From: Tupaia tana
Taxonomy: Eukaryota; Chordata; Mammalia; Scandentia; Tupaiidae
NCBI GenBank assembly: GCA_026018925.1
Contig: JAKSZU010000009.1
Coordinates: forward strand, 77,718,408-77,782,407
Direction: 5' to 3'
Length of the DNA stretch: 64,000 nucleotides
The translations under genes were made by a program, and so were the position numbers. Below the pieces are notes generated by a model, which worked only from the letters and a program-made list of their open reading frames with translations, searched no databases and was not told the DNA's origin. This document shows, piece after piece, positions 1 through 64,000 of this stretch; position 1 is the stretch's first letter; the number at the start of each line of letters is the position of its first letter.

Positions 1-588
1 TATTCAGTTCATTTGCCAATCCTTTAATTATATTGACTGTTTGTTTCTTTACTTGCTTTCAAGTAAACTCCTTGAGTTTCCTGTATATTCTGGTTATTAT
101 TACCTCATCTGATACATAGTTGCAAATATATTCCCCCATTTGGAGGGTTGTCTCTTCTTTCTAATTATTTTTTTTCCTTTGTTTGTTTGTTTGCTATGTA
201 GAAGCTTTTTAACTTGATGAAATCCCACTTGTCAATATTTGGAATTATTGTCTGTGTTTTGGGGGTTTTATTTAAGAAGGCTTTGCTTATTCCAATGTTT
301 CCAAGAGTTTTCTCTGTGTTTTCCACCAGTAATTTCATAGTTTGAAGATTTATGCTTAAATCTTTGATCCATTTTGAGTTGAATTTTGTTAATGGTGAGA
401 GATAGGGGTCCAGTTTCATTTTCTGCAGGTGGATATTCAGTTTTTCCATCATCATTTGCTGAAGAAATTTTCTTTTTACCACTGGGATTTCTTGTGCCCT
501 TTGTCAAAATTCAGCTGGCTATGTGTTTTTGGGGTTTATTTATGGGTTCTCGGTACTGTTTCATTGGTCTATTTTTCACTTTTTGATG
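1..588 (-). mobile_element. L1 fragment, C-terminal third of ORF2
   Basis: This is the reverse complement of LINE-1 ORF2, downstream of the reverse transcriptase core. A minus-strand stretch at 165-482 reads as the conserved post-RT region, including PYLSPLTK and a KWDFIKLKSFYIA-like stretch. The same region in the better copy lies near 14270-14580. The reading frame is interrupted. The right edge near 588 is abrupt and runs into a much more diverged L1 that restarts at an overlapping position of the ORF2 map, so I read it as the 5'-truncated end of a younger insertion whose 3' end lies left of the window. It is a dead retrotransposon remnant, not a host gene. Confidence 0.85.
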
Positions 589-1015
589 TTGTCCTTTAAA
601 GAAAAATAGTTTTTAATTTCGATGTGCAATATATCTATTTCTTTTGGTATTTGAACCATTCAAGCCATACCTAAGAAGAATTATCTAATTTAGAGTCAAG
701 AAATAACACTTATGTATTCTGAGACTTTATGGTATAAGAAGGGCTTTAAACTCATTATTCTGCATGTGAACATACAGCTGTTACAACACCACATGCTGAA
801 AAAACATTTTTCATTCACTAAATTCTATTTGCACCATTTTAAAAAATCAGTTGGCTATGAATGCAAAGATTTATTTCTGTACTCTTATTTCTGTACTCTC
901 AATTCTAGTTAACTGATGTGTATATCCATGTATGCTAGTATCACAATCGCTCATCTATAACATTGTAGTAAGTTTTGACATCAATTAGTGTGGATTTTAA
1001 TTTTTTTTTTATTTT
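589..1015 (-). mobile_element. Ancient L1 (first visible piece)
   Basis: This stretch is strongly diverged but recognisable as minus-strand L1 ORF2, with the regions corresponding to 'Phe-Asp-Lys' and the 'PYLSPLTK' surroundings decayed. It is the left part of one old element. The later collinear pieces lie at 1233-1346, 1590-1860, 2098-2134, 2458-2499, 3774-3995, 6585-6603 and 60107-60617. They progress in order toward the RT core, so they belong to a single copy split by later insertions. Recognition is by remembered L1 ORF2 layout, with no alignment run. Confidence 0.65.
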
Positions 1016-1232
1016 GGGGATGAGCAGTTGGAGTATTGGCTATGTCTCTGGACTCCCACGTAGTTGACTGCATTTCAAGTCCCAGACCTGGAGGCTTAAA
1101 CCCATGCCTGCCGCTTGTGTGTGCATGCCCAAGATTCCGAGAGGAGAATTTCTCACTTTCTGTCTCTCTGTCTTTCTCTGTCTTTCTGGCGAACACACAT
1201 GCTCTATAGCAAAAACCTCTCCAAAAAAAAAA
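1016..1232 (+). mobile_element. tRNA-derived SINE, plus strand
   Basis: The head (GGGGATGAGCAGTTGG...) carries an A-box-like start followed about 40 bases later by a B-box-like ATTTCAAGTCC, the spacing of a Pol III tRNA promoter. The body is unrelated to tRNA and contains a CTTTCTGTCTCTCTG pyrimidine stretch and a GCAAAAACCTCTCC end before an A tail (about 1223-1232). The same family recurs, in both orientations, at 1347, 1861, 2151, 10618, 12527, 61098 and 61526. It sits inside the ancient L1. I do not recognise the named family. Confidence 0.75.
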
Positions 1233-1346
1233 GTTTTTTTTTCCTTTCTTTTAAAAAACTTTTGTTTCTTTGTTTCTTTTTAGTCTGAATCCCTTGCACT
1301 TTCATATGAATTTTAAGGTTAACCATGTTTTAAAATATGTAAATAC
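1233..1346 (-). mobile_element. Ancient L1 (second piece)
   Basis: A short continuation of the old minus-strand L1 between two SINEs. A segment near 1300-1335 matches the ORF2 region just upstream of the RT C-terminal side in other copies ('catatgaattttaagg' type sequence). It is too short and diverged to stand alone; the collinear neighbours support the call. Confidence 0.5.
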
Positions 1347-1589
1347 ACCATCCTGTGACCTAGTGGTTAAGGTGACTGATTCCCACAATATAGTTTAAGT
1401 CCTGGACTCAGCAGCTTACCAAACACTCTGGATGCATGTGTGTGTGTGCCCAAAATTTGGAAAAGGAGAGATGGAGAAGGGATTGCTATGTGGTCATTCT
1501 TCATCGGGGATGTTTTCTTACTTTTCCTTCTCAGTTTGCTTCTCTCCAGTGAGTGCATGTGCCTACTGGAATATAAATAAATAAATAAT
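1347..1589 (+). mobile_element. Older tRNA-derived SINE, plus strand
   Basis: This is a diverged relative of the SINE at 1016. It has a tRNA-like head (CCTAGTGGTTAAGG as A box and GTTTAAGTCCTGG as B box), then a body with CCCAAAATTTGG, GGAGAAGGGATTGC and a pyrimidine stretch, ending in an AAATAAATAAATAA tail at about 1572-1589. The divergence makes it one of the older copies in the window. Confidence 0.7.
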
Positions 1590-1860
1590 CTATGTAAAAA
1601 ATACTAACTTTTTTATTTCTGCAAAAATATATGGAATTTTGATATTATATTGCTTAAGGAAGTCAATTTTGCCATCTTAATATTAAATTTTCTAATCTAT
1701 GAACATGGAATGTTTTTACATTTATTTAGGTCTTTAATTTCTTCTTTTTTTGTTTTCAGAGTGTAGGTTTAACATTTTTTAAAAGTTTTTTTCTTTTATA
1801 TGCTATTAGAAATAAAATTGTTTCCTTGATTCCAATTTGTGATATTTTTTATTGCATTTT
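1590..1860 (-). mobile_element. Ancient L1 (third piece)
   Basis: Diverged minus-strand L1 ORF2. The stretch around 1660-1730 corresponds to the region that reads '[10 protein letters not shown]...' in better copies (compare 61950-62040 and 14880-14945), including the CATGGAATGT segment at about 1703. It joins in map order to 2098-2134, across the SINE at 1861-2097. Confidence 0.65.
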
Positions 1861-2097
1861 TGGGGGGAGTTCTCCTTTTAAGAATGAGTGTGCTTGTCAG
1901 AGAGACAGAGACAGATGAAAAGTAAGAAATCATCCCCTGGGGTTATGGCCACACCACAATCTCTTCTTCATTCTCCTCTTGGGATTTTTGCAAGCACACA
2001 TACGCGTCCAGTGCTAGCTTCAAGCTGCTGGGTCTGGGACTTGAACCGTGGTTGGCCACATGGGAGTCTAGCGCCTTAAGTACTATGCCACAGTAGT
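1861..2097 (-). mobile_element. tRNA-derived SINE, minus strand
   Basis: This is the reverse complement of the main SINE family. Pyrimidine-body relics (AGAGAGACAGAGACAG), a CCTGGGGTTATGGCC segment, ATTCTCCTCTTGGGAT, and a tRNA-like head at the right end (GGGACTTGAACCGTGG as the B box) are all visible. Flanking ATTGC(A/T)TTTT-like sequence near 1850 and 2104 may be a decayed target-site duplication. Confidence 0.75.
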
Positions 2098-2150
2098 TAT
2101 ATATTGCTATTTTATAGAAATACAGTTGATTTGCACACATTGCTATTTTA

Positions 2151-2441
2151 TTTATTTATTATTTATTTATTTATTTATTTTTGGGGGGGAGAGGTTTTCA
2201 CTATAGGGCGTGTGCACTCGCCAGACAGACAGAGAGAGAGATAGAGACAGAAAGTGAGAAATCACCCCCCAGGGAGGATGGTCACGCTGCAATACCTTCT
2301 CCTCCATTCTCCTCTCGGGATCTTGGGCACGCACGCACATGCGCCCGGCGTGAGTTTAAGTCACCGGGTCCAGGACGTGAACCACGGTCGACTACGTGGG
2401 AGTCAAGCAATATAGACATTACGCTAACTGCTGGCTCCCAT
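2151..2441 (-). mobile_element. tRNA-derived SINE with clear 16-bp TSD
   Basis: A well-preserved minus-strand copy. The A tail shows as a (TTTA)n tract at 2151-2180, followed by the body (CGCCAGACAGACAGAG; ATTCTCCTCTCGGGAT) and the tRNA-like head ending at GCTGGCTCC. It is flanked by the perfect 16-base repeat ACACATTGCTATTTTA at 2135-2150 and 2442-2457, the mark of L1-type target-primed insertion. The insertion site lies inside the ancient L1, whose sequence continues to the right of the second repeat. Confidence 0.88.
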
Positions 2442-2499
2442 ACACATTGCTATTTTATAGAAGCACAGGTGCTTTACATATGTTGATGTTGTAGTCTTT

Positions 2500-3773
2500 T
2501 TTTTTGGGGGGGGCTTGAAATGCTATTTACTTTTCACAAATAAACACAGTTGTTTTCTTCTGAAGAGCAATGAAAAGCATGCATCTCTACTAGCAGATTT
2601 AGCACTTCTGACTAAGTAAGACACCAACTTCTTAAAAATGTGTTTCATGCACTGTACTGGATTTTTTTTAAGATGTAAATTTTAATAAATTAATTCTTTT
2701 TTGAACTTGAATGGGAACCAGAGTGGGATGATCTAGAAGATGACCTGTGATGCCTGAATAAAGTAGTGGTGTTCCACAGGGGTTGGCCCTGGGCTCAGGG
2801 TTGTTTAGTGTTTTCACCAATCCCCTGGCTTTCAGGTGACCATGATCTTGTTCGTCATTTTTGCGATCACCAGATGAAGAAGATCTAGAATTACTTCTCT
2901 TTCTGTTCCCTCTCAGGAGAAGATGATGAACTTGAATAAGATCTTTCTTTGTGGGGAAGAAGAGCCCCTGTGGGATCTGGAGCTTAATTTGAACCCACGA
3001 GATCTCGAATGTTCTTTGGAACTGGAATGAGATCTTCACTATGAGCTGGAAAAACTTCTTGAACGAGACCTGGAGCTAGACTTTAAACTTGAGGGGGAGG
3101 ATGAGCGTTATGAAGATCATGAATCTGAAGACTGAGGCTTTGAGCAAATTTATCTATTAGATTTCTTTTTATTACTATGTTCTTCTTCTCTGGCAAAGAG
3201 ACTATATTTTGAGAGATCAGCATTATCTTCATCCTCATCCTCATTTAATTTATACTTAGAAAGATCTTCATCCTCATTCTCTTTTTCACCTTCAGATTCT
3301 TTATCTTCAACTTCCTTTAATATAGATGTTGGACCAACCGCCTTTCCTCTGTATTTTTTCTTTTATGTCCAAACTCATCATATTCACTATTAGATTCTTC
3401 TCTTTCAATGTACTCAACATGTTCTCTTTCATTAAAACCACCACCATATCCTGTTCTTTCTTCTAATTTAGCATACTTTGGAGTATTACACATCTTACAT
3501 TCTGATCTTCTGTCCCAATTCACATTACTGCAAGTTTTACATTGCTAGTCTTTAGCACTGAACAGGCCTCGGCTCTTTTCAGCAAGTGTCTTTCCTATTT
3601 CAGTTCCCCCAGCTTTCATCATCTTGGCCTCAGTTGTTTTCTTTCTACCAAACTGATTACAGGTGGTCCTTCTAGAAAAGTCTACATTTCCACATTTCTT
3701 GTCAGGGCAAATCCAGTCTCCATCACTGACTCAGAAATTCTTCATCAACATCTTGGAAGTCACCATGACAGCC
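2500..3773 (-). pseudogene. ZRANB2P: Processed pseudogene of ZRANB2
   Basis: This is an intronless, decayed retrocopy of ZRANB2, a nuclear Ran-binding-type zinc-finger protein with an arginine/serine-rich tail that works in alternative splicing. The minus strand starts with an ATG equivalent at 3751 after a leader of about 22 bases. It gives the first finger (a [11 protein letters not shown]-like stretch with one later cysteine replaced by Phe) and the second finger ending in SECKMCNTPKYAKLEERTGY (3523 downwards). An acidic linker (reading GEEEDE/DEDED-like) and an SR-rich tail follow, ending near 2690. At least two in-frame stops (an Arg codon changed to TGA near 3735, a Trp codon changed to TAG near 3545) and frameshifts kill it. 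A short A tail shows as T9 at 2497-2505 next to an odd G8 run. Flanking 16-base repeats at 2484-2499 and 3774-3789 match at 14 positions, consistent with an old L1-mediated insertion. Confidence 0.9.
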
Positions 3774-3995
3774 TGATTTTGTATTCTTTAAACTTCTCAA
3801 AATTACTTGTTCTAGTAGTTTGCATCTCTCTGTGTGTATATTTCTTAATTTTTGTATGTAAAAGTACATTATCTATAAGTAAAAATACCATTACTTCTTT
3901 CTTATTCTGATGCCTTTTATTAATTGTCCTTAGCTCTAATACAATGCCGAATAAAAAGTGAGAACAGCAATCTGATTTTTTTCTCCAGGTCTTAA
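3774..3995 (-). mobile_element. Ancient L1 (piece between ZRANB2 pseudogene and HAL1)
   Basis: Continuation of the old L1 in the ORF2 RT region. 'TGATTTTGTATTC' at 3774 and 'GATGCCTTTTATTAATT' around 3910 correspond to conserved ORF2 stretches seen at about 8725 and 15285. The map position continues at 6585-6603 and 60107, so HAL1 and the large L1 nest interrupt it. Confidence 0.75.
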
Positions 3996-4010
3996 AAAGA
4001 AAGTGTTCAG
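3996..4010. repeat. Left target-site duplication of HAL1
   Basis: AAAGAAAGTGTTCAG here is repeated exactly at 6570-6584. The left copy is preceded by CTTAA, giving a TT|AAAA-type L1 endonuclease cut site. The two copies bracket the plus-strand HAL1 element. Confidence 0.88.
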
Positions 4011-4422
4011 CTCCAAGGCTCCTGAGAACTAGTGATTTCAGGGAAAAAAGAGAAATGAAGATTTTCTACTGATAATTCAGACTCCAGCTCCCAAACTTAA
4101 GTGGTAGCAAGCCTCTGTAGCCTTCACTGTCTGTCTCTGTCTCTGTCTCTCTCTCTGCCTCTGTCTCTGTCTTCTCATTTTCTTTGTAACTTTTCCTTTA
4201 TATTTTTTTAAGGTAAGTATTCTCTTGGCTTTCAGCCCCTCCTTTATATTGCTAATAATCCCCCCGCTCCTCCAGGAGAGGCAAGGGGCAGGCCTTCAGA
4301 AGAAGACTCCTCCTTGGCTCCTGAGAACTACTAATTTCACACAGTGGTTTTTTATGTTTTGCTTTATTTAAAAGAAAATATTTTTGGCTGTTGTTTTTTC
4401 TTCCTTTTCTCTCTGTTTCTTT

Positions 4423-4466
<44 letters not shown>

Positions 4467-4829
4467 CTCTCTTTCTCTCTCTGTCTTTTCTTTTTTCTTT
4501 TATATCATCACTCTGCTCCACAATCTTCATTCACTGTGTTTCTAGACATATCTAAGGGAACCATAGCCAAATATCCAAATACTATTTTCATTGACATATT
4601 CCTCAATATCCACTGAATCTGCTGCACAAAGGGATAAAAATGGAATGGCGAAGAGATTCCATATCACCTCCTTCTGCACGCTCCTGAGTGTTCAGATTGA
4701 ACTTCAAGAATTAGAACAAAACATACCACCCACCAGATGACTAGAAATCACTGCAGGATCAAAAGAAATGTGGGAAAGCAAGAAAATACCTCTCCTCCCA
4801 GGGAAAATAATAATTCCTCTTCATCCACA
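4011..4829 (+). other. HAL1 5' region with repeated start and CT-rich tracts
   Basis: The first 30 bases (CTCCAAGGCTCCTGAGAACT...) recur about 299 bases later at 4310 with a few changes, so the 5' region may hold one full and one partial promoter-like unit. CT-rich simple repeats lie at about 4125-4180 and 4424-4484. No gene is visible. Confidence 0.55.
4424..4484. repeat. (TC)n microsatellite
   Basis: An uninterrupted CT dinucleotide run, then an imperfect extension. It lies inside the HAL1 5' region. The opposite strand reads as Glu-Arg-Glu repeats, which is a simple-sequence artefact. Confidence 0.9.
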
Positions 4830-5745
4830 GACAGTTCAATGGAAATCATGGTGATGTCTAAAAAAGAATTTAAAATATTTATGATGACAAAGCTAACATA
4901 GATGGAAGAGAAGAGAGACAATGAACTATGGAAGAGGCAGGAGAAAGAAACTGACAAGTTCCAGAAGGTGAGGAAATTCTTGCAAGATCTAAAAGAGGGG
5001 AAAAAAAAACACTCTAAAAAAGAAACAAATGGATCTGTTAGAGATGAAGACTATACTACAGAAAGTCAAAATCTCCTTTGAAAGTATTCAAAGTAGACTA
5101 GATTATACAGAAAATAGAATCTCAGACATAGAAGAGAATATTGCTGACCTAGATAAAGCAACCACAAAGACTGAGAAAATTGCCCCCCCAAATGAAGATA
5201 ATATACAATAAATACTAGATACCACCAAACATCCAAACATCCATATAATTGGTATCTCAGAAGGTGAAGAGACTTATAAGGGCATTGATAATATATTCCA
5301 TGAAATCCTGCAAGAAAACTTTCCAACCCCACAGAGGCACTCAAAGATCTAGTCCTAAGAAATGCAAAGGATCCCAAGTAGAATCAACCAAAGGAGATCT
5401 TCTCCAAGACACATTATAGCCAGAATGATCAAAACCACAGACAAAGACAAGATACTAAGACTGGCAAGAGAAAAATGGCAAGTTACCTACAAAGGATATC
5501 CCATCAGGCTAACAGCAGACTTCTCATCAGAAATAATGTGAGTGAGGAAAGAATGGGAAAATATATTCAGTGTTAAGAGAAAAGCAATTTCAACCAAGAC
5601 TACTGTACCCGGCAAAATTATTTTTCATATGGGAAGAAAAGACAAGAACATTCTCAGATAAACAAAACCTGAAAGAATTTACCAACACCAGACCAGATCT
5701 CCAAGAAGTTCTCAAGAGAGTGCTATACCAGAAAAATTAAATACA
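4830..5745 (+). pseudogene. HAL1 ORF1 remnant (L1 ORF1p-like, RNA-binding protein)
   Basis: The region aligns by eye to ORF1 of the inner L1. It holds a coiled-coil-type stretch (5029-5211, an open run of 60 codons with ISDIEENIADLDK), then the RNA-recognition region (ISEGEE, FHEILQENFP, then REKWQVTYKGYPIRLTADF) and a tail like the ORF1 C-terminus ending before 5745. ORF1p of L1 is a trimeric nucleic-acid chaperone that coats the transcript. Stops (for example after the DNIQ stretch at 5209 and at 5539) and frameshifts make this copy non-functional. Confidence 0.8.
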
Positions 5746-6265
5746 GACACACAGAAATAAGAGTTCAAAAACTAAGAAAATGACCAGCTTAATTGTAGGG
5801 ACAAGTGTGGAGTTGAATATTATATCCCAGAATTTAATTGGGAAGATCAAACCGAAACAGAAGATAGATTAAGTACATGAGACTGAACTGGTGAAATAGC
5901 ATTTTATAACTCTTGACTAAAACATTGCCGATTTTCTTCCAGGCTTTGTTTTCTGGTTTTAAGGATTTTTGTCCTGTCGTGAGCTGTTGATAGGTTTATG
6001 TACCTACTATTTGAACAGAATCCCAACCTGTTTCCTAGCTTTAAGTTTTAAGCAAATTTCCTAAGCATTTCTTTAATTTATTAAAGTTAAAACGGCTTTT
6101 CTTGAAATTACCAGCTGAACGTGCTATTGAAAGTAGTTAGATTATTTAAGAAATTGTGTGATCAATAAAATGTGTGTGGGGGGGAGAAATGGAAAACAAC
6201 TGTATACACCATAGATAGTGTGGGAGGATGATGGGAAATGGCAGAGGGTCACGAATAGAAATAAA

Positions 6266-6269
<4 letters not shown>

Positions 6270-6317
<48 letters not shown>
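6270..6317. repeat. (TA)n microsatellite in HAL1 3' UTR
   Basis: A run of about 24 uninterrupted TA dinucleotides. The apparent Tyr-Ile repeat frames on both strands are artefacts of this tract. Confidence 0.95.
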
Positions 6318-6320
<3 letters not shown>

Positions 6321-6521
6321 GGAAAATTATTGATGATAACATGCATGATTAAGTCACTATGCAGTATATTCTCGATGGGAAATAATATTTTGTATGCTGT
6401 GACAAGGCTTAGAAAATGAATGTAAATTAATTAATTTAAAAAAAGTTTCAGAAAAAAAAGCTCATGGAAATAAGTGTAATGCATAAAACTATGTATGAAT
6501 TTCAAAAACTTTTTGTACGAA

Positions 6522-6527
6522 AATAAA
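6522..6527 (+). promoter_or_regulatory. Polyadenylation signal of HAL1
   Basis: Canonical AATAAA about 20 bases before the A-rich tail that ends at the target-site duplication. Confidence 0.65.
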
Positions 6528-6569
6528 TTCATACTTTAATTGTAAAAAAATAAAATAAAAACAAAAAAC

Positions 6570-6584
6570 AAAGAAAGTGTTCAG
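6570..6584. repeat. Right target-site duplication of HAL1
   Basis: AAAGAAAGTGTTCAG, identical to 3996-4010. Immediately to the right, at 6587, starts the left duplication of the outer L1, so the two insertions hit the ancient L1 only a few bases apart. Confidence 0.88.
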
Positions 6585-6586
6585 TC

Positions 6587-6603
6587 TTTTATCATTGATT
6601 TAT
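6587..6603. repeat. Left target-site duplication of the outer L1
   Basis: TTTTATCATTGATTTAT, identical to 60090-60106 about 53.5 kb away. To its right the sequence becomes the T-rich complement of an L1 A tail. After the right copy the ancient L1 resumes (AATGTTATATGCC). Confidence 0.85.
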
Positions 6604-6939
6604 TTTTAATAATTTATTTTAATAATTTCTTTTTTAATTAGTATTATTTATTTTATTTATTATGTTTATACATTCAGTCATTATAGATCATTTAGTTTGT
6701 AAAGAGATTTTACCCAACATGATATATGCCACACAGCAGAAGAGTTGATACTACTGTACATGTCATCACCAACAGGCAACAAACCTTATCTGTGTCCCCC
6801 AAATGTCTTACTTCTCCATATTTTCTGAAACTTCCCTTCCTGCACCCTTGCCCTCTCCCACTCTCCTTCCACTTTGTCCTCAATATCCATAATAATTTGT
6901 AAGGCTTTTATGTCCTCCAGTCTTTCAATCTCTACTATA
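6604..6939 (-). mobile_element. Outer L1, 3' UTR
   Basis: T/A-rich 3' end of the minus-strand outer L1. Several AATAAA complements lie in the first 60 bases, followed by about 280 bases of 3' UTR. It ends at the ORF2 C-terminus, whose NIY...L-type end codons lie near 6940-6970. Confidence 0.75.
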
Positions 6940-9900
6940 GAGTGTAGACAGTCAGTATATGTTAAGCGGAGACATAAAATATCTCTGTTTAATAGCCTGA
7001 CTTGCTTCACTCAGCAATAGATCTTCCATGTTCATCCACTTTCTATCAAATGCCAGGATCTTGTTTATTATGGCTGAATAGTATTCCCATTGAGTGTATG
7101 TGCCACTTTTTCAATCCAATCATCTGTTTGTGGACATTTGAGTTGGTTCCATGTCTTAGCAATTGTGAATAATGCCACAATATATCTAGCTGTGGAAGCA
7201 GTTTTCCAATAGGATGTTCTCCTGTTTTTTGGGTAGATAACCAGGAGTGAAACTGCTGGATCATATGGTAGTTGTTTTGATGGTACTTGGGTAACTTCCA
7301 TATTGTTGTCCATAGCAGCTGGACCAATTTACATCCCCACCAATAATGTATGAATGTTCCCCTTTCAGCACATCCCTGCCAGCACTTATTATTATTTTTT
7401 TAAATCTCCACCATTCTGATTGGGGTTAGGTGGTATCTCATTGTAGTTTTAATCTGCATGTCCCTTACAATGAAGGATGTTGATCTTTTTTTTTTCATAT
7501 AAGTTTTGGCTGTTCATATGTCTTCCTTAGAGAGTTATTTATTCAGCTCATTTTCCCATCTTTTAATTGGATTAATCATTTTCTTCTGGGTAAGCAGCTT
7601 GAGTTCCCTGTGTATTCTTTCTGGTTATCAGTCCCTTATCTGAGACATATCTAACAAAAATTCTCTTACATTCTGAGGTTTGTCAATTCACATTAATTAC
7701 TGTGTCCTTTGCTGGCAGAAACTTCTTAATCTGATGTAAGCCCACCTATCTATTTGGGGGATTATTACCTATGCTTTTTTAAGTCATGCTTAAGACGTCT
7801 TTGCCTACCCTAACATCTCCCAAAGTTTCTCCAATGTTTTCTTATGAGTAGTTTTATAGTTTGTGGTCTTAAATTTGTATCTTTGATCCACTTTGAGTTG
7901 ATTTTTGTTAATGGTAAGAGATAGAGGTTCAATTTCCTCTTTTTGCAGGTGGATACCCACTTTTCCCAACACCATTTGCTAAAGAATTTTTTTTCCCCAT
8001 TGGATTGACTGGTATTCTTTGTCAAAGGTGAGTTGATTGTATGTTTTGGGCTTTATTTCTGGGGTCTCTTCTCTATTCCATTGGTCTTCATGTCTGTTTT
8101 TGTGCCAATTACGTGCTGTTTTGATGATCACAGCTTTGTAATATATTTTGAGGTCAGGAAGAGAGATGCCACCCACTTCACTCTTCTTACACAGGATGAC
8201 TTTGGCAATATCTTTTATGATTCCAGAAAAATTCTATGATTGTCATTTCTAGATCTGTGAAGAATGTCTCTTGTAATTTTATAGGGATTTCATTAAATAT
8301 GTAGATTAATTTGGGTAGGATTGCCATTTCGATTATATTAATTCTGCCAATCCAGGAACATGGGATGTCCTTCAACTTTTTTGTGTTCTTTTCTATTTCT
8401 TTTTAAAATATTTTCATAGTTTTTCTTATACAAGTCCGTAACTTCCTTGGTTAATTTCATTCCTAGGTATCTTATAGTTTTTGTGGCTATGGTAAATGAG
8501 ATTACTTTCTTCAATTCTGTCTCTGTGTTTTTGTTTGTTTGTTTGTTTGCTTTTTGTATATAGCAATGTTAACAATATTTGTAAGTTAATTTTGTGTCGT
8601 GCTACTTTACTGTATGCATTTAGTACTTTGAGGAGTTGCTTCATGGGTCCTACTGGGTTTTCTATGTATACAATCATGTCATCTGCAAACAGAGATAATT
8701 TCAATGCTTCTTTCCCTATTGGAATGCCTTTTATTTTATTCTCTTTTCTGATCACATTGGCTAGGACTTCCAGTACTATATTGAATAGGAGTGGAGAAAG
8801 CGAGCATCCTTGACATGTACCAGATTTTAGTGGAAAAGCTTTTAGCTTTTCCCCATTCTGTATACTGACAGCTAAAGGTTTTTTTTATAGTTGTTTTTTA
8901 TTATGCTGAGAAATGATTCTTTTATGCTGATTTTACTGAGAGTCTTAATCATGAAAGAATGTTGTATTTAAAACAAAATTTCACATCAATAGTAATGATT
9001 GTATTTTATATTCTTTTTGTTAATATGGTGTATTACATTTATGTTTTTGCGTATGTTGAACCACCCTTGCATCTCTGGAATAAATCCTACCTGGTCATGA
9101 TGGATAATCTTTTTTATATGCTGTTGAATACAGTTAGCAAGTATTTTGTTGAGAATTTTTGCATATATTTTCATCAGAGGTATAGATCTGTAGTTTTTCT
9201 TCCTTTTCATATCCTTATGTTTTGGGAATGAGGGTGATGGATGCCTCATAGAATAATTTTGGAAGGGTTCCTTCCTTGTGGATCTCTAGAAACAGTTTGT
9301 GTAGAATAGGGGTTACCACTTCATTAAATGTTTTGTAGAATTCAGCAGTGAAGTCATCAGGACCTGGACTTCTCTTTGTTGTGAGGTTATTTATGACTGA
9401 TTTAATCTTATTGCTTGTTACAGGTCTTTTCAGGCTTTCTATGTCCTCTTGAGTCAATCTTGGTAAATTATACATCTCCAGGAATTTGTCCATCTCATCC
9501 AGGTTATCTTGTTTGTTGGCATATCATATAGTCACTCATAGTATCCTCTAATGATGTTTTGCATTCCTATTATGTCTGTTGTAATATTGCTTGATTTATT
9601 GCAAATTTAATTTATCTGGTTTATTTCTCTCTTAGTCTAGTTAATGGTGTGTCAATCTTATTTTTTCAAAGAACCAGTTTTTTCTTTCTTTTTTTTTCTG
9701 TAAGTTAATTTATCTTCTATTTCGTTTATTTCTGTAGAATTTTTATTATTTATTTTCTCCTGGCATTTTTGGATTTTGTTTTCCAATTTCTTAATGCATA
9801 ATGTTAGGTTGTCTTTTTGCCATCTTTCCATCTTTTTCTTGTGTGCACTAGTTTACTGAACTTCCCTCTTATGATTGCTTTTGTAGTTTCCCATTGATCA

Positions 9901-10420
9901 TGGAAACTTACGTACTCATTATCATTTGTTTCCATGAATCTTTTGATTTCAGTCTTAATCTATTCAGTAGTCATGACATAGGTTATTTAGTTTTCATGTA
10001 TTTGTTTCTTTTCTAAGATTTTTCATGAGGGTAATATGAAGTTTAATTCCATTGTGGTCAGAGAAAGTGCACAGATATTTATATGCAGTAAATCTTCTTG
10101 ATGAATTAGCCCTTTTAATATTATGTAATGCCCTTTGTTTCTTCTTAGGGTTTTTGTCCTAAAGCCTATTTTGTCTGAAATCAGTATATCAACTTCTGGT
10201 CTTTTTTTATTATTTCCATTTGCATGGAATACCATTTTCCAACCCTTCACTTTTAATCTATGTATCCATGAGTTGGGTTTTTTTGTAGGCAACTGATATA
10301 GTGCTTCTGATTTTTACCCTATTTTGTCACTCTGTGTCTTCTGATCAGAGAATTTAATCCATTAACATTCAATGTTATTTTCGACATATCCGGACTTTTC
10401 CTTACCATCAAGTTGGCCAT
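6940..10420 (-). pseudogene. Outer L1 ORF2 (endonuclease-reverse transcriptase), decayed
   Basis: ORF2p nicks target DNA and reverse-transcribes L1 RNA at the nick. The start codon is at 10418-10420, 43 bases past the ORF1 stop. Visible parts in coding order are the endonuclease start (10023-10292, GWKMVFHANGNNKKR), the linker and RT entry (9215-9493, [25 protein letters not shown]), the RT catalytic LFADDMIVY near 8680, and the C-terminal region (7810-8375, then 7046-7327 with QLLWTTIWKLP). Many frameshifts and stops are present. The region is about 350 bases shorter than the inner copy, and the loss maps mainly near 10085, removing the central endonuclease including the VGDLNT and SDHHGI motifs seen in the inner L1. 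Confidence 0.85.
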
Positions 10421-10463
10421 ATTCAGGGTTGCTTTTTGTTCTCTTATTGCTGTCTGTCTGACT

Positions 10464-11683
10464 TTAGTTTTCTTGGTATAATACTCCTTTCATAATTTCT
10501 TGAAGAGCTGGTGTGGAGATGGTAAATGCTTTCAGGCTTGGCTTATCCTAGAATGTTTTTATCTTCTTTTTCCATATGAAGAATAATCTTGCCGGGTATA
10601 ATATTCTTGTTTATTTAGGTTTTTTTTGGAGATGTTTTTGCTATAGGGTGCGTGCGCTCGCCAGACAGACAGAGAGAGACATAGAGACAGAAAGTGAGAA
10701 ATCACCCCCCAGGGGGGATGGCCACACCGCAATCCCTTCTCCTCCATTCTCCTCTCGGGATCTTGGGTACGCACGCACACGCACCTGGCATGAGTTTTAA
10801 GCCACTGGGTCCAGGATGCAAACCGTGGTCCACCATGTGGGAGTCCAGCGACATAGCCATTATGCTAACTGCTGGTTCCAATTCTTGTTATTTTTTTTTT
10901 TTAATTTAACACTTTGAATGTATTTCCCCATTCTTTCCTTGCTTGCATTGTATCCGATGAGAGGTCTGCTGTTAACCTGATAAGATAGCCTTTGTAAGTT
11001 ACTTGATGTTTCTCTCTTACCATTCTTGGTATCTTGTCTTTGTGATTTTGGTCAATCTAGCTATGATGTTTTGTGGAGAAGATCTTTTGAATTGTTTCTA
11101 TTTGTGGTTCTTTGTATTTCTTGAGTCTGGATGTTTGAGTGCCTCTGTAGACTTGGAAAGTTTTCTTTCAAAATTTTGTGAAATAGATTATCAATCCCCT
11201 TATTAGTTTCTTCACCTTCTGGGATAACAGTTATTTGGATGTTTGGGCATTTAATGGTATCTAGTATTTCTTGTAAAGTATTCTCAGTTTTCTTGGCTGT
11301 TTTCTCAGTGTTTTTGATAATTTTTTCTAGGTCATTTATTTTGTCTTCTTCTTCTGAGATTTGATCCTGCATGGTCTAACCTGCTTTTAATATTTTCAAA
11401 GGAGATTTTGATTTACTGTATTACAGCCTTCATATCTAACAGTTCCTTTTGATTCTTTTTTTAGGGTGTCTAATTCTTCTTTCATATCATGGAAGGACTT
11501 CCTCATCTCTTGGAGCTCAATGTCTCTTTTCTCTTGTAGCTCATAGAGTTTCATTACTATAAATGTTCTAAATTCTTTTTCTGACATTTCAATAAAATCC
11601 TCAAATTTTTCCCTATTTGATGACTACTTACAATGTTCCCTTAATTCTCTCATTCTTGAGACTTTTCTCCAATTTTTAGTCAT
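10464..11683 (-). pseudogene. Outer L1 ORF1 (RNA-binding chaperone), interrupted by a SINE
   Basis: Read on the minus strand, a start-codon equivalent at 11681-11683 is followed by REHCK-stop, MSEKEFRTFI (11587), the coiled-coil stretch, and the RNA-binding part (11061-11372, CPNIQITVIPEGEE, FHKILKENFP, NIQTQEIQRT). The frame then breaks. A SINE at 10618-10879 sits in the C-terminal portion, and the end codon is at 10464-10466. At least one early stop, several frameshifts and the SINE make it non-functional. Confidence 0.83.
10618..10879 (-). mobile_element. tRNA-derived SINE inserted in outer L1 ORF1
   Basis: A well-preserved copy of the main SINE: T-rich left end (complement of the tail), GCGCTCGCCAGACAGAC, CCCAGGGGGGATGGCC, ATTCTCCTCTCGGGATC, and a tRNA-like head ending AACTGCTGGTTCC. 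Flanking ATTCTTGTT(T)ATT sequences near 10604 and 10881 look like a target-site duplication. The ORF1 sequence continues on both sides. Confidence 0.9.
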
Positions 11684-12289
11684 TGGTAATATATTCTCTT
11701 TTGGATAATTTGTTGGGGAATGTTTTTGTAATTTTCAGCTTGTGTGTTCCCCTTACTGTGAAATAATGTTGTGCTATTTTCTCCCTTCTGCCGTGTCCTC
11801 CAGTGAAGGAAACACAGGAAGAGTTTTGAAATTGTATTTATGTAGGCAAGTTTCCCACTTTTTAAAGCCTGAATGGTGAGGGACAAAGAATTCTATAAAA
11901 CTCACAATATTCATTTATTTAGCTAATAAGCACCTAGACTTCTCTAGGCAGTGGGTAAGGGCTTAGGCATAAAATAGTAAAGTAAGGTAAAAAGAGAAAA
12001 AGTAGGAGGTAGCAATGGGAAGAAAAAGTGAAGAAATAGGAAGAAAAAGAAAACAGATCTAGGAAGAAAAAGAAAAGAAATATGAAGAAAAAGAAGAAAA
12101 GAAATAGAAGGAAAAAGGAAACAAGCCACAGAAAAATAAAACAGGGTTAAAAAATAAAAATTGTGTGGCACACAAGTGCCACATGAAAGTACAGGAGAGC
12201 AGAGATGGAGGTGCCTAGACAGATTTTGCCCAGGGTGAGAGAAAAAGAGAGAAATTAGCAAGATAAAGGTAAATGGAAGTGAACAAAAA
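11684..12289 (-). other. Outer L1 unique 5' leader, purine-rich
   Basis: The segment between ORF1 and the first 5' monomer. On the plus strand, 12000-12125 is a purine tract of imperfect GGAAGAAAAAG(AAA) units. No gene is visible. By analogy with 18356-18714 of the inner L1 it is the non-repeated part of the 5' UTR. Confidence 0.6.
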
Positions 12290-12526
12290 AGCTGGATTTT
12301 TTTAAGAGAAAAAAAAAGTTTGAAGGGACAGAAAAGATCAAGAGAGACACACAGAATTTATGTACCTGTCTAGAATTGTGGTATGCAGGGAGGCCCTAGA
12401 TGGAGGAGCTTCACAGCCATGAAGCTGGACCCAGAAGGTACAGGAGAGGAGAAATGGAGATACCTGGATGGATTCTGTATTGGGTGAGAGAAAATGAGAA
12501 ATTAGCAAGATAAAGACACAAGGGAA
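12290..12526 (-). repeat. Outer L1 5' monomer (first copy)
   Basis: Plus-strand wording of one unit of about 250 bases: AAAGCTGGATTTTTTT, GGGACAGAAAAGATCAAGAG, GAGCTTCACAGCCATGAAGC, CTGGATGGATTCTGT, GAGAAATTAGCAAGATAAAG. The same unit recurs at 12793-13054 and from 56803 to 60089, which shows that those two stretches were once contiguous. Confidence 0.8.
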
Positions 12527-12778
12527 GGGACCAGCATTTAGTGTAATGGCTATGTCCCTGGACTCCCACGTCCCGGAACCAGTGGCTTAAAACTCACTCC
12601 AGGAGTGTGTGTGTGCGTGCCCAAGATCCCAAGAGGAGAATGGAGGAGAAGGGATTGTGGCATGGCCATCCCTCCTGGGGGTGATTTCTCACTTTCTGTA
12701 TCTCTGTCTCTCTCTGTCTGTCTGGCGAGAGCACATGCCCTATAGAAAAAAACCTCTCAAAAAACAAACAAAAAAAAC
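12527..12778 (+). mobile_element. tRNA-derived SINE in outer L1 5' monomers
   Basis: A plus-strand copy: GGGACCAGCATTTAGTG head, CCCAAGATCCCAAGAGGAG body, pyrimidine stretch, CTATAGAAAAAAACCTCTC end and A-rich tail. The B box is lost: about 18 bases between CTCCCACG and TCCCGGAACC are missing compared with other copies. AGACACAAGG(G)AAGG duplicates at 12514-12528 and 12779-12792 flank it. Confidence 0.88.
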
Positions 12779-13054
12779 AGACACAAGGAAGGATACGGAA
12801 AAGCTGAATTTTAAAAAGAGAAAAATAGTTGGAAGGGACAGAAAAGAGCAAGAGGGAGACACAGACTTTGCCAACCTGGCTAGCAATGGGGCCTGCAGGG
12901 GTAAGGAGCCCTAGCTCGAGTTTTACAGCCATGGCACTGGACTCTAAAGGTACAGAAGAGCATAAATGTGACTGGACAGATCCTGTTCTGGGTGAAAAAG
13001 AGAAAAACTAGCAAGATAAAGGCACAAGGAAGGGGGCAGAAAAGCTGTTTTTTT
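12779..13054 (-). repeat. Outer L1 5' monomer (second copy) up to the inner L1 site
   Basis: The second monomer, reading TTGGAAGGGACAGAAAAGAG, TTTGCCAACCTGGCTAGCA and CTAGCAAGATAAAGGCACAA. It breaks at 13054 within the AAAGCTGTTTTTTT junction of two monomers, where the inner L1 begins. Confidence 0.82.
13039..13054. repeat. Left target-site duplication of the inner L1
   Basis: GAAAAGCTGTTTTTTT, repeated at 56803-56818. The T-run followed by A residues fits a TTTT|AA L1 endonuclease site. The AAAGCTG core also occurs in other monomers, so the evidence is that it appears on both sides of the insertion instead of once. Confidence 0.75.
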
Positions 13055-13070
13055 AAATTTTTTAAATGTA

Positions 13071-13076
13071 TTTATT
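13071..13076 (-). promoter_or_regulatory. Polyadenylation signal of inner L1
   Basis: TTTATT on the plus strand, i.e. AATAAA on the element's strand, 16 bases before its 3' terminus. Confidence 0.6.
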
Positions 13077-13469
13077 ATCATCATAATCTTGTTTATATTA
13101 CATTGAATCACATATAACTTTACAGTGTATTACATTGCTTTTTCAAAAGGGAATGCCATGCATGTCACTCAATACAGAGACACTAAAGTCCCCACTTCAT
13201 CATTCAATATCTTTCCATTTTCCCCCCAATCATTATTATTATTATTATTATTCCAATTATTTTTTTTTCTTTCATTTATTTATTTTTACATTTGTCCACA
13301 AAGATTTACTTTACATAGCAAAAAATTTTAGCTCATACTCCATAATTCTTGACAGTTTACAAACAACTTTCAAAATTTCAAAATACTGAATATTAAAGAT
13401 AATGTTCAAAATATGTCTTACAATTTTGTATAATTTTATAACTCTATAACAACAGAAGCACTATGGTTT

Positions 13470-13472
<3 letters not shown>

Positions 13473-13521
<49 letters not shown>
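13473..13521. repeat. (TA)n microsatellite
   Basis: About 24 TA units directly next to the end codon of inner L1 ORF2. Confidence 0.95.
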
Positions 13522-13522
<1 letters not shown>

Positions 13523-13525
<3 letters not shown>

Positions 13526-16500
13526 GAGTGCAGACACTCGGTATATATTAAGTGGGGATGTACAATGCCTCTCCTTCATAGCATGGCTTGCTTCAGTGAG
13601 CAGTAAGTCTTCCATATTCATCCACTTCCTTTCAAAAGCCAGGGGTTTGTTGTTTTTTATGGATGAATAGTATTCCATTGAGTATATGTGCCACAGGTTT
13701 TCTAACCATTCATCAGTTCGTGGGCATTTAGGTTGTTTCCATGACAGCAATCGTGAAAAGTGCTACAATAAACATCGATGTGCAAGCACTTTTTCGATTA
13801 AGTATTCTTCTGACATTTGGGTAGATACCAAGGAGTAGGATTGCTGGATCATATGGTAGTTCTATTTGTAGATTTTGGAGGAATCTCCAAATTGTTCTCC
13901 ACAGTGGTTGGACCAATTTACAATCCCACCAGCAGTGTAAGAGAATTCTCTTTTCACCACACCCCCTCCAGCACTTATCATTTTTTGTTTTTTTAATCTT
14001 AGACATTCTGACTGGGGTTAGGTGATATCTCATTGTTGTTTCTTTCTTCATTTCTCTTACAATGAGGGATGTTGAGCATTTTTTAATATGCCTTTTAGCT
14101 ATTTGTATGTCATCTTTAGAGAGTGGCTTTTTCAACTCATTCTTCCATCTTTTAATAGAATTGATTGTCTTTTTCTGGAACAGTTGCTTGAGTTCCTTGT
14201 GAATTCTGGTTATCAGTCCCTTGTCTGATGCATAGTTTACAAAAATATTTTCCCATTCTGAGGGCTGTCTGTTCACACTAATCACTAGGTCTTTTGCCAT
14301 GCAGAAACTTCTTAGTCTGATGTAATCCCACTTGTCTACTTTAGGGATCATAGACTGTGCATTGGGAGTCTTATTTAAGAAGTTTTCCCCTACCCCAATG
14401 TCTCCCAGATTTTCCCCGGTGTTTTCCAAGAGCAGTTTTATAGTTTGAGGTCTTAGATTTAGATCTTTGATCCACCTTGACTTTATTTTTGTCAGAGGTG
14501 AGAGGTAGGGGTTCAGACTCATCTTTCTGCAAGTGGCGATCCAGTTTTGCCAGCACCATTTGCTGAAGAGGTATTCCTTTTCCCACTGAATTGACTGGTA
14601 CCCCTTGTCAAAAATCATTTGGCTGTATGTTTGAGCATTCATTTCTGGGGACTCTATTCTGTTCCATTGGTCCACCTGTCTGTTCCTGTACCAGTACCAT
14701 GCTGTTTTGATTACCACAGCTTTGTAGTATATTTTTGGGTCAGGGATTGAGATGCCACCCACTCCACTCTTCTTGTGCAGAACTGCTTTGGCAATATGGG
14801 GTCTTTTATGATTCCAGACAAACGTTATGATTGTCTTTCCTAGATCTGTAAAGAATGTGTCTGGTACTTTGATTGGCATTGCATTATATAGGTAGATTAA
14901 TTTGGGTAAAATTGCCATTTTGATTATATTAATTCTTCCAATCCAGGAACATGGGATGTCCTTCAACTTTTTTATGTCATTTTCAATTTCTTTTTTTATC
15001 TCCTCATAGTTTTTCTTGTGGAGGTCTTTAACTTCTTTCATTAGATTTATCCCTAAGTATCTTATACTTTTTTTGGCTATGGTAAATGGAACAACTTTTT
15101 TCAGTTCTATCTCAGTCTGCCTGTTGTTTGTATACAGAAATGCTATAGATTTCTGGATATTAATTTTGTAGCCTGCAACATTACTGTATTCATGTAAATT
15201 TTTTTATGGAAACCATTGGGTCTTCTATGTATACAATCATGTCATCTGCAAATAGAGAGTTTCACCTCTTCTTTTCCTATTTGAATGCCTTTTATTTTTT
15301 CCTCTTTTCTGATGGCAATGGCCAAGACTTCTAGTACTATATTGAAGAGGAGTGGAGAAAGTGGACATCCTTGTCTTGTACCTGTTTTCAGTGGAAAAGC
15401 TTTCAGCTTTTCTCCATTCAGGATGATGTTCGCTATGGGTTTTTCATAGATAGTTTTTATTGTGTTGAGAAATGACCCCTGTATGCCGATTTTGCCGAGA
15501 GTCTTGATCATGAAGGGATGCTGTATCTTATCAAATGCTTTTTCTGCATCAATTGATATGACCATATGGTTTTTATCTTTCTTCCTATTAATATGGTGTA
15601 TTACATTTATGGTTTTGCATATGTTGAACCAACCTTGCATTCCTGGGATAAAGCCTACCTGATCATGATGTATAATCTTTTTATAAGTTGTTTTATACAG
15701 TTTGCTAGTACCGTGTTGAGAATATTCGCGTCTATATTCATCAGGGATATTGGTTTATAGCTTTCCTTCTTTGTCCTGTCCTTATCTGTTTTAAGGATAA
15801 GGGTGATAGAGGCTTCATAGAATGAATTAGAGAGAGATTCACCCTTTTGGATATTTAGAAATAACTTGAGCAAATGGGGGTTAACTCTTCTTTGAAAGTT
15901 TTGTAAAATTCAAAGGTGAATCCATCAGGGCCAGGGCTTTTCTTTGTTGGGAGGTTATTTATAACTGATTTGATCTCCTGGCTTGTTGTGTATCTATTCC
16001 GACTTTCTATGTCCTTCCGGCTCAATCTAGGTAGATTATACATGTCCAGAAATTTGTCCATCTCATCCAAATTATCTTGTTTCTTGGCATACAGATGTTC
16101 ATAGTACCCTCTAATAATTATTTCTATTTCTACTATGTCTGTTGTTATTTTGCCTACTTCATTGCAGATCTGATCCACCTGGTTCTTTTCTCTCTTCTTC
16201 TTAATAAGTCTCAACAGTGGTGTATCAATTTTGTTTATCTTTTCAAAGAACCAACTTTTACTTTCATTTATCTTCTGTATAGTTCGTTTATTTTCTATTT
16301 CATTTATTTCTGCTTGTATCTTTATTATTTCCTTTCTCCTGGAGTTTTTTGGATCTTTTTGCTGTTGCTTTTCCAATTATGTGAGGCATGATGTTAGGTT
16401 ATCCATTTGACTTCTTTCCATGCTCCTCTTATGTGCACTAATTGCTATGAAATTCCCTCTTATGACTGCTTTAGCAGTGTCCCAAAGATTATGGAAACTC

Positions 16501-17350
16501 GTGTCCTCATTGTCATTGGCTTCCATGAACCCTTTGATTTCAGTCTTTATTTCTTCAGTAGTTGTGGAGTCATTCAGGAGTAGGTTATTTAGTTTCCATG
16601 TATATGAATATTTTTGAAGATTTCTCTTGAAATTAAACTCAAGTTTAATTCCATGATGGTCAGAGAAGATGCTGGGAATAGTTTCTATGCCTTTGAATCT
16701 GTAGAGGCTTGCTTTGTGCCCAATAATGTGGTCAATCTTCAAGAATGTTCCATGTGGTGGTGAGAAAAAAGTGTATCTCGAGGTTTTGGGATGGAAATTT
16801 CTATAGATGTCTGTTAAGTCCATTTGATTTATGATCTCATTTAGATCTTTTATCTCTTTACCTATTTTTTGTCTATATGATCTATCCAGGGGGGATAGTG
16901 CAGTGTTCAGGTCTCCAACAATTAGTGTGCTGCAGTCTATCTCCCTTTTTAGATCTAGCAGTCTTTCCTTCACATATTTGGGTGCTCCTGTGTTAGGCAC
17001 ATAGATATTAATAAGCATTATATCTTCTTGATCCTTTTACTACAATATAGTGCCCTTCTTTGTCTCTTCGAACAGTTTTTGTTTTAAAGCCTATTTTGTC
17101 AGAGATTAGTATTGCGTCTCCAGCTCTTTTTTGGTTCCCATTTGCATGGAAAATCTGTTTTCCAACCCTTCACTTTCAGTCTATGTATATCTTTATCCAT
17201 GAAGTGGGTTTCCTGTAGGCAACAGATAGAGAATTTTTGTTTTTTAACCCACTCAGCCAGTCTGTGTCTCTTGATTGGAGAGTTTAATCCATTAACATTC
17301 AATGTCATTATCGATGTTAATGGATCTGTCCCGACGTTTAAGTTGGCCAT
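13523..17350 (-). pseudogene. Inner L1 ORF2 (endonuclease-reverse transcriptase), nearly full length, frameshifted
   Basis: The ATG at 17348-17350 to the stop at 13523 is about 1,275 codons, the normal ORF2 length. Order on the minus strand: endonuclease (MTLNVNGLN and LQETHFMDKD at 17350-17099; [13 protein letters not shown] and [11 protein letters not shown] at 17018-16377); linker and RT entry (16376-15855, [15 protein letters not shown]); RT core (15640-15242, [20 protein letters not shown]); [13 protein letters not shown] near 15255, two bases out of frame; then 437 uninterrupted codons (15041-13728) ending with the zinc-knuckle-like [14 protein letters not shown]. Frame breaks occur near 17020-17100, 16376, 15860, 15650, 15255, 15195 (with a small deletion) and 13740. 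All key catalytic motifs survive, so inactivation is fairly recent compared with the outer L1. Confidence 0.9.
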
Positions 17351-17394
17351 TGTCTTAGTTGCCTTTTACTCTTTTGTTTCTGGCTGTTACTTCT

Positions 17395-18355
17395 TTAGTT
17401 TTTCTGGAACAGTACTTTCTTCAGGGTTTCATGGAGAGCTGGCCTGGTGCTGGCAAATTCTTTCAGGTTTTGTTTGTCAGAGAAGATTTTAATCTTTTTA
17501 TTTCCATATGAAGGATAACCTTGCAGGATACAGTAATCTTGGTTGAAATTGTTTCTCTCTTAACACTTTCAATACATCTTCCGATTCTTTCCTTGCTTGC
17601 ATGGTTTCCGTTGAGAAGTCCGGTGTTAGCCTGATGGGGTGACCTTTGTAAGTCACTTGTCATTTCTCTCTTGCCAGTTTTAGTATCTTATCTTTATCTG
17701 TAGTTTTAGCCAGTCTGGCTATGATATGCCTTGGGAAAGATCTTCCTGGGTTGATTCTATTTGGTGTCCTTTGAATTTCTTGTGTCTGGATGTTTGAGTG
17801 CCTCTCTATGTCTGGGAAATTTTCTTCCAAGATTTCATGGAATAGGTTTTCCATGGTCTTATTATTTTCTTCATTTTCTGGGATAACAATTATTCGGATG
17901 TTAGGACGTCTAATGGAATCTAGTAATTCTCGTATGTTATCTTCATTTTTTTTTGTTGTTATTTTCTCTATCTTTTTGGTGGTTTTCTCTAGGTCAGAAG
18001 TTTTATCTTCTACATCAGAGATTCGACCTTCATCATGGTCTAATCGGCTTTTAATACTTTCGAGAGAGTTTTTTATTTCCTGTATTACAGACTTCACCTC
18101 TAATAGTTCCGTGTTATTCTTCCTCAGCCTTTCTTCCTTCATATTGTAAAAGGACTTTCTCATCTGCTGTAGTTCATTGTCTCTTTTCTGTTCCAGCTTA
18201 TGGTACTTGTTCAACATGAATATTCTAAACTCTATCTCGGACATTTTGGTAACATCCTCTATTTTTTCAAGAAAAGAAAGGGAGTTACTGTGTTCCTTTG
18301 ATGGAGACATATTTCCTGCTTTATTCAGGCCTGAGGTTCTTCTACTTCTAAACAT
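17395..18355 (-). pseudogene. Inner L1 ORF1 (RNA-binding chaperone) with premature stops
   Basis: First in-frame ATG at 18353-18355 (MFRSRRTSG), stop at 17395-17397, about 319 codons, near the usual ORF1p size. Domains: a short N-terminal part, coiled coil (about residues 20-115, heptad-like NELQQMRKSFYNMKEE and GRISDVEDKTSDLEK), the RNA-recognition part (RRPNIRIIVIPENEE, FHEILEENFPDIERHS, QTQEIQRTPNR) and the C-terminal part beginning RLAKTTDKDKILKLAREK. Straight after this a Trp codon has become TGA (about 17659), and two to three more stops follow before the C-terminal KVLFQKN. The frame is open upstream of the ATG to 18451 without another ATG. The ORF1-ORF2 spacer is 44 bases. Confidence 0.88.
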
Positions 18356-18714
18356 TGGGAGATGTGTTCCCTTTGAAAAACCTTTTACAAGAACATTTCT
18401 TTGAATAGGAGAAAGTCTGTTTCCTTTCTGATGTGGAATGGAGACAGCCAAAGTCTCTCATCAATTGTGTTTAGTTATGTAATAAGAGAAAAGGTGTACA
18501 AGGAAATGTATCTCCTACTTCGCAGGTGGTTCAGTGAAATGGAGGATTCTAGAGAGTCTTAAAATGTTAAAATATTTCAGAATTGTAATTCAAAATGTAT
18601 ATAGACAGCCAGAGATGGTGTAGATAAAGAAAGTGAGGACTGAATAAGTGTAAAGAAAATAATAGGAAGAATAAAGAAAAAGTCACGCACCGCACACTAG
18701 CGTGACGAGCGATT
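18356..18714 (-). other. Inner L1 unique 5' leader
   Basis: About 360 bases between ORF1 and the first 5' monomer, not repeated elsewhere in the window. A/T-rich apart from a small CpG cluster at 18682-18710. Expected to be the last part of the L1 5' UTR before ORF1. Confidence 0.65.
18682..18706. promoter_or_regulatory. CpG-bearing inverted repeat at the leader/array boundary
   Basis: GTCACGC at 18682-18688 is the exact reverse complement of GCGTGAC at 18700-18706, with an 11-base loop. TAGCGTG (18698-18704) fits the TNGCGTG core bound by the aryl-hydrocarbon receptor, and TGACG is a half CRE. It lies at the point where the repeated promoter monomers give way to the unique leader. A regulatory role is inference. 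Confidence 0.35.
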
Positions 18715-21700
18715 TTGTCAGGGGTCGAAAGATGGAACTGTGGTGTGGTAGAACTGAGGGAGTTCCTATGTGTTAATCAGAAGAGAGAAATTTACAAATG
18801 AAAGACGTGGGTATGGGAACAGAAAAAGAAAGGAAAAACAAAAAAAAAAGGGAACCTGGCTTAAAGAGGGGTGTCTGGCTTAGAGGTCCAGAGGCTGAAG
18901 CTACTGGGGGCAGACCTCCCTCAAAGTTCCTGGCCCAGGGGTTGAAAGATGGGAGTATGGTGTGGTAGAACTAAGGGTGTTCCTATGTGTTATTCAGAAG
19001 AGAGAAATTTACAAATGAAAGACATGGGTAGGGGAACTTAAAAAGAAAGGGGAAAAAAAAAAAAAAAAAACAGAACCTGGCTGAAAGAGGGGTGTCTGGC
19101 TTCGACATCCTGGGGTTGAAACTACTGTGGGCAGTGTTCCCAGGAAGGTCCTGGCCCAGGGGTTGAAAGATGGGAGTGTGGTGTGTTAGAACTGAAGGCG
19201 TTCCTATGTGCTAATCAGAAGAGGGAAATTTACAAATGAAAGACCTGGGTATGGGAACTGAAAAAGAAAGGAAAAACAAACAAAAAAGAGAACCTCCTTG
19301 AAATAAGTGTGTCTGGCTTGGAGGTCCCGGGGCTGAAGCTCCTGGGGGCAGTCCTCCCTCGAAGTTCCTGGCCCAGGGGTGGAAAGATGGGAGTGTGCTA
19401 TGGTAGAACTGAGGGTGTTCCTATGTGTTAATAAGAAGAGAGAAATTTACAGATGAAAGACGTGGGTACAGGAACTGAAAAAGAAAGGAAAAAACAACAA
19501 AAAAAAGTTAACCTGGCTGAAAGAGTGGTGTCTGGCTTGGAGGTCCCGGGGCTGAAGCTACTAGGGGCAGTCCTCCCTCGAAGTTCCTGGCCCAGGGTTT
19601 GAAAGATGGGAGTGTAGTGTGGTAGAACTGAGGGCATTCCTATGTGTTAATCAGAAGAGAGAAATTTACAAATGAAAGATGTGGGTATGGGAACTGAAAA
19701 AGAAAGGAAAAAGAAGAAAAATAGTGAATCTGGCTGAAAGAGGGGTGTCTGGTTTGGAGGTCCCGGGGCTGATGATACTGGGGGCAGTACTCCCTCAAAG
19801 TTCCTGGCCCAAAGGTTGAAAAATAGGAGTGTGATGTGGTAGAACTGAGGGCGTTCCTATGTTTTAATCAGAAGAGAGAAATTTACAAATGAAAGACGTG
19901 AGTAAGGGAATTGAAAAAGGAAAAACAAAAGAAATGTGAACCTGACCAAAGAGGGGTGTCTGGCTTGGAGGTCTTGGTGCTGAAGCTCCTGGGGGCAGTC
20001 CTCCCTCGAAGTTCCTGGCCAAGGTGTCGAAAGATGGGAGTGTGGTGTGGGAGAACTGAGGCGTTTCTATGTGTTAATCAGAAGAGTGAAATTTACAAAT
20101 GAAAGACGTGGGTACAGGAATTGAAAAAGAATGGTAAAACAAACAAAAAAAAGTGAACCTGGCTGTAAGAGGGTTGTCTGGCTTGGAGGTCCCAGGGCTG
20201 AAGCTAATGGGGGCTGTCTCTCCTTAAAGTTCCTGGTCCAGGGGTCGAAAGATGGGAGTGTGGTGTGGTAGAATTGAGGGCGTTCCTATGTGTTAATCAG
20301 AAGAGTGAAATTTACAAATGAAAGACGTTTGTACTGGAACTGAAAAACAAAGGAAAAGCAAAAAAAAAAAAATGTGAACCTGGCTAAAAGAGGGTTGTCT
20401 GGCTTTGAGGTCCCTGGGCTGAAACTACTGGAGACTGGCCTCCCTCAAAGTTCCTGGCCCAGGGTTTGAAAGATGGGAGTGTAGTGTGGTAGAACTAAGG
20501 GTGTTCTTATGTGTTAATCAGTAGAGAGTAATTTACAAATGAAAGACGTGGGTATGGGAACTGAAAAAGAAATTTAAAAAGAAAAAAAAAAAGTGAACCT
20601 GGCTGAAATAGTGGTGTTTTCCTTGGAGGTCCCGGGTCTGAAGCTACTGAGGGCAGTCCTCCCTTGAAGTTCCTGGCCCAAAGGTCGAAAGATTGGAGTG
20701 TGGTGTGGTACAACTGAGGGCATCCCAACATATTAATCAGAAGAGAGAAAGTTACAAATGAAAGACATGGGTATGGGAACTGAAAAAGAAAGGATAAATA
20801 AAAAAAAAGTGAACCTTGCTGAAAGAGGGGTGTCTGGCTTGGATGTCCCGGAGCTAAAGCTACTGGGGGAAGTCCTCCCTTGAAGTTCCTGGCCCAGAGG
20901 TCGAAAGATGGGAGTGTGCTGTGGAAGAACTGAGGGAGTTCCTATGTGTTAATCAGAAGAGTTAAATTTACAAACGAAAGACATGGCTATGGGAACTGAA
21001 AAAGAAAGGAAAAAGAAGAAAAACAGTGAACCAGTCTGAAAGAGAGGTGTCTGGCTTGGAGGTGCCGGGCTGAAGCTACTGGAAGCAGTCCTTCCTCGGA
21101 GTTCCTGGCCCAAGGGTCGAAAGATGGGAGTGTGGTGAGGTAGAACTGAGGCCGTTCCTATGTGTTAATCAGAAGAGAAAAATTTACAAATGAACGATGT
21201 GGGTACGGGAACTGAAAAAGAAAGGACAAACAAAAGAAAAAGTGAACCTGGCTGAAATAGGGTTGTCTGGCTTGGAGGTCCTGGGGCTGAAGCTACTGTG
21301 GGCAGTCCTCCCTCGAAGTTCCTGGCCCAGGGGTCGAATGGTGAGAGTGTGGTGCGGTAGAACTTAGTGCGTTCCTAGGTGATAATCAGAAGAGAGAAAT
21401 TTACAAATGAAAGACGTGGGTACGGGAACTGAAAAATAAAGGAAAAACAAAAAAATATGTGAACCTGGCTGGAAGAAGGGCATCTGGCTTGGAGGTCCCG
21501 GGGCTGAAGCCACTGGGGCAGACTTCCCTCAAAGTTCCTAGCCCTGGTGTCCATAGATTTGAGTGTGGTGTGGTAGAACTGAGGGTGTTCCTATGTGTTA
21601 TTCAGAAGAGAGAAATTTACAAATGAAAGATGTGGGTATGGGAACAGAAAAAGAAAGGAAAAACAAGAAAAAAAAGGAAACCTTGCTGAAAGAGGGGTGT

Positions 21701-24440
21701 CTGGCTTGGAGGTCCCGAGGCTGAAGCTACTTGGGGCAGTCCTCCGTTGAATTTCCTGGCTCAGGTGTCAAAAGATGGGAGTGTGGTTTGGTAGAACTGA
21801 GGGCGTTCCTATGTGTTAATCAGAAGAGAGAAATTTACAAATGGAAGACTTGGGTAAGGGAACTGAAAACGAAAGGAAAAACAAACAAAGAAAAAAAAAC
21901 AGTGAATCTGACTGAAAGAGGGGTGTCTGGCTTGGAAACCCCAGGGCTGACGCTACTGGGGGCAGTCCTCCTTCGAAGTTCCTGACCCTGGGGTCTAAAG
22001 TTAGGCGGGTGGTGTGGTAGAACTGAGAGCGTTCCTATGTGTTAATCAGAAGAGAGAGATATTTACGAATGAAAGATGTGGGTACAGGAAATGAAAAACA
22101 AAGGAAAAACAAAAAAAAAATAAAGTGAACCTGGCTGAAAGAGGGGTGTCTGGCTTGGAGGTCTCAGGGCAGAAACTACCGGGGACATTCCTCCCTCGAA
22201 GTTCCTGACCCAGGGGTTGAAAGATGGCAGTGTGGTGTGGTAGAACTGAGGGCGTTCCTATGTGTTAATCAGAAGAGAGAAATTCACAATTGAAAGACGT
22301 GGGTGTGGGAAATAAAAAAGAAAGGAAAAACAAAAAAAATAGTGAACCTGTCTTAAAGAGCGGTGTCTGGCTTGGAGGTCCTGGGGCTGAAGCTACTGGG
22401 GGTAGTTCTCCCTCGAAGTTCCTGGCCCATTGGTCCAAAGATGGGAGTGTGGTGTGGTAGAACTGAGGGCGTTCTTATGTGTTAATCAGAAGAAAGAAAT
22501 TTACAAATGAAAGACTTGGGTATGGGAACTGAAAAAGAAAGAAAAAACAAACAAAAAATGTGAACCTAGCTGAAAGAGGGGTGTCTGACATGGAGGTCCC
22601 AGGGCTGAATCTACTGGGGGCAGTCCACCCTCGAACTTCCTGGCCCAGGGGTCAAAAGATGGGAGTGTGGTGTGGTAGAACTGAGGGCGTTCCTAGGTGT
22701 TAATCAGAAGAGAGATATTTACAAATGAAAGACGTGGGTATGGGAACTGAAAAAGAAAGGAAAAACAAGAAAAATAGTGAACCTGGCTGAAAGAGGGGTG
22801 TCTGGTTTGAAGGTCCCGGGGATGAAGGTACTGGGGGCAGTCCTCCCTCAAAGTTCCTGGCCCAGTGGTCAAAGATGGGAGTGTAGTGTGGTAGAACTGA
22901 AGGCGTTCCTAAGAGTTAATCAGAAGAGAGAAATTTACAAATGAAAGACGTGGGTATAGGAACTGAAAAAGAAAGGAAAAACAAAAAAAAAAGTTGAACC
23001 TGGCTGGAAGAGGGGTGTCTGGCTTGGAGGTTCCGGGGCTGAAGCTACTGGGGACAGTCCTCCCTCAACGTTCCAGGGCCAGGGGTGGAAAGATGGGAGT
23101 GTGGTGTGGTAGAACTGAGGGCATTCCTAGGTGTTAATCAGAAGAAAGAAATTTACAAATGAAAGACATGGGTATGGGAATTGAAAAACAAAGGAAAAAC
23201 AAAAACAAAAAAAAGTGAACTGGCTGAAAGAGGGGTGTCTGGCTTGGAGATCCCGGGGCTGAAGCTACTGGGGGCAGTCCTCCCTCGAAGTTCCTGGCAC
23301 AGGGATCAAAAGATGGAAGTATGGTGTGGTAGAACTAAGGGCGTTCCTATGTGTTATTCAGAAGAGAGAAATTTACAAATGAAAGACGTGGGTACTGGAA
23401 CTTAAAAAGAAAGGAAAAACAAGAAAAAAAAAAAAAAACTGAACCTGGCTGAAAGAGGGGTGTCTGGCTTGGAGTTCCTGGGGCCAAAACTACTGTCGGC
23501 AGTCTACCTTCGAAGGTCCTGGCCCAGGTGTCGAAAGATGGGAGTGTGGTGTGGTAGAACTGAGGGTGTTCCTATGTGTCAATCAAAAGAGAGAAATTTA
23601 CAAATGAAGGACATGGGTACAGGAACTTAAAAAGAAAGGAAAAAAACAAAAAACTGACCCTGGCTGAAAGAGGGGTGTCTGGCTTGGACGTCCTGGGGTT
23701 GAAACTACTGTGGGCAGTCTTCCCTCGAAGGTCCTGGCCCAGGGGTTGAAAGATGTCAGTGTGGTGTGGTAGAACTGAAGGTGTTCCTATGTGTTAATCA
23801 GAAGAGCGAAATTTGCAAATGAAAGACATGGGTATGGGAACTGAAAAAGAAAAGAAAAACAAACAAACAAAAAAGTGTACCTGGCTGAAATAAGTGTGTC
23901 TGGCTTGGAGGTCCTTGGGCTGAAGCTACTGGGGGCAGTCTTCCCTTGAATTTCCTGGCCCAGGGGTCGAAAGATAGGAGTGTGGTTTGGTAGAACTGAG
24001 GGCGTTCCTATGTGTTAATCAGAAGAGAGAAATTTACAAATGAAAAACGTGGGTATGGGAACTGAAAAAGAAGGAAAAAAAAAAAAAAACAAGAAAAAAA
24101 GTGAACCTGGCTGAAAGAGGGGTGTCTGGTTTGGAGTTCCCAGGGCTGAAGCTACTGGGGGCAGTCCTCCCTGAAGTTCCTGGCCCAGTGGTCAAAGATG
24201 GGAGTGTGGTGTGGTAGAACTGAGGGCATTCCTATGTGTTAATAATAAGAGAGAAATTTACAAATGAATTAATTGGGTAAGGAGACAGAAAAAGAAAGGA
24301 AAAAAAAAGTATACCTGGTTGAAAGAGGGGTGTCTGGCTTGGGGGTCCCTTGGCAGAAACTACTGGGGGCAGTCCTCCCTCGAAGTTCCTGACCCAGGGG
24401 TCGAAAGATGGGATTGTGGTGTGGGAGAACTGAGGACGTT
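18715..24440 (-). repeat. Inner L1 monomer array, proximal block of long monomers (about 216-222 bp)
   Basis: About 26 head-to-tail monomers. Anchor GAAAGATGG occurs at 18727, 18943, 19165, 19382, 19601 and onward, giving steps of 216, 222, 217 and 219. Plus-strand wording of a unit: CCTGGCCCAGGGGTCGAAAG, ATGGGAGTGTGGTGTGGTAG, AACTGAGGGCGTTCCTATGT, TTAATCAGAAGAGAGAAATT, ACAAATGAAAGACGTGGGTA, TGGGAACTGAAAAAGAAAGG, an A-rich stretch, GTGAACCTGGCTGAAAGAGG, GGTGTCTGGCTTGGAGGTCC, CGGGGCTGAAGCTACTGGGG. Units differ from each other at many positions, so this is old or repeatedly shuffled, not an assembly stutter. Repetition directly upstream of ORF1 is the layout of monomeric L1 promoters as known in mouse. 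Confidence 0.85.
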
Positions 24441-27400
24441 TCTGGCTGAAAGAGGGCTGTCTGGCTTGGGGGTCCTGCAGCTGAAGCTACTGGGGGCAGT
24501 CATCCCTCGAAATTCCTAGCCCAGGTGTTGAAAAATGGGAGTGTGTTGTGGTAGAACTGAGGGCTTTCATGTCTGAAAGAGGGGTGTCTGGTTGGGGTTC
24601 CTGGGGCTGTAGCTCCTGGGGGCAGTCCTCCCTCGAATTCCTGACCCAAGGGTCAAAAGTTGGGAAAGTTGCGTGGTAGAACTGAAGGCCTTCCTTGATT
24701 AATGAGGGGTGTCTGACTTGGGGGTGCCAGGGCTTAATCTACTGGGGCAATCCTCTCTAGAAGTTCCTGGCTCAGAGGTCGAACGATGGGAGTGTGGTGT
24801 GGTAGAACTGAGGGAATTCCTGGCTGAAAGAGGGATGTCTGGCTTAGGGGTCCCATGGCTGAAGTTACTGGGGACAGTCCTCTCTTGAAGTTCCAGGCCC
24901 TGGTGTGGAAAGATGGGAGTGTGGTGTGGTAGAACAGGGCGTTCCTGGCTGAAGAAGGGGTGTCTGGCTTGGGGGTCCCAGGGCTGAAGCTACTGGGGGC
25001 AGTCCTCCCTCGAAGTTCCTTTCCCAGCGGTCGAAAGATGGGCGAGTGGTCTGGTATAACTGAGGGCATTCCTGGCTGAAAGAGGGTTGTCTAGCTTGGG
25101 TGTCCCGGGACTGAAGCTACTGGGAGCAGTCCTCCCTCGAATTTACTGGCCCAGGGGTCGAAGGATGGGAGTGTGGTGTGGTTGAACTGAGGGCGTTCCC
25201 TTCTGTTCATCTTGCTGAGATCAGCGTGTCTGGCTTGGGGGTCCCGAGGCTGAAGCTACTGGGGGCAGTACTTCCTCAAAGTTCCTTCCCCAGGTGTCAA
25301 ACGATGGGAGTGTGGTGTGGTAGAACTGAGGGCGTTCATGGCTGAAAGAGGGGTGTCTGGCTTTGGGGTCCAGGGGCTGAATCTATTAGGCAGTCCTCCC
25401 TTGAAGTTCCTGTCCCAGAGTTCGAAAGATGGGAGTGTGGTCTGGTAGAACTGAGGGCGTTCCTATGTGTTAATCAGAAGACAGAAATTTACAAATGAAA
25501 CATGTGGGTAAGGGGACAGAAAAAGAAAGGAAGAACAGAAAAAAAGTGTGGCTTGTTGAAAGTGGGGAGTCTGACTTGGAGGTACTGGGACTGAAGCTAG
25601 TGGGGGCAGTCCTCCCTCGAAGTTCCTGTCCCAGGGTTCGAAAGATAGGAGTGTGGTGTGGTAGAACTGAGGACATTCCTGGCAGAAATAAGGGTGTCTG
25701 GCTTTGGGGTCCCCGGGCTGTAGCTACTGGGGGCATTCCTCTCTCGAAGTTCCTGGCCCAGGGGTGGAAAGAAGGGAGTGTGGTGTTGTAGAAGTGAGGA
25801 CATTCCTGGCAGGGAAGTCCTCCCTCGAAGTTCCTGGCCCAGCGTTCGAAAGTTGGGAGTGTGGTGTGGTAGAACTGTGGGCATTACTATGTGTTAATCT
25901 GGCTGAAAGAGAGGTGTCTGGCTTGGGGGTTGAAGCTACTGGGCGCAGTCCTCCCTCGAATTTCCTGGTCCAGTGCTCCAAAGATGGGAGTGTGTTGTGG
26001 TAGAACTGAGGGCGTTCCTGACTGAAAGAGGGGTGTCTGTCTTGGGGGTCCCGGGGCTGTAGCTACTGGGGGCAGTCCTCCCTCGAAGTTTATGGCCAAG
26101 GGGTCGAAATATGGGAGTGTGGTGTGGTAGAACTGAGGGCTTTCATGTCTGAAAGGGGGGTGTCTGGCTTGGGGTTCCTGGGGCTGAAGCTACTGGGGGC
26201 AGTCCTCCCTCGAATTCCTGACTCAGGGGTCACAAGATGGGAGAGTGGCGTGGTACAACTGAGGGCCTTCCTAGCTGAATGATGGGTGACTGTCTTGGGG
26301 GTGCCTGTGCTGAATCTACTGGGGGCAATCCTCCCTCAAAGTTCCTGGCCCAGGGGTCGAACGATGAGAGTGTGGTGTGGTAGAACTGAGGGAATTCCTG
26401 GCTGAAAGAGGGGTGTCTAGCTTAGGGGTCCCGTGGCTGAAGTTACTGGGGGCAGTTCTCTCTCAAATTCCAGGCCCCAGTGTCGAAATATGGGAGTGTG
26501 GTGTGGTAGAACTAAGGGCGCACCTGGCTGAACGAGGGGTGTCTGGCTTTGCGGTCCAGGGGCTGAAGCTACTGGGAGCAGTCCTCCGTCGAAGTTCCTG
26601 GCCCAGGGGTCGAACGATGGGAGTGTGGTGTGGTAGAACTGAAGGCGTTCCTGGCTGAAAAAGGGGTGTCTGGCTTAGGTGTCCCGTGACTGAACTTACT
26701 GGGGGCAGTCCTCTCTCAAAGATCCAGGCCCAGGTGTCCAAAGATGGGAGTGTGGTGTGGTAAAACTGAGGGCGCACCTTTGTGATAATTAGAAGAGAGT
26801 AATTTACAATTGAAAGACATGGGTAAGGGTACAGAAAAAGAAAGGGAAAAAAAACGAGTACCCGGCTGAAAAGGGGGTGTCTAACTTGAAAGTCCCAGGG
26901 CTGAATCTACTGGGGCAGTCCTCCCTTGAAGTTCCTAGCCCAAAGGTCGAAAAATGGGAGTGTGGTGTGGTAGAATGGAGGGCTTTCATGGCTGAAAGAG
27001 GGGTATCTGACTTGGGGGGGTCTCGGGGCTGAAGCTACAGGAGGCAGTCCTCCCTTGAAGTTTCTGGCCCTGGGGTCGAAATATGGGAGTTTTCTGTGAT
27101 AGAACTGAGGGCGTTCCTGCCTAAAAGAGGGGTGTCTGGCTTCTGGCTTGGGGGTCCCGGGGCTGAAGCTACTGGGGGCAGTCCTCCCTCGAAGTTCCTG
27201 GCCTAGGGGTCGAAAGATGGGAGTGTGGTGTGGTAGAACATAGGGCATTACTATGTGTTAATCTGGCTGAAAGAGAGGTGTCTAGCTTGGGGGTCCCTGA
27301 GTAGAAGATAATGGGGGCAATCCTTCCTCGAAATTCCTGGCACAGAGGTTGAACATGTGAGAGTGGCGTGGTAGGATATGAGGGTGTTCCAGACTGAAAG

Positions 27401-30400
27401 AGGGTTGTCTGGCTTGGGTGTCCTGGGGCTGACGCTACTGTGGGCAATCCTCCCTCGAAGTTCCTGGCACAGAGGTTGATAGATGGGAGAGTGGTGTGGT
27501 AGAACTGAAGGCGTTCCTGGCTGAAAGAGGGTTGTCTGGCTTGGTGGTCCCATGGCTGAAGCTACTGGGGGCATTCCTTCCTCGAAGTTCCTGGTCCAGG
27601 GGTCAAAAGATGGGAGTGTGGTGTGGTAGTACTGAGGACATTCCTAAGTGTTAATCAGAAGAGAAAAATTTACAAATGAAAAACCAAAAAAAAAAAAAAT
27701 TGTACCTGCCTGAAAGAGGGGTGTTTGGATTGTAGGTCCCAGGGCTGAAGCTACTGGTGGCATTCCTCTCTCCAAGTTCTTGGCCCAGGGGTCGAAAGAT
27801 GGGAGTGTAGTGTGGTAGAAATGAGGGCATTCATATCTGAAAGAGGGGTGTCTGGCTTGGGTTCCCAGGGCTGAAGCCATTGGAGGCTGTCCTCCCTCGA
27901 AGTTCCTGGCCCAGGGGTCGAAAGATGGGAGTATGGTGCTGTAGAACAGAGAGCGTTACTATGTGTTAATCTGGCTGAAAGAGGGGTGTCTGGCTTGGGG
28001 GTCACAGGGCTGAAGCTACTGGAAGAATTCCGCCCTTGAAGTTCCTGGCCCAGGGGTCAAAAGATGGGAGTGTGGTGTGGTAGAACTGAGGGAATTCCAG
28101 GCTGAAAGAGGGGTGTCTGACTTGGGGGTCCCATGGCTGAAGCTACTGGGGCACTCCTCCCTCGAAGTTCCTGGCCCAGGTGTCGAAAGATGGGAGAGTG
28201 GTGTGGTAGAACTGAGGGCGTTCCTGGCTAAAACAGGGGTGTCTGACTGGGGATCCTGGGGCTGGAGCTACTGGGAACAGTCCTCCCTCGAAATTCCTGG
28301 CCCAGGGTCGAACGACGGGAGTGAGGGTTGGTAGAACTGAGGGCGTTTCTGGCTGAAAGAGGGGTGTCTGGTTTGAGGGCCCCAGGGCTTAAGCTACTGG
28401 ATGAAGTCTTCCCTTGAATTCCCGGCCCAGGGGTCGAAAGATGGGAGTGTGTTGTGATAGAACTAAAGGCGTTCCTGGCTGAAAGAGGGCTGTCTGGTTT
28501 GGGGGTCCTGGGGCTTAAGCTATGAGGGGCAGTCCTCCCTCGAAGTTCCTGGCCCAAGAGTCGAAAGATGGGAGTATTGTGTGGTAGAACAGAGGGCGTT
28601 CATGGTTGCAAGAGGGGTGTCAGGCTTGGGGGTCCCGGGGCTGAAGCTACTGGGGGCAATCCTCCCTCGAAGTTCCTGGCCAAGGTGTCGAAAGATGGGA
28701 GTGAGGGGTGGTAGAACTGAAGGCATTCCTGGCTGAAAGAGAAGTGTCTTCCCTAGGAGTCCCGGGGCTGAAGCTACTGGGGGCAGTCCTCCCTAGAAAT
28801 TCCTGGCCCAGGTGTCGAAAGATGGGAATGTGGTGTTTTAGAACTGAGGGCGTTCATGGCTGAAAGAGGGATGTCTGGCTTGGGGGTCCTGAGGCAGAAT
28901 CAACTGGGGGTAGTCCTTTCTCGATATTCCTGGCCCAGGGGTCGAAAGATGGGAGTGTGGTGTGTTAGAACTGAGGGCCTTCCTAGCTGAAAGAGGGGTG
29001 TCTGGCTTAGGAGTGCCGGGGCTGATGCTACTGGGGGCAGTCATCCCTCGTAGTTCCTGGCCCAAGGGTCAAAAGATGGGAGTGTGGTGTGGTAGAACTG
29101 AGGGCATTCCTGGCTGAAAGAGGGGTGTCTCACTTGGGGGTCCCGGGGCTGAAGCTACTGAGGGAAGTCCTCCGTTGAAGTTCCTTGTCCAAGGGTCAAA
29201 AGAAGGTAGAGTGGTGTGGTAGTACTGAGGGCGTTTCTGGCTGAAAGATAGCTGTCTGGCTTGGGGGTCCTGGGGCTTAAGCTACTGGGGGCAGTCCTCC
29301 CTCAAAGTTTCTGACCCTGGGGTCGAAAGATGGGAGTGTGTTGTGCTAGAAATGAGGACATTCCTGGCTGAAAGAGGGGTGTCTGGCTTGGGGTTCCGGG
29401 GCTGAAGCTACTGGGGCAGTCCTCCCTTGAAGTTCCTGGTCCAAAGGTCAAAAAATGGGAGTGTGGTGTGGTAGAACTGAGGGATTTCATGGCTGAAAGA
29501 GGGGTGTCTGTCTTTGGGGTCCCGGGGCTGAAGCTACTGTGGGCTGTCCTCCCTCAAAGTTCCTGGCCCAAGGGTCGAAAGATGGCAGTGAGGTGTGGTA
29601 GAACTGAGGGTATTCCAATGTGTTAATCTGGCTGAAAGAGGGGTGTCTGGCTTGGGATTCCCTGAGTAGAAGATAATGGGGGCAATCCTCCCTCGAAGTT
29701 CCTGGCACAGAGGTCGAACATGTGAGAGTGGTGTGGTAGAAGTGAGGATGTTCCTGGCTGAAAGAGTGTTTTCTGGCTTGGGTGTCCTGGGGCTGAAGCT
29801 ACTGAGGGCAATCCTCCCTCGAAGATCCTGGCACAGGGGTCGATAGATGGGAGAGTGGTGTGGTAGAACTGAGGGAGTTACTGGATGAAAGAGGGGTGTC
29901 TGGCTTGGGGGTCTTGTGGCTGAAGATACTGCGGGTAGTCCTCTCTAGAAATTCCAGGCCCAGGTGTCGACAGATGGGAGTGTAGTGTGTTAGATATGAG
30001 GGCGTTCATGGCTGAAAGAGGGGTGTCTGGCTTGGGGTCCTGGGGCTGAAGCCACTGGGGTCTGTCCTCCCTCGAAGTTCCATGCCCAGGTGTCGAAAGA
30101 TAGGCGTGTGGTGTGGTATAACAGAGGGCATCCCTTGCTGAAAAAGGGATGTCTTGCTTGGGGTGCTGGTGCTGAAGCTACTGGGGGCAGTCTTCCCTCA
30201 AATTTCCTAACCCAGAGTTCGAAAGATGGAAGTGTGGTTTTGTAGAAATGAGGAAGTTCCTGGCTGAAAGAGGGTTGTCTGGCGTAAGGGTCCCGGGGCT
30301 GAAGCTACTGGGGGCAGTCCTCCCTCGAAATTCCAGGCCCAGGGGTCGAAAGATGGGAGGGTGGTATGGTAGATCTGTGGGCGTTCCTGGCTGAAGGAGG

Positions 30401-33120
30401 GGTGTCTGGCTTGGGGGTCCCGGGGCTGAAGCTACTGGAGGGAGTCCTCCCTCGAAGTTCCTGGCAAAGGGGTCGTAAGATGGGAGTGTGGTGTGGTAGA
30501 ACTGAGGGCGTTACTGGCAGAAAGAGGGGTGTCTGGCTTGGCGGTCCCAGGGCTGAAGCTACTGGGGGCAGTCCTCCCTCAAAGTTCCTGGCCCAGGGGT
30601 CGAAAAATGGGAGTGTGGTGTGGTAGATCTGAAAGCGTTTCTCCCTGAAATAGGAGAGTCTGGCTTGGGTTTCCTGGGACTGAAGCTACTGGGGGCAGTC
30701 CTCCCTCGAATTTCATGGCCCAGGTGTCGAAATATGGGACCGTAGTGTGGTAGAACTGAGGGCATTCTTATGTGTTAATCTAGCTGAAAGAGGGGTGTCT
30801 GGCTTGGGGGTCCTGGGGCTAAAGCTACTGGGGGCAGTCCTCCCTTGAAGATCCTGGCCCAGGTGTAGAAAAATGGGAGTGTGGTGTGGTAGAACTGAGG
30901 GCATTCCTGGCTGAAAAACGGATGTCTTGATTGGGGGTCCTGGGCCTGAAGCTACTGGGTGCAGTCGTCCCTCGAAGTTCCTGGCCCAGGGTTCGAAAGA
31001 TGGGAGTGTGGTGTGGTAGAACTGACGGCGTTCCTATGGGTTAATCAGAAGAGAGAAATTTATAAATGAAAGACGTGTGTAAGGGGACAGAAAAAGAAAA
31101 AAAAAACAATAAACAAAAAATAAAAGTGTACCTGGCTGAAAGACGGGTGTCTGTCTTGGAGGTCCCAGGGCAAAAACTACTGAGGGCAGTGCTCCCTCGA
31201 AGTTCCCGGCCCAGGGGTCCAAAGATGAAAGTGTTGTGTGTTAGAACTGAGGGTGTTAATGGCTGAAAGAGTGGTGTCTGACTTTGGGGTACTGGAGGTG
31301 GATATGCTGGGGGCAGTCCTCCCTCGAAGTTCCTGGCCCAGGGGTCGAAAGATGGGTGTGTGGTTTGGTAGAACTGAGGGCGTTGCTGGCTGCAAGAGGG
31401 GTGTCTGGCTTGGAGTTCTCGGGGCTGAAGCTACTGGAGGCAGTGCTCCCTAGAAGTTACAGACCAAGGGGTCAAAAGATGGGACTGTGCTGTGGTAGAA
31501 CTTAGGGCGTTCCGCGCTGAAAGAGGATTGTCTGGCTTGGGGGTCCCAGGGCTGAAGCTACAGGGGGCTGTCCTCCCTCGAAGTTCCTGTACCAGGGGTC
31601 GAAAAATGGAAGTGTGGTGTGGTAGAACTGAGGGCGTTCATGGCTGAAAGAGGGGTGTCTGGATTGGCGGTCCCAGGGCTGAAGCTATTAGGGCAGTCCT
31701 CCCTCGAATTTACTGGCCCAGGGTTACAAAGATGGGAGTGTAGAGTGGTAGAACTGAGGGCGTTCATGGCTGAAAGAAGGTGGTCTCGCTTGGGGGTCCT
31801 GGGGCTGAAGCTACTGGGGGCAGTCCTCCCTCGAAGTTCCTCGCCCAGGGGTCGAAAGATGGGAGTGTGGTGTTGCAGAACTGAGGGCGTTTTAGTGTTA
31901 ATCAGTAGAGAGAAATTTATAAATGAAAGACATGAGTAAGGGGACAGAAAAAGAAAGTAAGAACAAAAATAAAAAGTGTACCTGGCTGTAAGAGGGGTGT
32001 CTGGCTAGGAGGTCCTAGGGCCGAAGCTACTGGGGTCAGTCCTCCCACGAATTTTCTGGCCCAGGGGTCGAAAGATGGGAGTGTAGAGTGGTAGAACTGA
32101 GGGCGTTCATGGCTGAAAGAGAGCTGTCTCACTTGGGGGTCCCTGCGCTGAATTTACTGGGGGCAGTCCTCCCTCGAAAGTCCTCGCCCAGGCGTCGAAA
32201 GATGGGAGTGTAGAGTGGCAAAACTGAGAGAGTTCATGGCTGAAAGAGGGCTGTCTCGCTTGGGGGTCCCAGCGCTGAATCTACTGGGGGCAGTCCTCCC
32301 TCGAAATTCCTCGCCCAGGCGTCGAAAGATGGGAGTGTGCTGTTGCAGAACTGAGGGCGTTCCTTAGTGTTAATCAGAAGAGAGAAATTTTTAAATGAAA
32401 GACGTGGGTAAGGGGACAGAAAAAGAAAGTATGAACAAAAATAAAAAGTGAACCTGGCTGAATGAGGGGTGTCTGGCTAGGAGGTCTCAGGGCAGAAGCT
32501 ACTGGAGTCAGTCCTCCCTCGAATTTACTGGCCCCGGGGTTGAAAGATGGGAGTGTAGAGTGGTAGAACTGAGGGCGATCATGGCTGAAAGAGGGCTGTC
32601 TCGTTGGGGGTCCTGGGGCTGAAGCTACTGGGGACAGTCCTCCCTCGAAATTCCTGGCCCAGGAGTCGAATGATGGGTGTGTGGTGTGGCAGAACTGAGT
32701 GCGTTCCTGGATGAAAGAGGGTTGGCTGGCTTGGGGTTCCTTGGGCTGAAGCTACTGGGGGCAATCCTCCCTCGACGTTCCTGGCCCAGGGGAAAAAATA
32801 TGAGAGTGTGCTGTGGTTATACTGAGGGCGTTCCTATGTGTTAATCTGGCTGAAAGAGGGGTGTCTGGCTTGGAGGTTCCGAGGCTGAAGCTACTGGGGG
32901 CAGTCCTCCCTCGAAGTTCCTGGACCAGGGGTGGAATGATGGATGGGATTGTGGTGTGGTAGAACTGAGGGCGATCATGGCTGAAAGAGGGGTGTCTGGC
33001 TTGGGGGTCCCGGGGCTGAAGCTATTAGGGCAGACCTCCCTCAAAGTTCCTGGCTCAGGGGTCGAAAGATGGAAGTGTGGTTTGGTAGAACTGAGGGCGT
33101 CCTTGGCTGAAAGTGGGGTG

Positions 33121-36080
33121 TCTAGCTTGGGGGACCCAGGGCTGAAGCTTCTGGGGGTAGTCCTCCCTCGATGTTCCTGACCCAGGGGTCAAAAAATGAG
33201 AGTTTGGTGTGGTAGAACTGAGGGCGATCCTATCTGTTAATCAGAAGAGAGTAATTTATAAATGAAAGACGTGGGTAAGGGGACAGAATTAGAAAGGAAA
33301 AACAAACAAAAAAAAGTGTACCTAGCTGAAAGAGTGGTGTCTGTCTTGTAGGTCCCAGGGCAGAAGCTACTGGGGGCAGTCCTTCCTCCAAGTTCCGGGC
33401 CCAGGTGTCGAAAGATGGGAGTGTAGTGTGTTAGAACTGAGGGCGTTCATGGCTGAAAGAGGGGTGTCTGGCTTGGGGGTCCCAGGGCTTAAGATACTGG
33501 GGATATTCCTCCCTTGAAGTTTCTGGACCAGGGGTAGAAAGATGGGTGTGTGGTGTGGTAGAACTGAGGGCATTCCAGGCTGAAAGAGGGGTGTCTTGCT
33601 TGGGGGTCCCGTACTGGCTTAGAGAGTGGTGTCTGGCTTGGGGTTCCTGGGGCTGAAGCTAGTGGTGGCAGTCCTCCCTCGAAGTTCCTGGCCGAGGGGT
33701 CTAAAATGGGAATGTGGTGTGGTAGAACTGAGGGCATTCCTGGCTGAAAGAGGGGTGTCTGACTTGGTGGTCCCGAGCCGGAAGCTACTGAGGGCAGTCC
33801 TCCCTCAAAGTTCTTGGCCCAGGGGTCAAAAGACAGGAGTGTGGTGTGGTAGAACTGAGGGCGTTCCTACGTGTTAATCTGGCTGAAAGAGGGGTGTCTG
33901 GCTTAAGGGTTCCAGGGCTGAAGCTACTGGGGGAAGTCTTCCCTTGAAGTTTCTGGCCCACGGGTCGAAAGATGGGAATGTGGTGTGGTATAATTGAGGG
34001 CGTTCCTGGCTGAAAGATGGCTGTCTGGCTTGGGGGTCCTGGGGCTTAAGCTACTGGGGGCAGTCCACCCTCAAAGTTCCTGTACCAGGGGTCGAAAGAT
34101 GGCAGTGTATTTTGGCTCAACTGTTGGTGTTTCTGACTGAAAGAGTGGTGTCTTGCTTGGGGGTCCCGGGGCTGAAGCAACTGGGGGCAGTCCTTCCTCG
34201 AAGTTCCTGGCCCAGCGATCGAAAGATGGAAGTGAGGTGTGGTAGAACTGAGAACTTTCCCAGCTGAAGATGGGTGTATGGCTTGGCGTTCCTGGGGCTG
34301 AAGCTACTGGGGCAGTCCTCCCTCAAAGTTCCTGGCCCAGGGGTCGAAAGATGGGAGTGTGGCGTGGTAGAACTGAGGGCGTTCCTGGCTGAAATAGGGG
34401 TGTCTGGCTTGGGGGTCCCGGGGCTGAAGCTACTGGGGGCAGTCCTCCTTCGAAGTTTCTGGCCCAGGCTTTGAAAGATGGGAGTGTGGTGAGGTCGAAC
34501 TGAGGGCGTTTCTATGTGTTGATCTGGCTGAAAGATGGGTGTCTGGTTTGGGGGTCCCAGATAAGAAGCTAATGGGTGCAGTCCTCCCTCTACGTTCCTT
34601 GTCCAGAGGTCGAAAATGGGAGTGTGGTGTGGTAGAATTGAGGGTGTTCCTGGCTGAAAGAGGGTTGTCTGGCTTGGGTGTCCTGGGGCAGAAGCTACTG
34701 GAGGCAGGCCTCCCTCGAAGTTCCTGGCCAAGGGGTCGAATGATGGGAGTGTGGTGTTGTAGAACTGAGGGCATTCCGGGGTGAAAGACAGGTGTCTGTC
34801 TTAGGGGTCCCATGGCTGAAGCTAATTGGGGCAGTCCTCTCTTGAAGTTCCAGGCCCTGGTGTCAAAAGATGGGAGTGTGGTGTGGTAGAACAAAGGGTG
34901 TTCCTGGCTGAAAGAAGGTGTCTGGCTTGGGGTTCATGGGGCTTAAGCTACTGGGGGTAGTCCTCCCTCAAATTTCCTGTCCCAGGGGTCGAAAAATGAA
35001 AGTGTAGTTTGGTAGACCTGAGGGCTTTCCTGACTGAAAGAGGGGTGCCTGGCTTGGGGGTCCCGGGGCTGAAGCTACTTGTGGCAGTCCTCTCTCGAAG
35101 TTCCTGGCTCAGGGGTCAAGAAATGGGAGTGTGGTGTGGTAGAACTGAGAGCTTTCCTGGCTGAAAGAGGGGTGTCTGGCTTGGGGGTCCCGGGGCTGAA
35201 GCTACTGGGGTCAGTCCTCCCTCGAAGTTCCTGGACCAGGGTTCGAAATATGGGAGTGTGGTGAGGTAGAACGGAGGGCGTTGCTGTCTGAAAGAGGATT
35301 TTCTGGCTTGGGGGTCCCGGGGCTGAAGCTACTGGGGGCAGCCCTCTCTTGAAGTTCCTGGTCCAGTGGTTGAAAGATGGGTGTGTGTTGTGGTAGAACT
35401 GAGGGCCTTCCTAGCTGAAAGAGCGGTGTCTGGCTTGGGGGCGCCTGGGCTGAATCTTCTGAGGGCAGTCCTCCCTCGAAGTTCCTGGCCCAGGGGTGGA
35501 AAGATGGGAGTGTGGTGTGGTAGATCTGATTGTGTTCCTGGCTGAAAGAGGGGTGTCTGGCTTGGGGGTCCCGGGGCTGAAGCTACTGGGGGCAGTCCTC
35601 CCTCGAAGTTCCTGGACCAGGGGTGGAATGATGGGAGTGTGGTGTGGTAGAACTGAGGGCGATCATGGCTGAAAGAAGGGTTTCTGGCTTGGGGGTCCCG
35701 GGGCTGAAGCTATTAGGGCAGACCTCCCTCAAAGTTCCTTGCTCAGGGGTCAAAAGATGGAAGTGTGGTGTGGTAGAACTGAGGGTGTTCCAGGCTGAAA
35801 GTGGGGTGTCTAGCTTGGGGGACCCAGGGCTGAAGCTCCTGGGGGCAGTCCTCCCTTGATGTTCCTGGCCCAGGGGTCAAAAAATGAGAGTTTGGTGTGG
35901 TAGAACTGAGGGTGTTCCTATCTGTTAATCAGAAGAGAGTAAAACGTGGGTAAGGGGACAGAATTAGAAAGGAAAATGAAACAAAAAAAAAGTGTACCTA
36001 GCTGAAAGAGTGGTGTCTGTCTTGTAGGTCCCAGGGCAGAAGCTACTGGGGGTAGTCCTTCCTCGAAGTTCCGGGCCCAG
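33121..36080. repeat. Two copies of a multi-monomer block, offset 2,688 bp
   Basis: Rare variants line up: TCTAGCTTGGGGGACCCAGG at 33121 and 35809, AAAAAATGAGAGTTTGGTGT, GGGGACAGAATTAGAAAGG and CTGTCTTGTAGGTCCCAGGG occur in the same order in both. Adjacent differences show later point mutation. Confidence 0.75.
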
Positions 36081-37599
36081 GTGTTGAAAGATGGGAGTGT
36101 GATGTGGTAGAACTGAGGGCGATCCTATGTCTTAATTTCCCTCAAAGTGGGGTGTCTCTCTTGGGGGTCCCGGGGCTCAATCTACTGGGGAATGTCCTCC
36201 CTTGAAGTTCCTGGCCCAGGGGGACATAAGATGGGAGTGTGGTGTGGTAGAACTGAGGTCGTTCCTGGCTAAAAGATGGCTGTATGGCTTGGGGGTCCCG
36301 GGGCTGAAGCTACTGGGGGCAGTCCTCCCTCGAAGTTCCTGGCCCAGGTTTAGAAAGATGGAAGTGTGTTGTGGTATAACTGAGGGCGTTCCTGGCTGAA
36401 AAAGGGTTGTCTGGCTTGGGGGTCCTGGGTCTGAAGCTACTGGGGACAATCCTCCCTCAAAGTCCGGGACCAGGGGTCAAGAAATGGGAGTGTGGTGTTT
36501 TAAAACTGAGGGCGTTCCTATGTGTTAATCAGAAAAGAGTATTTTATAAATGAAAGACGTGGGTAAGGGGACAGAATAAGAAAAGAAAAACAAGATAAAA
36601 ATGTACCTGGCTGAAAGAGGAGTGTCTGTCTTGGAGGTCCCAGGGCTGAAGCTACTGGGGGCAGTCCTCCCCCGAATTTCCTGGACCAGGGTTCGAAAGA
36701 TGGGTGAGTGGTGTGGTAGAACTGAGGGCGTTCCTGGCTGAAATAGGGGTGTCTGGATTGGGGGACCCGGGGATGAAGCTACAGGGACAGTCCTCCCTCG
36801 AAGTTCATGCCCCAGGGGTCAAAAGATGGGAGTGTGGTGTGGTAGAACTGAGGGCGTTCCTATGTGTTGATCTGGCTGAAAGAGGGGTGTCTTGTTTGGG
36901 GGTCCCAGATATGAAGCTAATGGGTGCTGTCCTCCCTCTAAGTTCCTGGCCCAGAGGTCAAAAATGGAAGTATGGTTTGGTATAATTGAGGGTGTTCCTG
37001 GCTGAAAGAGGGTTGTCTGGCTTGGGTGTCCTGGGGCTGAAGCTACTGGAGGCAGGCCTCCCTCGAAATTCTAGCCAAGGAGTCGAATGATGGGAGTGTG
37101 GTGTGGTAGAAATGAGGGCGTTTTGGGCTGAAAGAGGGGTGTCTGTCTTAGGGGTCCCATGGCTGAAGCTACTTGGGGCAGTCCTCTCTCGATGTTCCCG
37201 TCCCTGGTGTCGAAAGGTGGGAGTGTGGTGTGTTTTAACAGAGAGCATTCCTGAGTGAAAGAGGGTGTTGGGTTGGGGGTCCTAGGGCTTAAGCTACTGG
37301 GGACAGTCCTCACTCGAATTTCTTGTCACAGGCGTCGAAAAATGGGAGTGTGGTGTGGTAGAACTGAGGGCTTTCTTGGCTGAAAGAGGGGTGTCTGGCT
37401 TGGGGGTCCCGGGGCTGGTGCTACTGGGAGCAGTCCTCCCTCAAAGTTCCTGGCCCAGGGGTCCAAATAAGGGAGTGTGGTGAGGTAGAACTGTTGGCAT
37501 TCCTGGCTGAAAAAGGGGTGTCTGACTTGGGGGTCCTGTTGCTGAAGCTACTGGGGGCAGTCCTCTCTCGAAGTCCTGGCCCTGGTGTCAAAAGATAGG

Positions 37600-40500
37600 A
37601 GTGTGGTATGGTAGAACGCAGGTCGTTACAGGCTGAAAGAAGGGTCTGGCTTGGGGGTCCCGGGGCTGAATCTATTGGGGGCAGTACTCACTCGAAGTTT
37701 CTGGCACAGCGGTCAAAAGATGGGAATGTGGTGTGGTAGCACTGATGGCGTTCATGGCTGAAAAAGGGTTGTCTAGTTGGGGGTCTCTGGGCTGCAGCAA
37801 CTGGGGGCAATCTTCCCTCGAAGTTCCCGGCCCAGGGTTCGAAAGATGGGAGTGTGGTGTGGTAGAACTGAGGGCGTTCCTATGTGTTGATCTGGCTGAA
37901 AGAGGGGTGTTTGCCTAGGGGGTCCAGGAGAAGAAACTAATGGGGGAAGTCCTGAATCGAAGGTCCTGGCCCAGAGGTTGAAAATGGGAGTGTGGTGTGA
38001 TAGAACTGAGGCTGTTCCTGGCTGAAAGAGGGTTGTCTGGCTTGGGGGTCCTGGGGCAGAAGCTACTGAGGGCAATCCTCCCTCGAAGTTCCTGGCCCAG
38101 GTGTCAAAAGATGGGAGTGTGGTGTGGTAGAACTGAGGGCGTTCCTATGTGTTAATCTGGCTGAAAGCGGGGTGTCTGGCTTTGGGTTCCTGAGGCTGAA
38201 GCTACTGGGGGCAATCCTTCCTCAAAGTTCCTGGACCAGGGGTCGAAAGTTGGGAGTGTGGTTTGGTAGAACTGAGGGCATTTATGGCTGAAAGAGGGGT
38301 GTCTGGCTTGGCGGTCCTGGGGCTGAAGCTAAAGGGAGCAGTCCCCCCTCGAAGTTCCTGGACCAGGTTGCGAAAGATGGGAGTGTGTTGTGGTAGAACT
38401 GATGGCATTCCTTGCTATAATAGGGGTGTCTGACTTGGGGGTCCAGGGGCTGAAGCTACTGGGGGCAGTCCTCCCTCGAACTTCCTGGCCCAGGGCTTGA
38501 AAGATGGGTGTGTGGTGTGGTAGAACTGAGGCATTTCTGGCTGAAAGAGGGGTGTCTTGCTTGGGAGACCCGGGGTGAAGCTACTGGGGGCAGTCCACCC
38601 TCGAAGTTCCTGGTCCAGGGGTCGAAAATCGGGATTGTGGTATGGTAGAACTGAGGGCATTCCTGGCTGAAAGAGGGGTGTCTGACTTGGGAGTCCCTTC
38701 CTGGCTCAAAGAAGAGTGTCTGGCTTGGGGATCCCGGGGCTGAAGCTACTAGGGGCAGTCCTCCCTTGACGTTCCTGGCCCAGGGTTCAAATGATGGGAG
38801 TGTGGTGTGGAAGAACTGATGGAGTTCCTATGTGTTAATCAGAAGAGAGAAATTTATAAATGAAAAACATGGGTAAGGGGACAGAAAAAGAAAGTAAAAA
38901 AAAAAAAAAAAAGTGTACCTGGCTGAAAGAGGGGTGTCTGGCTAGGAGTTCCAAGGGCAGAAGCTACTGGAGGCAGTCCTCCCTCGATGTACCTGGACAA
39001 GGGGTCGAAAGATGGGATTATAGTGTGGTAGAACTGAGGGCGTTCATGTCTGAAAGAAGGGTGTCTGGCTTGGGGGTGCCGGGGCTGAAGCTACTAAGGG
39101 CAGTCCTCTCTCGAAATTCTCTTCCCAGGTATCAAAAGATGGGAGTGTGGTGTGGTAGAACTGAGGGCGTTCCTTGCTGAAAGAGGGATGTCTGGCTTGG
39201 GGGTCCTTAGGCTGAAGTTACTGGGGGCAATACTCCCTCGAAGCTCCAGGCACAGGGGTCAAAAGATGGGAGTGTGTTGTGGTAGAACTGAGGGCGTTCA
39301 TGGCTGAAAGAGGGGTGTCTGGCTTGGCGGTCCCGGGGCTGAAGCTATTAGGGCAGACAGCCCTCGAAGTTCCTGGCACAGGTGTAAAAAGATGTGAGTG
39401 TGGTGTGGTATATCTGAGGGCATTCCTGGCTGAAAAAGGGTTGTCTGGCTTGGGGGTCCTTCGATTGAGGCTACTGGGGGCAGTCCTACCTTGAAGTTCC
39501 TGGCCCAGGGTTCGAATGATGGGGAGTGGGGTGTGGTAGAACTGATGGCGTTCCTATGTGTAAATCAGAGGAGAGAAATTTATAAATGAAAAACGTGGGT
39601 AAGGGGACAGAAAAAGGGAGTAAAAAAGAAAAGTGTACCTGGGTGAAAGAGGGGTGTCTGGCTAGGAGGTCCCAGGGCAGAAGCTACGGGTGGTAGTCCT
39701 CCCTCGATGTACCTGGACAAGGGGTCAAAAGATGGGATCGTAGTGTGGTAGAACTGAGGGCGTTCATGGCTGAAAGAGGGCTGTCAGGCTTTGGGGTCCC
39801 GGGGCTGAAGCTACTGGGGGCAGTCCTCCCTCGACGGTTCTGTCCCAGGAGTCAAAAGATGGGTGTGTGGTGTGGTAGAACTGAGGGCGTTCCTGTCTAA
39901 AAGAGGGTTGTCTGGCTTGGGGGTGCTGGGGCTGAAGCTACTGGGGGCAGTCCTCTCTCGAAATTCTAGGCCCAGGGGTCAAAAGATGGGAGTGTGCTGT
40001 GGTAGAACTGCGGGCATTCCTGGCTGAAAGAGGGATGTCTGGCTTGGGGGTCCTGGGGCTGGAGCTACTGGGGGCAATCCTCCCTCGAAGTTCCTGGCCC
40101 AGGGATCGAAAGATGGGAGTGTGTTGTGGTAGAACTGAGGGCATTCTTATGTGTTAATCTGGCTGAAAGAGGGGTATCTTGCTTGGGGGTCCCGACGCTG
40201 ACGATACTGGTGGCAGTCCTTCGAAGTTCGTGTCCCAGGAGTTGAAAGATGGGAGTGTGGTGTGGTAGAACTGAGGGCGTTCATGGCTGAAAGAGGGGTG
40301 TCTGGCTTGGTAGTCCCAGGGCTGATGCTATTAGGGCAGACATTCCTCGAAGTTCCTGGCCCAGGTGTAGAAATATGGGAGTGTGTTGTGGTATAACTGA
40401 GGGTGTTCCTGGCTGAAAAAGGGTTGTCAGGCTTGGGGGTCCTGCGGCTGAAACTACTGGGGGCAATCCTCCCTCGAAGTCCTGGACCAGGGGTCGAAAA

Positions 40501-43500
40501 ATAGGAGTGAGGTGTGGTAGAACTGAGGGCGTTCCTATCTGTTAATCAGAAGAGAGTAATTTATAAATGAAAGATGTGGGTAAGGGGACAGAATAAGAAA
40601 GGAAAAACAAAAACAAAAAAAGTGTACCTGGCTGAAAGAGGGTTGTTTGTCTTGGTGGTCCCAGGGCAGAAGCTACTGGGGGCAGTCCTCACTCAAAGTT
40701 CCTGGACCAGGGGTCGAAAGATGGGAGTGTGGTGTGGCAGAACTGAGGGCGATCCTATGTCTTAATCTGGCTCAAAGTGGGGTGTCTCTCTTGGGGTTCT
40801 CGGGGCTCAATCTACTGGGAGAAGTCATCCCCCAATTTTCTTGGCCAAGGGGTCGAAAGGTGGGAGAGTGGTGTGGTAGAACTGAGGGCGTTCCTGGCTG
40901 AATGAGGGATGTCTGGCTTGGGGGTCCTGGGGCTGAAACTACTAGGGTCAGTCCTGCCTCGAAATTTCTGGCCCAGGGGTCGAAATAGCAGAGTGTGTGG
41001 TGTGGTAGAACTGAGGGCGTTCCCTGCTGAAAGAGGGGTGTCTGACATTTGAGGTCCTGGTTCTTAAGCTACTGGGGGCAGTTCTCCCTCGATGTTCCTT
41101 ACCCAGGGGTCGAAAGATGGGAGTGTCGTGTGGTAGAACTGAGGGCGTTCCTGGCTGAAAGAGGGGTGTCTGGCTTGGGGGTCCAGTGGCTGAAGCTACT
41201 GGAGGCAGTCCTCCCTCGAAGTTCCTGGCCCAGGGGTCGGAAAATGGGAGTGAAGTGTGCTAGAACAGAGGGCATTCCTGGCTGAAAGAGGGGTGTCTGC
41301 TTTTGGGATCCTGGGCTGAAGCTGCTGGGGGCAGTCCACACTCGAAGTCCCTGGCTCAGGGGTCAAATGTTGGGAGTGTGGTGTGGTAGAACTGAGGGCG
41401 TTCCTTGCTGAAAGAGGGTTGTCTAGCTTGGGAAACCCGGGGCTGACGCTAATGGGGGCAGTCCTCCCTCGAATTTCCTGGCTCAGTTGTCGAAACATGG
41501 GAGTGTGGTGTGGTAGAACTGAGGGAGTTCCTGGCTGATAAAGAGTTTTCTGGCTTGAGGGTCACGGGAGTGAAGCTACTGGGGGCAGTCCTCCCTCGAA
41601 GTTCCTTGCCAAGCTTCCAAAGACGGGAGTGTAGTGTGGTACAACTCAGGGCCTTCCTAGCTGAAAGATGGGTGTCTGGCTTGGGGGTGCCAGGGTTGAA
41701 TCTACTGGGGGCAGTCCTCCTTCGAAATTAATGTACCATGGGTGGAAAGATGGGAGTGTGGTGTGGTAGAACTTAGGGTGTTCATGGCTGAAAGAGGGGT
41801 GTCTGGCATGGGAGTTCCGGGGCTGATGCTATTAGGTCAGTCCTCCCTCAAGATTAATGGCTCATGGGTCGAAAGATTCGAGTGTGGTGTGGTAGAACTG
41901 AGGGCATTCCTGGCTAAAAGAGGGGTGTCTGGCATTAGGGTCCCGGGCTGAAGCTACTGGGGGAAGTCCTCCCTCGAAGTTCCGGGCCCAAGTGTAGAAA
42001 GATGGGAGTGTGGTGTGGTATAACTGAGGGTGTTCCTGGCTGAAAAAGGATTTTCTGGCTTGGGGGTCCTGGGATTGAAGCTACTGGGGGCAATCCTCCC
42101 TCAAAGTCCTGGACCAGGGGTTGAAAAATGGGAGTGTGTTGTGGTAGAACTTACGGCGTTCCTATCTGTTAATCAGAAGAGAGTAATTTATAAATGAAAG
42201 ACGTGGGTAAGGGGACAGAATAAGAAAGGAAAAACAAAACAAAAAAAAGTGTACCTGGCTGAAAGAGTGGTGTCTGTCTCGGAGGTCCGAGGGCAGAAGC
42301 TACTGGGGGCAGTCCTTCCTCGAAGTTCCTGGCCCAGGGGTCAAAAGATGAGATTGTAGTGAGGTAGAACTGATTGCATTCCTGGCTGAAAAATCAGTGT
42401 CTGACTTGGGGGTCCCGGAGCTGAAGCTACTGGGGGCAGTCCTCTCTCGAAGTCCTGGCCCTGGTGTCGAAAGATAGGAGTGTGGTGTGGTAGAACGGAG
42501 GGCTTTGCTGGCTGAAAGAAGGGTGTCTGGCTTGCGGGTTCCGGGGCTGAATCTACTGGGGGCAGTCCTCACTCGAAGTTTCTGGCACAGCGGTCGAAAG
42601 ATGGGAGTGTGGTGTGGTAGCACTGATGGCGTTCATGGCTGAAAAAGGGTTGTCTAGTTTGGGGGTCTCTGGGCTGAAGCAACTGGGGACAATCCTCCCT
42701 CGAAGTTCCTGGCCCAGGGTTCGAAAGATGGGAGTGTGGTGTGGTAGAACTGAGGGCGTTCCTATGTGTTGATCTGGCTTAAAGAGGGGTGTTTGCCTAG
42801 GGGGTCCCAAAGAAGAAACTAATGGGGGCAGTCCTCTATCATAGGTTCTGGCCCAGAGGTTGAAAATGGGAGTGTGGTGTGATAGAACTGAGGCTGTTCC
42901 TGGCTGAAAGAGGGTTGTCTGGCTTGGGGGTCCTGGGGCTAAAGCTACTGAGGGCAATCCTCCCTCTAAGTTCCTGACCCAGGTGTCAAAAGATGGGAGT
43001 GTGGTGTGGTAGAACTGAGGGCGTTCCTATGTGTTAATCTGGCTGAAAGCGGGGTGTCTGGCTTTGGGGTCCTGAGGCTGAAGCTACTGGGGGCAGTCCT
43101 TCCTCGAAGTTCCTGGACCAGGGGTTGAAAGATGGGAGTGTGGTGTGGTAGAACTGAGGGCGTTTATGGCTGAAAGAAGGGTGTGTGGCTTGGTGGTCCA
43201 GGGGCTGAAGTTAATGGGGGTAGTCCTCCCTCGAAGTTCCTGGCCCAGGTTGCCAAAGATGGGAGGATGTTGTGGTAGAACTGATGGCGTTTTTCACTAT
43301 AATAGGGGTGTCTGACTTGGGGGTCCAGAAGCTGAAGCTACTGGGGGCAGTCATCCCTCGAAGTTCCTGGCCCAAGGGTCGAAAGATGGGAGTGTCGTGT
43401 GGTAGAACTGAAGCGTTCCTGACTGAAAGAGGGGTGTCTGCTTTTGGGATCCTGGGCTGAAGCTGATGGGGGCAGTCCACCCTCGAAGTTCCTGGCCCAG

Positions 43501-45900
43501 GGGTCGAATGTTGGGAAGGTGGTGTGGTAGAACTGAGGGCGTTCCTTGCTGAAAGAGGGTTGTTTAGCTTGGGAGACCCAGGGCTGACGCTAATGGGGGC
43601 AGTCCTCCCTCAAATTTCCTGGCCCAGTTGTCGAAAGATGGGAGTGTGGTGTGGTAGAACTGAGGGAGTTCCTGGCTGAAAAAGGATTGTCTGGCTTGGG
43701 GGTCCCGGGGTTGAAGCTACTGGGGGCAGTCCTCCCTCGATGTTCCTGGCCCAGGGGTCGAAAGATGAAAGTGTTGTGTGGTAGAACTGAGGGCTTTCTG
43801 GCTCAAAGAGGGGTGTCTGGCTTGGGGATCCCGGGGCTGAAGTTACTTGGCGCAGTCCTCTCCCGAAGTTCCTGGCCCAGGAGTCAAAAATGGGAGTGTG
43901 GTGTGGTAGAACTGAGGGCGTGCCTGGCTGAAAGAGGGGTGTCTGGCTTGGGAGTCGTGGGGCTGAAGCTACTGGGGGCAATCCTCCCTTGAAGTTCCTG
44001 GCCCAGGGGACGAAAAATGGGAGTGTGGTGTTGTAGAACTTAGGGCATTCTTATGTGTTAATCTGGTTGAAAGAGGGGTGTCTGGCTTCGAGGTTCCGAG
44101 GCTGAAGCTACTAGGGGCAGTCCTTCCTCGAAGTTCCTGGCCCAAGGGTCGAATGATGGGAGTGTGGTGTGGTAGAACTTAGGGTGTTCATGGCTGAAAG
44201 AGGGGTGTCTGGCATGGGGGTTCCGGGGCTGATGCTATTAGGTTAGTCCTCCCTCAAGATTAATGGCTCATGGGTCGAAAGTTTCGAGTGTGGTGTGGTA
44301 GAACTGAGGGTGTTCCAGGCTAAAAGAGGGGTGTCTGGCATTAGGGTCCCGGGCTGTAGCTACTGGGGGAAGTCCTCCCTCGAAGTTCCGGGCCCAGGTG
44401 TAGAAAGATGGGAGTGTGGTGTGGTATAACTGAGGGTGTTCCTGGCTGAAAAAGGGTTGTCTGGCTTGGGGGTCCTGGGATTGAAGCTTCTGGGGGTAAT
44501 CCTCCCTCAAAGTCCTGGACCAGGTGTCGAAAAATGGGAGTGTGTTGTGGTAGAACATACGGCGTTCCTATCTGTTAATCAGAAGAGAGTAATTTATAAA
44601 TGAAAGACGTGGGTAAGGGGACAGAATAAGAAAGGAAAAACAACAAAAAAAAAGTGTACCTGGCTGAAAGAGTGGTGTCTGTCTTGGAGGTCTGAGGGCA
44701 GAAGCTACTGGGGGCAGTTCTTCCTCGAAGTTCCTGGCCCAGGGGTCAAAAGATGGGAGTGTAGTGTGGTAGAACTGAGGGCATTCCTGGCTGAAAGATG
44801 GCTGTCTGGCATTGGGGTCCTGGTTCTTAAGCTACTGGGGGCAGTCCTTCTTCAAAGTTCCTGGCCCAGGGGTCGAAATATGGGAGTGTAGTGAGATAGA
44901 ACTGATTGCGTTCCTGGCTGAAAAATGGGTGTCTGACTTGGGGGTCCCGGAGCTGAAGCTACTGGGGGCAGTCCTCTCTCGAAGTCCTGGCCCTGGTGTC
45001 GAAAGATAGGAGTGTGGTGTGGTAGAACGGAGGGCTTTACTGGCTGAAAGAAGGGTGTCTGGCTTGCGGGTTCCGGGGCTGAATCTACTGGGGCCAGTCC
45101 TCACTTGAAGTTTCTGGCACAGCGGTCGAAAGATGGGAGTGTGGTGTGGTAGCACTGACGGCGTTCATGGCTGAAAAAGGGTTGTCTAGTTTGGGGGTCT
45201 CTGGGCTGAAGCAACTGGGGCAATCGTCTCTCAAAGTTCCTGGCCCAGGGTTTGAAAGATGGGAGTGTGGTGTGGTAGAACTGAGGGTGTTCCTATGTGT
45301 TGATCTGGCTGAAAGAGGGGTGTATGCCTAGGGGGTCCCAGAGAAGAAGCTAATGGGGACAGTCCTCCATTGAAGGTTCTGGCCCAGAGGTTGAAAATGG
45401 GAGTGTGGTGTGATAGAACTGAGACTGTTCCTGGCTGAAAGAGGGTTGTCTGACTTGGGGGTTCTGGGGCTGAAGCTACTGAGGGCAATCCTCCCTCGAA
45501 GTTTCTGGCCCAGGTGTCAAAAGATGGTAGTGTGGTGTGGTAGATCTGAGGGCGTTCCTATGTGTTAATCTGGCTGAAAGCGGGGTGTCTGGCTTTGGGG
45601 TCCTGAGGCTGAAGTTACTGGGGGCATTCCTTCCTCGAAGTTCCTGGACCAGGGGTTGAAAGATGAGAGTGTGGTGTGGTAGAACTGAGGGCGTTTATGG
45701 CTGAAAGAGGGGTGTCTGGTTTGGCGGTCCAGGGGCTGAAGTTAATGGGGGCAGTCCTCCCTCGAAGTTCCTGGCCCAGGTTGCAAAAGATGGGAGTGTG
45801 TTCTGGTAGAACTGATGGCATTCCTCGCTATAATAGGGGTGTCTGACTTGGGGTCCCGGGGCTGAAGCTACTGGGGGCAGTCCTCCCTCGAAGTTCCTGT
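37600..45900. repeat. Three-copy higher-order block (about 37.7, 42.6 and 45.2 kb)
   Basis: A rare run (TTCATGGCTGAAAAAGGGTT, GGGTCTCTGGGCTG, GTGTTTGCCTAGGGGGTCC or a variant, ACTATAATAGGGGTGTCTGA) appears at about 37737-38430, 42629-43310 and 45161-45840. The TTGC(C/G/A)AAAGATGGGAG anchors at 38368, 43250 and 45781 give offsets of 4,882 and 2,531. Confidence 0.75.
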
Positions 45901-48239
45901 CCCAGGGGTCGAAAGATGGGAGTGTCATGTGGTAGAACTGAGGCGTTCCTGGCTGAAAGAGGGGTGTCTGGCTAGGGGGTCCAGTGGCTGAAGCTACTGG
46001 GGGCAGTCCTCCCTCAAAGTTTCTGGCTCAGGGGTCAAAAAATGAGAGTTTGGTGTGGTAGAATTGAGGGCATTCCTATATGTTAATCTGGTTTAAAGAG
46101 AGGTGTCTTTCTTGGGGTTCCCGGGGCTGAAGCTACTGGGGGCAGTCCTCGCTCGAATTTCCTGGCCCAGGGGTCGAAAGATGGGAGTGTGGTGTGGTAG
46201 AACTGAGGGCGTTCATGGCTGAAAGAGGGCGTCTGGCTTGGAGTTCCTGGGGCTGAAGCTACTGGTGGCAGTCCTCCCTCGATGTTCCTGGCAGAGGGGT
46301 CGAAAGGTGGGAGTGTGGTGTGTTAGAACTGAGGGCATTCCTGGCTGAAAGAGGGGTGTCTGGCTTGTGGGTCTCAAGGTTGATGCTACTGGGGGCAGTC
46401 CTCCCTCGAAGTTCCTGGCCCAGGGGTCGAAAGATGGGAGAGTGCTGTGGTACAACTGATGGCGTTCATGGCTGACAGAGGGGAGTCTGGCTTGGGGTTC
46501 CCGTGACCGAAGCTATTAGGGCAGTCCTCCCTCGATGTTCCTGGCCCAGGTGTTGAAAGATGGGAGTGTGGTGTGATAGAACTGAGGGCGTTCCTGGCTG
46601 AAAGAGGTGTGTCTGGTTTGGGGATCCGGGGCTGGTGCTACTGGGGGCAGTCCCCCCTCAAAGATCCTGGCCCAGGGGTCAAAATATGGGAGTGTGGTGT
46701 GGTAGAACTGAGGGCATTCCTATGTGTTAATCTGGCTGAAAGAGGGGTGTCTGGCTTGGGGATCCCGGAGGAGAAGATAATGAGGCAGCCGTCCCTCGAT
46801 GTTCATAGCCCAGAGGTCGAAAATGGGAGTGAGGTGTGGTAGAAGTGAGTGTGTTCCTGGCTGAAAGAGGGTTTTCTGGCTTGCGGGTCCTGGGGATGAA
46901 GCTACTGGAGGCAGTCCTCCCTCGAAGTTCCTGGCCCAGGGGTTGAAGTTCGGAATTGGTGTGTGGTAGAACTGAGGGCGTTTCTGGTTGAAAGAGTGGT
47001 GTCTGGCTTGGGGGTCCATGGGCTGAAGCTACTGGAAGCCATCCTTCCTCGAAGTAACTTGCCAAGGGGTTGAAAGATGGAAGTGTGGTGTGGTAGAACT
47101 GAGGGCGTTCCTGGGTGAAAGGGTTGTCTGGCTTGGGAGTCCCTGGGCTGAAACTAATGGGGGCAGTCCTCCCTCTAAGCTCCTGGCACAGGGTTCGAAA
47201 GATGGGAGTGTGGTGTGATAGAACTGAGGGCCTTCCTAGCTGAAAGATGGGTGTCAGGCTTGGGGGTGCTGGGGCTGAATCTATTGCGGGCAGTCCTCCA
47301 TCAAAGTTCCTGGCCCAGGGGTCGAAAGATGGGAATGTGGTGTGGTATAACTGAGGGCGTTCCTGGTGAAATATGGCTGTCTGTCTTGGGGTTCATGGGG
47401 CTTATGCTACTGGGGGCAGTCCTCCCTCAAAATTCCTGTCCCAGGTGTCGAAAGATCGCAGTGAATTTTGGCAGAATTGTTGGCATTCCTGGCTGAAAGA
47501 GGGGTATCTGGCTTCGGGGTCCCCAGGCTGAAACTACTGGGGGCAGTCCTCCCTCGAAGTTCCTGGCCCAGGGGTTGAAAGATGGGAGTGTGGTGTGGTA
47601 GAACTGAGAACATACCTGGCTGAAAGAGGGGAGTCTGGCTTGGGAGTCATGGGGCAGAAGCAACTAGGGGCAGTCCTCATTCGAATTTCCTGGACCTGGT
47701 GTCGATAGATGGAAGTTTGGTGTGGTAGACCTGAGGGCCTTCCTAGCGAAAAGAGGGGTGACAGGCTTAGGGGTGCCAGGTCTGAATCTACTGGGGGCAA
47801 TCCTCCATCAAAGATCCTGGCCCAGGAGTTGAAAGATGAAAGTGTGGTGCGGTAGAACTGAGGGCGTTACTGGCTGAAAGAGGGGTGTCTGGCTTGGGGG
47901 GTCATGGACCTGAAGGCACTGGGGGTAGCCCTCCCTCAAAATTTCCCAGGGTTCAAACGATGGGAGTTTGGTGTGGTATAACTAAGGCATTCATGGCTGA
48001 AAGAAGGGTGTCTGGCTTTCTGGTCCCGTGACTGAAGTTTCTGGGGGCAGTCCTCTCACGAAGTTCCAGACCCCGGTGTCGAAACATGGGAGTGAGGTGT
48101 GGAAGAAATGACAACGTTCCTGGCTGAAAGAGGGGTGTCTGGCTTGGGGGTCCTGGGGCTGGAGCTACTCGGGGCAGTCCTCCCTTGAAATTTATGGGCC
48201 AGGGTTCGAAAGATGGGAGTGTGGTGTGGTAGAACCGAG

Positions 48240-51200
48240 GGCGTTCCTATGTGTTAATCTAGCTGAAAGAAATGTGTCTGGCTTGGGTGACCCGGAGCAG
48301 ATGCTAATGGGGGCAGTCCTCCCTCGACGTTCCTGGCCCAGTGGTCAAAAATGGGAATGTGGTGTGGTAGAACTGAGGGCGATCATGACTGAAAGAGGGG
48401 TGTCTGGATTTGGGGTCCCGGGGCGGAAGCTACTGGGGGCAGTCCTCCCTCATAGTTCATGGCCCAGGGATCGAATGATGGAAGTGTGGTGTGGTAGAAC
48501 TGAGGGCGTTCCTGGCTGAAAGAGGGGTGTCTGGCTTAAAGGTCCCGTGGCTGAAGCTACTGGGGGCAGTCCTCCCTCGAAGTTTCTGGCCCAGGGTTCG
48601 AAAGATGGGAGTGTGGTGTGGTAGAACTGAGGGCGTACCGATGTGTAAATCTTGCTGAAAGATGGGTGCCTGGCTTAGGGGTCCCGGGGCTGAAGCTACT
48701 GGGGGCAGTCCTCCATCGACGTTCCTGGCCCTGGGTTCAAAAAATGGAAGAGTGTTGTGGTAGAACTGGTGGCGTTCATGGCTGAAAGTGGGGAGTCTGG
48801 CTTGGGAGTCCTGGGGTTGAAGCCATTAGGGCAGTCCTCCCTCGATGTTCGTGGCCCAGGGGATGAAAAATGGGAATGTGGTGTAGTAGAATGGAGGGTG
48901 TTCATGGCTGAAAGAGGGGTGTGTGGCTTGGGGGTTCCGGGGCTGAAGCTACCGGGGGCAGACTTTCCTCAAAGTTTCTGGACCATGGTTCGAAAGATGG
49001 GAGTTTTGTGTGGTAGAAAAGAGGGCGTTCTTGGCTGAAAGAGGGGTGTCTGGCTTGGGGGTCCTGGGGCTCATGCTACTGGGGGCAGTCCTCCCTCGAC
49101 GATCCTGGCCCAGGGGTGGAAATATGGAAGTGTGGTGTGGTAGAACTGAGAGCGTTCTTATGTGTTAATCTGGCTTAAAGAAGGGTGTCTGGCTTGGGGG
49201 TCCTGGACGAGAAGCTAATGAGGTTAGTCCTCCTCAAACTTCCTGGCCCAGAGGTCAAAAATGGAGTGTGGTGTAGTAGAAGTGTGTGTGTTCCTGGCTG
49301 AAAGAGGGTTGTCTGACTTGGGGGTCCTGGGGCTGAAGCTACTGGGGGCAATCCTCCCTCGAAGTTCCTGGCCCAGGTTTCAAAAGATGGGAGTGTGGTT
49401 TTGTAGAATTGAGGGAGTTCATATGTGTTAACTGGAAGAGAGAAATTTACAAATGAAAGACGTGGGTAAGGGGACAGAAAAAGAAAGGAAAAACAAAAAA
49501 AAAGTGTACCTGGCTGAAAGAGGGGTGTCTGGCTTGGAGGTCCCAGGGCTGAAGCTACTGGGAGAAGTCCTCCTTTGAAGTTCCTGGGCCAGGGGTCGAA
49601 AGATAGGAGTGAAGTGTGGTAGAACTGAGGGAGTTCATGGCTGAAAGAGGGTTGTCTGTCTTGGGGGCACCGGGGCTGAAGCTACTGGGGGAAGTCCTCC
49701 CTCGAAGTTCCTGGCCCAGGGGTTGAAAGTTGGAAGTGTGGTGTGGTAGAACTGCGGGCGATCCTGGTTGAAAGAGGGGTGTCTGGATTGGGGGTCCAGG
49801 AGCTGAAGCTACTGGAGGCCGTCCTCCCTAGAAGTTTCTGGCCCAGGGATCAAACGTTGGGAGTTTGTTGTGGTATAACTGAGGGTGTTCATGGCTGAAA
49901 CGGGTGACTGGCTTTCTGGTCTTGTGGCTGAAGTTACTGGGGGCAGTCCTCTCATGAAGTTCTAGACCCAGGTGTCGAAACATGCGAGCGTGGTGTGGAA
50001 GAAATGACAACAACGTTCCTGGCTGAAAGAGGAGTGTCTGGCTTGGGGGTCCTGGGGCTGGAGCTACTCGGGGCAGTCCTCCCTCGAAATTTATGGCCCA
50101 GAGGTCGAAGGATGAGAGTGTGGTGTGGTAGAACTGAGGGCGTTCACAGCTGAAAGAGGGGTGTCTGGCTTGGGGGTCCTGTCCTGCCTGAAAGAGGGTT
50201 GACTGGCTTGGGAGTCCCGGGGCTGAAGCTACTGGGGGCAGTCCTCCCTCGAAGTTCCTGGCCCAGGGGTTGAAAGATGGGTGTGTGGTGTGGTAGAACT
50301 GAGAGCATTCCTGGCTGAAAGATGGCTGTCTAGCTTGGGGGTCCTGGTGTTTTAGCTACTGGGGGCAGTCTTCCCTCAAAGTTCCTGAACCAGGGGTCGA
50401 AAGATGGGAGTAATGTGTTGTAGAACTGAGGGCATTCCTGGTTCAAAGAGGGTTGTCTGGCTTGGGAGTCCCGGGGCTGAAGCTACTGGGGGCAATCCTC
50501 CCTCGAAGTTCCTGGCCCAGGTGTCGAAAGATGGGAGTGTGGTGTGGTAGAACTGAGAGCATTCCTGGATGAAAGAGGGGTGTCTGTCTTGGTGGTCCTC
50601 GGGCTGAAGCTACGGAGGGCATTCCTTCCTCGAAGTTTCTGGCCCAGGGGTCGAAAGATGGGAGTGTGGTGTGGTAGAACTGAGGCCATTCCTATGTGTT
50701 AATCTAGCTGAAAGAGGTGTGTCTGGCTTGGGTGACCTGGAGCAGAAGCTAATGGGGGCAGTCCTCCCTCAAACTTCCTGGCCCAGTGGTCAAAAGTGGG
50801 AGTGTGGTTTGGTAGAACTGAGGGCATTCATGACTGAAAGAGGGGTGTCTGGATTTGGGGTGCCGGGGCGGAAGCTACTGGGGGCAGTCCTCCCTCATAG
50901 TTCATGGCCCAGGGGTCGAAAGACGGGAGTGTGGTGTAGTAGAACTGAGGGCGTACCGATGTGTAAATCTGGCCAAAAGAGGGGTGTCTGGCTTAGGGGT
51001 CCTGGGGCTGAAGCTACTGGGGGCAGTCCTCCCTCAACGTTCCTGGCCCCGGGTTTGAAAAATTGGAGAGTATTGTGGTAGAACTGATGGCGTTCATGGC
51101 TGAAAGTGGGGAGTCTGGCTTGGGAGTCCCGGGGTTGAAGCTATTAGGGCAGTCCTCCCTCGATGTTCGTGGTCCAGGGGATGAAAGATGGGAGTGTGGT

Positions 51201-54200
51201 GTGGTAGAACTGAGGGCGTTCCTGGCTGAAAGAGTGGTGTCTGGCTTGGGGGTCCTGGGGCTCATGCTACTGGAGGCAGTCCTCCCTCGACAATCCTGGC
51301 CCAGGGGTCAAAATATGGAAGTGTGCTGTGGTAGAACTGAGAGCGTTCTTATGTGTTAATCTGGCTTAAAGAAGGGTGTCTGGCTTGGGGGTCCCGGGGG
51401 AGAAGCTAATGAGGGTAGTCCTCCCTCGAACTTCCTGGCCCAGAGGTCTAAAATGGAGTGTGGTGTAGTAGAAGTGTGTGTGTTCCTGGCTGAAAGAGGG
51501 TTGTCTGACTTGGGGGTTCTGGGGCTGAAGCTACTGGGGGCAATCCTCCCTTGAAGTTCCTGGCCCAGGAGTCAAAAGATGGGAGTGTGGTTTGGTAGAA
51601 CTGAGGGCGTTCATATGTGTTAACTGGAAGAGAGAAAGTTACAAATGAAAGACGTGGGTAAGGGGAGAGAAAAAAAAAGGAAAAACAAAACAAAAAGAGT
51701 ACCTGGCTGAAATAGGGGTGTCTGGCTTGGAGGTCCCAGGGCTGAAGCTACTGGGAGAAGTCCTCCTTTGAAGTTCCTGGGCCAGGGGTCGAAAGATGGG
51801 AGTGAAGTGTGGTAGAACTGAGGGAGTTCATGGCTGAAAGAGGGTTGTCTGGCTTGGAGGTCCCGGGGCTGAAGCTACTGGGGGCAGTCCTCCCTCGAAG
51901 TTCCTGCCCCAGGGGTCGAAAAATGAGAGTGAGGCATGGTAGAATTGAGGGCATTCCTATGTGTTAATCTGACTTTAACAGGGGTGTCTGGCTTGGGGGT
52001 CTCAGGGCTGATGCTAATGGGGGCAGTCCTCCCTCGAAGTTCCTTGCCCAGGGGTCGAAAGATGGGAGAGTGATATGGTACAACTGATGGCGTTCATGGC
52101 TGACAGAGGGGATTCTGGCTTGGGGGGTCCCAAGGCTGAAGCTATTAGGGCAGTCCTCCCTCGATGTTCCTGGACCAGCGGTTGAAAATTGGGAGGGTGG
52201 TGTGGTAGGACTGAGGGTGTTCCTGGCTGATAGAGGTGTGTCTGGTTTGTGTGCCCCAGGGCTGATGCTAATGGGGGCAGTCCTCCCTCAAACTTCCTGG
52301 CCCAGGGGTCGAAAGATGGGAGTGTGGTGTGGTAGAGCTGAGGGCCTTCCTATGTGTTAATCTGGCTGAAAGAGGGGTGTCTGGCTTGGGGGTCCCGGAG
52401 GACAAGATAATGAGGGCAGTCATCCCTCAAAGTTCCTGGCCCAGGGGTCGAAAGATGGGAGTGTGATGTGGTAGAACTGAGGGTGTTCCTGGGTGAAAGA
52501 GGGTTGTCTGGCTTGGGGGTCCCGGGGCTGAAACTCATGGGGGCAGTCCTCCCTCTAAGTTCCGTGCACAGGGTTTGAACGATGCGAGTGTGGTGTGGTA
52601 GAACTGAGGGCGTTCCTGGCTGAATGAGGGGTGTAAGCTAGGGGGACCTGGGGCTTAAGCTACTGGGGGCAGTCCTCCCTCATTTTTCCTGGCCCAGGGG
52701 TCAAAAAATGAGAGTGTGGTTTGGTTGAACTGAGGGCGTTCCTATGTGCTAATCTGTCTTAAATAGGGGTGTCTTGCTTGGGGGTCACGGGGCTGAAGCT
52801 ACTGGGGGCAGTCCTCCCTTGAAGTTCCTGGCCCAGGGGTTGCAAGATGGGTGTGTGGTGTGGTAGAACTGAGAGCGTTCCTGGCTGAAATATAGCTGTC
52901 TGGCTTGGGGGTCCTGGTGCTTTAGCTACTGGGGGCTCTTCCCGCGAAGTTCCTGAACCAGGGGTCAAAAGATGGGAGTATTGTGTGGTCGAACTGAAGG
53001 CGTTCCTGGCTGAAAGAGGGTTGGATGGCTTGGGAGTCCCGGGGCTGAAGCTACTGGGGGCAATCCTCCCTCGAAGTTCCTGGTCCAAGGGTTGAAAGAT
53101 GGAAGTGTGCTGTGGTAGAACTGAGGGTGTGCCTGGCTGAAAGAGGTGTTTCTGGATTTTGGGTCCTGGGACTGAAGCTACTGGGGGCAGTCCTCCCTCA
53201 AAGTTCCTGGCCCAGGTGTCAAAATACGGGAGTGTGTTGTGGTAGAACTGAGAGCATTCCTGGGTGAAATAGGGGGTGACTAGCTTGGCGGTCCTGGGCT
53301 GAAGCTACTGGGGGCAGACCTTCCTCGAAGTTCCTGGCCCAGGGGTCGAAAGATGAGAGTTTGGTGTGGTAATAATGAGGGCCTTCCGGGCTGAAAGAGG
53401 GATGTCTAGCTTGGGAGTTCCAGGGTATAAGCTACTAGGGGCAGTCCTCCCTCGAAGTTCCTGGCCAATGGGTCGAAAAATGGGAGTGTGGTGTGGTAGA
53501 ACTGAGGGTGTTCCTATGTGTTAATCTAGCTGAAAGAGGTGTGTCTGGCTTGGGTGACCTGGAGCAGAAGCTAATGGGGGCAGTCCTCCCTCAAACTTCC
53601 TGGCCCAGTGGTCGAAAATGGTAGTGTGGTGTGGTAGAACTGAGGGCGTTCATGACTGAAAGAGGGGCGTCTGGCTTGGGGGTCCTGGGGCTGAAGCTAC
53701 TGGGGGCAGTCCTCCCTCATAGTTCCTGGCCCAGGGGTCGAATGATGGGAGTGTGGTGTGGTAGAACTGAGGGCGTTCCTGGCTGAAAGAGGGGTGTCTG
53801 GCTTAAAGGTCCCATGGCTGAAGCTACTGGGGGCAGTCCTCCCTCAAAGTTTCTGGTTCAGGGTTCGAAAGATGGGAGTGTGGTGTGGTAGAACTGAGGG
53901 CGTACCGATGTGTAAATCTGGCCAAAAGAGGGGTGTCTGGCTTGGGATTCCTGGGGCTGAAGCTACTGGGGCAGTCCTCTCTCTAAGTTTCTGGCCCAGG
54001 GGTCGAAAAATGGGAGAGTGTTGTGGTAGAACTGATGGCGTTCATGGCTGAAAGTGGGGAGTCTGGCTTGGGGGTCCCGGGGTTGAAGCTATTAGGGTAG
54101 TCCTCCCTCTATGTGTGTGGCCCAGGGGTTGAAAGATGGGAGTGTGGTGTGGTAGAACGGAGGGGTTTCCTGGCTGAAAGAGTGGTGTCTGGCTTGGGGG

Positions 54201-54900
54201 TCCCGGGGCTCATGCTACTAGGGGCAGTCCTCCCTCGACGATCCTGGCCCAGTGTTAGAAAGATGGGAGTGTGGTGTGGTAGAACTGAGGGCCTTCTTAT
54301 GTGTTAATCTGACTTAAAGAAGGGTGTCTGGCTTGGGGGTCCTGGAGGAGAAGCTAATGAGGGCAGTCCTCCCTCGAACTTCCTGGCCCAGAGGTCGAAA
54401 ATGGGAATGTGGTGTAGTAGAAGTGAGTGTGTTCCTGGCTGAAAGAGGGTTGTCTGGCTTGGGGGTCCTGGGGCTGAAGCTACTGGGGGCAATCCTCCTT
54501 CGAAGTTCCTGGCCCAGGGGTCGAAAGAAGGGAGTGTGGTTTGGTAGAACTGAGGGCGTTCATATATGTTAACTGGAAGAAAGAAATTTCCAAATGAAAG
54601 ACTTGGGTAAGGGGACAGAAAAAGAATGGAAATACAAAAAAAAAAAGTGTACCTGGCTGAAACAGGGGTGTCTGGCTTGGAGGTCCCAGGGCTGAAGCTA
54701 CTGGGGGAAGTCCTCCTTCGAAGTTCCTGGGCCAGGGGTCGAAAGATGGGAGTGATGTGTGGTAGAACTGAGGGCATTCATGGCTGAAAGAGGGTTGTCT
54801 GGCTTGGGGGGTCCCGGGGCTGAAGCTACTGGGGGCAGTCCTCCCTCGAAGTTCCTGGCCCAGGGCTTGAAAGTTGGAACTGTGGTGTGGTAGAACTGAG
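48240..54900. repeat. Three-copy higher-order block (about 48.3, 50.7 and 53.5 kb)
   Basis: GCTTGGGTGACC with GAGCAGA(A/T)GCTAATGGGG occurs at 48281, 50726 and 53548 (steps 2,445 and 2,822). The downstream full-length monomers with CATAT(G/A)TGTTAACTGGAAG occur at 49421, 51613 and 54562 (steps 2,192 and 2,949). Unequal steps show gain or loss of single monomers inside blocks. Confidence 0.75.
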
Positions 54901-55440
54901 GGCGTTCCTGGCTGAAAGAGGGGTGTCCTGCTTGGGGATCCCGGAGTTGAAACTACTAGGGGCAGTCCTCCCTCGAAATTTCTGGCCCAGGAGTCGAAAT
55001 ATGGGAGTGTGCTGTGATAGAACTGAGGGCGATCCTGTCTAAAATAGGGGTGTCTGTCTTAGGGGTCCCGGGGCTGAACCTACTGGGGGCAGTTCTTCCT
55101 CTAAATTCCTGGCCCAGGGCTCAAACGATGTGAGTGAGTGTTGTTAGAGCTGAGGGCGTTCCTGACTGTAAGAGGCATGTCTGGCTTGGGGACCTGGGGC
55201 TGAAGCTACTGGGGAAAGTCCTCCCTTGAAATTCCTGCCCCAGGGGTCGAAAGATGAGAGTGTGGTGTGGTAGAACTGAGGGCTTTCCTAGCTGAAAGAT
55301 GGGTGTCAGTGTTGGGGGTGCTGGGGCTGAATCTATTGCGGGCAGTCCTCCCTCGAAGTTCCTGGCCTAGGGGTCGAAAGTTGGAAGTGTGGTGTGGTAG
55401 AACTGAGGGCGTTACTGGCTGAATGAGGGGTGTCTGACTT

Positions 55441-56734
55441 TGAGGTCCCAAGGCTGACGCTACAGGGGGCAGTAATTTCTCGAAGTTCCTGGCCCATGGG
55501 TTGAAACATGGGAGTGTGCTGTGTTAGAACTGAGGGCGTTTCTGGCTGAAAGAGGGGTGTCTGGCTTGGGGGTCCCAGAGCTGAAGCTATAGGGTTCAGT
55601 CCTCCCTCGAAGTTTCTGTTCCAGTGGTCGAAAGATGGGAGTGTGGTGTTGTAGAACTGAGGGCCTTCCTAGTTGAAAGAGGGGTGTCTGGCTTGGGGGA
55701 GCCAGGGCTGTATCTACTGGGCGCAGTACTCCCTCGAAGTTCCTGGCCCAGGGATTGAAAAATGGGATTGTGGTGTGGTAGAACTGAGGGCATTCCTGGC
55801 TGAAAGAGGGGTGTCTGGCTTGGGTGTCCCGGGGCTGATGCTGCTGGGTTCAGTACTCCCTTGATGTTCCTGGCCCAGAGGTCGACAGATGGGAGTGTCG
55901 TGTGGTAGAACTGAGGGCGTTCCTATGTGTTAATCTGGCTGAAAGAGGGGTGTCTTTCTAGGGGGTCCCAGAGCTGATGCTACTGGGGGCCGTCCTCCCT
56001 CGAAGTTACTGTCCCAGGGGTCGAAAGATGGGAGTGTGGTGTGGTTGAACTGAGGGTGTTCCTGGCTGAAAGAGGGGTGTCTGGCTTTGAGGTCCCAACA
56101 CTGACGCTACAGGGGGCAGTACTTTCTCGAAGTTCCTGGCCCATGGGTCGAAACATGGGAGTGTGCTGTGTTAGAACTGAGGGCGTTTCTGGCTGAAAGA
56201 GGGGTGTCTGGCTTGGGGGTCCCGGGGCTGAAGCTATAGGGCTCAGTCCTCCCTCGAAGTTTCTGGTCCAGTTGTCGAAAGATGGGAGTGTGGTGTTGTA
56301 GAACTGAGGGCCTTCCTAGTTGAAAGAGAGGTGTCTGGCTTGGGGAAGCCAGGGCTGTATCTACTGGGCGCAGTACTCCCTCGAAGTTCCTGGCCCAGGG
56401 ATTGAAAAATGGGATTGTGGTGTGGTAGAACTGAGGGCATTCCTGGCTGAAAGAGGGGTGTCTGGCTTGGGTGTCCCGGGGCTGATGCTGCTGGGTTCAG
56501 TACTCCCTTGATGTTCCTGGCCCAGGGGTCGACAGATGGGAGTGTCGTGTGGTAGAACTGAGGGCGTTCCTATGTGTTAATCTGGCTGAAAGAGGGGTGT
56601 CTTTCTAGGGGGTCCCGGAGCTGATGCTACTGGGGGCCGTCCTCCCTCGAAGTTACTGTCCCAGGGGTCGAAAGATGGGAGTGTGGTGTGGTTGAACTGA
56701 GGGTGTTCCTGGCTGAAAGAGGGGTGTCTGGCTT
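55441..56734. repeat. Recent 647-bp tandem duplication at the 5' edge of the array
   Basis: 55441-56087 and 56088-56734 are near-identical, each about five monomers. Shared private variants include CTGACGCTACAGGGGGCAGT, GTCGACAGATGGGAGTGTCG (55881 and 56528) and GGGCTGTATCTACTGGGCGC. Similarity here is clearly higher than between ordinary neighbours. Confidence 0.85.
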
Positions 56735-56802
56735 GGGGGTCCCGGGGCTGAAGCTGTTGGAGGCAGTCCTCCCTCGATTTTCTTGGCCTACGGTTCAAAA
56801 AC

Positions 56803-56818
56803 GAAAAGCTGTTTTTTT
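56803..56818. repeat. Right target-site duplication of the inner L1
   Basis: GAAAAGCTGTTTTTTT, the second copy of 13039-13054. To its left the inner array ends inside a truncated monomer (CTTGGCCTACGGTTCAAAAA). To its right the outer L1's own monomers resume. Confidence 0.75.
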
Positions 56819-57304
56819 TAAAAAAGAAAATGTTTGGAATCGACAGAAAGGAGCAAGAGGGAGACAATGACTTTGCCTACATAGTTAGCGCTGGGTTCAG
56901 GAGGAGGACCCTTTTCTGGGGGAGCTTCAGAGCCTTGAACCTGGACCCAGAAGTCACAGGAGAGCAGAGATGAAGGTGCCTGGATGGATTCTGTCCTGAA
57001 GTAGAAAAAAGAGAAATTAGCAAGATAAAGGCACAAGGAAGGGAACAGGGAAGCTGCCTTTTTAAAAATAGGAAAAAAAGTTGTAAGATACGGAAAGGAG
57101 AAAGAGGGAGACATGGACTTTGAGTATCTGGCTAGCACTCGGGTCTGGAGGTGGGTCCCTAGCTGGGGAAGCTTCACAGCCATGAAGTTGGATCAGGAAG
57201 GTACAAGAGAGCAGAGATATAGGTGCCTGGAGGGATTTTGTTCTGTGTGAGAAAAAAAAGAGAGAAATTAACAAGATAAAAGCACAAGGAAGGGACAGAA
57301 AAGT

Positions 57305-57319
57305 GTTTTTTGTTTTTTT

Positions 57320-57365
<46 letters not shown>
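57305..57365. repeat. Poly-T tract inside an outer L1 monomer
   Basis: Nearly pure T for about 60 bases, grown from the shorter T-run present at this place in every long monomer. Confidence 0.95.
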
Positions 57366-57371
<6 letters not shown>

Positions 57372-58090
57372 GAGGAAAAAATGTGGGAAAGGATAGAAAA
57401 GAACAAGGGGAAGTCACAGACTTTGCTACCTGGCTAGCACCGGTGTCAGCAGGGGGGTCCCTAGCTGGGGAAGCTTCACAGCCATTAATCTGGACCCAGA
57501 AGGCACAGGAGAGCAGATATGGCAGAGTCTGGACAGATTCTGTCCTGTTTGAGAGAAAATTATAGAAATTAGCAAGATAAAAGCACAAGGAAGGCCACAG
57601 AAATCTGTTTTTGTTTGATTGTTTTTTTATTTTGTTTTGTTTTTGTGGGAAAAAAAAGAAAACGTTGGAAGGGACAGAAAAGAGCAAGAGTGAGACACAG
57701 ACTTTGCCTACCTGGCTAGCACTTGGGTTTAGATGATGGGGCCCTAGATAGAGGAGCTTCACAGCCCTGAAGTTGGATCAGAAGTTACAGCAGAGCAGAG
57801 ATGGAGAGCCTGGATAGATTCTGTCCTGGGTGAGAGAAAAAAAGAGAGAAATTAGCAAGATAAAGGCACATGGAAGGGGACTGAAAAGCTATATTCTTGA
57901 AAGGAAAAAGAAAGTTGGAAGGGACAAAACAAAACAAAAACAAACAAACAACAACAACAAAAAAAAAAACAAGAAGGAGACACAGACTTTGCCTACTTGG
58001 GTAGCCCTGGCAACTAGAGGAGGGTCCCTAGGTGGAGAAACTCTATTGCCCTGAAACCGGATCCTGAAGGTACCGGAGAGCAGAAATGGT

Positions 58091-60089
58091 GGTGCTGGAT
58101 GAATTCTGTCTTGGCTAGCACTGGATTTTGGTGGGGGGACCCTAGCTGGGGAAACTTCACACCCATGAAGATGGACCCAGAAGGTCCAGAAGAGAAGAAA
58201 TGGATGTGCCTGAACAGATTCTGTCCTAACACTGATGTCTGGGATGGGTACCCTAGCTGCAGGAGCTTCACAGTCGTGAAGGTGGAACCAGAAGGTACAG
58301 GAGAGCAGAAGTGGAGGTGTCTGGTCGGTTTCTGTCCTGTCTGAGGTCTGGAGTGTGGGGGCCCTAGCTGGGAAGAGTCACAGCTGAAAAGCTGGACCCA
58401 AAAGGTATAGGAGAGTAGAGATGGAAGTGCCTGATGGATTCCATACCTGCTATCACTGGGGTCTGGAGGTGGAGGGCACTAGCTGGGGAAGATTTACAGC
58501 TGTGAACTATACCTGGAAGGTACAGCAGAGCAGAGATGGAGGTGCCTGGATGGATTCTGTCCTGGCTAGCACTGGGGTCTTGGTGTCAAGGCCTAGCTGG
58601 TGGAGCTTCACAGCTGTGAAGCTAAACCCAGAAGGTACAGAGGTACAGGAGAGCAGAGATGGAGGTGCCTGGACAGATTCTGTCTTGGCTAGCACTGGGA
58701 TCTGGAGGGGGGTCCTGGCTGGGGAAGGGTCACAGCTCTGAAGCTATCCAGAAGGTATAGAAGGGAAGAGATGTGTGTGCCTGGATGGATTCTGTACTAA
58801 CTAGCACTGGGTCTTTGGGTGGGGGCCCTAGCTAAGGAAGCTTCACAGCCATGAAGCTGGACCCAGAAGGTACAGAGGTTTAGGAGAGCAAAGATGGAGG
58901 TGCTTGGGGATTCTGTCCTGTCTGTCACTGGGGTCTGGAGGAGAAGGAGTTAACTGGTAGAGCCTCACATCCTTGAAGCTTGACCCAGCAGGTAGAGGAG
59001 AGCAGAGATGGAGTTGCCTGGAAGATATTTTTCCTGGCCAGCAGTGGGTTCTGGGGGAGGGGGACTATCTGAGGAGCTACAGAGCCTTGAAGCTGGACCC
59101 AGAAGTTGCAGAACAGAGATGGAGGTGCCTGGATAGATTCTGTCCTGACTAGCACTGTGGTCTGGAGGGAGTATCCTAAATGATGGAGCTTCACAGCTGT
59201 GAAGCTGGATCCAGAAGGTACAGGAGAACAGAGATGGAGATGCCTGGACAGATTCTATCTTGGCTAGCACTGGGGTTTTGGGGGGTGCCAAGCTGGGGGA
59301 GCTTCACAGCTGTGAAGCTGGAACCAGAAGGTACAGTAAAGAATAGATAGAGGTTCTTGGATGAATTCTGTCCAGGGTGAAAGAAAAAGAAAAAAATAGA
59401 AAGATAAAGGAGTCTTTTTTAAAAAGGGAAGAAAAAATTGGAAGGGACAGAAAAGAGCAAGAAAGAGGAACAGACTTCGTCTACCTGGCTAGCACTGGGG
59501 TCTGGAGGGGGGGGCTCTAGCTGCAGAAGAATCATAGCCATGAAGCTGGACCCTGAATGTATAGGAGATCAGAGATGTTGGTGCTTTGATGGACTCTGTC
59601 CTGGCTAGCATTTGGTCTGTAGGGGAGCCCTAGGTGGTGGTGCTTCACAACTGTAAAACTGGACTCAGAAGGTACAGGAGAGCAGAGATGGATGTGCCTG
59701 GTTGGAATCTGTCCTGGTTAGCACTGGGGTATTGGTGTGGGTGCCTGGATGGATTTTGTCCTGGGTAGCACTGGGTCTTGAGGAGGGGACTAGCTGGGGA
59801 AGCTTCACAGCCATGAAGCCTGACCCAGAAGGTACAGGATTGGACAGATTCAGTTCTGTTTAGCACTGAGGTCTTTAGTAGGGGTATTGCCTAGCTGTGG
59901 AAGCTTCACAGCCATGAAGCTGTATCTAGAAGGTAGAGGAGAGAGAGATGGGGGTACCTGGATGAATTTTGTCCTGTGTAGCACTGGGGTCTGGATTGGG
60001 GAGCTCTTTGCTGGGGAAGCTTCACAGCCATGAAGCTAAACCCAGAAGTTACAGGAGAACGGAGATGGAGGTGACTGGATGTATACTGT
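58091..60089 (-). repeat. Outer L1 5' monomers, short form (about 120-140 bp), to the element's 5' end
   Basis: About 14 units cycling through TCCTGGCTAGCACTGGGGTC, TAGCTGGGGAAGCTTCACAG, CATGAAGCTGGACCCAGAAG, GTACAGGAGAGCAGAGATGG and TGCCTGGATGGATTCTGTCC. Most lack the A-rich segment that separates units in the long form; one long unit reappears near 59390-59480. The last unit stops at 60089, where the 17-bp duplication starts. Confidence 0.82.
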
Positions 60090-60106
60090 TTTTATCATTG
60101 ATTTAT
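60090..60106. repeat. Right target-site duplication of the outer L1
   Basis: TTTTATCATTGATTTAT, identical to 6587-6603. The following AATG gives a TTTAT|AA cut site and the ancient L1 continues from here. Confidence 0.85.
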
Positions 60107-60617
60107 AATGTTATATGCCAGATTTTTTGTAGGTGCCTTTCACCAGGTTAAGTATGATTCCTTTGAATATTTTTGTTGAATATTTTTATCATTAAAAGGT
60201 ATACTTTATACAATTCTTTCTTTAAAATATCTATTGTGCTAATAACTTGATTTTGTCCTTTATTATGTTAATATTGTATTATACATTAATTGATTTAATA
60301 TTAAATACATATCTTACTAGCCTCGTATTCTAGGTATAAATCTCACTTGATTATGGCATATAACATTTGTATTGTTTTGGTAGATTCTACTTTTACTCAT
60401 TTTTGTCAAAGAGTTTTCTTTCTATACTTACGAGGTATATTGGTATGTGATTTTATTATAATGTATTTTTCTGATTTTTATAGCAATATGCATCTCTTAT
60501 TTTCCTCAGGAAAAAAATTAGTGCAAGGTTTATGCTAATTTTTTTCTCTAAATATTTAGCAGAATTCATCACCGAAGCCATGTAGACCTAGGCTTTTCTT
60601 TGCAAGAAATTTTTATT
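60107..60617 (-). mobile_element. Ancient L1 (last clear piece, RT core region)
   Basis: Diverged minus-strand ORF2 sequence in the order expected after 6603: a TTATGTTAAT...ATTGATT stretch (about 60262-60297), TATAAATCTCACTTGATTATGG (about 60335), TTTTCCTCAGG, then CTAGGCTTTTCTTTGCAAG (about 60588), which correspond to sites at 15590, 15650 and 15940 of the inner L1. All frames are closed. This proves that 6604-60089 is an insertion into one element. Confidence 0.78.
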
Positions 60618-60780
60618 TTTTTTAATTCCTAGATGCTATATGCACTTGCCAGAGAAAGATAGAAAAGCAGAAACAGATAAAGCAAGAAAATAGCCCTAGT
60701 GAGATGTAGCCCTCCTAAGTCCCTGCTGTTTTGTTTCCCCATTTGTCAAAATTTGGAGCATCCACAGACATGTAGATGGT
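60618..60780 (-). mobile_element. Old SINE remnant
   Basis: ATGCACTTGCCAGAGAAAGA and the following purine-rich stretch resemble the 3' body of the main SINE in reverse orientation (compare GCACTCGCCAGACAGACAGA at 2214). The tRNA-like head is not recognisable, so it is truncated or too diverged. Confidence 0.5.
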
Positions 60781-60854
60781 GTGTGTTCCTTTTTCCTTTC
60801 TTTTTTTCTTTTTCTTCCTTTTGTTCTTTATTTTTCTGAGAATTATTTATCTAC

Positions 60855-60894
60855 ATAATTCCATTTATTATTATTGTTTTTTTATTTTAATCAA

Positions 60895-60957
<63 letters not shown>

Positions 60958-61046
60958 GCAAGAAAGCAAGTCACCAGAAGATCTGGGACTTGAACCACAG
61001 TAGACCAGTGCCTTTAACCACCATTACCACCATGCCACCTGCTGGC
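60855..61046 (-). mobile_element. Second SINE type with (GA)n body, minus strand
   Basis: The right end is the complement of a tRNA-like head (on the minus strand GGGCCAGCAGGTGGCATGG, then GTGGTTCAAGTCCCAGATC as B box). The rest is an expanded (GA)n tract at 60894-60952 and a T/A-rich tail. It differs from the main family in head sequence and lacks its body. Confidence 0.65.
60894..60952. repeat. (GA)n microsatellite
   Basis: A near-perfect GA run; the Arg-Glu frame across it is an artefact. Confidence 0.95.
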
Positions 61047-61097
61047 CCTCTTTCTTCTTTCTTTGTTTCTTTCTTTTTTTATTATTTTTTTCCTTTT

Positions 61098-61345
61098 TGG
61101 AGAGGTTTTTGCTATAGGGCACGTGTACTCGCCAGACAGACAGAGACAGAGAGACAGAAAGCGAGAAATCACCCTCCAGGGGGGATGGCCATGCCGCAAT
61201 CCCTTCTCCTCCATTCTCCTCTCAGGATCTTGAGGACACACGCACACACGCCCGGCGTGAGTTTAAGCCACCAGGTCCGGGACCTGAACTGCGGTCGACT
61301 ACATGGGAGTCCAGCGACATAGCCATTATGCTAACTGCTGGTCCC
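61098..61345 (-). mobile_element. tRNA-derived SINE, well preserved
   Basis: A full minus-strand copy: GAGAGGTTTTTGCTATAGGG, CTCGCCAGACAGACAGAG, CCTCCAGGGGGGATGGCC, ATTCTCCTCTCAGGATC, CCGGCGTGAGTTTAAGCC, CGGGACCTGAACTGCGG (B box) and a head ending AACTGCTGGTCCC. One of the best copies for building a consensus. Confidence 0.9.
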
Positions 61346-61397
61346 TCTTTCTTTCTTTCTTTCCTTCTTTTCTTCCTTCCTTTCTTTCTTTCTTTCT

Positions 61398-61450
<53 letters not shown>

Positions 61451-61525
61451 TTTCTTTCTCTTTCTTTCTTTTGTCTTTCTTTTTCTTTCTTTTTTCATTC
61501 TTTTTTTCTTTCTTTCTTCTTTTAT
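61346..61525. repeat. (TTTC)n microsatellite
   Basis: An imperfect CTTT/TTTC tract of about 180 bases between two SINEs, probably grown from the A tail of the SINE to its right. The Phe/Ser- and Lys/Arg-rich frames across it are artefacts. Confidence 0.92.
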
Positions 61526-61707
61526 TTGGGGGAGAGAGATTTTTTCTATCAGGCACATATGCTTGCCCACAGAGACACAGAGACAGAAACTCAGAAATTA
61601 CCCCTGAGTGGGGATAGACAAGCTGTAATCCTTTCTCCTTCATTTTCTTCCTACAATCTTGGGCACACATCCATGCAAACCCAGTGTTAGTTTTAAGCCA
61701 CTAGGTC
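61526..61707 (-). mobile_element. 5'-truncated tRNA-derived SINE
   Basis: A minus-strand body (TGCTTGCCCACAGAGACACA, CCCCTGAGTGGGGATAGAC, TTTTAAGCCACTAGGTC) without the tRNA-like head. It stops exactly where L1 ORF2 sequence begins. Confidence 0.8.
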
Positions 61708-63745
61708 TTTGTCAAAAATCAGTTGGCAGAATGTTTAGGAGTTTATTTCTGGGAACTCTATTCTGTTCCATTGGTCTACCTGTCTATTTCTCTGCCAATA
61801 CCATGCTGTTTTGATTACCACAGCTTTGTAGTATATTTTTGGGTTACAGAGTGAGCTGCCACCTACTCCACTCTTCTTGTGCAAGATTTCTTTGGCAATA
61901 CAAGGTCTTTTATGATTCCAGACAAATTGTATGATTCTCTTTTCTAGATCTGTGAAGAATGTCTCTGGCACTTTGACTGGGATTGTGTTAAATATGTAGA
62001 TTAATTTGGGTAGAATTGCCATTCTAATTATATTAATTCTAATCCAGGAACATCGGATGTTCTTCCACTTTTTTCTGTCAGTTTCAATTTCTTTTTTTAG
62101 CTTATAGTTTCCCTTGTGGAGGTCTTTAATTCTTCACTTAGATTTATTCTAAGATATCTTATAATTTTTGTGGTTGTGGTAAACCAAATTACTTCTTTCA
62201 GTTCTATCTCAGTATGCCTGCTGTTCATATATAGAAATGCTATAGATTTCTGTATGTTGATTTTGTATCCTGTAACTTTACTGTATTCATGTATTACTTC
62301 AGAGAATTTTTCATGGATACCATTGGGTCTTCTATGTATACCATAATGCCATCTGTAAATGCAGTTTCACCTCTTCATTTCTTATTTGTATGCATTTCAT
62401 TTTATTCACTTTTTTGATTGCGTTGGTGAGATTTTCCAGTACTATATTAAAAAGGAGTGGCGAAAGTGGCATCCTTGTCTTGTACCCATTTTTAGTAGGA
62501 AAGCTTTCAGCTTTTCTCCATTCAGGATTATGTTAGCTATGGGTTTTGCATAGATAGTTTTTATTGTGTTGAGAAATGACCCTTCTATGCCAATTTTGCT
62601 GAGTCTTGATGATGAAGGGATGTTGTATATTATCAAATGCTTTCTCAGCATCAATTGATATGATCATATGGTTTTTCTCTTTCTCTCTGTTAATATGGTG
62701 TATTACATTTATGGTTTTACATACATTGAACCAACCTTGCATCCCTGGAATAAAGCCTACCTTGTCGTGATATATAATCGTTTCTATATGTTGTTGGATA
62801 CAATTTCCTAGTATCTTGTTGAGAATCTTTGCATCTATATTCATCAGAGATATTGGTCTATAAATTTCCTTCCTTGTCTTGTCCTTATCTGTTTTAAGGA
62901 TAAGGGTGATGGAGGCTTCATAGAATGAATTTGGGAGAGTTTCACCCTTTTGTAACTTTAGAAATAACTTGAGCAATATGGGGATTAACTCTTCTTTAAA
63001 AGTTTTGTAGAATTCAGAGGTGAAGCCATCTGAACCAGGGCTTTTCTTTGTTGGGAGGTTATTTATTATTGATTCAATCTCCTGATTTGTTATGGGCCTT
63101 TTCAGACTTTCTATATCCTCCTGGTTCAATCTTGGTAGATTATATGTGTCTAGGAATTTGTTCATCTCATCCAGATTTTCTTGTTTCTTGACAGGTAATT
63201 GTTCATGGTATCCTCTAATGATGTTTTGCATTTCAATAATGTCTGTTGTTATATTGCTAGCTTCATTGCAAATTTGATTTACCTGGTTTCTTTATTTCTT
63301 CATCTTATTAAGTCTCATTAGTGGTGTATTGATTCTGTGTATCCTTTCAAAGAATGAACTTTTGCTTTCATATATTTTCTATATAGTTCATTTATTTTCT
63401 ATTTCATTTATTTCTGCTCAGATCTTTGCTATTTCTTTTCTCCTGAAGTTTTTTGGATTTTTTTTCTGTTGTTTTTCCAATTTTCTGAGTCATGATGTTA
63501 GGTGATCCATTTGCCTTATTTCTACCTTCTTCTTATGTGCACTAATTGCTATGAACTTCCCTCTTATGACTGCTTTTGCAGTGTCCCAACGATTATAGAA
63601 AACTCATGCCTTCATTGTCATTGGCTTCCATATATCTTTTTATTTCAGTCTTAATTTCTTCAGTAATTGTGAAGTCATTCAGGAGTAGGTTATTTAGTTT
63701 CCATGTATTTGTGTATTTTTTTATGATTTCTCTTGAAATCAGTGT
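61708..63745 (-). mobile_element. L1 ORF2 fragment (RT region), frameshifted
   Basis: Minus-strand ORF2 corresponding to about 14605-16640 of the inner L1. Coding order: RT entry and fingers (63231-62533, [28 protein letters not shown]), RT core, a mutated FADD site near 62345 (reads ...QMALWY), and the post-RT region (62022-61735, [18 protein letters not shown]). Breaks lie near 62540 and in 62030-62440. It lacks the endonuclease and the C-terminus. Its left limit is a SINE and its right limit falls inside the linker after the endonuclease. Sequence resembles the inner L1 more than the ancient one. Confidence 0.88.
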
Positions 63746-64000
63746 CCTTTAGGCCAGGGGGCCGGAGATGGAAGTGGGCTCAGCTGGAGAGCTGGCGGCA
63801 GTGCATGCTAGTATTATCTTTAATGGATTTCTTGTATATCTCTGCAATTTCCTATTGCTTACTTTTCCAAGGTAATACTGTACAAAATTTCCCTGTACCT
63901 TAAGAAAACTCTGATTCTCAAATCTCCCATGTGTTCTTAGGTATTGTGCTTCTCAAGCTACTTTATGTCATGTACCCCTGCCACATATATTCTCTATGCC
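63746..64000. other. Unassigned sequence at the right edge
   Basis: No gene is visible. The first 65 bases are GC-rich (CCAGGGGGCCGGAGATGGAA, then CTGGCGGCAGTGC) and faintly recall an inner-L1 monomer. The remainder is A/T-rich and could be further decayed L1, which I cannot support. Confidence 0.3.

Follow-up and report, generated by a model that had tools for sequence, protein, structure and literature searches.

In mouse L1Md elements of types A, G, and T, tandem monomers are followed by a tether and by ORF1, and the number of monomers varies from copy to copy. According to passages of the published surveys, no more than 10 monomers are present in 99% of mouse L1 promoters, and the record is 50 Type A monomers (mm10 chr3:6,296,898-6,308,206), for which the authors favour unequal crossing-over (PMC6454616). 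Such crossing-over in L1 promoters is said there to exist certainly, with quantitative support lacking (PMC6454616). Potentially active mouse TF, GF, and A elements have maxima of 12, 15, and 17 monomers, respectively, as given in a passage of PMC2894050.

Two other systems are close to the locus described here. Passages on spliced integrated retrotransposed L1 elements (SpIREs) describe a 5' UTR that was retrotransposed after loss of a segment between splice sites; these elements lose sequence required for expression and are generally immobile afterwards (PMC5860796). Macrosatellites such as DXZ4 and D4Z4 are long tandem arrays (PMC3081327, PMC12963445).

The present locus lies in a 64-kb stretch of the Tupaia tana assembly (2.95 Gb, 1198 contigs), at 77,718,408-77,782,407 of its contig, and this whole stretch is called the window below. 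Its promoter has the order known from mouse L1Md, monomers, tether, and ORF1, with counts varying among copies, and is of a kind that is already known, with up to 50 monomers in mouse. It differs in size, in an intron-bearing monomer, and in a clock within the element. Unlike mouse L1Md, it has about 264 units over 38 kb, its units are mostly 127 bp and not about 200 bp, and its monomer has a GT-AG segment that is missing from most distal units. In the PMC literature, covered mostly as listings and passages, neither an L1 promoter of more than 50 monomers nor a monomer bearing an intron came to notice. As in SpIREs, a segment between putative splice sites is missing from a 5' UTR that was then retrotransposed. 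Unlike in SpIREs, each unit keeps a 127-bp exon, the shortened units are multiplied in tandem, and splicing is a putative cause of the loss. The array resembles DXZ4 and D4Z4 in length and tandem order, but its origin is visible, and it is still attached to the L1 whose promoter it is. Satellite births have mostly been guessed from their end products, whereas here the start and the product are still joined, with a target-site duplication. The intron-like segment and the apparently faster clock of the array are new leads drawn from sequence.

Two nested L1 elements

All L1 parts concerned are on the minus strand of the window. Two L1s with monomer promoters are nested, the inner one interrupting the 5' monomers of the older, outer one. 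The inner L1 (13,055-56,802, minus strand; 43.7 kb) carries the giant monomeric 5' UTR. In L1 sense, the array is followed by a unique leader ("tether") of 237 bp, which connects ORF1 to the monomers (18,452-18,688, minus strand), by an interrupted ORF1 (17,405-18,451, minus strand), by an interrupted ORF2 (13,745-17,350, minus strand), and by the 3' end at 13,055. ORF1 matches Pfam Transposase_22 (PF02994, L1 RNA-binding-like domain; E 7.7e-22), and ORF2 has, in pieces, an endonuclease (PF03372; E 2.2e-6 and 5.5e-8) and a reverse transcriptase (RVT_1, PF00078; E 7.6e-20); in the Pfam scan of seven proteins, two were without a match. Together with the A/T-rich target-site duplication, these domains identify the inner element as LINE-1. 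The first-pass annotation had placed ORF2, ORF1, leader, and monomers in succession on one strand, and both the order and the Pfam domains bear this out.

The outer L1 (6,604-60,089, minus strand) is an older, full-length element with an ORF1 domain and a monomeric 5' UTR of its own, interrupted by the inner L1. It is flanked by a 17-bp target-site duplication matching exactly at 6,587-6,603 (3' side) and 60,090-60,106 (5' side). Its monomers, with 24 anchored units over ~4.2 kb, lie at about 12,150-13,054 and 56,803-60,089 (minus strand). The outer body (6,938-10,065) has 76% identity to the inner one, with further matches up to 11,611. A third L1 fragment, belonging to ORF2 (61,709-63,739, minus strand; 84.8% identity to inner ORF2), served as a neutral yardstick, its rates being near-equal across all three codon positions. 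Rfam gave no match for the locus, and relatives outside the genome were found neither with one exact pattern in each of viral_contigs and genome_contigs nor in plasmids.

The inner L1 is bounded by an exact 16-bp repeat at 13,039-13,054 (3' side) and 56,803-56,818 (5' side), inside an outer monomer, precisely where the ends had been set in the first reading. The flanks, once joined, make one continuous outer-L1 monomer, and the site is an L1-endonuclease-like T8/A6 target. The 16-mer belongs to the outer monomer and has 57 genomic copies (1 for the reversed control), so that by itself the repeat carries less weight than a unique-site duplication would, and the insertion call leans also on the flanks joining into a single outer monomer. 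By an ordinary insertion, an L1 with a monomer promoter landed in the promoter of the older element.

The array, its relatives, and other arrays in the genome

The array runs head-to-tail from 18,689 to 56,800 (38.1 kb), directly 5' of the leader; N is absent from the window. By cyclic alignment, the array has 273 segments: the ~127-bp class (S) accounts for 186, the ~139-bp class (M) for 35, and the ~217-bp class (L) for 43; nine are partial, and one of these (56,801-56,830) is flank and not array. Segments with at least 110 exon bases number 264 and are counted as near-complete units; the earlier estimate of ~38 kb and roughly 260 units was right. As a long tandem array at one locus, it would count as a macrosatellite.

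Two zones can be distinguished. The proximal zone (18,689-24,441, minus strand) comprises a partial unit and 26 long monomers, each with a 127-bp exon and a GT-AG segment of ~90 bp. The distal zone (24,442-56,800, minus strand) comprises 186 intron-less units of ~127 bp, 35 of ~139 bp, 17 long, and 7 partial units. Zone counts were made on units with at least 118 exon bases, with the cut at 24,450 and one straddling unit dropped, and gave 26 proximal units, all L, and 237 distal ones (185 S, 35 M, and 17 L). The three monomer classes, the two zones, the GT-AG segment, and the outer 17-bp duplication are additions to the first-pass annotation. Conservation of a YY1-like core is not supported: CCATCTT is present, at rank 57 among 121 seven-mers.

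The genome has 4,697 matches to the short junction, at up to 3 mismatches, and 10,628 to the long one; the control gave 0 in both cases. Relatives were sampled from the first 100 listed matches of each junction, and all 12 distinct places among those of the short junction were examined. Ten of these hold 11 L1 copies, each with 1-4 complete monomers plus partial ones. The first-pass annotation had staked its reading on the linkage of monomers to ORF1, and monomers are directly 5' of ORF1 in all 11 dispersed copies, with the leader present in 10, as in the monomeric promoters of mouse. The array is thus taken as an L1 promoter, made of promoter units that would drive transcription. A leader query (18,452-18,765) gave 1652 first-look candidates genome-wide, of which 40 were scored.

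The intron is held by 9 of the 12 elements examined (C407 included) and is entirely missing from three, in a sample biased to the short junction, by which the relatives were found. It is on the ORF1 side in all eight copies that hold both junction kinds. Exon distances within an element are 0-0.024 in five comparable young copies and already 0.016-0.078 in the older copies L019 and L020, whose bodies are ~1% old. A common 5' end of the L1 copies at one exon position was rejected, the ends in 11 copies being scattered over exon positions 22-86.

The remaining two of the 12 places are long arrays without visible L1, C66 (contig start to ~53.6 kb) and C231 (69,835,401 to ~69,897,900, terminating at an assembly gap). 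Four clusters were probed from the long-junction list. C419 is a second L1, in which an array of 22.8 kb adjoins the leader, ORF1, and ORF2; the search for its target-site duplication gave an imperfect A-rich candidate only. In C407, the array is also joined to an L1, with matches spanning over 4 kb. C297 has an array of at least 37 kb, read short of its ORF1 side, and the ~24-kb array of C442 abuts ORF2 of an older L1, with leader and ORF1 absent there. Further clusters, e.g., C375:24.08-24.10 Mb, are among the matches listed. These other arrays were sampled in slices, and the array in the window is the largest L1-linked one among those examined here. The same genome holds short L1-linked, long L1-linked, and long L1-less arrays with divergences of ~1% to 10%, and with this range of stages the birth, growth, and decay of a satellite become datable against the attached L1 body.

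The GT-AG segment of the monomer

Read in L1 sense, the long monomer consists of 127 bp, with CAGCCAG at their end, and of a further 90 bp that start with GT and finish with AG. The short monomer equals those 127 bp, the lost segment running precisely from GT to AG. The 139-bp monomer retains the last 12 bases of the 90 and so has its left cut in common with the short monomer; this class has the same GT donor and a different acceptor, which reads TG in most present-day introns. The outer family has the same split into long units, reading GCTAGCCAG, then GTAGGC...CACCCAG, then GACAG, and short units, in which GCTAGCCAG is followed directly by GACAG. One long outer monomer (59,373-59,600, minus strand) is located within the short-monomer zone and has TG instead of AG at its 3' splice site. 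When splice sites were scored by site frequencies, GTACAC, the donor of distal units, came first within the monomer, the proximal GTTCAC was weak and third, and the acceptor in use came third or fourth. The low scores of the proximal donor and of the acceptor, like the TG acceptor of the 139-bp class, speak against splicing.

The likeliest cause of the loss, with moderate confidence, would be RNA splicing before retrotransposition. Short monomers could also have come from DNA deletion between short direct repeats, which would agree with the microhomology at the junction, 3 bp in the inner monomer (AGG) and 4 bp in the outer (CAGG; one outer monomer tested), and with the concordance of unit types in 70/73 pairs of duplicated blocks, which marks the types as inherited. 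Such a deletion is less likely, given the precise GT-to-AG loss in two monomer families and the identical left breakpoint of the 139-bp type. With microhomology of at least 3 bp, GT-AG would be obtained by chance in 0.8-1.7% of deletions at direct repeats, and it is readable in 0.2-0.3% of possible deletions (60-160 bp in the inner, 60-190 bp in the outer monomer). The count of two families treats inner and outer monomers as putatively separate; the homology test between them was not significant (exon score 66 vs. a maximum of 72.5, and intron score 72 vs. a maximum of 72.0, in 200 shuffles each).

Splicing, if it was the cause, would have acted early. Exon position 98 is C in 85% of short units, in 0% of distal long units, and in 4% of proximal long units. 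Short and long units thus belong to different exon lineages at this position, and the intron losses are old founder events rather than a single mass splicing late on. A late splicing event on a single very long RNA spanning the array is rejected in view of these lineages; it is also countered by the inheritance of unit types in duplicated blocks and by the kept introns, in which GT or AG is broken in 5/17 distal vs. 6/26 proximal cases, without distal enrichment.

Growth and mutation of the array

All 25 genome matches of the 139-bp junction (up to 3 mismatches) lie inside this array, which holds 35 such units. Amplification was local, because this type is matched nowhere else in the 2.95-Gb genome, and the locus-private unit is evidence for gain of monomers at the site in L1 promoters. 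Duplicated blocks number seven; every one outscores the best of six unit-order shuffles, and together they take in 95 of the 237 distal units, with mean exon distances of 0.024-0.095. The closest detected duplication is a 5-monomer block (copy 1, 56,062-56,708; copy 2, 55,415-56,061; both minus strand) with a mean exon distance of 0.024. Outside the blocks the units are nearly star-like, the mean distance being 0.181 both at offset 1 and overall, so that neighbours are no closer. There is little structure beyond the star, since the median nearest-neighbour distance (0.089) is below that of five column shuffles (0.112-0.119). This pattern looks like fast amplification, not slow exchange from neighbour to neighbour. 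The 139-bp units are 18% apart from one another, which is more than an age of 3% allows, unless the array mutates faster or gene conversion has spread the junction. Growth in situ is well supported, and unequal exchange is inferred as its process. Of the expansion by unequal exchange proposed in the first-pass annotation, the growth in place is strengthened by the private unit and the seven blocks, while the exchange is a putative process, with the near-star pattern speaking against its slow form.

Measured against 10 relatives, the inner L1 has 3.0% private changes, with 34/1066 at codon position 1, 32/1063 at position 2, and 31/1059 at position 3; with such flat rates, the changes are neutral, as expected after insertion. 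The distance of the array from its consensus is 10.3% in the distal and 9.1% in the proximal zone. In C419, the body is at 1.34% (21/1146, 17/1145, and 8/1135; less flat) and the array at 4.9% (34 sampled exons). Each array is about 3-fold more diverged than its own body (10% vs. 3.0% here, 4.9% vs. 1.3% in C419). Excluding CpG sites and matching base composition leaves the distal array at 9.25% where 3.05% is expected (site medians give 7.9%); the corresponding values are 7.15% and 3.02% in the proximal zone (3.9% by site medians, a smaller excess) and 4.25% and 1.68% in C419.

The excess of the distal array over the body depends on the class of change, with body counts of 3 to 22 per class behind these ratios. 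It is ~10-fold for A>T and T>A, 4.7 for G>T, 4.1 for C>G, 3.4 for C>A, 3.1 for T>G, 3.0 for A>C, 2.7 for G>A, 2.4 for C>T, and 1.9 for G>C, and it falls to 1.3 for T>C and 0.8 for A>G. By the A>G/T>C clock the array is not older than the body; an array that was simply older should be raised in every class. The introns do not share the low A>G and T>C (3.6-3.8% in the proximal ones); misalignment near the T-run may contribute to this. Tentatively, the long array would mutate faster than the remaining element and hence look older than it is. Founder variation among monomers, as in L019 and L020, may supply part of the excess.

Three other origins of the array can be set against growth at the site. 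A source L1 might already have had an array of ~38 kb, copied whole through an RNA of ~44 kb; the target-site duplication does enclose the entire unit, the monomers are mostly 18% apart, beyond the insertion age of 3.0%, and single-linkage clustering at a distance of 0.066 still leaves the 264 units in 223 clusters. Copying on this scale is improbable, because the relatives examined have 1-4 complete monomers, the 139-bp type is absent elsewhere in the assembly, distal A>G and T>C give the array no greater age than the body, and C419, about half as old, has a comparable array-to-body ratio. An array older than the insertion was dropped given the neutral 3.0% body, the private 139-bp type, the 1-4 monomers of the relatives, and the A>G/T>C clock. 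Arrays without visible L1 (C66, C231, and C442) would fit an import in which ectopic recombination or break-induced replication brought a pre-existing satellite into a short L1 array. The privacy of the 139-bp type to this locus makes such an import very improbable, as does the exon consensus of C66/C231, which differs at 11/127 positions from the proximal and at 10/127 from the distal consensus. The termination of the C231 array at an assembly gap raises the question of an artefact, i.e., an array collapsed, expanded, or misjoined to the L1; this is hardly credible for the window, which is without N, has units ~18% different, so that long reads are placeable, and shares its anatomy with independent copies. 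Rolling-circle reverse transcription of a back-spliced exon was a further conceivable route that was considered and set aside.

The inserted copy is strongly inferred to have had few monomers, with growth at this site to about 264 units. The account as a whole, from splicing through insertion into the older promoter to growth in situ and a faster array clock, is judged likely. Splicing of L1 RNA would have dropped the 90-nt GT-AG intron from upstream monomers, those next to ORF1 keeping it. An L1 with few monomers, like its relatives, would then have inserted into the promoter of the outer L1, and fast amplification at or soon after insertion would have given ~264 units, with shortened units predominating. 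Blocks of several monomers would have been duplicated later by unequal exchange or replication slippage. Once long, the array would have mutated faster than the remaining element, so as to appear older than its real age.

The mutational signature was expressed as the ratio of non-CpG C>A+G>T to C>T+G>A. For distinct variants it is 34:29 in C66 and 24:16 in C231; in the window, it is 862:906 in the distal array (counts, not distinct variants) and 20:32 in the inner body, which does not differ from its array (p 0.16). As a mark of the array alone, the signature is not supported here, the inner body having it too. Bodies of dispersed relatives with short arrays have 9:66 vs. 37:54 in bodies joined to long arrays (inner, C419, and C407; p 5e-5), or vs. 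17:22 without the inner one (p 3e-4), in a grouping picked after the counts were seen. The C>A excess thus marks array loci, L1 bodies included, and not the array alone.

A broader reading is possible but somewhat doubtful, namely that the monomers carry a small intron of their own, that splicing and retrotransposition yield intron-less units and from these macrosatellites, that arrays, once long, mutate at 2-3 times the rate of the L1 joined to them and leave a C>A/G>T-rich signature that extends to its body, and that such loci become private satellites, some losing their L1. If true, this would be a splicing-fed, self-accelerating route from a mobile element to a satellite. In the ratio of A<>T to A>G+T>C, the array (357:96) and the body (9:27) differ (p 8e-11).

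Substitution patterns in L1 bodies and in the inner array

Among private non-CpG changes, C>A/G>T and C>T/G>A stand at 37:54 in the L1 bodies joined to long monomer arrays, namely that of the inner L1 (13,745-18,451) and those on contigs C419 and C407 (sequence pieces L041 and L050-L054), and at 9:66 in the L1 bodies of short-array relatives. The share of C>A/G>T is higher in the bodies joined to long arrays, in a comparison made post hoc. In the exons of the distal inner array (24,442-56,800), A<>T changes run about 10-fold above the level of the L1 body, and A>G and T>C show no increase over it. In the proximal zone (18.8-24.4 kb), A>G and T>C reach 3.6-3.8% in the intron-like segments vs about 1% in exons.

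Related arrays on other contigs

The monomer array of contig C231 extends over about 62 kb (69.835-69.898 Mb; pieces L012-L015 and L029-L039), with short units at its 5' end followed by long units, and a divergence of about 1% in samples from its first 30 kb. It breaks off at a gap in the assembly that lies about 0.7 Mb away from the end of the contig. The monomer array of contig C442 adjoins ORF2 of an older L1 lying in the opposite orientation, and the junction has neither leader nor ORF1 (piece L057, C442:2,051,001-2,053,100); this array is possibly a free satellite.

Remnant units and a SINE-like repeat

Three 38-bp remnant units in the inner array (33,576-33,613, 38,663-38,700, and 50,146-50,183) carry an identical internal exon deletion, and probably originated by copying through block duplication. 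Outside the array, copies of one SINE-like repeat (2,147-2,439, 10,623-10,879, and 12,526-12,776) have 79-86% similarity to another copy near 61.06-61.35 kb.
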